Position numbers and translations under genes: made by a program
Shown: one piece after another, positions 1 through 64,000 of the stretch
Position numbering within the stretch: position 1 is the first letter of the stretch
Layout of the letters: each line of letters begins with the position of its first letter
Source of the DNA: Undaria pinnatifida
Lineage: Eukaryota; Sar; Phaeophyceae; Laminariales; Alariaceae
Length of the DNA stretch: 64,000 nucleotides
Assembly: GCA_012845835.1 (NCBI GenBank)
Contig: JABAKD010000010.1
Location: forward strand, 12,862,473-12,926,472
Direction of reading: 5' to 3'
The notes under the pieces: generated by a model
Databases searched by the model: none
Seen by the model: only the letters and a program-made list of their open reading frames with translations
What the model was told of the DNA's origin: nothing

Positions 1-1
1 C

Positions 2-425
2 TTTAGTAAACGTTTTACGAAAGGACAAAAACATTATTCAGCAACGATGAAAGAGTGTTGTGGAGTTGTCCTCGCTCTACAGCATTGGCGCCCGTACCTT
101 TGGGGCAAACACTGTAAATGCGTCACCGACCACGCTGCTCTCACACATCTATATTATATGCAAGACACATCCAACATGTTAACACGTTGGGCCATTGCCT
201 TGCAAAGTTTCGATTTTACAGTCGAGCATAAGCCGGGAAAATTACACGTAGTACCGGACACATTATCCCGATTGTTTGGCGACATACCAGAGGACACAAC
301 CCAAGGAAAGACGAGTATTTCTGATGTGTTGCCGCCGAAACCCAGGTTAGCCTCTATCTGTCGCAATGTACCACAAGATGGGCTACCCTATTGCCCACCA
401 ACTCCACGTGCGTATGAAGTACATT

Positions 426-426
<1 letters not shown>
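2..426 (+). pseudogene. Ty3/gypsy retrotransposon RNase H domain (partial)
   Basis: The open frame runs in from the left window edge, so the upstream reverse transcriptase is cut off. It reads as the RT-connected RNase H of a Ty3/gypsy pol polyprotein. Visible landmarks, in order, are KHYSATMKE (family form: KNYSATE.E, with the acidic catalytic residue), an ALQHWRPYLWG block, TDHAAL (catalytic Asp in the TDH motif), RWAIALQSFDF and the closing HKPGKLHVVPDTLSR (family: RPGK.N.VADALSR). In the family this domain degrades the RNA strand of the RNA/DNA hybrid. The frame is intact over about 140 codons and then runs into a 33-A tract. A living pol would continue into integrase, which is not found here, so I call it a broken copy. 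Family assignment is confident; activity is not implied. Confidence 0.88.

Positions 427-459
<33 letters not shown>
427..459 (+). repeat. Poly(A) tract, 33 A
   Basis: An uninterrupted run of A sits just after the RNase H block and just before an unaligned pol remnant. It could be a slippage-expanded internal tract or the tail of something inserted and lost. Confidence 0.95.
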
Positions 460-462
<3 letters not shown>

Positions 463-488
463 AAACGAACACTGCTTAGTTAGTCGAG

Positions 489-701
489 AGTGATCGTGAA
501 TTGTTTGCGAGTATTGTATCAGTTTTTCCTACATTAGACCCGGAGAAGTTAATAGAAGGGCAGAAATTAGAATTTGGGGCATACTTCAAGTTTTTAGATG
601 ATACTTACCATTATCCCCTTCCGCGACGAGAAACACTTCAATCCGCGAGTAATTTATTCATAGTTGTCGTAGATCTTGATTTCAATCTTTTCGGGAACTA
701 A
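489..701 (+). pseudogene. gypsy pol linker between RNase H and integrase (remnant)
   Basis: A frame different from the RNase H frame encodes RELFASIVSVFPTLDPEK followed by GQKLEFGAYFKFLDD, which resembles the spacer of gypsy pol proteins that normally precedes the HHCC zinc finger of integrase. The frame closes at 701. No HHCC finger and no integrase DDE residues follow, so the integrase core appears deleted. Assignment rests on position and general resemblance. Confidence 0.4.
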
Positions 702-909
702 ATTACCAATACCAAATTTAGATGAAGAAACATCCCCGTTTAATGTTCAGTTCCGAGTCCGTTTTCGTGGGGAAGGTCCAAATAGCGATGGCTGGTATCA
801 CCGTCGCCAAATTCCCCACTGCAGTGAATTTATTCGCTCATATTTTGCGAGCATCCAGGACGTCCCTCCTGATCCGCAAACACCAACAACTCCCGCGTCT
901 CCAGTCTAG
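676..909 (+). pseudogene. Chromodomain-like C-terminus of gypsy integrase (remnant)
   Basis: The block FRVRFRGEGPNSDGWYHRRQ followed by CSEFIRSY has the rhythm of chromodomains at the end of many gypsy integrases (Y.VRW.G..PE.D.W.....L..CPELI..Y). In the family such domains target integration to chromatin. The piece is short, is followed by a proline/threonine-rich stretch and stops at 909. An alternative is a chance resemblance within element 3' sequence. Confidence 0.38.
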
Positions 910-2152
910 CAAACTGTCGAGGCAGAGCCAACGGTACCATCACGTTTGTGCCGCGGTATGAGTTGGATACCAAAGTCGATAATGGGCAGGGTAGGTCGTC
1001 AACCACCTCTCCATTATCTTATTTTCCTTTTGTGAGGAAATACTTGACATCATCGATGTTCGACGATCGTCGTTGTCAAGCAGCAGATTTTTGCATATAC
1101 AGACTGATCCCCTGTATACAGTCTGCAAGTCCGTTGATGGTAATCGTTTTGAGTTAGACATGTTGTGTTCCTGTAAATTGTGGTCAGTGGGAGGAAGATC
1201 ACATTTAGAGCGAATGGGGACGCCCACGAGCTCCGAATGTAATATCAACTCGCCAAGTTGCTGATGTACAAGATACAGAGATGTCTAATTCCCATCTGGT
1301 CGTTGTCATACACCAGATTGTATCATGGTTGTTGCATAGCAGGTTCTGCCCTTGGTACAGGTTGAACGTGCGGGTGTGGAGATACTAAGTTGTATCTCAG
1401 TGCAATAAATAAACGAGGTACGTTAAATATTGTAGAGTTAAAGCTCTGCATATCTAAAAGGTGCATGTCTGTTTACAGGCATAATACCCTCAACTCGAAC
1501 GAGGCTTCTTCGAAGAGTTACCAATTGTTTATCGTTTAGATTGTCATATCTCGACGATAGCACTGAGAGATGTACTATCTTGAGACAAGCTAAGTTTCGA
1601 TAGTAGTCTGTAACACCATGATATATACCATGGCAATCCCACCATGCTACGTAGCAAGATGGAGGAGCCGGACCTTGTTTATCAGTATGTCAAAATCTTC
1701 ATGAAGTACCAAGTGTTAGCAGTCTGAGCACACTTGAAGAAGGTCCTAGGTTGTCAATCGTACTACAGGTCACAACTGCACCCAGCAAAGTCGCGCAAGC
1801 TGAGGCTTAGCAGTAAACCTGTTCTCTGAAAGTTTCGTAGCTAGTTCGTGCTAGCTCTAAACTGTCATTGTCGTTCCCGTAGGAACATGTCCAAGGATTG
1901 TCTCGCGATTCGAAACGTTTCGAAGCAGCGATAACATTGTACAGCATGGAAGTCCGTTAATACTTGAGAAGAGTCATAATCATATTTACGTGTTTTATCG
2001 ACACGAATATGAAGTCATATTGACAATTGTTTTACCCGAGTTTCGGACTCTGCTGCAATAATAGTGATTATCGGCGTATTCCAGGGAATTCCTAAGATCC
2101 TGTTATCCCAAGTCGACACCTCTTATAAGACGCGCACGTTTGCACGTCTGAA
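910..2152 (+). other. Unassigned 3' internal region of the gypsy element
   Basis: This is about 1.2 kb between the last pol-like piece and the polypurine tract. Every frame is broken by stops and I recognise no domain. Its position implies it is element 3' sequence, possibly a decayed extra ORF. Confidence 0.4.
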
Positions 2153-2167
2153 AAAAGGGGGGGGTGA
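2153..2167 (+). other. Candidate polypurine tract
   Basis: A short purine run (six A then eight G) ends just before a TGTGG terminus, the arrangement expected for plus-strand priming next to a 3' LTR. Confidence 0.55.
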
Positions 2168-2369
2168 TGTGGATACCAGTCCCTATTCCCTGGATTGTAC
2201 CGCCTCCTTATCACTATAATACTTCAAGATCATCCTGGCTCCTCGAGGCAGACTCTGAGGTGTTTCCTCATCGTTGACCCTCGAGCGTGCGGTTGCGCAC
2301 ATAACCCACCTCGGTGTGTCTCCACACCTCCATCTGAGAAAGAAAACCTGCGAAGGGACTACCGTCCCA

Positions 2370-2371
<2 letters not shown>
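2168..2371 (+). mobile_element. Candidate 3' LTR of the gypsy element (about 204 bp)
   Basis: The segment starts TGTGGATACCAGTCCC and ends GGGACTACCGTCCCACA, so the ends are imperfect inverted repeats with TG...CA borders, and a polypurine tract lies immediately upstream. The 5' LTR would be outside the window, so the pair cannot be compared. If correct, it closes the element that begins before base 1. Confidence 0.5.
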
Positions 2372-2439
<68 letters not shown>

Positions 2440-2440
2440 T
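2371..2440 (+). repeat. (ATT)n microsatellite
   Basis: About 23 near-perfect ATT units sit directly against the candidate LTR end, then decay into an AT-rich flank. Confidence 0.95.
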
Positions 2441-2590
2441 TATCATCTTTATTATTGTAATTATTGTTATTATTATTGACAGCTTTTTGTAGAATGATAT
2501 TTTGTTGTGGATGCTCACCCTGACAACATCCATAGGAGTCGTATGTATTCAAAGGATAATACATCTATCTGCAAACACGAGCGGCCAGGG

Positions 2591-2662
2591 TATTGCAAAG
2601 ATGAGTATCGACCCTGAATTCGTCGAACTCACAGCCGACGTGTTTAGAATCATCTCATAAAA
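2591..2662 (+). repeat. Terminal module, type B
   Basis: The copy has TTGCAAAGATGAGTATCGAC and GTCGAACTCACAGC followed by an AT-rich end. The upstream 70 bp (CACCCTGACAACATCC, then GCAAACACGAGCGGC) match the sequence ahead of the type B copy at 19926. Confidence 0.85.
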
Positions 2663-3285
2663 TATGAAGAGCATACATATCAGTCTCACCCCTTAATCAC
2701 GGTGAGGAACGCGAGACCTTTGGCGCGGCCCAGAAGCTCCTGCGGAATAGATGCGTCCTGAATCATCCCCCTGAAGAAAAAAAAAAAAACAGGAGGCGCC
2801 GATGGGGGAAAAAAAAACGGTTATCGGAAAAGGTGGGAATGTTGATATCGATGCAAGGAAGCCTGTGAGTTCGGGGGTGACACGATATGTAGGGGATACG
2901 GGTGATTGGATACGGGACGAAGGTGGCTGGAGGGGAACACAAGTGACTGCTGTGATACACCTATTATTAAGAGTATATGCCACATTCTATGCTGTGTGAT
3001 ATGCTATACAAGGCTCCCTTGTGGAGGGGGTTGACTGGATATCCCGGGGGCGTCGCAAGTCGAAAACGGGGAACACAGGCGTTCCAATGATAATACACGC
3101 ATGAGCTGCTGCTTTTCAGGAATGCTTTAAGCTATGCCATGCTTGCTTGCTTACCCCCAAAGAATAGCCACTGCGTAACTGCTCCTCGCTTTGACGGCGG
3201 TTTTGGGATATGGGTGTAGCTTTTGGTTTTGGGTTAGGTTTTCGCTTAGGCATCACATTTGTGCTTTGGCTTTCTCAATGTAGCT
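2663..3285. other. No recognisable gene
   Basis: Unique-looking sequence with two short A-runs (2777-2789, 2809-2818). I see no supported feature. Confidence 0.5.
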
Positions 3286-3289
3286 TTTG

Positions 3290-4720
3290 AGTTCGCTCTC
3301 TCGCCTTCTCTCTCTCTTGCGTTTTCGTTTCGCGTGCTCATTCTCATTCTCATTCTCATCTCACTTTCATTCTCATTCTCATCGTCGTTCTCATTATCAT
3401 CATCAATATCATTCCCATTTTCCTTGTCGTTCTCAATATTATTCCCATCCTACACCCCCCTCTCTCTCCCGTTCGCATTCAGCAACGCTCCCGCACGCCC
3501 CCTCCTTCCATCCGCTCCCTTCCCGCTTCCTTCCATCCGCTTCGAACTCCTTGTTCTCATTCTCTCGTCTATTGATTATTGTTCATCCTTCTTCCCATTA
3601 TCGTTCGCATTATCGTCTTCATTCTCACTGCCGTCGTGTCGTTCTTAGATCGTTGTCATTAGCACGCTGATTCTCATTCTCAATCGCGTTCTCTCTCTTT
3701 CGCGCTTCACACCGCTCCCGCACACCCACCGCTTCCGTACGCCCCTCCGCCTACCCCGCCGCTCGTCCAACTTTCCTTCCCGGCGCTGCCTCACTCACTC
3801 CTCATTCCCATTATATCCATCAAGTTTGTCCTCCTTGTCATTCTCGCCATCGTCCACATTTCATTTCGGTTATCATTCCCCTACTACGTCCATCACCGCG
3901 CCCGCCCATCTTGCCTCCAGACTTGCCCCATTCACTCCTCGCGAGCGTCTTCATGCTGAAAAATTCGATATCGTCTTTATTCTCAGCATCAAATTTTACA
4001 TACCAGGTATGATATAATTCTCACTAACTTTCTCTATCTTATGCTCATTATCGGTATCCTTATCATGCTCATTCCCTAGGTTCATCCTTCCCTCCCGGCC
4101 CTGCCTCGGCCACTCGTTGTTGACATTCTCACTCTGAATATCAATATCATTACCATTATCATTCTAAATACACATAAAATGTCGTTCTTATTCTATAATT
4201 CAATACCATTCTCCTCATAAACATCAGTCTAGTTATAGTTCTCACTTTCACTCTCACGATCGTTCTTATTCTATCAATCAATATCATTTCCATTATCATT
4301 AGAAACGTTAGGCTAATTACAATCTTCATCTTCACTATCACCATCGTTCGTATTCTAAATATCCATATCATTCTCATTCTCATAATAACCATCACTAAAA
4401 ATAAATATCATTTTCAATATCACTATCGTTCTTATGCTAACTATCAACATCATTATAAATATAAACATCAAATTCGAATTACTATTGTCACTCTCACTAT
4501 CGTTCTTATTCTAATTATCATTATCATTATCATTATCATTATCATTATAAATATCAGTCAAGTTATAATTCTCATTTCCACTATCACTATCGTTCTTATG
4601 CTAACTATCAGTTTCATTCTCATTATCATCATACATATCAGTCTTATCATAATTATCATTATCACTACTTGTATCAGTCTCAGCCTCACTACCATTCTCA
4701 TGCTCCAGGTTTACTCACTC
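3290..4720 (+). repeat. TTCTCAT/ATCATT imperfect microsatellite field
   Basis: Words such as TTCTCATTCTCAT, ATTATCATTATC and CTATCGTTCTTATTC recur for about 1.4 kb with many interruptions. The forward strand is strongly pyrimidine-rich. Several open frames arise only because the repeat lacks stops in some frames. They read as Ser/Phe/Leu or Ile/Met low-complexity peptides and are not genes. Confidence 0.8.
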
Positions 4721-5219
4721 CTTCGTGAAGTTGTGTATGGTGTAGGCGGCCTTCCGCACCTCCGCCCCCAGCGTGAACACAATGGGTCGATTGAGGTAGG
4801 ACGCCATGCCCCCCTGCTCCACTCCGTTGTCCTTCACCGCATTGCTCACGCTCTCTGCGAATAAATACATGGCGTTTCCGTTTGTGTTACTTGTACAGAT
4901 ATCGTCATCGTTAGCGTAAGCGTTAGTGATAGCGTCATTGTCAGCGTTGGCGTCAGGGAGCGTTGGCGCTACCGTGTGATACAGTGGGTACCCCGATTTA
5001 AGAGCGCCCAGGACAAGAGCATTCAGGACTTGAGAACGGTCAAATCGCCATGTGCCGCCTGTACTAAGAGCTATATATTTCCCATTGTAAGTACCAGCAA
5101 TGCGTAGTTAAGAGCGCTTGTTTCGGCTTGTCACAGGGCGCTCTTAAATCGGAATACCCACTGTGGTGGCGTCGTTGCTGTTACCGTTGGCGCTAGTGAT
5201 AGCGTCAATATTAGTGTTA

Positions 5220-5298
5220 ACATGGTAGCGTTAGTGTTAGCGCTGGTGTTAGCGCTAGTGTTAGCGCTAGTGTTAGCGCTAGTGTTAGCGCTAGTGTT
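5220..5298 (+). repeat. 12-bp minisatellite GTGTTAGCGCTA
   Basis: Six or so units are near perfect here. Each contains the palindrome TAGCGCTA. Confidence 0.88.
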
Positions 5299-5309
5299 AG
5301 GTGTCATCC

Positions 5310-5440
5310 CGCGGCAGGGGGTATGACTTTTTGGGCCAAATGCCTCTGACCGGTAGAGCTCCTCGCGTGTGGACCTATCGGTTAGTATGACAACAATACG
5401 ACCATGTTCGTTTCAGGACTATTAACAGCGCACAGAAAAA
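5310..5440 (+). repeat. Interspersed repeat, copy 1 (partner near 8045-8150)
   Basis: Shares TTTTTGGGCCAAA-like, GAGCTCCTC and ACTATCGGTTAG-type blocks in the same order and orientation as 8045-8150. No coding content is recognised. Confidence 0.65.
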
Positions 5441-5844
5441 CGTTGGACCGGGTTGCCCGGGCGAATGTCTTCGGAATGATGTTTCGGGTGAGGTATTGAG
5501 CTGGCTCTTCACTGTTGGGAGCTCAGAAAATTCTTAGAATCTGATGCATCCCTGGCGTGGGATGCCTCTGAAGTGTTAGCGCTGGTGAGAGTGATGGCGT
5601 TATTGTCAGCGTCGGTGATGGCGTTAGCGGTGATGAGTGTGTCAAGGTTAGGACGCCATGCCCTCGCTGCTCCACGCCGTCGTCCTTCACCGCGTTGACC
5701 ACGGTCTCCGAGGATTAGTACATATTGTTACCGGCCGTGATATATATGTCGTTAAGGTTGGAATTAGTGCTAGCGTTATTGCTAGTGTTAGTGCAAGCAT
5801 TAACATTTAGCGTCGGCACTAGCGTTACTGATGTTCTTTTTAAT

Positions 5845-6025
5845 CCTCCGGCGGATGGGGAAAAACAAAGCTTAAGCTAACCACACTTCCACGTACTTTC
5901 ATACATGTCGTGATAATTCACCTCAAATGAAATCGCAATCCAGCGTTAGCTGGCGTGTCCTTCAGTTCCCGTGACAGCGATAGCGCGAGCTGTCCCTACC
6001 GGCAGTTCCTGTTACTACTCTGCTA
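5845..6025 (+). repeat. Interspersed family K, copy 1
   Basis: Begins ATCCTCCGGCGGATGGGG, then AAGCTTAAGCTAACCACAC, TTTCATAC and a TTAGCTGGCG block. The same order is found at 17390 and, reversed, at 58920. The middle part also precedes the type B modules at 19926 and 22202, so K looks like the body of a type B element. Confidence 0.75.
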
Positions 6026-6389
6026 CTGGTGGCGTCCGTGCCTTACCTAAGTTTAATGTGCGTTAGGAACAACCTAAAAAAACTTACCCGGGTATAGATA
6101 TACCTTACCTGACATACCCTAGAAGTAATCCTGTTAGCGTTGGCGTTGGTTTTACCGTTAACGTTGGCGCTAGTGCTAGCTCTAGTGCTGCGATAGCGTT
6201 AGTGTTGGCGATAGTGTTGGGGCTAGCGATGGCGTTTGTGTTGGCGTTGACGGTAGCAGCGCTATTGTTATTATTGTTGTTAGCTTTATTGTTAGCCTTA
6301 GCGTTGGCGCAAGCGCTGGCGCTAGTGCTAAACCATTTTTGTTACCGCGGGATAGATCACCACCGTCATTATCATCACACTTTTTACAG

Positions 6390-7610
6390 AGCCCCGTCGT
6401 CGCCCACGTTCACGAAAGTCGGGGCAATCCCCTTGCATTGCACAAATCCGTGTTGTTCTACACTTTGCGAAAGGTCATGACCCCCCCCCCCGAAGGTCAT
6501 GACTCCTCCCCCCCAATCCTTTGGGGGGCCCGATCCTCCTGAGAGATCCGGGCAAAAAAAGAATAAAACCTCCATACACTTTCGTTTAGTGCACTACTTT
6601 TGATCCATCTGCAAAACACAGACTTGATCTCATCTCACTCCTCCAGTGATGTCGTATCTTGGACTTGCCTGCCTTCTTTGGCCGAACTCCACAAGCTTTG
6701 GTCAAGAGCTTGAGATCGTCACCCAGGAGTCGACAGCTCAGTTTGATTTCCCCCCCCCCCTTCTTTTTTGGTCATCCGTTCTATTATCTTCCCACTTTTC
6801 CTTTCTCCTTCTCCCCCCCTAAACGTAACTCAGATCCAGGGTCACGGAGCAGGCTTTTCTCCCCCCTCCCCAAATAAAGTACGTGCCTTCACTTTTATCG
6901 CGGCAAGATTCCAGTTGTTTCTTCCCTGGTCAACTCGCATCGAAATGCGCCTCTCTCTTTGACGTTTCTTCATGTTGCACAAAGGCCATGCTGTCGTCCA
7001 CGTTGCGAATCGTCATACCAACCCCTTGCATCCCCCAAAGCCGCGCCGCCGCCCATTTTCTTCGAAATATCAGGCCACCCCCCTCGCATTCTATGACGCC
7101 ACGTTCCCGTCCCGCCCACATCTTGCGAGAGGTCAAATCGCTCCTCTCGTATTCCACAAAGCTAAAATGTCGTCATGTCCACCTTTGGAATCATCCTACG
7201 GCGGAGGTGCACTCGCTTTTTCTTTTTTTCCTTCTGAGGGTGGCGGCTTGAGGAGCTATTTTCCTTCTGAAGCAAAAACCTAATTTTGAGAGAATACTGA
7301 AATTCCAACCCGATGAAGAAAAAAATCGTGCCCCAGGTAGGTGACCCTTCCACGCATTTTCTGGGTTAAGGAGTCTCGTTTCTTTCGGAAAACATTTGTG
7401 GCCAAAAAGTTGCGACCTCTATATCGTTACACACACGTCTGCGAATGGTCACGTGCTACTTCCCCCAGCACTGCGCAGAGCCACGTTGTCCTCCACGTGT
7501 ACACAAACAAAAGCCAGATCGCACCCCCTTTGCATTCCACAAAGTCACGCCATCGTCTACCTTGCCAAATATCAGGTCACCATCACCACCGTCTCACGGG
7601 TGGACGGGAG
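6390..7610 (+). repeat. Degenerate tandem array (TTGCATTCCACAAAG-type units)
   Basis: Units of roughly 60-130 bp share CTTGCATTNNACAAA, CACGTTGTCCTCC or CGTCGTCCAC and a TTGCGAAA...CAGGTCA block, seen near 6430, 6970, 7085, 7150, 7480 and 7530. Divergence is high and unit borders are blurred. Open frames across this stretch, up to about 230 codons at 7341-8045, have no recognisable domain. Confidence 0.5.
6765..6960 (+). repeat. Interspersed pyrimidine-rich family P1, copy 1
   Basis: Ordered blocks are CATCCGTTCTATTATC, CTTTCTCCTTCTCC, CTAAACGTAACTCAGATC, GAGCAGGCTTTTCT, a GTACGTGCCTTC stretch, TTTATCGCG and a CGTCGACTCGCATCGA-like end. The same blocks recur at 22555, 36005 and 61912, all in this orientation. 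Confidence 0.8.
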
Positions 7611-8044
7611 TCGGATAGCTTCTCCACTGCATCGGCGTGGGGAAAGGAAGAAGGGTCCCGGCGGAGGAATCTTTCCTGGAAAACAAGGAAACCCGCTGTC
7701 GGTTTCCTCCCGGAAACTAAAGAAACATGCTTGAGGTTTTTTTGGGCTCTTACCCTGCAGATACTGCAACCTGAGCAAAGCAAAGATCAAAGCGATAAAA
7801 CACCACCTGCCAGTTTCGTCGACATAGTAGAAGGTGGGCAAAGGGGCCAACCTTCTGAGCGCCTTTTGGAACGTAAAAACACACAAAAACGTGCGCATTT
7901 GGCCATGTCCTGTGATCTTGGGGTGAATTTCGGCGTTCGAATTGGATACTTCAAAAACTGTCCTATATGGATTTCACCGACGTTCCGTGGACTTTGCGTC
8001 GTTGCTGACTTCCCAAAAAGGTGCCCCAGAAGGTATGATATTTG

Positions 8045-8150
8045 AGCCATCTCACGGTAGGGTTTGCACTTTCTGGGCCAAACGTTTCTGACCAGTTGAG
8101 CTCCTCAACAGTGGAACTATCGGTTAGCATGATAATTTGACGAGTGCAAT
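8045..8150 (+). repeat. Interspersed repeat, copy 2 (partner 5310-5440)
   Basis: Carries TCTGGGCCAAACGTTTCTGACC, GAGCTCCTCAACAG and CTATCGGTTAGCATGA in the same order as copy 1. Confidence 0.65.
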
Positions 8151-8599
8151 GGTTCGGAGGGGGGGGGGTCCACCAGTGCTTTACCAGCACCACCAGCCGT
8201 GCTATAGACGTAGGCATTAACCTTAACCCCGTGGGCACGAGGTAGAGTCGTTCCACGGTAGCCCTGCCAACTTTTCTTCAACCAAATCGACGGGGTTATT
8301 GAACCAGCTCCCGGCAGTATCTCCCCTTGCCACCCCGACGTCATCGTTCGGTACGAGTCCTTTGCAAACAAGAAAATACATGGAGATATTCTTTTGATAG
8401 CATCCTTTCTCGTGTCGAGGAGCCATGAAACGCTCGTGAAAGAAAATAGTTCTTTGGGGGTGGGTGGGGGTATCGCAGAATCAGTCACTATAGCCAAGAT
8501 ATACCCGTATCACCAGAATTGAAGCTTAGAGCTAGGGGGCAACTCAGTCATTGGTTAATTAGAATGGGAAAAGTGACCAAAGCCAAAACGACGTTTACA

Positions 8600-8770
8600 G
8601 CGTCCGCCACTCGAAGCAGCGCGGGCTGCTTGCATATTCGTGATACATTTACAGCATCAACCATTCGAAGCAGTACCGCGGGCTGCTTGGGTATTTGTGA
8701 TACATAACAGCATCGACCATTCGAAGCAACGCGGGCTGCTTGGATCTTCGTCATACATTTCGGTCCGAAA
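8600..8770 (+). repeat. About 55-bp tandem repeat, three units, each with a hairpin
   Basis: TCGAAGCAG begins units near 8611, 8664 and 8720. Each unit holds GAAGCAGNNCGCGGGCTGCTT, whose ends AAGCAG/CTGCTT can pair, followed by a TTCGTGATACATT block. Confidence 0.8.
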
Positions 8771-8909
8771 TGCGATAAATACAGCAACAAGATGCGAGAC
8801 ATTATTCCATCCGTACTGCTGCGCACTGACGGAGACGGCGGACAACATCCGAACATGTCATAACCTTGGTCGCTATACCCGGGCTCCAAAAGAGCTAATC
8901 AATTAATTT

Positions 8910-9105
8910 GTTCGGGGGGGTGCACTCATTCATGCATGGCCGTAGTCTTGAGACCATTGACCCCCGCGCGCCTACAATGCCGGGACGGAGCACGTCGGGC
9001 TTTCACCAATTAGGTAGACATCACATGCACCAAACGCGAAGCGCCGAGAGGTGTTCGGCAAGTCGCATGACGAGTGAGCTGCCTACCAAGAATCACTCGT
9101 GAGGC
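8910..9105 (-). repeat. LINE 3' end repeat (family X), copy 1
   Basis: Read on the - strand, the copy ends in CTACGGCCATGCATGAATGAG and then a C-run. It shares the ACGTGCTCCGTCCCGGCAT and GGTGAAAGCC-type blocks with 11585 and 14620. Confidence 0.75.
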
Positions 9106-9544
9106 GGACTTTGGCACCTTGTGCGTACTTTCTTGCATATGGATGACTGGTTCGAATTTTGTTCGACCGGGGGAGGGGGGGGGGGCTACTGGGGATAAGG
9201 GAATTGGATAATAACTAAACTTGTTGTGGCTCTAGCTATTGTAGGAACTCCGCGTGGGTGGACATATACAACAGTCGTGAGCTAAGTGCATGCGTCGGTG
9301 GAAAGTAGAAAACTCGACTGAAAACTTTCATTTACAGTTCTCAATAAATTTTGGGAGATCTCCGGTGGGTGGGCGGGATACGGCGATTCGGGCATATGCA
9401 AGTGTGCAAAGTGCTCGTTGCGCCTCGCTAGCTTGACGGTTACGTGCCGGTTCGGGATATTGGCATACTGTGTAATTATGTGGATGTTGGCATCGGAGAA
9501 TGTATGGGATGACGTACGATGTCACCCTTCTGCTGTCCCTACCA

Positions 9545-9640
9545 CTGCTGGAGGCTAATAACAAACAACCTGAATAATCAATCGCCGACTCTGTCCGAGT
9601 GTCTTGACAATTTTGATTGGGGCTGACGAACACACTCTAG
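9545..9640 (+). repeat. Short duplicated segment, copy 1 (partner 10565-10660)
   Basis: ACTCTGTCCGAGTGTCTTGAC and GGGGCTGACGAACACA recur at 10605-10655 with small changes. It lies directly upstream of the exon candidate at 9660. Confidence 0.75.
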
Positions 9641-9659
9641 AGTATTGGTACCAACGCAG

Positions 9660-10031
9660 TCTAATCGTGGACGTTGTACTTGATCTCAAGGCCGTAGTAT
9701 CGGAGCAGGGCCTTGCTCTCCAAGGTTTACAACAGGCAGCCGCAGACGCGGAGGAGCGTCAAAACTCGCCTCATGCTGAACTGCTTTGAGATGATGGCTA
9801 CGCTGTTGACAAACAACCAACCGAAAAGGCGGGGCGCAGCAAAAGTCCGGCGGGGGGCAAAGGCTACCTGCCGCAGATACAGCAGAGGGAGGGATGCTGG
9901 GTCGTCATTGTTGGATCACTCCGACGATGGCACCGGGAGCAAGGAGGAGGAGCGTGGTGATGCTGCGGAAGCTGACCCCACTGGAGGTCAGCTTGGCGGT
10001 AGAGGGCGAGATTGGGGCGATGGTCCCTCAG
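9660..10031 (+). CDS. Exon candidate of an unidentified gene, with a likely 1-base frameshift
   Basis: One frame gives a Leu/Ala/Gln-rich helix (LDLKAVVSEQGLALQGLQQ, then AAADAEERQ) and ends in a stop at about 9790. The next frame continues at once with EMMATLLTNNQPKRRG, a basic stretch and an acidic stretch (DDGTGSKEEERGDAAEADP). Removing one T from the TTT at about 9788 would fuse the two, so a 1-base insertion or sequencing error is likely. At 10031 the sequence CCTCAG|GTGAGC is a canonical 5' splice donor; CAACGCAG at about 9659 could be the acceptor. The product would be a short coiled-coil followed by a disordered, charged tail. No known domain is recognised. A mobile-element ORF is an alternative. 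Confidence 0.35.
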
Positions 10032-10202
10032 GTGAGCTCTCAATCACTAATGGCCATCTTCGGTTGCCCCGAAAATATGGCCGACTACAACCCCCATGTG
10101 CCTTTCCACCTTTCCTTCCGTAACCACTCCCTGCTTTTCCGGCGAAGCTCACCCCTGTGAGCAAAACCCCTCACTTATTCCCGCATACAAGTACCAACTA
10201 CG

Positions 10203-10279
10203 CAGCTTGCAAAGATGAGTATTGACCCGAAATTCGTCGAACTCACGGCTGACGTCCCTGAAATATTTTTATAAAATAA
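10203..10279 (+). repeat. Terminal module, type B
   Basis: AGCTTGCAAAGATGAGTATT, TTCGTCGAACTCACGGCTG and the AT-rich end TTTTTATAAAATAAA are all present. Confidence 0.9.
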
Positions 10280-10564
10280 ATATTCTACGCGGGAGTCAAT
10301 GAGATGTTCTTGCTCACAGGGATGGATTTTGTGAACAAAGGAGGGAGAGGTTACGGAAGGAAAGATGGAACGGTACATGGGGGGCAAACGACTAATATTT
10401 CGGGTAATGTAAGCGCCAAATAAACCCAACGACTTAGCCATGCTCAGGAGGATGTAAGCTATCTACCCTGTTCTCCAGGACGTTATCGTATGCTAGTCCG
10501 CTCCATCAGGCCTTTTCTGGTCCTGTCTACACCAGAAAAAAAAAATCTACGACGCATTCCCAAC

Positions 10565-10660
10565 AGCTGGGAGATAATAATAAACGACCTAAATCACCGA
10601 ACCACCGAATCACCGACTCTGTCCGGTGTCTTGACAACTTTACTTGGGGCTGACGAACAC
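10565..10660 (+). repeat. Short duplicated segment, copy 2 (partner 9545-9640)
   Basis: CGACTCTGTCCGGTGTCTTG and GGGGCTGACGAACACA match copy 1; the flanks differ. Confidence 0.75.
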
Positions 10661-10973
10661 AAAGGAGACCCTATATTTTTTTTGCGCCGTTGTGGATCAG
10701 TAACTAACTTCGCTCGAAGTTACTTCGGGATTCGGGGAGACGATGTAGTACAAGCTACAGTCGCCATCCCTGCTCCACAGGGTACAAGACGGGAGAAACA
10801 AAACCGTATCTACAGTACATCTTACTGCAATGGATAATAACTTTCATGTCACCTAACACGTTTATGCCATCACCATCATGGCTCATTACAGGCTTAATTA
10901 ATGGCCATTATAACTGTTGATCAGGGTTTGAAATTATGACAACTTACTAAAAACGGGCGACCGATGTATCACG

Positions 10974-11048
10974 CAGCTTGCAAAGATGACTATCGACCCT
11001 AATTTTCTCGAACTTACAGCTGACGTTGTTAGAATACTTTTATAAAAT
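10974..11048 (+). repeat. Terminal module, type B
   Basis: AGCTTGCAAAGATGACTATC, CTCGAACTTACAGCTGACG and CTTTTATAAAATT are seen. This is the second type B copy in 0.8 kb with the same orientation. Confidence 0.88.
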
Positions 11049-11074
11049 TACGAAATGTATGGAAAAAAAAACAT

Positions 11075-11190
11075 AATGAGCGCCAAGAGGTTGGAAGCGC
11101 CTTCCATCAGCAGTAGCAACGGTGTCCCGTCCCGACAGGGCTGCGTCGTCAATGGTCAAATGACAAAGGCAAGCGACAGAAGAGTACCCC
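11075..11190 (+). repeat. LINE 3' end repeat (family X), copy 2
   Basis: ATGGTCAAATGACAAAGGCAAG is followed by GAGTACCCCCCCCCC. It matches the 3' side of the LINE remnant on the - strand at 51550-51720. Confidence 0.75.
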
Positions 11191-11584
11191 CCCCCTTACA
11201 TACATATAATAGCTGGCCTCGGTTGGCACCGACGCTGTAAAAAATTATATGAATATTGGGATTGGATTTGGTTGGCAACGACGCTGTAAAACATGCAAAT
11301 TACTGCGTGAGCTAGACAACCAGGGTGCCGTTTTTTTTCTTCTTTTTTTTGGCGGTCACCAGGATGGTTATCGAGTAGATCATATTTTGCCGGGTGGAGA
11401 ACACTAACTCCGCATAAGGGGAATGATCGCATCACAGTGTGAAAATGGTAAGGCATCCACGAGACAGTTACATAGTAATACCCATTGCTGTCTCTGGAGT
11501 GGTCACACCAGAAAACAAAGCAGCTCATTGGCGCTGTCATCCATAACCAAGAAAGTAGGCACAAGGTGCCGAAGTCCGTCTTAC

Positions 11585-11785
11585 GAGCGGTTTTTGGAAG
11601 GATGCAGTTCACCCTTCATGCGACTCACCGAACACCTCACGGCGCTTCGCGCTTAGTGCGAGCAATGTCTGCCTGGTTGGTGAAAACTCGACGTTCTCCG
11701 TCCCGGCATAGTAGGGATGCGAGGGTCTATGGTCATCCGACTACGGCCATGCACAACCTGAGTACACCCCCCCCCTCCCCCCTGT
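11585..11785 (+). repeat. LINE 3' end repeat (family X), copy 3
   Basis: Runs from the ATGCGACTCACCGAACACC block through CCGTCCCGGCATAGTAGGG to GACTACGGCCATGCACAACC, then GAGTAC and a C-run. It lies downstream of the FYVE gene's third exon, in the following intron or 3' flank. Confidence 0.78.
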
Positions 11786-11798
11786 TCCACAAGCTCAC

Positions 11799-11946
11799 CG
11801 GCAAGCATCTCCTGGAGCGGAGCCACGCGGGCGTTGCACGGCTGACATAGCCTCTGCGGGTCCCTCGTGCCGAACGATCGCGGCAGCAGCGCTCGGAAGC
11901 GGCTACACGCGTAGCAGTACAGTCGCCCGCACGCCCGGCAATGATG
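11799..11946 (-). CDS. FYVE gene, exon carrying HHCRACG and the remaining Cys pairs
   Basis: The acceptor GTGCGGGCAG lies at 11947-11948. The exon begins in phase with CATCAT (His-His) and encodes HHCRACGRLYCYACSRFRAL, then PRSFGTRDPQRLCQPC. The end is set at GCCG|GTGAGC; reading through would add ELVEQ and Gly before repeat sequence. Confidence 0.78.
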
Positions 11947-14419
11947 CTGCCCGCACAGCCAAGAAAAACGACGGCGTGAACAAGGAAAATCGGGACACAC
12001 GGTACAGCAGTCGGATGCGGAGGTTTGATGACAAACTCCACTTTTACTATTTCTACTATTTCTTGTATCCATCCGCGGGAATGTGTGAAAACAAAAAACA
12101 AGAGTCGTGTATACTTGTACATACTAGGGTCCACAAAACATTTTCCAGCACCAAAAGACAGTGATCGGTGCTCGAAGAACCAGTAAAAAACATACACGCG
12201 AAAAGTGAAAAAAAAACAAGCACTGCGCAGACTACACACACAGATATACACCGATGTCTTTTCGCTGGTCGTTAGCCTTTCGTTTGTTTTTGGGCTGTAT
12301 AGACTTTCACACATCCCCTGCTTTTAGGCCTTCGGTTTTGTTTTAGGGCTACAGACTACAGACGACAGACAACAGACGACACACTACAGACGACAGACGA
12401 CAGACAACAAACGACACACTACAGACGACAGACTACAGACTACAGACTACAGACTACAGACGACAGACTACAGACACAGGCGCTTCAACTGCTGACGACG
12501 GGCCCTTGCTTTGTTCCAGCTAGCTGTCAGAACAACACCGGAATTCACGTCATACACACCAGGCACCTGGTACACTTTTGGGGCACAAAGCACAGACAAG
12601 CACGGCAGGGGCGGGTACCCCCATTTTCTCACTAATTGGATTGGGCCACTCGCACCAGTGACTATGTACCTCGCTGACGAAAACACTTTCGGCCATCCGC
12701 TTGGCGAGGGGTGGCTAACCATTCCATTGCATGTCTATATCCCAAACTCAAAGCTGCGCGATAGCTTAAGGCCGAAAGGGAGCGGAGGACCACACCCGCG
12801 AGTGACCCCGAGCTACTGCAAAAACTGGCCTCATAAGCCCCCCCCACCGTAGTTACGGTCAGCAGCAGCGGCGGCGTTGCGGTGGCGGCTGCGTGCGCGC
12901 GTGCGCCTGTTGCTGTTTCTTTCTCCTGCTGCACTTCCCTCAAAACTTGGGGATGTGCGTCGCAATTCTGTTTGGCATAGGTATGTTTTGATGACCTACG
13001 TGCACAGGTACCTGTGGTCTGTGCATACGCACGCTTTTATTCACTCTGGCGCGCTCTCAAGAACAGACCAAGACGTTGAAATATTTTTCGTCGCACACGT
13101 ACACCACGATAGACACCACTGCTGCTGCCTCCACCGTCACACCACCGCCGCCGCCCCTGCTGCTGCTGCTGCATGGCTTCCTATTCTGCGTGTTCTTCCA
13201 CACAAAACACTGCTGTTTTGGTCAGCAAATTCATTGGGTGTTTTCGACCGAGCATCTTTCATGTTTTTTCTCCCCCTAGAATTTCGTTACTTGTGACTCT
13301 GGGACTACTCCAGTTTAACTCCTTGCCGCACCCCGAAACAAAAAGCAGCCCCTCCCCCTCCTCCCCCCTCTAAAAAAAAAACAGCCCCTATCCTCTCACC
13401 CGCCGCCTTGCCCAGTCGAAGTCCTTTCCGCACCCCACGCAAGACGTGTTCTGCTCGTCCGGCACCCATCGAGGGGGCATGAGGCCAACACCCCACCCCG
13501 CCACGGACACGCCCCCTGGTGTGCCCCGTGCAACTCCTCCTGCCTCTATCCCGGCAGCCGAAATAGCTGAGTTCGGGGTTGGTCTCGTGGACCGCAGGCT
13601 CCATTTTTTTCTGCGATTAATGCACCCCATCCGACACGCAACAGGTATGGGAAGGGGGGTCAGGAGGGAGAGGGGGGGCGGGGGGGCGGTAAGCGCTTTC
13701 GACCACCTTAATATGAATATAAAAAAAAGGCCGAGTCAACATTTTTTCCCCAGATCCGCCTACCATTTAGAGGTGATGTTCATGCAACACCAACAGCACG
13801 AGCGAAACACTTGATAACACCAACGTCAACAACAACGTCAACAACACTTGATAACACCAACAACGTCAACAACAACGTCAACAACAACACCAGAAACAAC
13901 AAGCACACAAAACCGCCAACAAACCACCAAACAACCGAACAACGACAAAATACATAACAAACAAAACAACGAAAGTATCGGCTTTACACACGACGACTAG
14001 CACCAACGCCCACCTGGCCGACTCCGAAACCTCTGGCAAGTCGTCTAACTCCTTCGACACCCCGGCCCCCGCCCCCCCACCACCTCCACCACTATCGGGC
14101 GGTATCGCCACCGAAAAAGGGTCTGCAGGTAACCCTCCCCCTTCACCCCCTGCTCGGATCCCACTATTTTGTCTAGTACCGCCACCGCCGCCACTACCAC
14201 CGCCGTCACCACCGCGGCCGCCGTCACCACCGTGGCCGCCGTTACCACCGCCGCCGCCGTCACGACCGCCGCCGCCGCCACCACCACCACCACCACCACT
14301 GCCGCTACCGCCACTGGCAGCAGGTCCTGACCAGGCGTGGTCGTCGGTTTCGCTGGGCCATCTCCCTTCGATCACTTGTCGGCTCGGCACTCGGTGCTGC
14401 TGCCCCCCGTCTTCCTCCC
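11799..14419 (-). CDS. FYVE-type zinc-finger protein gene, three exons visible (partial)
   Basis: Exons 14419-14014, 13610-13400 and 11946-11799 are joined by two GT/AG introns (403 and 1,453 bp) whose phases match. The second exon supplies the WVPD signature, CVGC and DFDWARRR. The third begins HHCRACGRLYCYACS and ends RLCQPCNARVAPLQEML. Joined, they give the complete FYVE layout: WxxD, four Cys pairs as zinc ligands, the basic R(R)HHCR patch and an RLC in place of RVC. FYVE domains bind phosphatidylinositol 3-phosphate and place proteins on early endosomes; the rest of the protein here is low-complexity, so its task is unknown. The true 5' end lies beyond 14420, because the first visible exon follows a polypyrimidine tract and acceptor. 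A GTGAGC donor at 11798 suggests more exons downstream that I cannot place. Confidence 0.8.
12348..12478 (+). repeat. 7-bp minisatellite ACAGACK
   Basis: About 18 units of ACAGACG, ACAGACT or ACAGACA with CACACT interruptions lie within the large FYVE intron. Confidence 0.9.
12511..12850 (+). pseudogene. Possible Ty1/copia protease-region fragment
   Basis: A single open frame inside the FYVE intron, antisense to the gene. It contains TWYTFGAQSTDKH and VTMYLADENTFGHPLGEGWL followed by TIPLHVY. The spacing recalls copia retropepsins (WYLDSGAS.H ... V.LADG....G.G.L.I.L), but the catalytic D-S/T-G is replaced. No RT or integrase follows. The frame is clean for about 110 codons, so a different protein is possible. 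Naming is tentative. Confidence 0.33.
13400..13610 (-). CDS. FYVE gene, exon carrying WxxD and the first Cys pair
   Basis: The acceptor ATCGCAG at 13612-13611 leaves one base that completes the split codon from the previous exon. The exon then encodes a Ser/Thr/Pro/Gly-rich run and RWVPDEQNTSCVGCGKDFDW followed by ARRR. It ends exactly on a codon boundary before GTGAGAGG, a strong donor. Confidence 0.78.
13800..13895 (+). repeat. AACAACGTCAAC imperfect microsatellite
   Basis: Repeated AACACCAACAACGTCAACAAC units fall in the first visible FYVE intron. Confidence 0.85.
14014..14419 (-). CDS. FYVE gene, first visible exon (Gly-rich)
   Basis: The acceptor TTACCCAG at 14421-14420 is preceded by a long C/T tract. 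The donor is CCAG|GTGGGC at 14013. The frame encodes GEEDGGQQHRVPSRQVIEG, then a poly-Gly stretch with Asp/Arg/His (from CCACCG/CCGCCG repeats at 14175-14310), then KELDDLPEVSESA. The exon ends after two bases of a codon. Gly-rich linkers are common in low-complexity algal and protist proteins. The exon is inferred from splice signals and an open frame. Confidence 0.62.
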
Positions 14420-14619
14420 CTGGGTAAAGCTTAAGCCACACGCCAGGAAGAACACAAGGGGAGGGGGGGGGGGAAAGGAAATAGAGGGGAGAGGGGAGAA
14501 ACGCGTGAGGTTACGGTTACAGTAAGGGTTACGGTTAGCGACGGATGGCTCTGCTGCAGGCCTTTCGTACTGGCTTTGCTACAGCAGCGAGGGCGATCGC
14601 TCTCCCACGTCCGACGGTG

Positions 14620-14815
14620 GGGGGGAGGGGGGGGGGGTACTCGGTGCTCATTTAATGTATGGCCGTAATCGTATGACCATAGACCCTCGCACCCCTGGAA
14701 TGCCCCGACAGAGCACGCCGGGTTTTTACGAACCAGGCATATCGCGTGCACCAAGCGCGAATCGCCGGGAGTTGTTTGGCGAGTCGCGTGGGGGGTAAGC
14801 TGCATTCTAACGTGG
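14620..14815 (-). repeat. LINE 3' end repeat (family X), copy 4
   Basis: On the - strand it ends CATACATTAAATGAGCACCG, GAGTAC and a C-run. Blocks GGCATTCCAGGGGTGCGAGG and TGGTGCACGCGATATGCC match copies 1 and 3. Confidence 0.78.
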
Positions 14816-14819
14816 GGGG

Positions 14820-15600
14820 GGGAAGGAAGAAGCCGAAGAAGCCACAGACCGCGAGCTGGAGTGTTAACTGCCCACGCCCTCTAACGGAGCGCAGCCTTCT
14901 CTGAACAAAACAACCAGCAGAACAACCCCTCGTCTTCCCCTTCGTGTCGGTGTTGGGAACACTAGATTTTACGCCTGGGCTGGGTTCAGGACGAGGTCTC
15001 CTGGAATTAATTGTTGGTTCTATGACAAAGCAGAACCCGCGTGTGTATCCAGGAAATGTGATCTTGAGCTCAGCCCAAGCGTAGAACCAACCGCTATCAA
15101 CACCGACACGACGGGTAGTCGGAGCGGTCGCTCTTTGAGTTGGATACAATCAAAGGAGCAGCACTCCGCAGAGAATGCGCGGGCAGCTAGCATTAAAGCT
15201 CGAGGCATGCTTCAACTTCTCCCCCCTCCCCCCCCTCAACGTTCGGGCGTGGAAAGGAGAGCCGCAGTCGCCCCTGCTGCGGGAGCAGAGCCAGACGAAA
15301 AAAGAGCCTGCTAATCAAATCCACATCGTCGAACCTCGCATAGGCTCATACTTCAGAGTATACACGTTAATATATATCTTAGGAATGCCTACGATCGTAG
15401 CATCTACAGGGACGTCCGTGCTTTCCTTTTCACTTTAGCGACACCTCCGAGATTTCAAGTCAGCCACATCCCGACGACGACCCTTAGCAACCCTTAACCT
15501 AGTAAAATTACGAGCGATTGCAAATTTCTAGCAATATTTCACACGGCGACAAAACATAGGGATTTCTTTCCTCGACTTGATTACCAGGGATGTGAACGGA
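14820..15600. other. No assignable gene
   Basis: An upstream exon of the FYVE gene may lie here on the - strand, but none stands out. Short frames on both strands lack recognisable domains. Confidence 0.4.
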
Positions 15601-15605
15601 GTAAG

Positions 15606-15625
15606 AACCGCTCCGCGGAGCGGTT
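15606..15625. other. Perfect 20-bp palindrome
   Basis: AACCGCTCCG is followed directly by its reverse complement. It sits 25 bp ahead of the 40-bp array and shares the CGGAGCGG word with it. Confidence 0.95.
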
Positions 15626-15640
15626 TTTGCATTTTCAAAG

Positions 15641-15812
15641 TCTCGCGGAGCGGATATCCGCCCGTGGGAAAAGTCAAGGATTACTACGGAGCGGATATCC
15701 GCCGCTACAAATTTCACGCATTAGCACGGAGCGGATGTCCGCCGCTACAAATTTCACGGATTATTGCGGAGCGGGTATCCGCCGCACGGTTTTTTTGTCA
15801 CGGAGCGGTTTA
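15641..15812 (+). repeat. 40-bp tandem array with palindrome GCGGATATCCGC
   Basis: The word GCGGATATCC or a 1-base variant begins at 15651, 15691, 15731 and 15771, exactly 40 bp apart, with a partial fifth unit near 15805. The spacer is CGCTACAAATTTCACG plus about 10 bp. Confidence 0.92.
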
Positions 15813-16174
15813 TCTCACTCCGTCGAGCAAACTGCACGAAACCACGGCAGTTCCCCACGGTGCACCGTAGCAATTATCCCTTAAAATGATACGGTTAACC
15901 GTGAAAATGATACGGATATCTGCGGTAAATACCAGTAAGTACGAAAGGATACGTTGTACTGGCGGATAAAAAGGACATTTTTGTTTGAGCAACCTGGTGG
16001 CGCCCAACGCCAAGCACAAATAAAGGAGAAGGTGCACGACATGCAAACGTTGCGTCCCTCGAGAAAACAAACAACAACAAGAATATTGAATATTTACCAC
16101 TTGAACACTTGGTGATCATACACCTTAGAGTGACGTAGGCCGGGGCAGCAGACGCGAAACAGCAGCAGCCACTT

Positions 16175-16400
16175 TCCGATGCCTCGTCACCGCGACTCTC
16201 ACTCGCGTCCCGAGTGCAGGCTTGCGAAAGCTCACGAGGAAAAGGTGTGGGTGGCCACGACGACAGCGCCAGCCCCCGCTAAGGCGAAAGTGGCGGTCGG
16301 GAAGGCGTGCCATTATCCGATGTCTCGCACCACGACTCTCACTCGCGTGTTCCCGAGTGCAAAAACTTGCGAAAACTCTTGAGGAAAACGGATGGGTGGA
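16175..16400 (+). repeat. 140-bp tandem duplication
   Basis: CGACTCTCACTCGCGT, CCGAGTGCA and CTTGCGAAA...CTC...GAGGAAAA occur at about 16191-16245 and again at 16334-16390. A short frame spans both units but shows no domain. Confidence 0.8.
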
Positions 16401-16784
16401 CACTACGATCGACGGGCAAGGGGGAACGCGTCGGTTGCCTCAAACCGGTTGGGGGAGGAGCAGTACAACTAGGCTCACCAAGCCTGCGGTACAAACGATA
16501 GCGCGAACAGCTAGCTAGCGCAGCCTTAGCAAAGCGTCGGTAGACCAAGCAGTAAGAAGAGGGATAACATGTGACCGAACAGCGAGCACCACCCCTCTGG
16601 CGGGCACCCGTACACAGAGGCGTGTACCATTATCTTGCCTTCATTTTTAACAAGCCAAACATCTTGCATAACAAAAACGTATCCGAAAATCGTCGCAGGA
16701 GGTGCGTTATCTTGCACTTCATTTTTAACACCCCCCTTTCTCCCGGGACGAGACACCAAGCTGGGTTCTCAGGGCGTTTCACGG

Positions 16785-16940
16785 GTCATGCCGACCCGCG
16801 AATCGGATCGGGTCAGTTCAGGAGGTTTTCCAAAACCTCGTGGGTCGAGTCGGGTCGGGTCCTGTCAGGAGGTCTTCAAGTATCGCAGGTCGGGTCACAC
16901 CACCCGGACCCGATCCGCGAGAAATGAGACCTGGCCCGTG
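16785..16940 (+). repeat. GGGTC/GACCC island 1
   Basis: CGGATCGGGTCAGT, GAGTCGGGTCGGGTCC and then CACCCGGACCCGATCCG form a foldable word and antiword layout, with GAGGTNTTC in the arms. It is related to 17640-18045. Confidence 0.85.
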
Positions 16941-17389
16941 AAAAGCTTTAAAATTTCTGGACAGCATGGAGAGAGCAAATCGTCGAGCAAAGCGCCAATT
17001 GAAACATCTCCACGATATATTTTAGAAAAGCCACCTTTTTCGTCGGGTGCGCGCGTCCCTCCTTGATAGAGGGTAAAAGCCTCGGGTACAATCGCCGCAG
17101 GGGGGCGGTGTGTTATCGAGCGTGCTGGAAATGATCTCGACAAAGAATTTTTCCGAAGCTCTCACCGGTTTCACCGTGTTTGCCCGCGCTCCCCTTTGTT
17201 GTAAAAACAAACTTAACGCAACTTCAACCTCACACGCATTTGCTCTCGTATCATTTACGTAGACGTCCCCGAACCAGCACGCCTTCCATAAGTAAAGATT
17301 CACTACCGTTCCAAAAAACTCCAGATTTCCTACGTTCAATCTTCCACCTGCAAGCCGTCCCCAAGGGTGTCTTATCTTGCGTTGTTTTT

Positions 17390-17545
17390 ATTTCTTTTAT
17401 TTTTTTATCCTCCGGCGGATGGGGAAAAATAAAGCTTTAGCTCACCACACTTCCTCGTATTTTCATACGCGTCGTGTGTCGATTTAACTCAGTTGCTTTC
17501 GCAGCCCAACGCTAGCTGGCGCACCCTTCGGGTCCCATTGTAGGT
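17390..17545 (+). repeat. Interspersed family K, copy 2
   Basis: ATCCTCCGGCGGATGGGG, AAAGCTTTAGCTCACCACAC, TTTCATAC and GCTAGCTGGCG appear in the same order as at 5845. Confidence 0.82.
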
Positions 17546-17639
17546 CTTTATCGTTTTCCAAAGCCACCATGCTACGTCGTGTGTGCCCTCCTTGCTTTAG
17601 AGAAAACAAAACAGAGTTTTTCACGCGGTCATGACCCGG

Positions 17640-18045
17640 CCCATGGGGTCGTCAGCTCAGGACGTGCTACCAAAATCTCGCGATCGAGTCGGGTCGGGTC
17701 TGGAGGTGTTCGAAACCTCACAGGTCGGGTCGGCGTGCGTCGGGTCAGGAGGCAGTCAAATATCACGGGTCGGGTCGGACCACCTTGCCCCAACGCGACC
17801 CGATCCGACCCGACCCGCGGGAACCACCACCCGACCCGTGAAAAGCCTTGAAAAAAAAGAAGCTTCTGAATGTTTTCGAGTCGGGTCGGGTCTGGAGGTG
17901 TTCGAAACCTCACAGGTCGGGTCGGCGTACGTCGGGTCAGGAGGCAGTCTAATATCACGGGTCGGGTCGGAACACCTTGACCCAACCCGACCCGACCCGA
18001 CCCGACCCGACCCGCGGGAACCACCACCCGACCCGTGAAAAGCCC
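17640..18045 (+). repeat. GGGTC/GACCC islands 2 and 3, tandem duplicate
   Basis: Two units of about 190-220 bp (17680-17870 and 17875-18050) share TCGGGTCGGGTCTGGAGGTG, ACGGGTCGGGTCGG, the GACCCGACCCG antiword and the trailer CACCCGACCCGTGAAAAGCC. Each can fold on itself. Confidence 0.9.
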
Positions 18046-18090
18046 TGAAAAAAAAAAGCTTCTGAATGTTTTCCGAGGGGGTGTGTTATT

Positions 18091-18160
18091 TTATTATAAA
18101 AATTAAAATACACTCCAGCTGTGAGATCGAAGATTTCGTCGAAACTCATCTTTGCAAGCT
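18091..18160 (-). repeat. Terminal module, type A
   Basis: Reverse complement gives AGCTTGCAAAGATGAG, TTTCGACGAAATCTTCGATC and CACAGCTGGAGTG. It forms the outer end of foldback arm 1. Confidence 0.92.
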
Positions 18161-18993
18161 GTGTGTGATACTCCGATCGCGCGCATTACGAGTTGTGTGT
18201 CCTCATTAAGGATATAGGTCGGCGACTCCCCTTACAGCTACAGTGTAGCTATCAGGGTCAACAGGATGATTTTAGTCAGTCTGTGCGCGGAAACTATAAA
18301 ACCCGTTTCTGAGGGGGACAAAATCTGACAGCTGTGAAGGCAAAGGGGGGGCCTGGTTTTGATCAAAAGCGAGCGGGTTTGGAGGGGGGGCGGGGGGGGG
18401 GGGGGGGGAAAGGGGCAATTTGTGCATGTAAGCTATAAATCCTTTCGAGGGGATAAATCTGACGGTTTTGGCACCAGTATATTATTGGGGGCGGGGGGGG
18501 GGGGGGGGGGGCGGGGGGGGCAGCTCGATATGTGCCTGGAAACTATACATTATTTCGAGGGGATAAATGTGACATTTTTGGAAATAATACATCAGTTTAT
18601 CGTGTATATTCTGGGATAAGTCGTACAATCAGTGAGTAAAGAGAGGGTGGAGTGTTCGAGGTGGTGGGGTTGGGATGGGTTGGGGGGGGAGGGTGGGGGG
18701 TGGGGGCGGGGGCGGGGGGCGGGGGGGGGGGGGAAAGGGCTTTAGGTGAGGGGTTTGTTATACGTGTGGTGCTAGGTCTAGGCAAAGGTGCGGGTGATGG
18801 GGAAGAAAGGGGCGTTCGAGGCGGGGGGGGGGGGGGACACAGCGGCATGGATGGCTCTCGAAAGATAATGAGGTGATATCCTGTGCGTGAAGTGTTTATT
18901 AATGTGGCGGATTTCGATATTTGGTGGGGCGTTTGAGTAAGGGAGAGCAAGAGGGGGGGGGGGGGGGGGGGGGAGATTTTTTAGGAGGTTATT
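18091..18993 (-). mobile_element. Foldback arm 1 (element E with G-run modules)
   Basis: From the type A module it runs through GATATAGGTCGGCGACTCCCC, CCCGTTTCTGAGGGGGAC, G-run modules, GTGGTGCTAGGTCTAGG and GGCGGATTTCGATATTTGG to about 18993. The same order is found reversed at 21290 to 20330. No long reading frame is credible. Confidence 0.85.
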
Positions 18994-19364
18994 TTATGTG
19001 TTACAATGCATATAGGTAAGGTATACCGGCATATAGTACCAGGTGTATCATACCTGCCGCTCGGGGGCTTCGCGTCCGAGCACGAGAAGAGAGGCTTCTC
19101 GCGATTTTGCTCCGTCCGTGGAAGACGAGCCCGCCGCCTCCCCTGAGGTCTTCAGAAACATAAACAGGCCCACAGTTCCGTCACAGCACATCACAACCGC
19201 AAAGTAGCAGCAGCAGTTACGGGGAAGCGTTTTTATTTACTTTCAAGCGTACTTTTAAATATCACATCGTGCACATTGAGCGGACAGCTTGAAGGTTCTC
19301 TGCGCGTATACTAGATAGAACACCAAATGATATATACCTACAACAGGTAGGAACAGTACACCAT
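18994..19364. other. Foldback spacer, left part
   Basis: Unique-looking sequence with no gene recognised. Confidence 0.4.
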
Positions 19365-19988
19365 TGCATTATTTCGTAACTTTTCAGGTACTACCTCGTA
19401 CAGCTACTATTAATAGTGTACTCGTAGTACATGAAACCTGGTACCTGCTGCCAGGGACGACGAAATTGCAACACTATAATGTACAGTAGTAATCCCACAA
19501 TTAATACTGGTAGTACAAAATACAAGTAAAAAACGAAGAAGCCAATGTCTAGCCGTATATAACTAAGTGTAAAAGCTATTAATAGCAGGTGATTAATAGG
19601 TGGATTTACTACCTCTGCTACTGATGTGTTGATGTGGTACTTGGTGATAAGTTATTAATACTTTTGGGTTTTGTGAGTACTCTAACAATGTCACTTCGAT
19701 TATATTACGTGTGCTACCCACAACAATAACAGCAGTGGTAGTCGGGACGATTTAAAGAAAAAATAACGTTCAAAAATTAAGCTCACCACACTTCCACATA
19801 CTTTCATGCGCATCGTGTGCCAATTTAACTCCTCCATTGTATTCGCAAAACTATATCATTACGATTGGATGTTAATGTCCACCCTGGCATCATCCGCAGA
19901 GCAAACGAGCGGCAGGCGCATCAAGCAGCTTGCAAAGATGAGTATCGACCCTGAATGTATCGAACTCACAGCTGACGTGTTTATATAT
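19365..19988 (+). repeat. Direct duplication unit X (partner 21650-22259)
   Basis: TACATGAAACCTGGTACCTG, CCAATGTCTAGCCGTATATA, CTAACAATGTCACTTCGATT and AACGAGCGGCAGGCGCATCA recur about 2.28 kb downstream in order, ending in a type B terminal module in both. It includes the K-like block TCACCACACTTCCACATAC. Confidence 0.92.
19926..19988 (+). repeat. Terminal module, type B
   Basis: AGCTTGCAAAGATGAGTATC, TGTATCGAACTCACAGCTG and a TTTATATATATT end are present. Confidence 0.9.
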
Positions 19989-19999
19989 ATTATTGTTCA

Positions 20000-20280
20000 T
20001 AAAAAACCCCAACCCTTCCCCCCCCCCCCCCGTCCCCCCCGTCCCCCGATACCCCCCCCTTTCGCCTAGTTTGTCCAAACGCCCCACTCACAATCGAAAT
20101 CGGCCAGAGTAATAAACACCTGTACGCAGTTGATATCACGTCATTATCTTTCTGACCATCCATGACGTAGTTTTCAATTATTTTCCCCCCACCCCCCCCC
20201 CCTCCAACGCCCCCTCTTTTCCAACCACCCGCACGATCGCCTAGACCTTGCACCACGCGTATAACAAGCCCCTACATATC
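20000..20280 (-). repeat. Extra G-run module between the foldback arms
   Basis: On the - strand it holds TTACTCTGGCCGATTTCGATTG, GGGGCGTTTGGAC and two G-runs, a divergent copy of part of the arm module. Confidence 0.7.
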
Positions 20281-20320
20281 TATGATCTCACAGCCGAAGT
20301 GTATTTGAATATTTTTGTGA
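20281..20320 (+). repeat. Terminal module, 3' half only
   Basis: ATGATCTCACAGCCGAAGTG then TATTTGAATATTTTT. The 5' half is missing, and the copy abuts the end of foldback arm 2. Confidence 0.7.
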
Positions 20321-20889
20321 CCTAAACCTCCTGAAAAATCTCCCCCCCCCCCCCCCCCGCTCTCGCTCTCCCTTGTTCAAACGCCCCACCAAATATCCAA
20401 ATCCGCCAGATTAATAAACACTTCACGTACAGGATATCACCTCATTATCTTTCGAGAGCCATCCATCCCGCTGCTTCCCCCCCCCCCCCCCCGCCCCGAA
20501 CGCCCCCTTCTTCCCCATCACCCGCACCATCGCCTAGACCTAGCACCACACGTATAACAAACCCCTCACCTAAAACCCTTCCTCCCCGCCCCCCCAACCC
20601 ATCCCAACCCCACCCCCTCGAACACTCCACCCTCTCTCTACTCACTGATTGTACGACTTACCCCAGGATATACATGATAAACTGATGCATTACTTCCAAA
20701 ACCGTCACATTTATCCCCTCAAAATAATGTATAGTTTCCACGCACATATTGAGCTGTCCCACACGACCCCCCCCCCGCCCAACCCCCCCCCCCCCCAATA
20801 ATAAACTGGTGCATTTTTTTTTTTTTTTTTTTTTTCCAAAATCGTCAGATTTATCCCCTTGAAAGGATTTATAGCTTACATGCACAAAT

Positions 20890-20891
<2 letters not shown>

Positions 20892-20929
<38 letters not shown>
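20892..20929 (+). repeat. Poly(C) run, 38 C
   Basis: This is the longest C-run in the window. The matching place in arm 1 (about 18385-18409) is a much shorter, interrupted G-run. Confidence 0.9.
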
Positions 20930-21224
20930 TTCCAAACCCGCTCGCTTTTGATCAAAACCAGGCCCCCACGTCCTTCAAAACTCGCCCCCCCCCCCTCACC
21001 GGTTATTCGACTTACAAGAGTCACTTGATAAAAGAATACATCTCCCTCCACAGCTGTCAGATTTTGTCCCCCTCAGAAACGGGTTTTATAGTTTCCGCGC
21101 ACAGACTGACTAAAATCACCCTGTTGACCCTGATAGCTACACTGTAGTTGTAAGGGGAGTCGCCGACCTATATCCTTAATGAGGACACACAACTCGTTAT
21201 ACGCGCGATCGGAGTATCACACAC

Positions 21225-21290
21225 AGCTTGCAAAGATGAGTTTCGACGAAATCTTCGATCTCACAGCTGGAGTGTATTTTCATTTTTTAT
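21225..21290 (+). repeat. Terminal module, type A
   Basis: AGCTTGCAAAGATGAGTTTC, ATCTTCGATCTCACAGCTGG and GTGTATTTTCATTTTTTATA. The upstream GCGCGATCGGAGTATCACAC is typical of type A. Confidence 0.93.
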
Positions 21291-21545
21291 AATACATATT
21301 TTCAAATTATATACATGCACAATTCTGCCGATCGAAGTTCAACAACAGCTGTTACGAACACAACAGTATAACAGCAGTGCAACAGAGAACGCTCTTGCGG
21401 TGCTTCCAGCCGGGTCGGAACAAGGCGGCTCGAAGCCTAACTTCTATTTATTCAACACTCTATTATAACACACCATAGCCCCTATGGGACAGTCAGAGGG
21501 CGTACGTTTTTTGTGCGTTTTGTTTTTTATCATCCCATCTATTTA
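21240..21545 (+). repeat. Direct duplication unit Y, copy 1 (partner 22263-22565)
   Basis: TACATGCACAATTCT, GAACGCTCTTGCGGTGCTTC, GGTCGGAACAAGGCGGCTCG and ATCATCCCATCTA recur about 1.02 kb downstream. Confidence 0.92.
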
Positions 21546-21555
21546 CTTCCAAGTA

Positions 21556-21630
21556 TATTTTATAAAAATATTTCAAGGACGTCAACCGTGAGTTCGACGA
21601 ATTTCGGGTCAATACTCATCTTTGCAAGCT
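21556..21630 (-). repeat. Terminal module, type B
   Basis: Reverse complement: AGCTTGCAAAGATGAGTATT, TTCGTCGAACTCACGG and TATTTTTATAAAATATAC. It is very close to the copy at 10203. Confidence 0.9.
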
Positions 21631-21649
21631 GCGTTGTTGGTACTTCCAA

Positions 21650-22259
21650 GTATATTATTTCGTAACTTTTTCCGGTACTATTAATACTATTAATAGTGTA
21701 CTCGTCGTAGTACATGAAACCTGGTACCTGCTGCCAGGGACGACGAAATTGCAACACCATACGAATGTATTGTAATCCCACTACTGGTAGTACAAAATAC
21801 AAGAAGTAAAAAATGAAGAAGCCAATGTCTAGCCGTATATAACAAAGTGTAAAAGCTATTAATGGCAGCTGACTAATAGGTGGATTTACCACTCGTACCT
21901 CTGCGGTGTTGATGTGGTACTTGGTGATGAGTTATTAATACGTTTGGGTTTTATTAGTACTCTAACAATGTCACTTCGATTATATTACGTGTGCTACCCA
22001 CAACAATAACAGCAGTGGTATTCGGGACGATTTAAAGAAAAATGAAGTTTAATTAAGCTCACCACACTTCCACATATTTTCATGCGCATCGTGTGCCAAT
22101 TTAACTCCTCCATTGTATTCGCAAAACTATATCATTACGATTGGCTGTTAATGTCCACCCTGACATCATCCGTAGGGCAAACGAGCGGCAGGCGCATCAA
22201 GCAGCTTGCAAAGATGAGTATCGACCCTGAATGTATCGATCTCAGCTGACGTGTTTATA
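21650..22259 (+). repeat. Direct duplication unit X, copy 2
   Basis: Matches 19365-19988 with small indels. It ends inside a type B module that runs straight into a type A module at about 22260. Confidence 0.92.
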
Positions 22260-22318
22260 TAGATGAGTTTCGACAAAATATTCGATCTCACAGCTGGAGT
22301 GTATTGTAATTTTTATAA
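22202..22318 (+). repeat. Fused terminal modules, type B then type A
   Basis: A type B module (22202-22259) ends at TTTATATAG and continues, without the usual type A 5' flank, at ATGAGTTTCGACAAAATATT (22263) and CTCACAGCTGGAGTG. The type A copy lacks its AGCTTGCAAAG part, so this is a recombinant or nested junction. Confidence 0.85.
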
Positions 22319-22565
22319 CATATATTCTCCAATTACATACATGCACAATTCTCCCCAACGAAGTTCAACAACAAGAGCTGTTACGAACACAACAGTACAA
22401 CAGCAGTGCAACAGAGAACGCTCTTGCGGTGCTTCCAGCCGGGTCGGAACAAGGCGGCTCGAAGCCCAACTTCTATCCATACAACACTCTATCGTAACAG
22501 ACCATAGCCCCTCTGGGACATTCAGAGGGGGTACGTTTTTCGTGCGTTTCGTTTTTTTCATCATC
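22263..22565 (+). repeat. Direct duplication unit Y, copy 2
   Basis: Matches 21240-21545 in order, including GCTCTTGCGGTGCTTCCAGC and CATCATCCCATCTACTC. Confidence 0.92.
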
Positions 22566-22745
22566 CCATCTACTCTCCTCGCACCTTTTTCTTTCTCCTT
22601 CTCCCCTCCCTAGACGCAACTCAGACCCGGGGTCACTAGTGAGCAGGTTCTTCTACCCCCCTCCCCTCTACTCCACGGTACGCGCCTTCATTTTCATCGC
22701 GAGAAATAATCCAGCGCTTTCTTTCTTATCCCTCGTCGACTCGCA
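22555..22745 (+). repeat. Interspersed pyrimidine-rich family P1, copy 2
   Basis: CATCCCATCTACTCTCC, CTTTCTCCTTCTCC, CTAGACGCAACTCAGACC, GAGCAGGTTCTTCT, GGTACGCGCCTTC and CTCGTCGACTCGCATCGA are all present. It starts where unit Y copy 2 ends. Confidence 0.85.
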
Positions 22746-22933
22746 TCGAGGGAGTATCATACGTGTCGAAGGTGCGTGCTTATAATATAGAGGTGTCGCA
22801 TTTTTTTTTTCTTTCTGAATGATGGGGTTTCTTAACCCAAATTCGTCGAAATGTCATTTTTGTTTCGCAAAATATCTATACCCCCCCCCCCCTTCCCCCG
22901 ACGTCGGCCGCATTACCGGACTTTATGCATTTT

Positions 22934-23190
22934 AAAAAATGAAAAAAATACACTTTAGCCGTGAGATCGACCAAAAGGGATTTGTTTATCAAAACTCAGC
23001 TTTGCAGGCTGCGCGCGATGCTTCGATCGCGCGCGCATGTTACGGTGTGTGTTTACCCTCGTGAAGGATACAGGTCGGTGACTCCCCTGTTAATGCCAGG
23101 ATCAACAGGACTAAGACGTTCAGCCTTGTTCTGCGCACAGAAACTGTATAACAGGTATTGAGGGGGACAAAACCAGACAAGTGTGGAATC
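22934..23190 (-). repeat. Terminal module, type C, with element E body
   Basis: Reverse complement of 22934-23010 gives AAAGCTGAGTTTTGATAAAC, GGTCGATCTCACGGC and AAAGTGTATTTTTTTCA. The continuation to 23190 has GTCGGTGACTCCCC, ATCAACAGG and GTATTGAGGGGGACAAAA as in type A elements, so types A and C share a body. Confidence 0.85.
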
Positions 23191-23259
23191 CAGTACGCAT
23201 ACTAGGCCAATGGGTTTGTTCATAGGTGTGTTTTTTTTTTTTGCAAACAAACCCGTTTA

Positions 23260-23680
23260 TGGGTGATGTAGTGGTACTCCGAGTGGGGGATGCGTGGTTG
23301 GTTGGTGTTGGGAAGCGTGCTCCTCATGGGTTCCGGTGCCCTTGTTTGGTCTCTCCTCATGGCTCGCTGGATAGACTCGAAGCTTATACATTATTTCCTC
23401 TACATTGAACTCTTAAAGACAGACAAAACAGGCCCTTGGCACACGGTAGCGCAGGGCAGAGCAAGTAGAGCAGGCAGAGCAGGTAGTGAGATGTGGGGCG
23501 TCCTGCTTGTCCCATCATCGTCACCTACATTATCGCCCATCTATGATGGCCTTGACGTGAATATGACATCTAATGTCACGTGGTGTCACCTTAACCATGA
23601 CATGTTTTGACGTCGAATCTATACACTATGCTTCTACGGAGGGCACTCCATTACAGTGAGGCATGTCGAGGCCCTCAAGC
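23260..23680 (+). repeat. About 420-bp repeat D, copy 1 (inverted partner 33690-34090)
   Basis: TACTCCGAGTGGGGGATGCG, CATGGCTCGCTGGATAGACT, CCATCATCGTCACCTACATT and GGAGGGCACTCCATTACA are shared with the inverted copy. Most differences over the best-conserved 95 bp would change amino acids, so this is not a conserved gene. Confidence 0.9.
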
Positions 23681-23757
23681 GAGAAGCCTCAGAAGAAAAA
23701 CAACGGCGCACCTCTGTCATACCGCTGTGGCACTATAGCACGTGACCGAAAAAAAAA

Positions 23758-25292
23758 TACCTTTACACGTTCGTTACACGTTCGTTACACGTTCGTTACG
23801 CGTTCGTTACGCGTTCGTCACGCGTTCGTTACGCGTTCGTTACGCGTTCGTTACGCGTTCGTTACGCGTTCGTTACGCGTTCGTTACGCGTTCGTTACGC
23901 GTTCGTTACGCGTTCGTTACGCGTTCGTTACGCGTTCGTTCGTTACCCGTTCGTTACGCGTTCGTTACGCGTTCGTTACGCGTTCGTTACGCGTTCGTTA
24001 CGCGTTCGTTACGCGTTCGTTACGCGTTCGTTACGCGTTCGTTACGCGTTCGTTACGCGTTCGTTACGCGTTCGTTACGCGTTCGTTCGTTACCCGTTCG
24101 TTACGCGTTCGTTACGCGTTCGTTACGCGTTCGTTACGCGTTCGTTACGCGTTCGTTACGCGTTCGTTACGCGTTCGTTACGCGTTCGTTACGCGTTCGT
24201 TACGCGTTCGTTACGCGTTCGTTACGCGTTCGTTACGCGTTCGTTACGCGTTCGTTACGCGTTCGTTACGCGTTCGTTACGCGTTCGTTACGCGTTCGTT
24301 ACGCGTTCGTTACGCGTTCGTTACGCGTTCGTTACGCGTTCGTTACGCGTTCGTTACGCGTTCGTTACGCGTTCGTTACGCGTTCGTTACGCGTTCGTTA
24401 CGCGTTCGTTACGCGTTCGTTACGCGTTCGTTACGCGTTCGTTACGCGTTCGTTACGCGTTCGTTACGCGTTCGTTACGCGTTCGTTACGCGTTCGTTAC
24501 GCGTTCGTTACGCGTTCGTTACGCGTTCGTTACGCGTTCGTTACGCGTTCGTTACGCGTTCGTTACGCGTTCGTTACGCGTTCGTTACGCGTTCGTTACG
24601 CGTTCGTTACGCGTTCGTTACGCGTTCGTTACGCGTTCGTTACGCGTTCGTTACGCGTTCGTTACGCGTTCGTTACGCGTTCGTTACGCGTTCGTTACGC
24701 GTTCGTTACGCGTTCGTTACGCGTTCGTTACGCGTTCGTTACGCGTTCGTTACGCGTTCGTTACGCGTTCGTTACGCGTTCGTTACGCGTTCGTTACGCG
24801 TTCGTTACGCGTTCGTTACGCGTTCGTTACGCGTTCGTTACGCGTTCGTTACGCGTTCGTTACGCGTTCGTTACGCGTTCGTTACGCGTTCGTTACGCGT
24901 TCGTTACACGTTCGTTACGCGTTCGTTACACGTTCGTTACACGTTCGTTACACGTTCGTTACACGTTCGTTACACGTTCGTTACACGTTCGTTACGCGTT
25001 CGTTACGCGTTCGATACGCGTTCGATACGCGTTCGTTACGCGTTCGTTACGCGTTCGTTACGCGTTCGTTACGCGTTCGTTACGCGTTCGTTACGCGTTC
25101 GTTACGCGTTCGTTACGCGTTCGTTACGCGTTCGTTACGCGTTCGTTACACGTTCGTTACGCGTTCGCTACGCGTTCGTTACACGTTCGTTACACGTTCG
25201 TTACACGTTCGTTCGTTACGCGTTCGTTACGCGTTCGTTACACGTTCGTTACGCGTTCGCTACGCGTTCGTTACACGTTCGTTACACGTTCG
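23758..25292 (+). repeat. 11-bp minisatellite TTACGCGTTCG, about 138 units
   Basis: Units TTACGCGTTCG run almost without change for over 1.5 kb. Variants are TTACACGTTCG (mainly at both edges), GATACGCG, GCTACGCG and three 4-bp insertions (GTTCGTTCGTTACCC at about 23937 and 24087; another at about 25211). Eleven is not a multiple of three, so all forward frames cycle through the same 11 residues (SLRVRYAFVTR); the reverse strand meets TAA every 33 bp. The open frames of 534 and 545 codons are products of the repeat. Confidence 0.97.
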
Positions 25293-25710
25293 CATATTAA
25301 GATGACGTTTGCCGAAGAAAATGACGTTCGCTCTTTTTCAAAATGATCCCTGGAGGAAAAAGCCTCCCATCTAGTGTGGAAATCCCTTCATACTAAATTT
25401 GGCTGCGACTGCATGAAGCGCGGTACCTGGATGACGCAGCAAGTAGCCCGCACGCAAAAGTATAAAATGAAAGAGGACGGGTGTGAAAGTGACCCATCCC
25501 CTGACTTAACGCATTGTCAGTTTTTTTCGCGGTTGACGTTTGCAAGCGACATTCGCACAATTGGCCACGTTGACGCGAATGCCCGACGTTGGCACTTTCT
25601 TCAGCCGTAACACGCATCCCTGCTTCCTGCTGGGGCAGGGGACGTGTTCGACGAGTAGCGCAAGGATTTGTACCACTACCTGCACGCAACAGCATGGCGA
25701 TATCTTATTA
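25293..25710. other. No recognisable gene
   Basis: Flank of the minisatellite; no frame or repeat supported. Confidence 0.45.
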
Positions 25711-25714
25711 AAAA

Positions 25715-25766
25715 AAACATTAAAAAATACGTCAGCTGTGAGTTCGACAAATTTAGGGTCGAAACA
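25715..25766 (-). repeat. Terminal module, type B (5' truncated)
   Basis: Reverse complement: TCGACCCTAAATTTGTCGAAC, CTCACAGCTGACG and TATTTTTTAATG. The AGCTTGCAAAG part is missing. Confidence 0.8.
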
Positions 25767-25924
25767 CCGTTATGACTACACGGCGGTATGTAGACTAAAA
25801 AAACAGTGTGGCCCGCTTTGCCTATGTACAAGCGTCCCCCGCCTCCGCTTTCTTAGGTCGCTACTACTGCTGTTGTTATAGACCTATACCTGCCCCCCCT
25901 AAAGGATGAGGACGCCTTACTGCA

Positions 25925-26165
25925 CCAGGTATTCGAGAAAATGGTTGGAATTTTGGAGGCAATGGTTGAATTGCGGTGTGAACGCATCTGGTAGAGCTTA
26001 CCACTTTTTCGAGACGATGTTTGACGCACACTGTGTACGAGACGAAGGGGGTTTCACCCTATGATACAATGGTTGGTTGCGGTTTCATTCGGTTAGGGCT
26101 ACGGTTAGGGTTAGGGCTAGGGTATATATAATTTAAAGAGTATCTCAACCATTTCTCGAAAAAGC
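25925..26165 (+). repeat. Degenerate ATTCGAGAAAATGG repeat, partly inverted
   Basis: ATTCGAGAAAATGGTTGGAAT and, further on, CAACCATTTCTCGAAAAAGC are inverted words that also build the 26770-27190 array. Confidence 0.65.
26092..26126 (+). repeat. Telomere-like TTAGGG tract (interstitial, degenerate)
   Basis: TTAGGGCTACGGTTAGGG, then TTAGGGCTAGGG. A similar GTTTAGGGTTAGAAGG occurs at about 26782. Confidence 0.7.
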
Positions 26166-26574
26166 GGTGAGGTACCCTCAACCCAGCAGAGATATCAACA
26201 ACACCTATGCATACAGGCACATGGGGTATCATACACGCGAAGGGCACAGAGTTGCCTGGCGGACAGCCTGCCCGCTGTCTGAGCTGCTGCTGAAAATATC
26301 GGGCTGTTCGGTGGCGTTATTAACAGCTGCTGACACATATTGGGCTTTGCGGTGACGTTTTGAAGCATGAGTCATAAATACTCCGGAGTAATAAAGAGCG
26401 CTTTATAAGTGAACGACTGCCTGAGGAACTATGCGGAAGCATTTGGCTTTCTGTTTAGTCCCAAAATTGTTTGTATCAGGTGCCGAGGACGGGTAGTAAA
26501 GGCAGCAGGATAATATACGGTACCGGTATACATGTCATGTATATTATTATGCGATCGAAGTACATATCACACGG

Positions 26575-26650
26575 TGCTTGCAAAGATGAATTTTGTTCAA
26601 ATTATTTTGGTCGATCTCACAGCTCAAGAAGTGTATTTTTGTTCATTTTT
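26575..26650 (+). repeat. Terminal module, type C
   Basis: GCTTGCAAAGATGAATTTTG, GGTCGATCTCACAGCTC and AAGTGTATTTTTG. Confidence 0.82.
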
Positions 26651-26769
26651 TCCAAGTGCTACTTCGTATGATCTATCAACTGGACCCGTTTCAGCAGTAG
26701 AGCTTACGAGGTTACCACTAGTTCGAGAAAATGGCTGAGGCAGCACTGCTGTGTACGAGACCTTGGGTG

Positions 26770-27190
26770 GTTGGGTTTAATCGGGTTTAGGGTTAGAAGG
26801 CTAGGGTCCACACCGTATTGCAACCATTGCCTCGAATATTCCAACCATGTTCTCGACTAGGTGGTAATAATGAGTGATTCGGTTTGATTGGGTTTGAGTG
26901 GGTAAGGGTTCACACCGTATTCCAACCATTGTCTCGAATGTTCCGACCATTTCTCGAACAGGCGGTAATAATGAGTGATTGCGTTAGGGATAGGCTTGAG
27001 GGTCACACCGTATTCCAGCCATTGTCTCGAACAATCCAACCAATTCCTCGAATAGGTGACGGTAATGAGTGATTGGGTTGGAATGGGCTTGAGTGGGTTA
27101 CGGTTCACACCGTATTTCACCCATTGCCTCCAATTTTTCAACCATTTTCTCGAATGGGTGGTAGCAATGAGTGATTGGGTTTGAATGCAG
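26770..27190 (+). repeat. About 98-bp tandem array, four to five units
   Basis: CACACCGTATT occurs at about 26811, 26910, 27005 and 27107. Each unit continues CCAACCATTGTCTCGAA, TTCTCGAATAGGTGG, TAATGAGTGATTGGGTTTGA. Confidence 0.92.
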
Positions 27191-27301
27191 ACTGTGAAAC
27201 ACAGGAACCAAAAACTATTATTTGACGCGTCCCCACTAAAACTGGCGGTCTACCCATCGGTCACTGAGAATAGGCATTGCCGTGCATGCTGCCAATGGCA
27301 G

Positions 27302-27377
27302 CAGCTTGCAAATATGAGAATAGATAATTCAATGGGTCAAACTCACAGATGACGCATTTGAAATAGTTTTACAAAAC
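27302..27377 (+). repeat. Terminal module, type B (diverged)
   Basis: AGCTTGCAAATATGAGAATAG, GTCAAACTCACAGATGACG and GTTTTACAAAACAG. Confidence 0.78.
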
Positions 27378-27409
27378 AGCACTCCCGTACGTATATTATA
27401 CCGGTACGT

Positions 27410-27660
27410 GTGTATTGCATTCACATTAAATCGTTATTTCTACCCAACGACATCAGTACACCCAGCCAAAGTCCGTTCTGATTCTTCATCCTAGAGAGAT
27501 ACAACTTCTGAGGTCACACACTGTGAAACAGAGTAAGCTAAACAGCCGCAATTCATCAAGGTAAAAACGCAAGCACTTGAAGTGCCAGTGTACCGGGTAC
27601 GAGAACACAACAAAACAAGCCAGACCATGAAAAAAGGGAAAAAAAATAAAAAGGAAAGAG
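27410..27660 (+). mobile_element. SINE-3 family, copy (subtype with ACCGGGTACGAG end)
   Basis: TTCACATTAAATCGTTATTT, ACGACATCAGTACACCCAG, CTTCATCCTAGAGAGATAC, GTACCGGGTACGAGAACAC and AAACAAGCCAGACCA followed by an A-rich end. Close copies lie at 33125 and 52450 in the same orientation. Confidence 0.85.
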
Positions 27661-27894
27661 CAGAAAAAAGAAAACAAAGCAAAACAGACGACAAGTGTTC
27701 TGAAACTGAAGAATGTGATAAAATGCACGAATTCCTGATTAATTTCTGGCCTTTTTTGTCATTCGTAGGAGTCTGAATCTTGCGCCACCCGAATTTGCTT
27801 CGCCCCGACCCACGAATATCACCTATACTACGCGCCGAATGCATATCCTGAAAATATTCATGTACTCGTTTCATACGATACCATTGAGTACTAC

Positions 27895-28205
27895 ATTTTT
27901 TTATTTTTTTTTCGCACCTTCTACTTTCCAGCTTCTGGACAAGTCGTGGTCACAGGTGTCGTCCCTTCTCCCCCCCGGTTCTTGCCTTCATTTTTTATCG
28001 CGAATAGGGTTCAGCAATCCCACTGCTTGTCGATTTTTCATCGAGTGTTCCTAACTCACGCTCTCGCGTTTTCCGCAAGTCCATTTGTGCGCAAGAAAAA
28101 GCCTCCACGAATTAATACGAGTATGCACTCGGGGGGATTCGGACTCACGAAACTGGCCTATACCAGACTCGAGAATAACCTGATACGCCACCGGGGCGAT
28201 CGGCT
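27895..28205 (-). mobile_element. tRNA-headed SINE, copy 1
   Basis: On the - strand: head CGCCCCGGTGGCGTATCAGG (A-box-like), TGAGTCCGAATCC (B-box-like), a body with GATTGCTGAACCCTATTCGC, the trailer CCACGACTTGTCCAGAAGC and an A-rich tail. The two boxes about 40-50 bp apart mark a Pol III-type promoter of tRNA origin. It is nearly full length and abuts an (AAC)n-tailed SINE. Confidence 0.85.
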
Positions 28206-28410
28206 TCATACAGCAGTACTGCAGCAGTTGTTGTTGTTCTCACATTAACTCGCATAATCAAGTCCGTGGTCACAGGACAGGCTCCAGTCACTCTGGAGCT
28301 GAGGAATACCCCAGGGAAAACACAGATGGTACACGCACATATCACAGCTGACGCAATTTATGCCTCCACCAGAAACATACCCTCGGTTATAAAAAGTGAA
28401 ATCGGGAGTC
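28206..28410 (-). mobile_element. (AAC)n-tailed SINE-like family, copy 1
   Basis: On the - strand: CTGACTCCCGATTTCAC, GAGGCATAAATTGCG, GGGGTATTCCTCAGCTCC, AGTGACTGGAGCCTGTCC, TGTGACCACGGACTTGATTA, GCGAGTTAATGTGAGAACAA. A short AAC tail follows. Confidence 0.85.
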
Positions 28411-28970
28411 AGCCCACGATGTGCCAGGTCTATACCGGTGCATACGTCTCACTACTCGGCCTTGAAAAACCGACTATACCGCTTGCCACCCAAGAAAAAC
28501 TACCACGACAGACGCAAGTCAATTGGAAGAAAAAGAAAAAGAAAAGAGAAGATACAGCAGTACTGGTATGACGTACAGAGTACTTCGTGTTAGTTTTCTG
28601 TTTTCCATCTGCAATCAGTGCGGTGGAACAACAGCAGCACGGCAGCACAGGACCTGTACCAAATACTAAGAGCATGAGCACCGAGAAAGGCTTGATGCCG
28701 TTTACAGAAAAATTAAGAAATTCCGACGCGGTTGTACCGAACCAGATGCTGCTGTACTATAGAACACGCGCTTTGGGAAAGGGTCCACGAATTTGGCCAA
28801 GAAAATAAAGAAATTCCGACGCAGCAGTTGTACCGAAATGGGAGAAAATGAAAACCACACCTTTTCCCAACTTATAGTGCTGTACAAGTATATAGTAGAA
28901 ATATAGGCTGAGTTAGCATCCCCGAATATACCGGATGTGATACTCATATATATATACCTGGTATTGTATT
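28411..28970. other. No recognisable gene
   Basis: An A-rich stretch with a duplicated GAAATTCCGACGC word (28726 and 28810). Nothing else is supported. Confidence 0.45.
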
Positions 28971-28974
28971 AGAT

Positions 28975-29245
28975 TATTATAAAAATTAAAATAAACTCCA
29001 GCTGTGAGATCGAATATTTTGTCGAACCTCATCTTTGCAAGCTGTGTGTGATACTTCGATCGCGCGTGTTACGGGTTGTGTGTCCTCATTAAGGATATAG
29101 GTCGGCGACTCCCCTTGCAACTACAGTGTACAGCTATCAGGGTCAACAGGGTGATGTTAGGCAGTCTGTGCGCGGAAACTATAAAACCCGTTTCTGAGGG
29201 GGACAAAATCTGACAGCTGTGGAAGGAAATGCATCAGTTCATCAA
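28975..29245 (-). mobile_element. Element E end with type A terminal module
   Basis: The type A module (28975-29043, reversed) is followed by GATATAGGTCGGCGACTCCCC, CAGCTATCAGGGTCAACAGG and CCCGTTTCTGAGGGGGACAA as in foldback arm 1. Confidence 0.92.
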
Positions 29246-29254
29246 GTGAACCCG

Positions 29255-29735
29255 TAAGTCGAATAACCGGCGAGGGGAGGGCGGAGATTTCAAGGACGTG
29301 GGGGGCTGATTGTGATCAAAAGGGGGGCGGGAGGGGGGCAAGGGGGGGAGGGACAGGTGGGGCAGCTCAATTTGTGCGTGGAAACTATATCTCCTTGTGG
29401 TGGAGGGGGGGGGGGGAATGTGGCGGGGGGGGGGGGGGGAAGGGGGGGCTTTAGGTCGCATAGATGTAGGGGTTTGCTATACGCGTGGTGCTAGGTCTAG
29501 GCGATGGTGCGGGTGGTGGGGAAGGAGGGGGCGTTGGGGGCGGGGGGAGGGTGAGAATTGCAGCAGCGGCATGGACGGCTCAAAAAGATAATGAGGCGAC
29601 ATCCAGGGCGTGGGAGTGGTTATTACTCTGGCGGATTTCGATATTAGGTGGGGCGTTTGAGCTAGAGAGAGCGAGGAAAAAAAAAGGGGGGGGGGGGGGG
29701 GGGGGGGAGCGGAAAGGGTTTTCAAGAGGTTTAGG
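29255..29735 (+). mobile_element. G-run modules of element E
   Basis: GGGGTTTGCTATACGCGTGG, TGCTAGGTCTAGGCGATGG, GCGGCATGGACGGCTC, GATAATGAGGCGACATCC, GGCGGATTTCGATATTAGG and several G-runs. Order matches foldback arm 1. Confidence 0.88.
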
Positions 29736-29741
29736 TCACAT

Positions 29742-29802
29742 ATAATATAAACATACACTCCAGCTACGAGATCAAGGATTTGGTCGAAACTTATCTTGGC
29801 AA
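29742..29802 (-). repeat. Terminal module, type A (diverged)
   Basis: Reverse complement: TTGCCAAGATAAGTTTCGAC, TCCTTGATCTCGTAGCTGG, AGTGTATGTTTATATTATA. Confidence 0.82.
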
Positions 29803-29849
29803 CATTGTGTGTGATACTCCGATCGCGCATTGTGTGTGATACTCCGATC

Positions 29850-30300
29850 GCGCGTGATGATAATATATGTAGGGGCTTGCTATACGCGCGGCGCTGGGTG
29901 TAGGCGATCGTGCGGGGTGTGGGGAAGGAGGGGGCGTTGGAGGGAGGGGAGGGGGGATGAATGAAAGCTATGTCATGGATGGCTAGAAAGATAATGACGT
30001 GATATGTTTATTACTCTGGTCGACTTCGATTGTAAGTGGGGCGTTTGAACGAACTGGGCGGGGAACAAAACGGGGGGGGGGGGGGAAGGAGAGCGGAGAT
30101 GAGTTGGATCTACGGCATGTATGGCTAGAAGGATAATGAGATGATATCAGCTGGCTGGTAGTGTTTACTGCTCTGGTAGATTTTGATTCTAGGTGGGACG
30201 TTTGAACAAGAGGGATCGGGGGGGAGGGGCATTTCAATATGTGCGCGGAAACTATAAACCCTTAAAGGGGACGAATCTGACGGTTGTAGCAAGAAGACAC
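29850..30300 (+). repeat. Two further G-run modules of element E
   Basis: GTAGGGGCTTGCTATACGCG and two repeats of CTAGAA(A/G)GATAATGA, TGATAT, TTACT(C/G)CTCTGGT and GGGNCGTTTGAACNA, near 29965-30070 and 30115-30230, then AACTATAAACCCTTAAAGGG. Confidence 0.8.
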
Positions 30301-31240
30301 CCCTTTATATCACCCTGATTAGATTATAAGGTGCCCCGTGCTGCTGGCGTAGCTATTAGTATTAATGGTAGCAAGGAGGAGTAGTAGTAGCAGCAGTGGA
30401 ATTAGCAGAATGGTCTTAATAGTGGAACTAGTATTAAATAATATAGTATTAGTGGAAGAACAGCTTATGAGATGTGACATCGGAAGGTTTACCCTCCGTC
30501 ACGTTGCTACTGTGTAAACATGCCCAAAAGCCAGTACCCTGGCAGCCGACAAGGAGAACGCACACGGAGCGTGCAGGATGTGCAAGGTGGCAACAACACA
30601 CAATAGCAGCAACAACAACAACAACATATCGACCCGATGCACTGCTTGCTGTTGCCCAACAACGACTGCCTGGTACCGTTAACACCGATGTACTCGTGTA
30701 GACCACTCGTAAATGCTTTTAAGAGCTCTGCTCCCTTACGACAAGTACCCCCCTCTCCCCCCTCTCCTCCTCCTCCTTCTCCTCCTCCTCCTGCTGATGC
30801 TGTTGCTGTGCGTTGCAGCAGAGACCACAAACGGCGCCCATCTACAAAAATCTGCCCGGTTATCAATTTCTCCTTGCTCCCGTGTCTCAACTTCCACTCT
30901 TATCCTTTGTCCTGTAAGTTCGAGCACTCCACCATGTGGCCTTTTGGTGCGTGTCAAAATCATGCCAGCTACTGCTGTCACGGGGCGGGGTCCAGTGGTT
31001 TAGCGCAATAGAGAACGAGGCAGGTTGGTGCATATCACGAGCTTGCTTGCAGAATTGCCCTCGACGGCAGCAACGTGACCTTGGCTCGACGGTGAGTCTG
31101 TATTTCCGCATTTCCTTGTACATGAATATATATATGATATGGCACTGCGTCGTAAGTGCCACAAATGTCACTCTTGCAAGAAATCTCTGGCATGACGACA
31201 ACCATCGCTGCTGCAATTTCAAACTGCATCTGCAAAAAAA
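30301..31240. other. Low-support coding-like frames only
   Basis: Trinucleotide-rich AGT/AGC (30345-30415) and CTCCTC (30755-30795) tracts flank short frames. On the - strand, 30981-30840 reads RPHGGVLELTGQRIRVEVET, which looks protein-like, but no domain, splice pair or extension supports it. Confidence 0.3.
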
Positions 31241-31244
31241 CTCC

Positions 31245-32235
31245 ACACACCCCGGACGCCTTCCTAGGCCTTACGGCGGTGTCCCCGTATCCCTAAATGA
31301 TGTTTGATATGGAGACGTTACTGTTCCATTGAAAAGAGCATCCGGTAGCATCTACTTGTCAGAACAAATCTGAGCGTCTCCCAAGGTATTATGGGGGCGG
31401 TTGGTGAGCTATTTCTACCGGTACCGGCGTATGCAACACGTTCCTGCCCTGTCGTTACTACTGTTCCATTGAAAAGGGCATCCGGTCGCGTCTGCTTGTT
31501 AGAACAAATCTGGGCGTATCCCGCAGTGTGACGGCATCCTCGTATCCCTCTGTCATGTTCGATATGGAGGCGTCACTGCTCCTTTGAAAAAGGAGACACC
31601 ACGCGCCCCAACTGGTCAGGAGACGCCAAGGCGCCTTCCAACAAGGTGCTATAGCATCTCCGTTTCCCTCTATGATGCTCGATATGGAGGCGTTACTGTT
31701 CCTTTGAAAAGAGGAAACCACTCGCCCCTGCGTATCAGAATAAGGGAGGGCGACTTCCAAGGTGTTCCGGTATCCCCGTATCCCTCCAGGATGTGTGATT
31801 TAGAGAGGCTACGGTTTTGGTGACAAGAGGAAACACTCGCCCCCGCATGTCACACTACATCAGGGCGCCTTCCAACAACGTGTTATAGTATCGGCGGTTA
31901 CCTCTATGATGTATATGGAGGCGTTGCTGCTTCTTTGGATAATGGAACCGCTCGCCCTTGCGCGTCAGAATACATCAGGGCGTCTTCCAAGGTGTTACGG
32001 TATCCCCGTACCCCTCTACGACGCTTGAAACGGAGGCGTTGCAGTTTCGCTGAAGAGAGGAAACACTCGCCCTTGCCTGTCAGAAGAACGCTTTCCAACA
32101 AGGTGTTATACTGTTATAGTATCCCCGTTTCCCTCTATGATGTTTGATATGGAGACGTTACTGCTGTGAGTTTTAGAAAAGTAACCACTCGCCCCTTCTT
32201 GTCAGAACACATCTGGGCGAGGGGAGAGCGACAAA
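31245..32235 (+). repeat. About 118-bp satellite array, eight units
   Basis: Equivalent points (GATATGGAGGCGTTACTG or variants) fall near 31311, 31450, 31566, 31686, 31803, 31917, 32032 and 32151. Units share GAGGAAACCACTCGCCC, TGTCAGAAN, GGGCG(C/T)CTTCCAA and GGTGTTATAGTATCCCCGT. Confidence 0.93.
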
Positions 32236-32489
32236 AGGAAATACTGCCATGTGTGAGTGATCAACACATCCAAGTGCAGTCTGCACAACAGTTGCATTAA
32301 GGGTCCGTCCCATACGACGTCATCGTAACAACATACGATATTGGTTGTGTTATTTTAGGGTTTCAAAGGGAAGCGTTCTTCTCTTGGGCGAGGCATCGGC
32401 ATTGACACTGGGTGGGTTGGATGTCGACGGGTGCAAAAACAGTAATGAGAAGAACACACACAGGTATTAGAGCCTGTCATGGGACCAAC

Positions 32490-32582
32490 GACTAGATTAA
32501 GGTGACGAATTTATGTGAGAACAACAGCATCAACATCACCAACAACACCAACACCAACAACATCAACAACATCAACAACAAC
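32490..32582 (+). repeat. (AAC)n-tailed family, tail remnant
   Basis: ATTTATGTGAGAACAACAGC then CAACATCACCAAC-type repeats. Confidence 0.7.
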
Positions 32583-32754
32583 AGCTTGCATGGTATCTGG
32601 TACGGGATATGAAGCGGGCAGGCAATCTTACCCAACAAGACTACGTAGCCAAGGCCCAATCACATCGCGCCGCACCCATCATTCGTGCACCTGCATACGA
32701 TAATACATACCGGAATATATGATATTCGCATCATAACGTGAAAGTTGACCGATC

Positions 32755-32945
32755 TCTCTGACGTATCATGATCAGTTTTGGGCATCGAAGCCGATTTTCG
32801 GGTTTTCGACCGGTTTTTGGGAGCGTTTTTGGGATCGATAACCGGCCATTTTCAAAAGGTTATTCGGGTATTTCAAAATAACCGACCGGGCATAACCGGG
32901 TAGGTTATTTCCGGTCGGCTATTACGTCCCATATCCCCTATATAA
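32755..32945 (+). repeat. TAACCGG/CCGGTTA island
   Basis: TTCGACCGGTTTTTGGG, GATAACCGGCC, AAATAACCGACCGGGC, AACCGGGTAGG and TTCCGGTCGG form dense word and antiword pairs. Confidence 0.75.
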
Positions 32946-33124
32946 CGCCTCTGTATCTGTATGGAAACCCGCACATTTCAGCACACCAACACCATCACCA
33001 GACCATCACACAGCAGCAGCCCCCCACAGCCCACAGCGCAGTAGCCATCGCAGCATCACAGATCACAGCAGTAGAGCAGTAAACCTCGTCGAAGGACAAT
33101 GGCCAGCAGCGATCTATCGGACAT

Positions 33125-33395
33125 CAGTAATGTGTCTTGTATTCACATTAAACCGTTATTTCTACCCAACGACCAGCTCCCAAAGACATCAGTACACCCA
33201 GAGTCTGTGCTGATTCTTCATCCTAGAGAGATACAATTTACCAGGTATGTGATCACAGACTGTAAAACAGAGTAAACCAAACAGTCACAATTCATCGAGG
33301 TAAAGCAAGTAAAATGTCAGCGTACCGGGTACGAGAGCACAACAAAACAAGCCAGACCATAACGAAAAAAAAGAGAGAAAAAAAAGCATTTAACA
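33125..33395 (+). mobile_element. SINE-3 family, copy
   Basis: TTCACATTAAACCGTTATTT, ACATCAGTACACCCAGAG, CATCCTAGAGAGATACAAT, GTACCGGGTACGAGAGCAC and AACAAGCCAGACCATAACG then an A-rich tail. Confidence 0.87.
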
Positions 33396-33689
33396 TTTTT
33401 TTTTGTTTCCTTCATCCCATTTATTATCCTCGCACTTGCTTCGTAGGCCGATTGCTACCAGTATACCGTAGGTACAAACCCTTTCTCCAGCTCTCACGAC
33501 TGTGAGCTCCATCATAGGGTTGTATATCTTGCAATGAGGTATTTTAGCCTCATTATTACGAGGTGTGGGGGAATCTATACCCTCATTTTCGTTTGTTTCG
33601 AATTGCCGAATCTTCGATCCCCTTTCCAATTCCGGATGTTTTGTTGACATCCTTTGGTTGCCAGGTGATCTGCATCTACGACTATTCAG

Positions 33690-34090
33690 GGTGGCCTAAT
33701 GTAATGGAGTGCCCTCCGTAGAAGGATAGTTTATAGATTCGACAAGAAACCATGTCATGGTTGAGGCGAAACCACGTGATACTAGATGTCACATTCACGT
33801 CAACGCCATCGTAGATGGGCGATAATGTAGGTGACGATGATGGGACATGCAGGACGCCCCTCATCTCACTACCCTGCGCTACCCTGTGCTACCCTGCTTA
33901 GCCCTGTTATGTCTGTCTTTTAGTATTCTATGTAGGGAAGTAATACACAAGCTTTGAGTCTATCCAGCGAGCCATGAGGAGAGACCAACCCAAGACACCG
34001 GAACCCATGAGGGGCACGCTTCTTAACACCGACCAACCACGCACCCCCCACTCGGAGTACCTGTCACACACTACTCTCGGCGCTCTCAGT
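33690..34090 (-). repeat. About 420-bp repeat D, copy 2
   Basis: Inverted relative to 23260-23680. It carries a short tandem of TACCCTGNGC (33875-33905) where copy 1 has AGAGCAGGCAGAGCAGG. Confidence 0.9.
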
Positions 34091-34094
34091 AGTT

Positions 34095-34212
34095 CATCCT
34101 TTTTTGCATTTTTGCAAATAAAGTCAAATCCCACCACGGTGGGAATCGAACTTGAGGTCCAACGCTAGCAGTACTCGAGGGTAACCACTGGACCACCGGG
34201 GCGACCGGCTTA
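34095..34212 (-). mobile_element. tRNA-like head of a SINE, short variant
   Basis: On the - strand: CGCCCCGGTGGTCCAGTGG (A-box-like TGGTCCAGTGG) and CAAGTTCGATTCCCACCG (B-box-like), then an A/T-rich stretch. No acceptor-stem pairing is visible, so this is not a working tRNA gene. Confidence 0.7.
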
Positions 34213-34739
34213 TAACGCGATCACTATTATGTGAATGTATGAGTCAATCAACCAATACGAGCAGCGCGTTCTCCTATCTGTGCATTGATTTATATTTTGT
34301 ATCGGGTCGAGCTCCACGATGGTTTCGTTTATTTTTTCTCGGAAAAAAACTGAATCTCGAGCAATTATCTTTTGCGTGTCGGGTATGTAGAGTGTTGAGC
34401 AGCTGGTGTTGAGTGGTTTTCGAAGCTCTCGTCCATTTCATATTGGGGACAAGAAGCAGGCTCCGCTCGCCGTCCTGCTACATGCGTTTTTTCGTGATTG
34501 ATGCTCCGCCTGCTCGCATGTTGGCTGTTGATGTCCGCCTGCTCTATACGCCAGTGACTCGTGCCGAACGGCACACCAACATATACTGTTTCAACACGTG
34601 ATGTGTGCTCTGCGCCTTGCGATGCTTTTAATATGGTTATACATGGTAATGTGCCAATGTGCCGGCCGACGCGCACTCGAAAAAACGTGCTTTTTCTCAT
34701 ATGGGGGTGCGAACGCGGCGCAAAGAATCCATTTATGTG

Positions 34740-34875
34740 TAGTAACTGACCGAATAACCGACCGAAAAGTTATCGGTTTCGGTTTCGGTTATGTTTCGGT
34801 TATTTGCTTCAAACTACCGAAAACCAAAGATATTCTTCGGTCGGTTATTGGATATCCGACCGAACCCAAAATAGG
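34740..34875 (+). repeat. TCGGTTA/TAACCGA island
   Basis: AATAACCGACCGAAAAGTTA, TCGGTTTCGGTTTCGG, CTACCGAAAACC, TTCGGTCGGTTATTGG. It is similar in build to 32755-32945. Confidence 0.78.
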
Positions 34876-34994
34876 CTTCGGCGCCAACACTGATCATGAT
34901 CATGACCGCACGTATGTGTTTTCCACATTAAGCTGATCTTTCCACCCATCTGCGTCTAGTATAACCAGTGTCCTTGCTGATGCATTATTTCTGC

Positions 34995-35085
34995 AAATAT
35001 GTCAGGAGACGGGCAACCGTCAAGCAGTCAGCCAGTCAAGGGCGTCCGTCAAGGCATTTCCACCCGTTTAGACGGATTGTCCCCT
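34995..35085 (+). repeat. CCGTCAAG/TTGACGG island, copy 1
   Basis: GGAGACGGGCAACCGTCAAG, CAGTCAAGGGCGTCCG, TCAAGGCATTTCC and TTTAGACGG. Confidence 0.7.
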
Positions 35086-35142
35086 TATCCTCGCTAGAAA
35101 AACGCCTCATTAACTCTGTGGAAAACCCTATTATATATATAT

Positions 35143-35222
35143 TTTAGAAGAAATGAAAAATACACTCAAGACGTGGGGTCGACCAAAAATGATTTCTTGA
35201 TCAAACTCAGCTTTGCAAGCTG
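35143..35222 (-). repeat. Terminal module, type C
   Basis: Reverse complement: AGCTTGCAAAGCTGAGTTTG, TTTTTGGTCGACCCCACG and TTGAGTGTATTTTTCATTTC. Confidence 0.85.
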
Positions 35223-35284
35223 CGTGCGATACTTCGATATATATATTATTTTGTGTTTCGTGTTGCTGGCTGCTGTGTGCTAGC

Positions 35285-35322
35285 AACAAAGCACCAGCAC
35301 AGCAGCAGCAGCAGCAGCGCTG
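35285..35322 (+). repeat. (CAG)n microsatellite
   Basis: AGCACCAGCA then about seven CAG units. Confidence 0.9.
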
Positions 35323-35734
35323 CCGTAGCATACATATAGATAGCCTGCAGCCAGTAAATAGAAGCATTGGACCACCATAGATGTCTTTCCGGGGCTGGGA
35401 AAACATTCTCTCCCGGGCCTCCAGTGAGCTTTTCATTTTGGATGCGGTAATCGGCAGGCTAGTGAAAAGCGATTAAGACCGGTGCACGCGAAACGCGACC
35501 GAAACACCAGCACATCATGAAGGAGCAAGAAGATAACGAGGATATTGCTGTGTTGCTCGTTGCTCGTGATGAACCAGTATACAAGCAGGTAGATCTGAAC
35601 TTCGAACGAGGAAAAAAAAAAACGGCAGAAAAAAATGGCGGAAAAAAATCAAAATCCCAACAAGAAAATACTTATTTTCAATTATGGTGAGGCGCTTTCC
35701 AAAAACGGCTTTGTTGTTGTGTCCCCGGGTTTTT

Positions 35735-35800
35735 GCCGTCAAGGTACGTCCGTCAAGATATTTTGACCCCGTCTGTCAAGGGATATAAATGCCGTCTCCT
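35735..35800 (+). repeat. CCGTCAAG island, copy 2
   Basis: TTGCCGTCAAGGTACGTCCG, TCAAGATATTTTGACCCCG and TGTCAAGGGATATAAATGCC. Confidence 0.65.
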
Positions 35801-35804
35801 GACA

Positions 35805-35960
35805 TCTTCGACGTAGAGAGATGGGCTTTGTGGCCACAAACTACGAGACAGATATGCACATTGCAAATACAGCAAGGTGATTCGACCATGCAATGCCAAC
35901 CGCAATGAGCACGAGGGCAAAGAAAACACCACGGCATTATTTACAACTGCATTTTTATAA
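35805..35960 (+). mobile_element. SINE-3 family, copy (core only)
   Basis: GTAGAGAGATGGGCTTTGTGG, CACAAACTACGAGACAGATA, CATGCAATGCCAACCGCAAT, GAGCACGAGGG. Confidence 0.8.
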
Positions 35961-36004
35961 AAACAAAACATCAGCCGCCGACGCAAAGTCCACTACTTCA
36001 TATT

Positions 36005-36215
36005 TTTTTTTTGGTATTCGTTTTTGCTCATCCACTTTACTATCTTCGCACTCTTCTTTCTCATTCTCCCTCCCTAACCGTAACTCAGATCCAGTAGTGT
36101 CACTGAGCAGGCTCTTCTCCCCCCTCCCCACGACGGTACGCGCCTCCATCTTTATCGCGAGAAGACTTCAGCTATTTTCCTTCCTCGTCGACTCGCCTGG
36201 AATTGCGCCTACCCA
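36005..36215 (+). repeat. Interspersed pyrimidine-rich family P1, copy 3
   Basis: CATCCACTTTACTATC, CTCCCTCCCTAACCGTAACT, GAGCAGGCTCTTCTCC, GGTACGCGCCTCC, TTTATCGCGAGAAG and CTCGTCGACTCGCC. Confidence 0.85.
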
Positions 36216-37320
36216 CGCTGCGAGGCGCTCTCAGCAGTTGACTCCCTGGGTTTTGAATTTGATAAGATATGATACCTGTACCTTCGCCAACATGATGATC
36301 ATGGACGGGCAGGGGAGCGCTAAACCCAACGCACGATAACAAATGACACGGTACCAAGGGGTGGAAGGGACAACACCTGTGACCACCTGACCATGGCTTG
36401 TCGCGAAGATCTCTGAGGGCAAAAAACCTCCCACGAGTTGAACTTGGAAGTAAACGTGAACAGTTAATGCTGAAGACGAAAAAAAAAGGCAGATATTCAT
36501 ATTCGCTCATACGTACTGGTAGGGTTTGTTTTGTGGTGAGAGAACGACAAGTATACACGTGGTAAAAACGTAATCTAGCCCCTGATAGGCAGTGACAAGA
36601 GCAAGCATTGAGTGAAGAAGACCAGCGGAGCCGCAGTCGCGATAGAGGACCACACAAGCGTAAGACACTCTCGTAGCTGTCAGGCTATGACTAGCAACTA
36701 TTGATAGTAGTGTTGTGGTTTGCCTCTGTCTGAGAGGCTCGCATCGCAAGGAGCGGGCTTGGATCATCTCGCCAGAAAGAAAACTCGTTCCTATTGCTCT
36801 GGCTTCAACGTACGTGCAAGTACCAAGTGCATTTTCTATGCAAGATTTTCTCCGCCATCCACAGTTCTTTCCTCGCGCTTCCGGCTGCGGGTCACGCAGC
36901 AGGCCCGCCGGTACACTACGGCGCAAGTTTCGGCCCCGGCCAGGCTCCGTGGCGCGTGCTTCGCGTGTCGCGCGAGGTAGCCCTTTCCAAGGGCATTTGT
37001 TCCGCCTGGCCGGGCCGCGCAGGAATATGGAACCCCCCAAAATCTCAATATCACGAACTCTATTTTCTAACCTTTCTGTTGTCTGTTGCTGTACCTGAAT
37101 CACACCGCCCTCCAAGCTCCTTACCCATGTACTTTATGGCAGTCACGGCACAACAGCAGCCGTACTTCAGAGTTTTGGCTTTGCGACAACCACGGACGGT
37201 GCTTCTGGTGTGTCCCCACAGAGGCTCATATACATACCGCAGGAAAGTCTGTGTACTCCCTTTTCAAACCGCGACACTGCCGGGAGTTTCAAGCCAGCAA
37301 CAACTCGGAGGGTAGGTAAC
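36216..37320. other. GC-richer stretch with unassigned open frames
   Basis: About 36715-37310 has overlapping frames on both strands (up to 202 codons, - strand 37115-36507), with a locally GC-rich core at 36880-37020. No domain, splice pattern or frame preference distinguishes a gene. Confidence 0.35.
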
Positions 37321-40300
37321 CCTAACCTTGTACGAGCTGGGCCAGCCAAGGTGTTGCCGGCGCATCGGCCATACCCCGCTCAGCGAAACATACTGGGATG
37401 AGAAAATTAAGCACGGCGGTGTTGGTCATGCACCATCAAATTCAATGCCTGCCTTTTTTTTAAAGATACATATCATATGACTCATACAAGTGCCTGCTGT
37501 GTGCTGCCGTGTGGGTTGTGCCCTCGTGCCCTCTGATTGTTGTGCCGTTGTGCCTAGTCTTGGTAGGCCAATCGTATGAGCTGGTCGTCAGTGATGGAAG
37601 TTCACTCTAAATCGTTCACTCAAATCGGAATTTTCGTGCAGTTTGGGGGCAAATTCTTCCTCCAAAGTTCGCTCGACGATTACTTTTTATGGAATTTTAG
37701 ATTGAATTATTTTAACGCAAACACTCGAACAACGGCCACAAAAATACAGAAGCGGCCATAACTTGTCTGAATAAATGAAAAAAAAGGAAAAAAGCAGGCA
37801 TGGAATTTCCTTTGCACATGCGATTCGAACACTACGAGGTTAAAAGTTCAGATCAAAACTCGCGATACTAAGCTGGGCATTGCAGAAATGCCATTTTTTT
37901 CCGCAAATTCTTGAATTACTCATGTACGGAATCGTGTTTTGGTAATATCCCCGTAATATCTCTCGATGGGTGAAGAATTGGGCAATGAAACTCATATCGG
38001 TCTTCTCCTCGTGTCTTCAGAACTGCTGTCTCCACCACATTTCACCTTGATTGTGAACGATGATTCATGTTAAGACATTAGTGTGGTGAGTCTTCGCCGA
38101 CATGTCGTCGAGAGTGAGTCGAACTATAACCATGCCATATTTTTTTAATACCTTTTTTTCACCCCCGCACATGCAGTAAGTAATGTGTCAGGGTCAGTGC
38201 CTCGAGTCTCGAGTCCTAGTTCGTAGTGTGGGCCGTCGGATTGTTTACCCCTTTCTTCGCTGTCCCAGCTCGTACCAGGTACCTGGTATGCTGTACGGTA
38301 CGTTATAGCGTCGTACTAAGCAACCACCGAAGTCCGTGCACCGGACAGCATACTGCTGTTGTATCTATACCGTATATTTTAAAAAAAGAAAAATACACTT
38401 CAGCTGTATATGATACCGACGCACCGCTGAACAAGACTTCATCTTACTAGCAAGACATACGTAGCTGCAGTAGTTCAGCTCCGAAGTGAGTGACAGCAGC
38501 AGCAGCAAAAGCTTCCTACCCCGCTTCACGAGTACGAACACAGGCAGCAAAATACAAAATACAGCAAGCTCGGGAGTACAGACTACAGCCAGCAGATATC
38601 ACAGCAGCAGCGCTCCTATGATACTCCTGTACCAACACACCATTTACGAACGAGGTTACTGCTGCTGTGGTCATACGTATACGTACGTCCTAGCACGTCA
38701 GAGGCAGTGCTTGACCATCACACAGCTGTGCCCGATAAAGTTGCCTACCAGATACACTCCTTTGCCCAGGGAGGCAACATCAAAACATCAAACTACATGA
38801 TCATTGATTGTCCAGAATACTAGAGGCTTTCTGCATACCGGTATACACCTGATATCTGAAATCATACAGGGACGGTACGTATTGTACACGGATCCTGCTG
38901 CACGTAGAGGACACACGGATACACAGCCTGGAGGCGATGTACCCGGTGTTCGAGGCTGCTTTGCGGTACGGATTGAATGGATGATGCAATGCAATTTGCT
39001 ACACTACTTGTACATTCAGTGGAAACGACTGAAGAAACCGAAAAAAAAAACGAGAACAGAGAGCGGTCAAATACCAAACTGAATATAGTTTCTCACGAGG
39101 AGAACGAAATACATTGGCGCAGGTAGAAGGCCGCGGTACTCGCTCGCAAGCAAGACTTGGCCCCTTCTTCCCCGAGAGATTGCTAGATGGGACTGTGGGT
39201 GGTTCGCGCTGGTGCAATACGCCTGGGGTACGGGCTAGGACCTATGTACCTGTACCCCTAAAGAAAAACAACGTTGTTGAAGGGCTTTGCGAGAGCCAGA
39301 GAGAGAGTTCAACGGAATCACTTCATGAGATTTGGTTTTTATTCAGTACCTGAGAGCCTTCCATGGGCGGCGATAGAAGGCTTATCGAGCTGGCTGTCTC
39401 GTCTCCAAAGGCAGCCGTCATCATTTCCCCCGTGTCTGCGTCTCACACGTCCAAGTGGCGCTGCAGTTGAGCTACTTAGTTGAGCTACTTGCTGTATGCT
39501 GTAAGGCAGGGTTTCAATGATAATGGGTTTATGGGGTAGGGAAACGAAGAAAAACGCGGCGGGATTATTTGGCAGTCATGCGCCAACCAAACAACCTACC
39601 TACATACAGCACACATCACAACCAGTTCCTGAGGTGCTCGGGCGACAGAACACTGAACAAAAACCAACCAACCGTTGGTAGTTAGAACACTACTACTGTA
39701 TCAATCTCAGCATCTCCAAGTGCTGCAGCCCCACCAAGAAGGGCTAGCTAAGAAGGCCAACAAGCAAGGGCAAGGGCAACAGCTGCTCTGAGGAAGTTGG
39801 CCGGAGACTGCAAAATTTTAGGCGTACATGACGGAACGTGGTGTCCACGAAGCCGGGGTGCTGATGTCGGGCAAGAGGCCTCTCGATCACTGTCGCAGGC
39901 AAGTCTCGATTGAAACTGCACTTGTTTGGTGGTGGGGTTGAAGGAAGTGTTGGTAAAAGAAGGGTCCAGCTGCTTCTGCTCTACGAAGGTGAGCCTTGTC
40001 TCAAGGCGTAGCTCAAATCGACCGCGCTCGCGACAGCCCCCACCCTACCCTTTTCAAGGTACTTCTTCGGCGTACCCGGCGTACCGCGTATCCTTGTTTT
40101 CTCCCTACATCTCAGGTACGCGGTACGTGTACGTACTACTACCACCAGCCCTGTGAGCCCGAAAGGCTCAAAAAGCATCCTGCTTGTGGTATTTCTTCTT
40201 TCGATATCTGCCAGAGACACAAGCAACCCGCAGAACGCCACCAGGCAAAACAGCAGACAAGCTGTCGTGGCCGTGTTGCGCGCATTTTCAAGTTGCAGTT

Positions 40301-41815
40301 TGCAGCACTTCACCGCTACACACAGCCACATCTACGAATGATCCCGCGCGATGCATCTACGTAGAGGTCGGGGAGGGTCGTATGCGGCGTACGCCTGAGC
40401 TTGCTGGACCATTCTATTTTATTGATTAATGTCATCTTCGGGCAGGATCCGGGACTCTTTCGCTTGTTTGTTTCTAGAGTCCTTAATTCCCCCGTCTACT
40501 GCTCCAGGCGCTCGCTCTTGTAGACTCGTTCGTGGGCCGCAGTCAGTCGTCCTAGCTTGAGCTTGCTTTTTGTTTCCCCCGAGGTGTTGTCTACAACAAC
40601 AGCTGCGGTACGAAAATATCTTAGTCATGGTGTCATGATAGTGTTTGGTACAGGAGTATAAAAATATAAATATGATTGTGCTTTTTCTCGTTGCTTTTTC
40701 GCTGCTGCTGCTGCTGCTGCTGCTAAGCATGCAGACTTTTTAAGGCGGGAACTCGTTAGGGTCGGAACCCACACCTATTAATAGCTATTTATAGTCACTC
40801 GCGTCCTGTGGTCCACGCATCCAATTATTTCTTGAGGCTACTCTGTATAATAATAACAGCACCGCCAACAATGCTTCTTTATGACGTGCAGGGCGCACCG
40901 GTATGATTCGATGATGGTGCTTCAATGAAATGTGTCTCTCATCTCTCACTAAATCACCTGGTAGTTACCTGGCACCTGGCATAGGGATGTTTCCCGATGA
41001 GCGAATTTGTGGTCATTCGCGACGAGGACGAGGAGAAGGGCGATGATGTTCTAAATTGCGATGTTCCGACGTTTCGGGATGACGATATGGCTCGGGGGTA
41101 GGTATTGCTTGAGATTCCGTTTTTTTCAGTCGGAGGTCTTCTACGAGAGGAACGATTAGGATTTGGATTTCGACAATGTTTTCAAGAAAGAGGAAGAATA
41201 AAGTTACAGAAAAAGAAAACGTCCCTTTCTTCAGGGTGTTCGCGGCCATTCGCACGCTCGTTATATATAAACAGCAGCATAAAGAACTACAGACAGCTCG
41301 TAGTTTAGCACAGGACATCTATTAATAGTAAGAAACAAGGTGAGAAGAAAGGCAGGGCTGATGTTCACAGGAGTATCAACCCGGGACCCGTTATTATACT
41401 GAAGTTTGTGTAGAACGCACCCCCTCCCAAACAAGAAGCCCAACCGCGGCCAGTGTTTCTGTTTCTTCTTATTAAACAGGTGTCCTGTTCATTTGTCGTA
41501 ATTAGATGCAAAGTCTGAACCCACCGAATTTGTATCGCTCTAGGATCAAGAATCAACACGAACACTGGATGTACTGATGTCGTCAAGCAGAAAGAACGGT
41601 ATAATGTGAAGACAAGACACACATGTATAGTAGTCTACAACAACAGCACGTTTCCAGCATCCACATCAGATATTTCCCGTTGTTTCCCCATCCCCCCTGC
41701 CACCCTGTCAAGCCAGCACGTTTCGCGCAGTTTTGCCGACATCTGGTCTAAACTATCTCCCTATTTTCTTCATCAACGACGATGGATTTAGAATATGCTG
41801 TGTAAATATATGTTT
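37321..41815. other. About 4.5 kb without a recognisable gene
   Basis: Contents seen: short CAG runs at 38491-38505, CTG run at 40705-40722, the palindrome TACCAGGTACCTGGTA at 38274-38289, CTATTAATAG words at 40775 and 41319, a degenerate module-like AAATACACTTCAGCTGT at 38391, and SINE-3-like words at 41565-41625 (- strand). No frame shows a domain. Confidence 0.45.
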
Positions 41816-41819
41816 TGGC

Positions 41820-41960
41820 AAGGGGAGTCGCCGACCTATATCCTTAATGAGGACACACAACCCGCAGTACGCGCGATCGGAGTACCACACACAGCTTGCA
41901 AAGATGAGTTTCGACGAAATATTCGATCTTGCAGCTGGAGTGTATTTTTATGTTTATAAT
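41820..41960 (+). mobile_element. Element E end with type A terminal module
   Basis: GGGGAGTCGCCGACCTATAT, CCTTAATGAGGACACACAAC, CGCGATCGGAGTACCACAC, then the type A module at 41893-41960 ending TATTTTTATGTTTATAATAA. Confidence 0.93.
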
Positions 41961-42429
41961 AATAGACTAATAGACTATACCAGTATTAGTAGTCTGTATC
42001 TGGTCTGTATATATGAGTCGAAAACCCCGTGTGTTGAACTGCCTTTTTGGGGAGATTTTGGGACCCGTCAGGACCCCTACATACAGCGACCAAACGCGCG
42101 ACGAGTGCGGCTTTTTCAAGCGACTACTTTCATTAGGAAGGATGATTGGGCAGCAGGTATGTGTAAGTACAGCAGCAGTAGTGTCGTCACACTACGGTTC
42201 AGCAGCAGTAGTAGTGTCGTCACGCTATTCTGTTGTGCATGCTTGTTGCAGCTCCTTCCATTGCAGCTTGCACGCCCCTCTCCCTCTCCGGCAGGTCGGG
42301 GTGCCTCGTGCAGCCCCCCGTGGCGTGTGTGACATGGATTCACCCATTGCGGCAACTCGGGTGCTTCGTGCAGCCGCACGCGCGTAGCGCGTGGCACAGC
42401 TTTTCCATGGGTCTGATACGTACTACGTA

Positions 42430-42660
42430 CGCTGACTCCTGATTTCACTTTGTTTTTATTTCCGGCTGATGCATATGGTAGGATATGACACGACTTGCTT
42501 CAGCTACACGACGTGTGTGATACCACACATACATGTACGTCGTATCGCTTTTGGTTTGTTTTCCTTTTTGTCTGGGGTATTGTTCCACTCCAGAGTGTGA
42601 CCGGACCCTGTCCTGTGACCACGGACTTGATTATGCGAACAACAACAGCAGGTGTTGCAG
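42430..42660 (+). mobile_element. (AAC)n-tailed SINE-like family, copy 2
   Basis: CTGACTCCTGATTTCAC, TCTGGGGTATTGTTCCACTC, CCCTGTCCTGTGACCACGG, ACTTGATTATGCGAACAACA and a short tail. Confidence 0.85.
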
Positions 42661-43044
42661 CTCAACCCCCCCCCCCCCCCCCCATCCCGACAGCTGGGTA
42701 TATTATGTCGATCCTGCTGTACTCTTTAATTCGAGGTTTCCCCCCCGCTGAACCCCCGAACACAGCCAACGCAAACCACACAACAACACAGGACACATCG
42801 GCAAACATCATGTACACCTACACTCCGCCCTCTCACGGCGCTCCCGACGCCCAGGGCTTTCATTGCATTTGCGATGTTTCGCTACATATATGAGAAAGAA
42901 GGTGTTTCAACCGTATCGTACGATTTTTTTGGTGTTTCTTTTTTTCTCCAGTTTTTTAAGGGCTCCGCCCTGTGGTGCTCTCTGTCCTTTGCCATCCGCT
43001 CACGGCTGCGAGTACTTACACCCAATGTGATGGGACAGCGATGG

Positions 43045-43205
43045 CTGATGGCTAAATACACCACCTTGCTGCTGTGTTTGTGATGTGTGTCTCTGTCTCG
43101 TAGTTTGCGACCAAGAGAGCTCGTCTCTAGGTGGCATCTGCACAGACACTGGTTGTGCTGAATGTAGATGGGTGCAGATATCACTTTAATGTAAAGAACA
43201 AACCC
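43045..43205 (-). mobile_element. SINE-3 family, copy
   Basis: On the + strand: GTGTCTCTGTCTCGTAGTTTG, GAGCTCGTCTCTAGGTGG, CACTGGTTGTGCTGAATGTA, GATGGGTGCAGATATCAC. Confidence 0.8.
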
Positions 43206-43324
43206 AGCAGCGGCTACCCGGGCAGAGGTTGTTGGTACGTAGTGAGCTGTTACCATGAGCCGTTTTTGTCGTTTGTCCAGCAGGGGAGCACAAAAATATG
43301 TGAACACGGGGCCTCACGCACACT

Positions 43325-43425
43325 CCAAGTAATAAAAACGTCAAAACGAAAAAAAAATCGAGCGTGTGTGATTTTTGTGCGAATCGAGCAATTTTGACGT
43401 TTTTTTACGAGTTGTTTTCTACTTG
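43325..43425. repeat. Imperfect inverted repeat around AAAACGTCAAAAC
   Basis: AAACGTCAAAACGA and, 60 bp on, AATTTTGACGTTTTTTTACG can pair. The loop carries AATCGAGCGTGTGTGATTTT. A similar loop-like sequence occurs at 49618-49670. Confidence 0.7.
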
Positions 43426-43924
43426 GTTTCAGCAACTCGCGTGTGGGTAATCCTTTTTATATTTTGTGCTCCCCTGGTTTGTCACCTAATAGCCCGCCGC
43501 CAAGCTCCGCGCGGGCGACCGGTGGGCGGTGGTGGGGCCAGCTAAGCGGTGGGCTGCCAATAGGTGCGCGCGCATGTTGAACGTGGCGGGGATAGTTGAT
43601 CGGCGAATGAAACCGATTCAGCCCAGCCGTATCGTATCGTTTGTTTTCGGCCTTTTGTTGCACTTTGTTAATACGTCTTTACCCCCACCCACGTATTATA
43701 TCGTAGGGTTGTTCAGTTCGTTTTATTCTTGTTTTCGTCTTGAGTTTGTTCACGCGAAGGAGATTTTTTTGCCATACCACGTACCACGCTACCCAGCACC
43801 AGCAGCAGTGGTTCTTTGGCGCAACGGCTCTCACTTGAAGCTTGAAGCAACAAGAACGAAAAGCAAGTGACGACCACTCAATTAGTCAAACTCGCAATGA
43901 CGTGTGTGTTGTCGTCACGTTTTT

Positions 43925-44265
43925 TTTTTTTTTTTCAAACATCCACCTCAATTTGTAGTACTTTTACCCTCCGCAACCTTGCGGACAAGGTCATGCCGTG
44001 CTCTCGGCAGATGTCTTATCTTCTTCCCCCCGCTACCTGCCTTCATTTTTATCATGCACAGGGTTCATCATTCCTGCTTTTCAGCTTTTTATGCTCGTTG
44101 CGATGTGCACCGAGTTTTGCCAACCCACGCACTCGCGCTTTCGGCCTGTCGATTTGTAAGAAGGAGTCTCTCGTGGAGAGAATCTTCTCGTAGTCTCTCG
44201 TGAGATTCAAAACTATGACGTCGATCTCAATAGTTGCGTGGCTTATTATTGGACCACCGGCGACG
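43925..44265 (-). mobile_element. tRNA-headed SINE, copy 2 (diverged)
   Basis: On the - strand the head GCGTCGCCGGTGGTCCAATA and TTTTGAATCTCACGAGAG (B-box decayed) lead to a body with a GAAAGCGCGAGTGCG block and a GAAAAAAAAAAAAA-type tail near 43925. Confidence 0.72.
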
Positions 44266-44339
44266 CATTAACACCGTAATAAATTGGTTTTTTCTAGCCG
44301 ACGTCATCAGTAGAACACCAGTCATTCAACCCGATTCTT

Positions 44340-44580
44340 CATCATCCCTCTATTAATAGCGTCGTTGCTTGCTTAATTATTATTATTAGGCTTGCTTTTT
44401 TCACTCGATACGGGGGCAACGATGACGGTATTGGCACCACTGCTATTAATGGTGCCGTGGTCAAAAATGGCGGGCAGGTGATACAGGCCTGTGCTGTGAC
44501 CACGGACTTGATTATGCGAGTTAATGTGAGAACAACAACAACAGCAACAACAACAACAACAACAACAACAACAAACAATA
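44340..44580 (+). mobile_element. (AAC)n-tailed family, 5'-truncated copy
   Basis: The supported part begins near 44485: GTGCTGTGACCACGGACTTG, ATTATGCGAGTTAATGTGAG, then about 12 AAC units to 44576. Confidence 0.82.
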
Positions 44581-44939
44581 GACCATGCGGCAATGCTCGT
44601 ACTCCTCCAGCAGGGTCATTCGAAGCCCACTATGGTTGCCGCCCCGATGTTGGTAGGATGGCGTTATCCATCTTCTGCTCAGGAGTTGCTAATCGCATGA
44701 ATAGTTGCTGACTGTCTGTGCTTTTGTCCGTTTTTTTTTTAATTTTGTCGTGCTGTCCTGTTTCCCTCTTTCTATCCGATTGCTTGTTCTTTTTTTCTTG
44801 TTTTGTTTTTCTTTCTTGTTCGTGTTTTTCATGTTTACTGCAAATAGTCTGCTGTGCTGGCTTCCATATTTTTTCGGCTGCGTGCTCAATGCGGTTAACG
44901 TTGTTTGTTGTGTGTGGTCTTCGCACTGATAAACTGATA

Positions 44940-45110
44940 TTTCCAGCCATCTGTATCCAGCACAACCAACGTCGGTGCTGATGCCTCATAGAGAGACGGG
45001 ATCTGTGGTCACAAACTACGAGACAGAGTTGCGCAAAGCGCAAAGGTGGTTTGTCTCGTAGTTTGTGACCCCAGATCTCGTCTCCATGTGAGGCATCAGC
45101 ACGGACACTG
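44940..45110. mobile_element. SINE-3 head-to-head pair forming a hairpin
   Basis: GGTGCTGATGCCTCATAGAG, TGGTCACAAACTACGAGACA, a 25-bp loop, TGTCTCGTAGTTTGTGACC and TGAGGCATCAGCAC. The arms are about 50 bp and near perfect. Confidence 0.88.
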
Positions 45111-45199
45111 GCTGTGCTGGGTGCAGATGGGTGGAGAAATATTCGCTTAACGTAAGCGCACACAGAGAGATCCAAATTCTGTCGTGACGGACTGCTGTT

Positions 45200-45700
45200 T
45201 GTGTTTCTTCAGGGTAGACCGATCTTTCCACCCATGTGCTCATTCCGGTTGGCGCTGCATGGCCAAATTGCCTTGGTGTTTTTGCAGTGTGCATCTCTGT
45301 CTCGTAGTTTGTGACCACAGAGCTCGTCTCACTACCCTGTACGAGGCACCAGCATGGGCACTAGTTGTGCTGGATGTAGATGGATGGAAGTGTCAGGTTA
45401 ATGTGGAGAGCACTCACGCCCATCTACATCCAACGAAACCAGTAACGAAACCAGTGTCCGTGCCGATCTTTCATAGAGAGATGAGCTCCGTGGCCACAAG
45501 CTACGAGCCAGAGATGCGCCATGCAATGCCAACCGCAATGAGCACGAGGGGGGGAAAAACACATGCAAGCCAGCACACCAGACTAATTGCAGAAAAAAAC
45601 TGTAAAACGGAGATTCCAAAAATACAAATTCGCAAGTGAACAGTAGTGAAGGAAAGCAAGTGAGACTTCAGGTCAGTGCCGGGTACGAATAACTCATAAA
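45200..45700. mobile_element. Second SINE-3 inverted pair
   Basis: The - strand copy (45240-45400: TGCATCTCTGTCTCGTAG, AGAGCTCGTCTCACTACC) faces a + strand copy (45418-45700: CATAGAGAGATGAGCTCC, GCAATGCCAACCGCAATGAG, GCCGGGTACGAATAACTC). Confidence 0.8.
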
Positions 45701-46375
45701 ATATCAAGCCAAAGAAGAAACTATACTTGAAGTAGCGGTATAATATATATTATACACCATGTATTAACAATAGAAGAAAAGAAAAGAAAAAACACGGGAA
45801 AATATACAGGAGGACTCTTGGAAAGCGGCATAAACAGACCAACAAAAACGCCGGAAGACTCAGTGAGACAAGACCCACACGAAACAAATGAACCCTCTCT
45901 CGCGTGGGTGTCCTCTCTCTCATGTGCGACGGAGTTGCATCACTATCAACGCGAAGAAGGAAGGAAACAAGAGTCAGGTAGAGAAAACGAAAGAAGGCAG
46001 GAAAGAGAGAAACAAAGCCAAGCAAAAAAAACACTCGTACTCGTACCACAGAGGGGGATCACGGGGAACACAATTTTCCAGCGCTCTGTTACCTAGATGA
46101 GCCTGCAGGCTAGGGACACGGTCTGCCATCTCTTTCCTATCCTCCACAGCGGCCTCCGATTTCAAATCTTCCGCGGTTGCCCCCCCCCGAGGAAAATGAA
46201 GAAAAAAAAAAAAAACAAGCCGAACAACAGCAAAAAAAACTCTCTCCACATCGAATTCGAGCTCGGGGGCAGCAAATAGATAGCACAGGTTCCATATGTT
46301 GGTCAAATTGGTGCCTTGCTACACGATCTGCCGGTTGTTTTCTGCTTTTATTGACAGCGGTATCGGTACGGCTGC
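45701..46375. other. No recognisable gene
   Basis: A-rich + strand with C-run at 46181 and A-runs. A - strand frame at 46306-45974 reads EDLKSEAAVEDRKEMADRV but has no domain or splice support. Confidence 0.4.
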
Positions 46376-46379
46376 CACC

Positions 46380-47420
46380 CCCCCCCCCCCACCGCCTCCC
46401 ACCCCGCCTCCCTTCTCCTTCTCGCCCTTCTTCTCGGCGTCCATTTTTGCATGGCGCAATCAACTCTTTTCCACCTCGGCCCTGTGCCACCTCGCCATGA
46501 AACCACCCGCCGCTTTGACGACCCCCGGTACCACGTGCTAAGGGTACACTTCCGTCGAAGGGGACTACGCCGAACAATAAACGGGACGTTTCCGTCCATC
46601 CCTATTGGGCTGCTCTAACACCAGGATGTCCTGTATAAGGCATCGGGCCTATGTCTTCCCTGGCCGACCCGGTCCCGGGTTCTCCCCACCGGACTTCATC
46701 CCGGACACAACCGGCCGGGTTAATCGCTCACGTTTTGCCCGGCGTGCGGCCCCCGCAAAAAAGAGACGCCGTTTGCGGGCAGTCGTCTCAACCCTCTGGC
46801 AGTGTGCCTTCTTGAGGGCCTTGGCATACGACATGCTGTGGTCGGTGCGTTGTCGGCGATGGAAGCCAATGATCCGAAGGAGGAGCTTGCTGTGCGTGCT
46901 GTGGAGCACGGCGAAGTGCTCCACGCCGAGAGTCCACGTCACACACCCATGAAGCATCGTCTCCCTCACCGAGGACTTCAGCATGCGCACCTTCAGCGTG
47001 AACGAATCTGTGTCCATATCATACAGCTCCAGCTTGAATGGATCGAAGCATGCCCACGCAAGTCGGACCCGTCATTTGATCTGTGGCATAATGTCGGCGG
47101 TCTCGTTGGTAAGGCCACCCAGGCACTAAAACTGCGCTGTCTGTTTGTCCCTTTGGGCTGCTGCTTCGATGACGAGCGGCGGGGTAAGGGCTGTCTGGTT
47201 TGCTGTCCGCAGCAGCATGGTTTCCGTCTTCTCTGACACCGTGAGACCTGCTGCTTCGAAGACGCTCACAATGACCGTCATCATCTTCCCAAGGCCTTCC
47301 GCTGACTTGGAGGCAATGCCTGCATGGTCGGCGTAGAGCAAACCCCAGACTGCGCTTTGTACACGATCTAATAGCTCAGCGTTTTCCCCCACCCCTTCGT
47401 CATCCAGATGTTTCAAATCC
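46380..47420 (-). pseudogene. Non-LTR retrotransposon (LINE) reverse transcriptase, 3' part
   Basis: Frame 47416-47126 carries WGLLYADHAGIASKSAEGLG then FEAAGLTVSEKTETM, the catalytic-palm and following segment of a LINE RT; the usual YADD is YADH. After a frame change, 47017-46649 reads KVRMLKSSVRETMLHGCVTW, LHSTHSKLLLRIIGFHRRQR, RKRRLFFAGAARRAKRERL and PGPGRPGKT, the LINE C-terminal segment, and the third piece to about 46500 has GGFMARWHRAEVEK. Such enzymes copy their RNA at a nicked target. Multiple frame breaks and the palm mutation mean it is dead. The 5' end is not found beyond 47450, so it is 5' truncated. Confidence 0.88.
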
Positions 47421-47519
47421 CTTACAGTAGAATGCCTGGGTCCTCACTGAGTAGCTGCGCTGCAACCTGTCAGATAACCCGGACAGGGCGATCACTGATA
47501 CTGTATTTGTATTGTGGTT

Positions 47520-47935
47520 TTTGGTTGGATTGCTTTTGTTTCATTGCTTGCCCGCGGGTCGTCACTCTGAATGCACTCCAGACAGCAGGCGCGTTCGTCT
47601 GTGCTCACGATTACCGTGCGCTTCGTACGGCGGTGCAGGCAGCCCAACCGCTGTAGTTTGTAGCCGCGAGTTGGTTAGTTGTGGGAACGGGGGAACTCTA
47701 TGCCGCAGTTGAGTGGATACCCGCGGCCATGTGAGTGCAGTTTGCGCATTGGACCATTTCACTTGTGCGCCTCCTTCGTATCGTGCGTTTTAGGCGGGAA
47801 AGCGTAGTATTTCCCGTACAAATTTTGATTTCATTTGGTTTTTCGGATCCAGCACCTTCGTGTGACCACGGACTCTAGATTTTTGACAAGAGTTTATGTG
47901 AGACAACAACAACGATAACAACAACAAAATATGTG
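47520..47935 (+). mobile_element. Repeat Q, copy 1, with (AAC)n-type tail
   Basis: GCCCGCGGGTCGTCACTCTG, CAGGCGCGTTCGTCTG, CACGATTACCGTGCG, GCAGCCCAACCGCTG, CGCGAGTTGGTTAGTTGTG, GATACCCGCGGCCATGTGAG, then TGTGACCACGGACTCTAGAT and TTATGTGAGACAACAACAAC. The body is unlike the other AAC family but the tail is shared. Inverted partner at 57870-58245. Confidence 0.88.
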
Positions 47936-48034
47936 TACCAAACATGCGCATCAGCAGTGTTTACTCCATGATTCACCACACATGAATTTCCTCTACACAA
48001 CGCACGTTTAACACTCGCCTACTTCATCGTAGAC

Positions 48035-48235
48035 TGACTCCCGATTTCACTTTTATATGTTTCTGGTGGAGGCATGAATTGCGTTAGCTGTGATATATGC
48101 GTGTACCACCTTGGGTTGTTTGTGTTTTTTTCCCTGGAGTATTCCTCAGCTCCAGAGTGACTGGAGCCTGTCCTGTGACCACGGACTTGATTATGCGAGT
48201 TAATGTGAGAACAACCACATCAACAACTTCTTTCA
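48035..48235 (+). mobile_element. (AAC)n-tailed SINE-like family, copy 3 (near full length)
   Basis: GACTCCCGATTTCACTTTTA, TTCTGGTGGAGGCATGAATT, GTATTCCTCAGCTCCAGAG, GACTGGAGCCTGTCCTGTG, ACCACGGACTTGATTATGCG and AGTTAATGTGAGAACAACC. Confidence 0.88.
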
Positions 48236-48484
48236 CTAGACAAGTGGATACGTATTACCAGGTAAGGAGTTTCCGCCTCTGTAGCAAGGCTTTTCTATGT
48301 GTGATGTATGTACTGTATATGCCTTCCCGGGGGTGCTACGTACTACTGCTGTACAACACGAACATGTTTTTTTTGTATTACCGGCTGGTTCATTGCGCCT
48401 GCTGTACATATCATTTTCTGCGCTCACCCTACAAGCGGCTGCCTACAAGCCAGTACACCTGTGTACGTACTGTCTTGCGTATCA

Positions 48485-48578
48485 TATATAGATCGGAGTA
48501 TCACACACAGCTTGCAAAGATGAGTTTCGACGAAATCTTCGATCTCACAGCTGGAGTGTATTTTCATTTTTTATAATA
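48485..48578 (+). repeat. Terminal module, type A
   Basis: GATCGGAGTATCACACACAG precedes the module at 48509-48578. It is identical in its core to 21225. Confidence 0.93.
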
Positions 48579-48611
48579 TAGGACGCAAGACCCGTGCACA
48601 ACCTTAAAAGT

Positions 48612-48764
48612 AGTTTTAAGGGGAGTCGCCGACCTATCCATGTCCTTAATGAGGACAAACCCAGTAATGCGCGCGATCGGAGTATCACACACAGCTTGCG
48701 AAGATGAGCTTCGACGAAATCTTCGATCTCTCACACACAGCTGGAGTGTATTATCATTTTTTTA
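48612..48764 (+). mobile_element. Element E end with type A module, second in tandem
   Basis: TTTTAAGGGGAGTCGCCGAC, TCCTTAATGAGGACAAACCC and the module at 48693-48764, which has an 8-bp CTCACACA insertion between TCGAT and CAGCTGG. Confidence 0.92.
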
Positions 48765-49050
48765 ATATACGCCAGGTTATTTGTATATACTTCCTGGTAC
48801 ATACCTGGTACGTCGCGAGTATTTTGCGCCTCCGTAGGAAGGTAGCTGTATCATGTACGAGTTTACGTCCTATTTTACGACATGTCATATTGCATGTGTG
48901 ATATATCGTATGCCCCCCGGGGTATGATACCATATATAGGTTGTTTTTGCATCAGCAACAGACACGAGAGCTACGAATAATAGCTGCTGAACTTGCTTTC
49001 CTTTTCGTGTGAGTTTGTCCTTATTTTGCGGTACAGCCGATTAGTAAAGT

Positions 49051-49320
49051 ATTAAAATATAAATACACTCCAGCTGTGAGATCGAAGATTTCGTCGAAAC
49101 TCATCTTGGCAAGCTGTGTGTGATACTCCGATCGCGCGTATTACTGGGTTTGTGTCCTCATTCAGGACATAGGTCGGCGACTCCCCTTGGAACTACAGTG
49201 TAGCTTGTATCAGGGTCAACAGGGTCAATCTGTGCGCCGAAACTAAAAACCCCGTTTTTGAGGGGGACAAAATCTGACAGCTGTGGAAGGAAATGCGTCA
49301 GTTTATCAAGTAGATCCTGT
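49051..49320 (-). mobile_element. Element E end with type A module
   Basis: Module at 49051-49115 reversed, then CATAGGTCGGCGACTCCCC, TATCAGGGTCAACAGGG and CCCCGTTTTTGAGGGGGACA. Confidence 0.92.
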
Positions 49321-49785
49321 AGTGTATACAAGATCTGTACCTCGAAGTATCAGGCTATAGGGGTCAGTGTAAGGTGTATATGATAAGTCGTTCGTTCGTT
49401 CAAGTTGGAGATGGAACATGCAACACGACCTCGCCGTCGTGCGAGACGGAAACACATGAAAAACTTTCCGCGATTACATTTTGCCGTGCTCAAGAGAGTA
49501 GCATATACCTGGTATATCAAGGGAGCACACAAAACAAACAAAATGCTACCCACACTTTTTTCTCAAGGAGTCAGACAGGGGGGTTACTAAAACCAAGTAA
49601 AAATAGTTGGGATAGAAGAACGTCGTTTTTCTCGATTCGCACAAAAGTCACAATGCTCCGATTTTGGCTTCATTCTGGCCTTTATAGGAGCGTGGCTCCG
49701 TTTTCTCTTTTTTGTGTTTTCCCCTGTATTTTAATTATTACTTTTCTTCATGGCTTTTTCTCCCCAGCTCAACTCATGTAGAGTA
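49321..49785. other. No recognisable gene
   Basis: Short frames only. Confidence 0.45.
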
Positions 49786-49789
49786 AGAC

Positions 49790-50080
49790 GTTTTGCTCCC
49801 AGCGAGCTTCTGGACAAGCCGTGGTCACAGGTGTCTTCGCTTCTCTCCCCCTGTGGTTGCCTTCGTTTTTATCACGCATAGGGTGCAGCATTCCAACCTT
49901 TTGGCATTTTTGTGTTCGCCGTTTCTTTTGCATCGAATTTCGCCAATTCACGCTCTCGCGCTTTCGGCGTGTCAATTTGTAAAAAAATAGTCCGTTGTGA
50001 GATTCGAACCTACACCCGAGACCTCAATAGTAGTTTACGCGTATTACTATTGGACCACCGGGGACGCCGGCTAGACTATT
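49790..50080 (-). mobile_element. tRNA-headed SINE, copy 3
   Basis: On the - strand: GGCGTCCCCGGTGGTCCAAT, TAGTAATACGCG, GTGTAGGTTCGAATCTCAC (clean B box), body with CGCGAGAGCGTGAATTGG and end CCACGGCTTGTCCAGAAGCT. Confidence 0.85.
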
Positions 50081-51380
50081 GCTCGCTATAGATCACGTGT
50101 GAATAATGCCGTAGATCATGTGTGAATTGTACCTGGTATACACCAGTGTTTCGCCAGATATCCGAGTGATATCTGGTCTTTTTTTCCAGATTTTTGCCAC
50201 CAAGTCAGATTTCACGTGGTGCCATACCATACCCGGTGCTGCACCTGGCACGTTTAACGTAATTGTTGATATCAAGATAAGCCCTTTCCCTTTTTTTATC
50301 ACTTTTTTTCCACTTTCCGGAACGTCCGATTCCACGGCGAGCCTAGAGCCTAGACCCCAGAGATGTTGCGTGGTGCTTGGTTGGCATGCCCGGCGACCGG
50401 CGGGGGCTTAACCGCATGGCATGGTCTGGCGTATGACGACGAGTTGATGTGAGAACGTTAGAACACGCCAACGGCAACTACCGTAGACCTAGCCTGTCCC
50501 TATCAAATAACGAGCTGATCATGATGGAGAGTGTCTTCAAAGACCGATCCAACTGCCTGTGTCATGTACAGCAGCCGGAGAACAGTGCTCACGACTGTGA
50601 GTTTTCTCACTTGGCAGCCAACTATTAATATTAGTAAATAGTTGAGTGACTGCAGTCAAGTTTAATGAACGTGTTGACGAAAACCTATTGATAGCCTAGC
50701 CACAAACGCTGACAAGTATAATAACATCTAGATATCGCAGATCATACAGGTCCCTCTCGGCAAACATGTGCAGATCATGCACATCACACAGATCTCACCC
50801 AGGGACCATGTGTGAATGATCTAGATCTTACAGATCCCACCCGGCAAAACATGTACCGTAGGATATATATCGCACAGAACCAATCCGCCCAGGCCAATGG
50901 GTGTCGAAGATGTACTGTTAGATCATACAGATCCCCGAGTTGACGCCGGTTCTTACCCGCAGAACGGATGGTTTGACACGGGCTGCGTTTTTTTCGTGTT
51001 TGGACGGGGCCCTCACTGCTGGAGCTGGTTAGCTTGGGAGGCGTGCCACGATAGAGGTCCACCGTTTTTTTTGTGAGGTTCTTCCTCAATTTGGGAGCTT
51101 AAGACCTCTCCCCAAGAAACTGATTTGGAGGAAAATAAAACTGCTACCGGATGAAAAAATCCCATGGCCTAGGTACACAACGAGAATCACGAGCACGCCT
51201 TTACAAGTGGAAACCCTTTTTGGGTTCAATTACTTGAATTTAGTGTAGTGAGGGATTTGGGGACTCTAAAAGGGTGTAGGAGCCCCGCCATTCGGAAACC
51301 ATTTCAGACAGAAAAGTGCCACCTCTATTGGAGCAAAGCGTGTTGGGTCGCTTCGCACGCCTGAATGTCGATCGGCCATC
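50081..51380. other. No gene; degenerate AGATCATACAGATC words
   Basis: Between 50730 and 50935 the words GCAGATCATACAGGTCCC, CACACAGATCTCACCCAGG, TCTTACAGATCCCACCCGG and AGATCATACAGATCCCC suggest a decayed tandem repeat. The tail of an AAC-type repeat (GAGTTGATGTGAGAACG) lies at 50439-50456. Confidence 0.45.
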
Positions 51381-51384
51381 AGGT

Positions 51385-51545
51385 CGTACCAGGGTTAACA
51401 AGGTGATGTTAATCAATATATGTGCACGGAAACTATACAAACCCGTTTTTGAGGGGGACAACATCATCTGACGGCTGTGGAATGCATCACTTCGTCGTGT
51501 ATATCCTGCAAGTCGTATAACCGGTGGGGGGAGAACTGGGTTTTT
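51385..51545 (+). mobile_element. Element E internal fragment
   Basis: AACAAGGTGATGTTAATCA, GCACGGAAACTATACAAACC, CGTTTTTGAGGGGGACAAC and GTCGTATAACCGGTGGGGGG match arm 1 internal parts; no terminal module. Confidence 0.82.
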
Positions 51546-51549
51546 AAGC

Positions 51550-52130
51550 GGGGGAGGGGGAAGGGGAGGGGGCGTACTCATTTGGTGCTTGCCTTAGTCA
51601 TTCGACCATTGACCACGCATCCCTTTCGAGAAGGAGCACCGTTCCTACTCCTAGTAGAGACACCTCCAACATTTGGGCGCTCGTTACGCTTCTTCCATAT
51701 ACTACATATTAATAGAAACTGTTGACTTATCCTATCCCCGTCCTGTTTCGCCGTCTGCGGCCACCATCTATGTCCTAGGATAGCGATCGTTTTCTCGCTA
51801 CTCTCTAGTCTACCAAACTCTTCCATGTCACATACATGCGTCTAATTTCCTCATCTCCTCTAACGCGTCCCGTTCCTCCTTGTATATTTCACATTCTCCT
51901 ACGATGTGAGTCCTCTCTATTGTTGTGCCACACCGGCACATACGTGTAGCCACGTCCTCCTCCTCCCGACAACTGGTATAACTCTTTCTTTTTTCTGGTA
52001 GGTCCAGGTCCCCTACACGGGGGGGGGAGGGGGAGGGGGGGGGGTTCCAACAAGGTCGCATAAATGTATATCTTCGTGTAGCCCGATGAACGATTTCTCG
52101 GTGCAATTGGTGTACGAAAATCATGCCAAA
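51550..52130 (-). pseudogene. LINE RT C-terminus with Cys/His motif, plus 3' end (family X)
   Basis: Frame 52124-51828 ends TRMCRCGTTIERTHIVGECE then IYKEERDALEEMRKLDAC. One base after its stop a second frame (51826-51578) continues MEEFGRLESSEKTIAILGHR, a single frameshift apart. CxCG...ETxxHxxxxC with a YxxxR follow-on is the usual C-terminal tail of many LINE RTs. The sequence then runs into the family X 3' end (GTTTGACC-type blocks, GAGTACG and a C-rich run at 51575-51550). This copy ties family X to LINEs. No RT palm is seen upstream, so the copy is truncated. Confidence 0.78.
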
Positions 52131-52445
52131 AAGAACGGAATTCCGACCACGTTGGTTTGGTTAGAGAATCCCTTCTTTTGAGAAACCGTTTCACCCAAGA
52201 AGGGCTTGCTACTTGCTACTTCTATCGTAGCGGAAAGCTGTATGTATAGCGACAGAACGAAGCAAGCGCGTTTTTTCCATGGTGCGAGCATGCAGCAGAC
52301 GGCGGCAGTGCAAGCTATGCATTCGTGTGTCGTAGGAGGGACCTGCGGTTGGAGTTCGACAGTGAAATCGTCGTCAGTTGATCTAGCAGCCCGGGTTGGT
52401 TCGTGTGAAGGAGGCTGCAATCTTCAATTTGGTCGTTGATACTTT
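52131..52445. other. No recognisable gene
   Basis: Two overlapping short frames on opposite strands, no domain. Confidence 0.4.
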
Positions 52446-52449
52446 TTCC

Positions 52450-52690
52450 GCTGAAGCCCCACAAGGTATCTCTACCTAACGACATCAGTATACCCAGTGT
52501 CCGCGCTGAGTCTTGATCCAAGAGATATACCAGGCACACGTTATGTGGTCACAGGCTGCTGTGAGACCGGGAAAACCCAAAACAACCGCAATTAGCTAAG
52601 GTAACAGCAAGTTAAATGCTAGCGTACTGGGTACGAGAACACGAAAAAACAAGCCAGACCACAAAAATAAGAAAAACAAAGCATGACACG
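52450..52690 (+). mobile_element. SINE-3 family, copy
   Basis: ACGACATCAGTATACCCAGTG, GAGTCTTGATCCAAGAGATA, GTACTGGGTACGAGAACACG and AACAAGCCAGACCAC then an A-rich end. Confidence 0.85.
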
Positions 52691-53075
52691 TCTGTGGCGA
52701 AAGCAAAACGTGTGCGCCCTCAAGGGGAGGGAGGGGTGTATGTGCGTTACCCGAAATTTGTGGCAAAAGTTACCGTTAATCACAAGAAATGTCGAAAAAT
52801 CTCACGTAGATTCTGCTTTTTTGTTACCGTTGTTACGGCAAAAAATTGCCTTGGTCCTATGATGATGCGGTCTGCGGGTTCCGCCCAGGGGGGGAGTGCG
52901 ATTTGAGAGGTTTTCGAATGTGTGAGGAGGTGTTTCCGTTCAGGAGACATTGAGCCATATTGTGTTACCGCAGGAAGTGTTGTTACCCGCCAGCTATTTA
53001 CCGCCTAGCCGCAGTAATTCCAGTTACCTTTGTGTTACAGCTGTCTAATTAATATTTCACGTATCATACACCCCT
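52691..53075. other. No recognisable gene
   Basis: TGTTACCG/GTTACC words recur (52770-53035) without clear period. Confidence 0.4.
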
Positions 53076-53079
53076 GTGC

Positions 53080-53230
53080 AAGCAAAGATGTTGGTTGACG
53101 GCACTCGTGACTTTAGACGGAAAGCCGTCGAGGATCGCTCTATACTAAAGCCAGTATATTTAGCTTTACAGAGGCCTTGACGGGTCAAAACTAGACTGTC
53201 AACCGACATATTTGTGCTCAAGGGTACATG
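53080..53230 (+). repeat. TTGACGG/CCGTCAA repeat, copy 3
   Basis: AAGCAAAGATGTTGGTTGACGG, AAAGCCGTCGAGGATC, CCTTGACGGGTC and AGACTGTCAACCGACA. The outer words are inverted. Partner at 54395. Confidence 0.85.
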
Positions 53231-53374
53231 CATGATATGATCTGTGGCAACCCGTACATTGCCTCGAGCAGATGGTGCGCTCAGCAGAACTTTGACGACG
53301 TTAGTCTGCCAGCGCACCCGCGCTCTACTTAATTATTTGTTTATTTATTTACGAGTATTTAATTCGAACACATG

Positions 53375-53660
53375 TACTTTCCAGCTTCTGGACAAGACAT
53401 GGTCACAGGTGTCGTTCCTTCTCCCCGCCGGTTCTTGCCTTCAATTTTTATCGCGCATAGGGTCCAGCAATCTCACTGCTCGTCGATTTTCATCGAGTGT
53501 TGCTAACCCACGCTCGCGCTTTCCGCAAGTCAATTTGTGCGCAAGAAAAAGTCCCCACGAATTTATACGAATATCATGCACTCGGGGGGATTCGAACTCA
53601 CGAAACTGACCTATACCAGGCTCGAGGATAACCTGATACGTCACTGCTGTGGATACCTAG
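53375..53660 (-). mobile_element. tRNA-headed SINE, copy 4
   Basis: On the - strand: GACGTATCAGGTTATCCTCG, GTGAGTTCGAATCCCCCC (B box), GGGACTTTTTCTTGCGCAC, GCAGTGAGATTGCTGGACCC, CATGTCTTGTCCAGAAGCTG. Confidence 0.88.
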
Positions 53661-54059
53661 TTATACCCTACTATGTGTACTGATGTCGTAGAAAGAACGG
53701 TTTCATGTGACAACACGACCTGCACCTGCATGCGGTTTGTCCTTGCTTCGAATCCCGGCCACATAATCAGAATACATGATCGTGCATATAATACCAAATA
53801 CAGCACCAAATACCTTGTTCAGCAAGCAGTTTTATCCCAGAGTACCAGGTATAATCCCATGCAGCATGTTCGCGCGTCGTGAGTTTTTTTCTTGTGGTTC
53901 GGGTCCCTTTTTTCTCATTTGTGATGTGTCTCCATTGGATGTCATTTGACTCGACGATCGCAGAGGAAATGTTAACGTTGGTTGATGCTGGATTTCCTAT
54001 GACGCAAGAACAGCACACCAAGTAAGGCTGATTCGTCCTTGAGTATGATACCAAATATG

Positions 54060-54200
54060 CCCGGAGACGGCCAGTCAAGGGGAGACGTCCAGCTTTCAAT
54101 GGTGTCAAACCGATCGTTTCAAACCGAAACCTAGTGATTTGGCGTCAGTCAAGGTGAATTATTGGAAAATTGCCATCGGTCAAGCGGTCAAAGTGCCTGG
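54060..54200 (+). repeat. GTCAAGG island, copy 4
   Basis: GGAGACGGCCAGTCAAGGGG, GGCGTCAGTCAAGGTGAAT and ATCGGTCAAGCGGTCAAAG. Confidence 0.6.
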
Positions 54201-54394
54201 ATGCTACGGGCTGTGTGGCAAGAAGGAAGTCGCAGCCCGTGGGCACGTGGTGCGTTTTGATATGATACACAAAATGTAACCCAGGATTTTTTAACTTGTA
54301 CAGCACGAGAAGATATCATAGTTTAATGATACCAGCCAGGTACTATTAATATTAGTAAGTGCTATGTGTACACGCATGCACGACTGGCTCAGGG

Positions 54395-54535
54395 GTTCAG
54401 AGCAAAGATGCTGGTTGACGGCACTCTTTCCCCTTGACGGACGGACAGCCGTCAAGGAGATCCACGCACTAGAACTAGTATGGTACGTCCAATGCCGCCA
54501 AAAATAGACCGTCAACCGAACTCCACACACCATAC
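54395..54535 (+). repeat. TTGACGG/CCGTCAA repeat, copy 5
   Basis: AGCAAAGATGCTGGTTGACGG, CTTGACGGACGGACAGCCGT and AATAGACCGTCAACCGAAC. Confidence 0.85.
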
Positions 54536-54539
54536 CGAT

Positions 54540-55980
54540 GCAAGGGCTCGCGAAAATGTGAGGGGAAACATCTCACATGCTGTTCAATAGGGTGAATGTA
54601 GAGGCGAATACATACGATATCGTACCCGAGGGTATCATGGGAAGAAGGTATAACGGCCTCACGACCTCTCGTTCTATGGGTGTAACATGATGAAACCTGC
54701 GATCTAGCGACCTGCCAGGTATCTCCTTTCACCCCGTTACCCTTTCGTCTAAACAAGTACCAACTCACACACCGTCTTCGTCGACAAACATCCCGCGGGG
54801 GTCGGGATCCGGCATGCTGCTGCTGCGGACCCGCTGTCAGGTATATGCTACATGGCATGCTCCGAAGTACAGTAGTTGCATCGTTTTCATTTAAACGTCT
54901 CTCGGAACTATTGGTGTTATTGGTTGACATGTTGTCTGCGTATTGGCGTCATACGCGTGACGTTTTCTATCATGCGGGGCACCCGACTAAAAGATGCAAA
55001 CCGAGGAAACATCGAAAATCGCCCCCGTTGTCCTGTGTTTTTGTTGGAGACGGTGGGCTTCACCTGTTCACGACTGGAAACCCATTTTTGGAGACATCTT
55101 ACTTGTAATTTGTATAGGGAGTTTTTTGGGGGGGCTCTAAAAACCTTGTTTGCTATGGAGTCAATCGATTCTAATGGGTACGCTACTTGACTCCTTTCAA
55201 TCCTACAGCAGTGCTACGCGCTCTCGCTCCGCTGTGCCCCAGGCGACCGTCTCTGGCAAGTGCGACAGCTCTTCTGTCGCTTCTGTCCGGCCGCTCCGCT
55301 CCGGCTATCGTATGTTTTCGTCTCTCTTGGAACGATCGACGAAGTTCGTCTGTTGTATATATCATAATCCCTTCCACGCCTCCACAAACACCACTTTCTT
55401 ACGCAAAAAAATACTGCATTTTTCGAGAAGTAAAGCCTCCTATCCGGATCTCAGGTTTTCGGAAATGCTAAAAGCTGTCCGCGCGGCCCACCTCTAACTG
55501 GTAGCTCGTAGCCCATACGAGGTACGTGTGTATGAATGCGCGCGTGCTCGTTCTCTTAATCCTGTAGCCCTTGGTCCTGGGGTGTCGAAAACAAGGCTGC
55601 CCCCCCCCGTCACCCCCCCTTCCCGTCCCGGCTGTAACGGTAATATGCTACTGATGTTGAAATCGCAAGATAACACATACCCTGATACGAATATACCTGG
55701 TACGAATTTTCGGAGACGATTTTCTCTAAGGCTAGGCGGTCTCACAAAACGAATATGGAAGCTTTCGGAACAGCGTAATCGAGGTATTTTCTTCTAGTTG
55801 CGTCGCTCGGCCTTTTGCGCCCTGCCCTCTCCGTTGACGAGGCAATCAGGTTGGAATTGCGATCGAGGGGGGGGCGTGTGCTGACTTGCATGTTACCAGG
55901 TATGCGGTACGCTCTAGGCGGCTTTGGTTTGCTGTTGCGCGATGGGGGCGGCGAGTTGACCCTCAGCTGTTATGGGCTAC
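54540..55980. other. No assignable gene
   Basis: Several frames of 80-150 codons on both strands (for example - strand 54930-54475 and + strand 55150-55497) lack domains. GCTCCG words cluster at 55215-55310. Confidence 0.4.
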
Positions 55981-55984
55981 TGGT

Positions 55985-55986
55985 GG

Positions 55987-56021
<35 letters not shown>

Positions 56022-56023
56022 GC

Positions 56024-56082
<59 letters not shown>

Positions 56083-56122
56083 TTGTTTTTGTTGTTGTTG
56101 TTGGTTGTTGTTGTTGGTTGTT
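55985..56122 (+). repeat. (TTG)n microsatellite with AAC-family tail reversed
   Basis: About 40 TTG units with one GCT and a TTTATG interruption, followed at 56121 by TTCCCACATTAACTCGCATT, the reverse complement of the AAC-family 3' end. It is therefore an expanded tail on the - strand. Confidence 0.92.
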
Positions 56123-56440
56123 CCCACATTAACTCGCATTGGTACATATGTATGGCGGCTCGATTGATGTCTACGAGTGTGTGTGTGGTTTGTCTCGACG
56201 AGACCTTCTAAAAGGCGCCGTTTTTGTTTTGTGTGTGCTTTGCTTATTTTCGGAGGAAGTCGGCTCTGGAAATCATCGCAGGGGGCACGTTAACCCTTTT
56301 AGCATCGCACTCCCGGCACGGGGAAAAACTTACTTGGAGTTAGAGAAGGACGGTTTAGGAGTTGGGAATGGTTCAACATTAGCTAATTAACTTGCGTGTT
56401 GTTCGTACGGTGCTCGTACAGAAGTATATTATTTGATTAA
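56123..56440. other. No recognisable gene
   Basis: A short frame reads through from the microsatellite; no domain. Confidence 0.4.
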
Positions 56441-56446
56441 AAATGC

Positions 56447-56493
56447 TTATATAAGGACGTCAGCTGTGAGTTCGACGGATTTAGGGTCGATTG
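56447..56493 (-). repeat. Terminal module, type B (5' truncated)
   Basis: Reverse complement: ATCGACCCTAAATCCGTCGA, ACTCACAGCTGACG, TCCTTATATAAGC. Confidence 0.8.
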
Positions 56494-56739
56494 TTGTTCA
56501 TTCGCTTCGTGCTAGATGTATTGATTGCTTGTATGTACGATGATACCGTGATCAATTACTACGTTACAACAGCAGCAGTACTTACTCTGCATCAATCCTA
56601 GCAGGAACTACCATCAACAACTACCTATGACGCTGCAGTTGCACTGCTGCAACGAGATCGACAACGATCTTGTGTGTCTTCACAGTACAGCAGTGACCTT
56701 TCCGCCCACCCATCTGCCCCCCCCTCCGCCCTGCGTGCT

Positions 56740-56960
56740 TGTTGATTGCGGCTGGCATTCCATGGCCTGACCACTTCGCTCTATGTTGCGATGTGTATCT
56801 CTGTCTCGTAGTTTTGTGACCACAGCAGCATTGGTTACAGTACCAGATCTCGTCTCCATGAGGCATCGGCACAGACACTGAATTGGTTTTGCTGGATTTA
56901 GATGGGCGCAAACGTCAGTTTTTTGTGAAGAATACACACATTCAGCACAACCCGTGTCCG
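56740..56960 (-). mobile_element. SINE-3 family, copy
   Basis: On the + strand: TGTATCTCTGTCTCGTAG, CCAGATCTCGTCTCCATGAG, GGCATCGGCACAGACACTG, GATTTAGATGGGCGCAAACG. Confidence 0.82.
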
Positions 56961-56979
56961 TGCCCATGCCTCGGGCTAC

Positions 56980-57060
56980 GTAGGCTGACTTCCACTTTCA
57001 TTTTTTGAATATTTTTGGCGGATGTATGACTGGCTTCAGCTTTCAGTTATGATATACCGG
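56980..57060 (+). mobile_element. (AAC)n-tailed family, 5' part only
   Basis: TAGGCTGACTTCCACTTTCA, GGCGGATGTATGACTGGCTTC match the head of copies at 42430 and 48035; the 3' part is absent. Confidence 0.65.
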
Positions 57061-57117
57061 TACCAGGTACCAGGTACAAGGTCCCTGGTATGATATTTAC
57101 ATACGTGTACATATCAT

Positions 57118-57570
57118 ATATAAGGAGTCGCCGACCTATATCACCCGGTCGCCCCGGTGACGTATCAGGTTATCCTCGAGCCTGGTATAGGTCAGTTTCG
57201 TGAGTTCGAATCCCCCCGAGTGCATGCTCGTATACGTTCGTGGGAACTTTTTCTGCGCACAAATTGACCTGCTGAAAGCGCAAGAACGCGAGTTAGCAAC
57301 ATTCGATGAAAAGTCGACGAGCAGTGGGATTGCTGAACCCTTCGTATGCGCGACAAAAATTGAAGGCAGGAATCGGCGGGGAGAAAGGACGACACCTGTG
57401 ACCACGGCGTGTCCAGAAGCTGGAAAGCAGAAGTGTGGAAAAAAAAAAAAATCCTTCATGAAGAAACATAACCCGCAGTACGCGCGATTGGATCATCACA
57501 ACAGCTTGCAGGGATGAGTTTCGACAAAATCTTCGATCTCACAGCTGGAATGTATTTTATTTTTATTATA
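57118..57570 (+). mobile_element. Element E end interrupted by a tRNA-headed SINE
   Basis: The left piece AAGGAGTCGCCGACCTATATC (57121-57140) and right piece CCTTCATGAAGAAACATAAC, CCGCAGTACGCGCGATTGG, then the type A module at 57502-57570, together match the E end at 41820. The SINE lies between them. Confidence 0.87.
57140..57453 (+). mobile_element. tRNA-headed SINE, copy 5 (near full length)
   Basis: CGCCCCGGTGACGTATCAGG (A box), GTGAGTTCGAATCCCCCC (B box), GCACAAATTGACCTGCTG, GTGGGATTGCTGAACCC, CCTGTGACCACGGCGTGTCC, AGAAGCTGGAAAGCAGAAG and a 13-A tail. Confidence 0.92.
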
Positions 57571-57611
57571 TCACCTTCGGTTCGTTTTTTTTTTTCCCTA
57601 TTCATAGGGTA

Positions 57612-57614
57612 ATC

Positions 57615-57713
<99 letters not shown>

Positions 57714-57739
57714 CGTTGTTGTTGTCGTTGTTGTTGTGG

Positions 57740-57818
<79 letters not shown>

Positions 57819-57865
57819 CGTTGTTGTCGTTTGTTGTTGTTGTTGTTGTTGTTGTTGCCTCACTT
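57612..57865 (+). repeat. (GTT)n microsatellite, about 250 bp, expanded tail of repeat Q
   Basis: About 84 GTT units with a few GTC/GTG changes. It is followed by CCTCACTTTAACTCTCGTCA and AGAGTCCGTGGTTGCAC, the reversed tail of repeat Q. Open frames reading poly-Leu/Val or poly-Thr are artefacts of the repeat. Confidence 0.95.
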
Positions 57866-57869
57866 TAAC

Positions 57870-58245
57870 TCTCGTCAAACATCTAGAGTCCGTGGTTGCA
57901 CAAAGATGCTTGTAATCCTAGGAAGATCCGACAAACCAAATGAAATCAAAATTCGTCCGGGAAATACTACGCTTTCCGGCTAAAAACGCACGATACGAAG
58001 AAGAAGGCGCACAAATGAAATGATCCAATGTGCAAACTGCACTCACATGGCCGCGGGTATCCACTCAACTACGGCATACTTGTAGAGTTCCCCCGTTCAC
58101 ACAACTAACCAACTCGCGGCTACAAACTTCAGCGGTTGGGCTGCCTCCACCGCCGTATGAACCGCACGGTAATCGTGAGCGCAGACGAACGCGCCTGCTG
58201 TCTAGAGTGCTGTCAGAGTGACGACCCGCGGGCATGCAGTGCTAC
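57870..58245 (-). mobile_element. Repeat Q, copy 2
   Basis: Inverted relative to 47520-47935: CGGGAAATACTACGCTTTCC, CACATGGCCGCGGGTATCCA, CAACTAACCAACTCGCGGC and GTGACGACCCGCGGGCATG. Confidence 0.9.
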
Positions 58246-58335
58246 TACTCCGTAGTGACTGGAGCCTGTCCTGTACCACGGCGGACTTGACTATGCGAGT
58301 TGACGTGAGAGCAACAACAACAACAACAACAACAA
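58246..58335 (+). mobile_element. (AAC)n-tailed family, 3' part
   Basis: AGTGACTGGAGCCTGTCCTG, ACTTGACTATGCGAGTTGAC, GTGAGAGCAACAACAACAAC. It begins exactly where repeat Q copy 2 ends, head to head. Confidence 0.85.
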
Positions 58336-58392
58336 TGATCTACGAGAGACGAGCTTTGTGGTTTGTTATAACCTACCAGACATATTAGCGAA

Positions 58393-58462
58393 GATGAAAA
58401 AATACACATGAGCTGTGGGATCGACCAAAAAGGTTTGTTTTTTTTCAAATCTCAGCTTTACA
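58393..58462 (-). repeat. Terminal module, type C
   Basis: Reverse complement: AAAGCTGAGATTTGAAAAAA, TTTTTGGTCGATCCCACAGC, TCATGTGTATTTTTTCATC. Confidence 0.82.
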
Positions 58463-58524
58463 CCTGCATGTTTTTTCATTTTTTTATATATATGAAATAC
58501 TACGTTTTTTTAGTGCATACTTCT

Positions 58525-58800
58525 ACTTTCCAGCTTCTGGACAAGCCGTGGTCACAGGTGTCGTCCCTTCTTCCCCCCGGTTCTTGCCTTCAATTTGGGT
58601 TCAGCAATCCCGCTGCTCGTAGATTTTTCGTCGAGTGTTGCTAACTCACGCTCTCGCGTTTTCCGCACGTCAATTATTGCACAAGAAAAAGTCCCCCCGA
58701 ATTCATACGAGTATGCACTCGGCGGGATTCGAACTCACGAAACTGGCCTATACCAGGCTCGAGGATAACCTCATACGCCGCCGGGGCGACCGGTATCATA
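58525..58800 (-). mobile_element. tRNA-headed SINE, copy 6
   Basis: On the - strand: CGCCCCGGCGGCGTATGAGG, GTGAGTTCGAATCCCGCC (B box), GGGACTTTTTCTTGTGC, GCAGCGGGATTGCTGAACCC, CCACGGCTTGTCCAGAAGCT. Confidence 0.9.
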
Positions 58801-58919
58801 TGCATACGTCGTATATTTGCTGATATCGGTGAAAAGTTGTGTACGGTGAAGGGGTAGATTACTGCTGCTGCAGCTACTGCTGTCCGCTGCTGTCGGGTCG
58901 ACATACTCACGCATGCGCA

Positions 58920-59125
58920 TACAATGGCAGCTTGAGCTGCCGGAGTAGGAAAGCGGGGACGGCTGGTAGGGACAGCTCGCGCTATCGCTATCACGGGAAC
59001 TAAAGGACACGCCAAAAAACCAACCAGGATTGCCGATGGAATTGAGTTAATTTGACACGACGTGTATGAAAAAACGTGGAAGTGTGGTTTATTGTTCCCC
59101 ATTCGCCGGAGGATAGAAAAGAAAA
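58920..59125 (-). repeat. Interspersed family K, copy 3
   Basis: Reverse complement: ATCCTCCGGCGAATGGGG, ACAATAAACCACACTTCCAC, GGCGTGTCCTTTAGTTCCC and GCGATAGCGCGAGCTGTCCC, the last also in copy 1 at 5975-5995. Confidence 0.85.
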
Positions 59126-59600
59126 AAAAAATGTCTGCTGCCGTTAGTCCGTGTACCGGAGCGTGAAATGTCGTTTTTTATTTGCCCATCTTTTATTTTT
59201 TAAAGAACAAAACATTTCAGCTATGAGATGGATGGACAAAAAAAAAAAGGAGTTTGATTCCATTTATCATCTCGCACTTTTTTTTTCTTTTGTCTTTCTC
59301 TATTTGGTGTCATGTGATACGTGCATGTACTATTATAACTGTATGTAGGACGGGACGCGTTTCGTGTTTTGACGCCATCAAGACAGTAAAAATAATTTAG
59401 TTGCGAAGACTTGCACGCTGCTGTTGTTGTCTACCATCTTTCCATTTTTTTTTTTTTCAATGCTGTTTGTTGTTTTGTGGTGGGCTGTGAATAACTACCG
59501 CGCATAACGCAAGTACTTCATCCAGGCGTCTGATGTGGAGTACTAACTGCTGTAGTAGCATGGGTGAATCTCGTCCGTACCACATACAGCAGTACAGTAG
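59126..59600. other. No recognisable gene
   Basis: A/T-run-rich sequence with short frames only. Confidence 0.4.
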
Positions 59601-59604
59601 TGGT

Positions 59605-59880
59605 AGGTTGATGATGCAGATTGGAATCCTCCCGAGTAAATGCTGCTCGTGCTCGGAGGGACTTCTGCATGCGAAAAAAAATGATTTCGTACGAAGCCGA
59701 AAGCGCCGAAAACATAATTTAGCAAAAAAAACCCCGATGAAACTCGACGAGCATAAACAGCTGAAAGGTGGAAATAGTGAACCCTCGAACCCTGTGCGTG
59801 ATATAAATGAAGGCACGTATATACCGGGTGGGAGAAGGGAAAACACCGGCTTCTGTGTCATCGGCTTGTTGTAAAAGTTT
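59605..59880 (+). mobile_element. SINE related to the tRNA-headed family (diverged)
   Basis: GCAGATTGGAATCCTCCCGAG (B-box remnant), CCGAAAGCGCCGAAAAC, GATGAAACTCGACGAGC, GAACCCTCGAACCCTGTGCG and AAACACCGGCTTCTGTGTCA parallel the family order with many changes. Confidence 0.6.
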
Positions 59881-59904
59881 TTACCTGATACGTACCTGGT
59901 ATGA

Positions 59905-60140
59905 GTTAAGCTGATGCTCGTATACTTTCGTGGGGACTTTTTCTTGTCCACATATTGACTTGGGGAAAACGCTAGAGCGTGAGTTAGCAACACTCGATGG
60001 AAAATCGACGACCAGTGGGATTGCTGAACCCTATGGGCGATAAAAATCGAAGGCAAGAACCGGGGGGAAGAAGGGACGACACCTGTGACCACGGCTTGTC
60101 CAGAAGCTGGAAAGTAGAAGTGTGCAAAAAAAAAGATTAT
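59905..60140 (+). mobile_element. tRNA-headed SINE, copy 7 (5' truncated)
   Basis: ATGCTCGTATACTTTCGTGG, GTGGGATTGCTGAACCC, CACCTGTGACCACGGCTTGT, CCAGAAGCTGGAAAGTAGAA and an A-tail. The tRNA head is missing. Confidence 0.9.
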
Positions 60141-60675
60141 ATGCAAAGTCAAAAAGCGATGATTAAAAACATGAACAAAAAAAACTGCTGGTGGAACGGT
60201 TCTCGAAAAGAGCATCGGGTAGAACAACCAACTGAAAATAACCAAAAAGACGCTAAATAATCATGTGCGGAACCGATTTTTTTTTGAGTATAATGCGTAT
60301 GCGAGCGGGGGGGGGGGGGGGTAGGGGCGTATCTCTGCACCATATGTAAATCTGGTGGAACGGTCGTAGGACATCAAGTAAGATATCGAAACATCCATTA
60401 CATACACAATGGTACTCGTATTTTAACTTTTTATAATACACTCGACAATACTCGTATCATGAAAAAGATACGTCTCCGAAGGCGGGGGGAGGTCGGAGGG
60501 GTCCAGCTGTCCCGGCCCGAACTCCTCAAACGAGCCTGAACTCTTCGAAGGAGGGCGCTGTTGGTCAACCCTTGCATCTGCTGACGCCGCCGTTTCGCCA
60601 CTCCCTCCTACCCGTGCGCGATGATGTGGAGACTTTTTCGTGCTCTGTCTCGGTGGGTTCATGGATATACTGCAG
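60141..60675. other. No recognisable gene
   Basis: Contains an 18-G run at 60307. A - strand frame enters the following microsatellite; no domain. Confidence 0.4.
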
Positions 60676-60676
60676 G

Positions 60677-60975
60677 AGCTTTGCCTTGCCTTGCCTTGCC
60701 TTGCCTTGCCTTGCCTTGCCTTGCCTTGCCTTGCCTTGCCTTGATTTGCCTTGCCTTGCCTTGCCTTGCCTTGCCTTGCCTTGCCTTGCCTTGCCTCTTG
60801 CATTGCCATGCCTTCCGTCGCTCTTTCTTGCCTTTTCGGGCCTTACTTTGCCTTTCCTGGCCTTGCCTTGCCTTGTCTTGCCTTGCTTGGCGTTGCCCTG
60901 CCTTCCCCTGCCTTGAATTGCTTCGCCTTTTCTGGCCTTGCCTTCGCTTGCCTTGCCTTGCTTTGCCTCACCCGT
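60677..60975 (+). repeat. (CCTTG)n pentanucleotide array
   Basis: Nearly pure to about 60797, then degenerate CCTTGCCTTT/CCTTCCC to 60975. Long frames on either strand reflect the absence of stops in the repeat. Confidence 0.95.
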
Positions 60976-61550
60976 CAACCCGCCTCGTCTCGCCTGGCGT
61001 GTATCACGGCATATATGACGGCATGGATGGATACCTGGTATACTGCTGTAGTACTGCTGTAACCTAGAATATTGCCTGTGCTGTTGTATTTTACAGTACA
61101 GCAGTAGTTGTGCCATGACCTAGCATAGCCGTACTGCTGTTGTAGCCGATATTTTTGCCTTTGCGATAACATCATGTTCGTAGATAACATCATGCTCATA
61201 GATGTGCCGCCACCTACATACGGTGGTCGTTGCCTCCCGGTCCCTCTAGGTTTTATACAGTACGCGACAACACTTGAGAATTTGGCAGGTGATGATTTCG
61301 CGTTTTCCTGTTTTAGTTGAAAACGATAAGATGATGATCGGTTTTCGTACCGACAACAGCCAGTGTAGGGCACGCCCTGCCTGATGAGTAAGGATCACGG
61401 ATTGGCCAGATTTTCATTTGGTGTCGCGTACGTGTACGGCTTGCTGTATGCTAGGTGCGAGCAAGTTTTGTGTGTGTGTTTTTTTGTTGTCGTTCGAGCT
61501 ACTATCTTTGTTGCGGTTAGCTGCTTTTGCTTGCTGTACGGGTGTGGTGT
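60976..61550. other. No recognisable gene
   Basis: Words TACTGCTGTA and its reverse recur (61042-61140). No supported feature. Confidence 0.4.
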
Positions 61551-61552
61551 CG

Positions 61553-61742
61553 CCTTGTGTTGTGTTGTGTTGTGATGTGATGTGATGTGTTGTGTTGTGT
61601 TGTGTTGTGTTGTGTTGTGTTGTGTTGTGTTGTGTTGTGTTGTGTTGTTTTGTGTTGTGTTGTGTGGTGTGGTGTTGTGTTGTGTTGTGTTGTGTTGTGT
61701 TGTGTTGTGTTGTGATGTGATGTGATGTGTTGTGTTTTGTTG
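61553..61742 (+). repeat. (TGTTG)n pentanucleotide array
   Basis: About 38 units, with TGATG variants symmetrically near both ends (about 61573-61587 and 61711-61725). Confidence 0.95.
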
Positions 61743-61799
61743 TACCGTCTTTTCAACCGCCACGCGGGCGGAGACGGACAGACAAAAATGTGGTGTGGG

Positions 61800-61892
61800 C
61801 GGATGAATGGATGGATGGGTCGATGGGTGGATGGGCGGATCGATGGATGAATCGATGGATGCATGCGTGGATCGGTGGATGGATGGGGAATA
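61800..61892 (+). repeat. (GGAT)n-like tetranucleotide array
   Basis: GATGGATGGGTCGATGG-type units, imperfect. Confidence 0.88.
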
Positions 61893-61911
61893 GCCACGTA
61901 CGAGATTTTTT

Positions 61912-62100
61912 TTTATTATTGTTGTCATCTCTTCGACTATCTTCGCGCTTTTCTTTCTCCTTTTCCGTCCCTAGACGTTGCTCAGATCGAGGGTCACATG
62001 GCAGGCTCTTCTCCCCCCTTCCCACTACGGTACCTGCCTTCATTTTTGTCACGAGAAGACTGCAGCTCTTTGCTCCCTCGTCCACTCGCGTCGAATTAAT
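61912..62100 (+). repeat. Interspersed pyrimidine-rich family P1, copy 4
   Basis: CATCTCTTCGACTATCTTCG, CTTTCTCCTTTTCCGTCCC, GCAGGCTCTTCTCCCCCC, GGTACCTGCCTTC and TCACGAGAAGACTGCAGC. Confidence 0.85.
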
Positions 62101-62487
62101 TGTGCATTCAGTTCTGAATTGAGCAAACTCGAAACTACGACGATCGATCGCACTTGTAGAAAGAAACAGTGCTGTTAAATGATGTGTTACGGCGGTGTTG
62201 TTTGTGTGTACCTGGTGAATTGACATATTTTATGTACTAACTGTGCAGCCGTATTGGGCACTGCTCTAGTGCAAAGTGAACCTTATTTATTAGTCTTATT
62301 TCTGTTGACAGCAGTACCGTGACTTCGAAACTGGAACTTCGGTGCAAGTTCCTATTACAAGGAGGTTGAAAAACGCAGAAGGTGTTGATTTTTTCACGTT
62401 TCGATTTTTTGTATGATATTATTAATAGTGGAATACTATACAGTTTTGCCTGTGGTAGTTCACCAGTCCTTCCTATAAGTTAGAACA

Positions 62488-62550
62488 AATAAAAAATACG
62501 CTTCAGGTTGTGCGATCGGAAGTTTTTTCATGGAAACTCATGTTTGCTCG
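62488..62550 (-). repeat. Terminal module, type C (diverged)
   Basis: Reverse complement: GCAAACATGAGTTTCCATG, CCGATCGCACAACCTG, AAGCGTATTTTTTATTTG. Confidence 0.68.
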
Positions 62551-62789
62551 TACCCTTCATGCCTTTGGTAGTGCACGAACAGCAGTGCCAAGTGCCAATT
62601 ACCCAAAGGTGTTCGGTGTTTCGTTGTTTCTGTTCTACACGTGCTTTTTTCTCAATAACGAAGTTTTTTTTGTTTGTTGATACATGGGCGCGCTGCGGAA
62701 ATTGTTCTGAAGGAGACGGATGGCTATATGGATAAGAACCGAATCGACTCCGGCTCGCGTGAATATGATAAAATTGAAGATTACTATGA

Positions 62790-62832
62790 AGATTATCATG
62801 TATGGATGGATGGACGGATGGATGGATGTATG
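62790..62832 (+). repeat. (ATGG)n microsatellite
   Basis: ATGGATGGATGGACGG units. Confidence 0.88.
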
Positions 62833-62919
62833 GTGCGACGAGAAAGGTAGCGCGTAAACCGCGCGACCGTTTTCTTTGTTTGTTTGGCTACTCGTATCTT
62901 GCTTGAAAAACTTGGTTGT

Positions 62920-63140
62920 GGCGTCGGCGGCGGGGTCGGCGGCGGCGGCGGCGGTGGTGTTGGTGGTGTTGGTGGTGTTGGTGGTGTTGGTCGTGTTGGT
63001 CGTGGTGTTGGTGGTGGTGGTGTTGGTGGTGTTGGTGTTGGTGGTGTTGGTGTTGGTGGTGTTGGTGTTGGTGGTGTTGGTGCTGGTGGTGTTAGTGTTG
63101 GTGTTGGTGGCCGTGGTGGTGATGGTGGTGGTGGCGAGGA
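62920..63140 (+). repeat. (GGTGTT)n/(GGC)n mixed minisatellite
   Basis: GGCGGCGGC, then GGTGGTGTT and GGTGTTGGT blocks with higher-order 15-bp spacing at 63000-63110. Frames reading Gly/Val on the + strand and Asn/Thr on the - strand are low complexity. Confidence 0.92.
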
Positions 63141-63254
63141 CGTCCTGTCTGGACGTGTCTTGAGCTTGAACGATCCGTTGTTTTTGGCGCCGTGATGTTC
63201 TCGACTGCCTGCCTGGGGCTTGGCAATTGCCCTCGTTCGACAGTTTAGCAGTCG

Positions 63255-63497
63255 TCTTGGCTTGACTCAACTTGAGTTGGCTGCAGTGAACTTGGCGTAC
63301 CTTGGCGTACGTTGGTGTAACGTGGCTTGGCTTGAAATGGCCTGGCCTGACTTGGCTCGGTTGGGCTTGCCTTGCGCTGTCTCTTCTGTTGTTGCTTTGC
63401 CGTGCCTTCTATGGTCTTGCCTCGCGTTGCGTTGGTTGCGTTGCGTTGTTGCGTTGCGTTGCGTTGCGTTGCGTTGCGTTGCGTTGCGTTGCGTTGC
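63255..63497 (+). repeat. CTTGG-rich stretch leading into (GTTGC)n
   Basis: CTTGGCTTGACTCAACTTGA, TTGGCGTACCTTGGCGTACG, then about 13 GTTGC units at 63425-63497. Confidence 0.88.
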
Positions 63498-64000
63498 CGA
63501 GCGTTTTTCGTTCTGGTCATATGTTCTTGCAGTTCCGCTGCCGCTAGCTATAATAAACTTGCACGAGGAGAGGGGAAGCGGGGGGGGGGGTACCGGTTTG
63601 CGGCTGGTTTTTCTATGGATTATTTATTTCCTGTAATTGGCTGTTATTTCCATTTACGGATACGGGTGCCGGTATCGTATCGTACCTCTTTTCATTATTT
63701 ACAGATGTATTGCATTAGATGTTATCCATCTACGCGTGCATAATATGTGGGCACACCTATGTATTTGTAGTGGCCGATCCCCGCGCCCGGCGACTGTCGG
63801 CGAACGATGTCAATGCCATGCAATCATAGAGCAATATATGCTATCAATAAAAATCATTAGCAGTCATTAGCGATCATGCGCACACGGTCATAGTCGTTCG
63901 TATCTTGCCGTTCTTACATGATATACGAGCACAGGAGCGGCAAGAGGCAATCGGCGGCAGAAAGACAGTGGCAGCGTCTGAATCTTGGGTGCGGCTAGTA
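63498..64000. other. No recognisable gene
   Basis: Short frames only; a G-run at 63579. Confidence 0.45.

What the first reader, a model, noticed from the sequence alone, without database searches (positions are those of the whole stretch)
2591..62550. One short terminal module shared by several different repeat bodies, about 25 copies
Seen: a segment of about 60-70 bp recurs on both strands, starting GCTTGCAAAGATGAG and closing with TCGATCTCACAGCTG..GTGTATTTT plus an AT-rich end such as TTTTTATAAAAT. Three subtypes (A, B, C) keep both edges but differ in the middle. Bodies attached to it differ: the element E body ending GCGCGATCGGAGTATCACAC (types A and C), and the K/X body ending GCAAACGAGCGGC (type B). 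Known: SINEs of 'stringent' LINE systems share a 3' tail recognised by the partner LINE RT. Inference: the module is such a shared tail, or a conserved end needed for mobilisation, and several non-autonomous families exploit it.
Basis: partly seen in the sequence, partly recalled or inferred. Interest (0 to 1): 0.75.

Follow-up and report, generated by a model that had tools for sequence, protein, structure and literature searches.

The report
Shared 3' tail of kelp retrotransposons
A short DNA tail found many thousands of times in a kelp-sized genome marks the downstream end of several different mobile elements, and in one copy it also sits at the far end of a Penelope-like retrotransposon that may supply the copying enzyme, as LINEs do for SINEs.

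Summary
In detail: 25 module copies in the window and 14,680 exact two-arm copies in its unnamed 511-Mb genome, reversed control 0. The module is a real 3' end: conservation drops at 70 nt, and direct repeats, the clearest 13-16 bp, start just after it, two beside nearly bare modules. Body X1 is unrelated to the other bodies; E and K/X2 are at most borderline similar. Subtypes A and C are both E. The two abundant RTE-X-like LINEs end in (AC)n or (AAC)n, not the module. The best partner candidate is a Chlamys-like Penelope element. At C19, E lay about 4 kb past its RT, as predicted, and a complete module 5.7 kb past it, 116 of 116 bases equal to the window (the first module guess, missed). Two more copies have E at the same spacing, but 4 of 5 RT hits on C1/C2 lack an exact E start there. 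An old E fragment inside the same elements leaves a passenger origin open. A conserved hairpin is not supported. Shared tail: supported. LINE partner: not.

The parts
21224..21288 (+). module, type A (E body)
   Evidence: 1.8e-20
48508..48572 (+). module, type A, body cut at GATCGGAG
18098..18161 (-). module, type A, end of an E copy of about 0.9 kb (18098-18990), possible TSD ATAAAATAAC
49054..49116 (-). module, type A (E body)
28981..29044 (-). module, type A, end of the long E copy
28978..30312 (-). long E copy (about 1.33 kb) with internal module; ATAATCTAAT at 28968-28977 and 30318-30327 (found by eye)
41892..41955 (+). module, type A, body cut near 41819
48692..48763 (+). module, type A, body cut near 48610
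57502..57566 (+). module, type A, body cut near 57451
22261..22314 (+). module, type A, 5' part missing, abuts B module
29742..29802 (-). internal module inside the long E copy
20275..20316 (+). internal module (3' half) in an E tandem
19926..19993 (+). module, type B (K body 19368-19925)
22202..22259 (+). module, type B (K body 21654-22201)
2593..2652 (+). module, type B (K body)
10203..10271 (+). module, type B (X1)
21564..21631 (-). module, type B (X1), nearly bare insertion, 16-bp TSD AATATACTTGGAAGTA
10974..11041 (+). module, type B (X2)
25714..25765 (-). module, type B, 5' truncated
56446..56491 (-). module, type B, 5' truncated
22938..23011 (-). module, type C (E body)
35149..35222 (-). 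module, type C, body truncated in an AT run
26576..26642 (+). module, type C
58393..58462 (-). module, type C, degenerate
27302..27370 (+). module, divergent
62484..62547 (-). module, divergent; possible 17-bp TSD with 2 mismatches

Best explanation
The module is the 3' terminal tail of retrotransposed copies. E, with the module at its end, is most likely the 3' terminal part of a Chlamys-like Penelope element (GIY-YIG and RT in one ORF, then about 3.8 kb, then E, then module); many E copies are then 5'-truncated copies of it. K/X2 and X1 are non-autonomous elements with the same tail. Proposed working: the PLE protein recognises the tail in the RNA, nicks AT-rich DNA and starts reverse transcription at the tail, so copies end there and lose their 5' ends at varying points. 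Shown: constant 3' boundary, variable 5' ends, target-site duplications, more than one body, the module at the far end of one PLE copy, E at the same spacing in two more. Inferred: that the PLE protein recognises the tail, that it moves K, X1 and X2, and that the PLE itself ends at the module.
For: Column conservation is 0.61-0.80 at 60-69 nt past TTGC and 0.42-0.43 at 70-79 nt in all three groups (A 20 copies, one of them mis-sorted; X1 11; B 35), while upstream it fades gradually. Direct-repeat scan of 89 copies: 11 score 12 or more against 2 of 267 controls; 6 of the 11 are tandem self-matches, leaving 5 of 83 (L055, window 21631-, L045:564-, L062:1973-, L054:1524-; L055 is uncertain, 26 bp with mismatches). 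Filled/empty pair: an X1 with a 12-bp repeat lies inside E's internal tail in L004; L005 and L062 show the site empty. PLE: GIY-YIG E=3.8e-7 in a 1,100-aa open frame. L100: sequence upstream of an E start matches the far 3' region of the PLE at 72-91%. From that I chose a stretch downstream of the C19 PLE: L101 is E in the same orientation; L102, chosen for the module, held E body; L103, re-estimated from L102, holds the full module. Further: C1:11084027 RT with an exact E start 3.73 kb on, chance about 6e-4; C32:24213376 RT with an E segment about 4.0 kb on.
Against: On C1 and C2, where the list covers the relevant places, 4 of 5 listed PLE RT hits have no exact E start at that distance (identities 93, 85, 83 and 63%). 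Of the 40 best places for the C19 E segment, only C19 itself and C32 lie beside a listed PLE RT (the RT list scored 95 of 412 candidates). In 12 of 12 PLE 3' regions an old E fragment lies inside the PLE about 0.9-1 kb after the RT without a terminal module, so E also occurs as a passenger and the distal E could be one too. The PLE's own ends and TSD were not established. Pfam does not hit the RT part, no solved structure matches, no hammerhead was found in the window. L100's exact junction occurs only 5 times. K, X1 and X2 are linked to the PLE by the tail alone.
Confidence: 0.6

Rival explanations
1. The tail belongs to an undetected LINE (for example of the RTE or CRE kind). E is a non-autonomous element of that LINE, and the PLE carries E only as passenger insertions copied along with it.
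For: E is a fossil passenger inside 12 of 12 PLE 3' regions. The RVT_1 search scored only 150 of 3,526 candidates, and the 30 fetched are all from two families, so a rarer LINE could be missed. PMC12477816 (passages) reports RTE, RTE-X and CRE LINEs in the brown alga Ectocarpus.
Against: E and the module lie at the far end of the PLE in C19, and E at the same spacing in C1 and C32. tblastn with the two LINE proteins over the loci held found LINE fragments outside the LINE loci only at window 46463-47434 and in L064, neither ending in a module; other LINE kinds were not searched for in those loci.
Confidence: 0.25
2. The two RTE-X-like LINE families move these elements with relaxed 3' end recognition.
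For: They are abundant with long open frames, and other short repeats in the window share an RTE-X-like tail (D19, by eye).
Against: Their 3' ends are (AC)n or (AAC)n in 7 of 7 copies examined, with no module at the end.
Confidence: 0.06
3. The module spreads as part of a satellite or by segmental duplication rather than by retrotransposition.
For: E occurs in partial tandem arrays, and 19368-19990 / 21654-22264 is a local duplication.
Against: Dispersed copies on many contigs (one search list), direct repeats at the ends, nearly bare insertions and a filled/empty pair.
Confidence: 0.04

Closest known systems
SINEs of stringent LINE systems (recalled: UnaL2/UnaSINE1, L2/CR1 SINEs)
   Same: Different bodies share a short 3' tail; insertions end at it; variable 5' ends; TSDs.
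   Different: The element found with the tail looks like a Penelope-like element, not a LINE; a tail stem-loop is not supported here; no tRNA-like head found.
RTEX-N1_Ec32 of Ectocarpus (PMC12477816, passages seen)
   Same: Brown algal non-autonomous element of about 600 bp, more than 6,000 copies, 3' end shared with autonomous elements.
   Different: Its partner is RTE-X. The RTE-X-like LINEs here end in (AAC)n or (AC)n, not in the module.
Chlamys-group Penelope-like elements in Ectocarpus (PMC12477816, passages)
   Same: PLEs in a brown alga; 3 families, 4,782 copies, 27 intact.
   Different: The passages seen describe no shared tail on other bodies.
Poseidon PLE of Anolis (PMC11167929, abstract and main text read)
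   Same: AT-rich target, tandem or partial-tandem copies, a 'tail' at the ends of genomic copies.
   Different: Its tail lies inside the start of its own ORF and it has a hammerhead; neither was shown here.
'Short, nonautonomous Penelope elements' in Heliconius (PMC6685494, two passages)
   Same: Non-autonomous Penelope elements exist elsewhere.
   Different: The passages seen give no shared-tail analysis across different bodies.

Membership tests
Penelope-like element, Chlamys group (candidate partner) | GIY-YIG endonuclease domain in the retroelement ORF | tested here: met
   L075 ORF, PF01541 E=3.8e-7 over its cut-off; 22 matches genome-wide, some possibly cellular genes
Penelope-like element, Chlamys group (candidate partner) | Reverse transcriptase in the same ORF, downstream of GIY-YIG (permuted order) | tested here: inconclusive
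   One 1,100-aa open frame spans both and the downstream part has RFIDDIL (meaning of the motif recalled), but Pfam and PDB searches give no hit
Penelope-like element, Chlamys group (candidate partner) | Tandem or partial-tandem arrangement (pLTR) | tested here: inconclusive
   E forms partial tandem arrays with internal tails; the PLE ORF itself was not seen in tandem
Penelope-like element, Chlamys group (candidate partner) | Hammerhead ribozyme motif | tested here: inconclusive
   No Rfam match in the window at gathering score; in 21100-21310 at E up to 10 only one unrelated match below its gathering score. The PLE loci were not searched, and whether all Chlamys elements carry one is not known to me
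SINE with LINE partner | 3' tail shared with an autonomous LINE | tested here: not met
   Both LINE families found end in other tails, 7 of 7 copies; a rarer LINE is not excluded
SINE with LINE partner | Pol III promoter or tRNA/5S/7SL head | tested here: inconclusive
   ARAGORN 0 genes, Rfam 0 matches at gathering score; A/B boxes not scanned
SINE with LINE partner | Target-site duplications, constant 3' end, variable 5' end | tested here: met

The most novel reading that the evidence does not exclude
Penelope-class retrotransposons can have stringent tail recognition that unrelated non-autonomous families have captured: a SINE-like guild on a Penelope host in kelp. The tail reads as an ORF start (MSFDEIFDLTAGVYF in A, MSIDPKFVELTADV in B), with subtype lengths differing by multiples of three. 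It may thus be a relic of the internal start site of reverse transcription that Poseidon has inside its ORF start.
Probability: 0.32. Interest if true: 0.75.

Novelty: new variant of a known kind. Interest (0 to 1): 0.6.

Why it matters
If the PLE is the partner, the LINE/SINE logic of a shared 3' tail extends to the third class of retroelements, and a minimal RNA substrate of about 70 nt for a Penelope enzyme can be tested directly. If the genome is Undaria, it would also give identity to part of the 36.1% 'unknown' repeats reported there, where SINEs were put at 0.003% (PMC7058681, passages).

Tried and rejected
Hairpin: CAGCT..AGCTG, TGAG..CTCA and TCGA..TCGA can pair in the A and B consensus, and one pair change in one C copy looked compensatory. 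Single folds are mostly no better than shuffles (11 folded, z -2.03 to +1.33). On 68 copies (65 distinct) there is no covariation beyond shuffles, and RNAalifold gives 0 pairs. Not claimed.

RTE-X-like LINEs as partner: rejected from their tails. A supposed PLE at C13 (L089) was a false lead: no PLE RT match in L099. CGCAGC-type A modules as a route to another body: 8 of 193 fetched, all E by eye. Viral contigs (2 scans) and GTDB contigs (1 scan): exact patterns gave 0. PF14529 was asked repeatedly and never answered. A full-text search for five pieces of the peptide gave 0 papers.

Organism: not named by any tool. Kelp, probably Undaria pinnatifida, is inferred from assembly size (511,146,479 here against 511,280,173 in PMC7058681) and from my recall of brown algal LINE proteins; not proven.

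Full report
Observation. The two edge motifs are strongly over-represented, and an iterated profile finds 25 copies at E<1e-5 on both strands. In the window's own genome (511,146,479 bases in 68 contigs) the 15-mer TCGATCTCACAGCTG has 10,734 forward and 10,987 reverse exact matches. The two-arm pattern has 7,276 + 7,404, a B-type 22-mer 488 + 457, and an X1 31-mer 605 + 578; the reversed controls are 0.

Bodies. In 91 records (290,865 fetched bases plus the window) the profile finds 93 modules, 25 of them in the window. Subtypes A and C sit on one body, E. B sits on K, X2 and X1. With the module removed (K 13, X2 13, X1 10, E 15 copies), the K profile finds 5 of 13 X2 copies at 0.01 or better (best 3.3e-6) and the X2 profile 3 of 13 K copies. 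X1 neither finds nor is found by any other group at 0.01. E against K is not significant (best 0.028). E against X2 gives one hit at 0.0089 besides hits that I take to be one X2 copy mis-sorted into the A set (L072:2883). By eye E, K and X2 resemble each other in the 25 nt before the module. So X1 is clearly a separate body; whether E and K/X2 are distant relatives is open.

The module is an end. In groups A (20, one mis-sorted), X1 (11) and B (35) conservation drops from 0.61-0.80 to 0.42-0.43 at 70 nt after TTGC, while upstream it declines gradually. Of 89 copies scanned for direct repeats placed just after the module, 11 reach score 12 against 2 of 267 mismatched pairings; 6 of the 11 are tandem self-matches (L005, window 22202 and 22261, L065 twice, window 48692), leaving 5 of 83. 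Clear cases: window 21564-21631 (16 bp, nearly bare), L045:564- (15 bp, nearly bare), L062:1973- (13 bp, E with 0.9 kb of body), L054:1524- (15 bp, one mismatch). L055 (26 bp with mismatches) is uncertain. Weaker ones include window 18098-18161 (10 bp) and L042 (9 bp, at an E truncation point). The long E of the window, 28978-30312, has ATAATCTAAT on both sides (by eye). In L004 an X1 with a 12-bp repeat sits inside the internal tail of E; L005 and L062 show that site empty. Nine of eleven repeats that I judged possible by eye begin with A, so part of the AT-rich end is probably target sequence.

E structure. E is built of C-rich units. It occurs as partial tandem arrays in which an internal module is followed directly by GTGACCTAAACC or near variants (window 20316, 29742; L005; L081). 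The sequence TGATATAAAGGGNTGTCTT near its upstream end has 1,441 exact matches.

Partner. The RVT_1 search scored 150 of 3,526 candidates. The 30 fetched fall into two families, 19 and 11 ('RTE-X-like' is my recall of the protein type). Seven of their 3' flanks were fetched; they end in (AC)n (3) or (AAC)n (4). Modules elsewhere in 3 of the 7 stretches are unrelated to the LINE ends. GIY-YIG gives 22 matches from 32 candidates. One lies in a 1,100-aa frame with a PLE-like RT; Pfam confirms GIY-YIG (3.8e-7) but not the RT, and the PDB gives no match. The RT part finds 111 matches (95 of 412 candidates scored).

Of 14 loci fetched downstream of GIY-YIG hits, 12 share the PLE 3' region and 2 (L086, L089) do not. 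All 12 carry an old E fragment, without a terminal module; in L081 it includes an internal module. This alone would make E a passenger. But upstream of the E in L005 (L100) lies sequence 72-91% like the far 3' region of the PLE (L090). From this I expected E about 4 kb beyond the RT of the C19 copy. L101 (C19:15945150-15945600) is E in the same orientation. The stretch then chosen for the module (L102) held E body instead; re-estimated from it, L103 holds a complete type A module at C19:15946801-15946864, about 5.7 kb past the RT, with 116 of 116 bases equal to window 18092-18207.

Two further copies agree: C1:11084027-11085193 with an exact E start at 11088927, 3.73 kb on (chance about 6e-4), and C32:24213376 with an E segment at 24218666, about 4.0 kb past the projected RT end. 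Against: 4 of 5 listed RT hits on C1/C2 have no exact E start at that spacing (one 93% identical, the others 63-85%), and of the 40 best places for the C19 E segment only C19 itself and C32 lie beside a listed PLE RT (compared by eye). L100's exact upstream junction occurs only 5 times.

Reading. The C19 copy and the agreeing spacing make the PLE the best candidate, but a passenger origin of the distal E is not excluded. In Anolis Poseidon (PMC11167929, abstract and main text) reverse transcription starts inside the RNA, 111-118 bp into the ORF; AT-rich DNA is cut; copies stand in tandem or partial tandem and carry a tail. The elements here share the AT-rich target, tandem form and tail. The module reads as an ORF start in A and B, and the distance from that ATG (CTG in C) to CTCAC is 24, 27 and 33 nt in the A, B and C consensus (by eye). 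In 53 of 71 single copies with an exact CTCAC it is a multiple of three in 40, not in 13; these copies are not independent. The PLE ORF seen does not begin with this peptide and no module lies in the 1.17 kb before it, so this is only a hint.

Structure test. Negative. No hammerhead match in the window.

Literature. RTEX-N1 in Ectocarpus is the nearest published tail-sharing case that I saw (PMC12477816, passages). A search for non-autonomous Penelope terms found one paper, which mentions short non-autonomous Penelope elements in butterflies. A search for Undaria, SINE and Penelope gave 272 papers; the 6 shown include none that holds both Undaria and Penelope. Most subscription papers are not in the library (PMC8557442 was not held), so priority is not established.

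Noticed in passing
window 46463-47434 (-): Degenerate fragment of an RTE-X-like LINE protein, 54% identical to L008 over 329 aa.
   Followed up: partly
window 42606-42667, 44487-44548, 48166-48227, 58266-58327 (+); 28224-28298 (-): A second shared tail: short repeats with an end like the GTGACCACGGACTTGATTATGCGAG...(AAC)n end of the L012-type LINE (compared by eye).
   Followed up: partly
window 27900-28210, 53368-53644, 58505-58800 (+); 57145-57451, 59914-60134 (-): Another dispersed family of about 300 bp (D10/D14) whose reverse strand ends CCTGTGACCACGG...A-rich.
   Followed up: no
window 23614-25350: 11-bp tandem array open in three forward frames (VRYAFVTRSLR repeats).
   Followed up: no
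window 11653-12123 (-): ORF with a FYVE zinc finger, E=2.9e-9.
   Followed up: no
window 19368-19990 and 21654-22264: 90% local duplication of a K element and flank; in one copy the B module abuts a partial A module at 22259/22261.
   Followed up: partly
L103:165-181: An X1-like body start (GGACCCCTCCC) lies about 50 bp after the module of the C19 PLE (by eye).
   Followed up: no
L076-L088 (not L086): An old E fragment ending at GAGTCGCCGA lies inside the 3' region of every PLE copy examined (12 of 12).
   Followed up: partly
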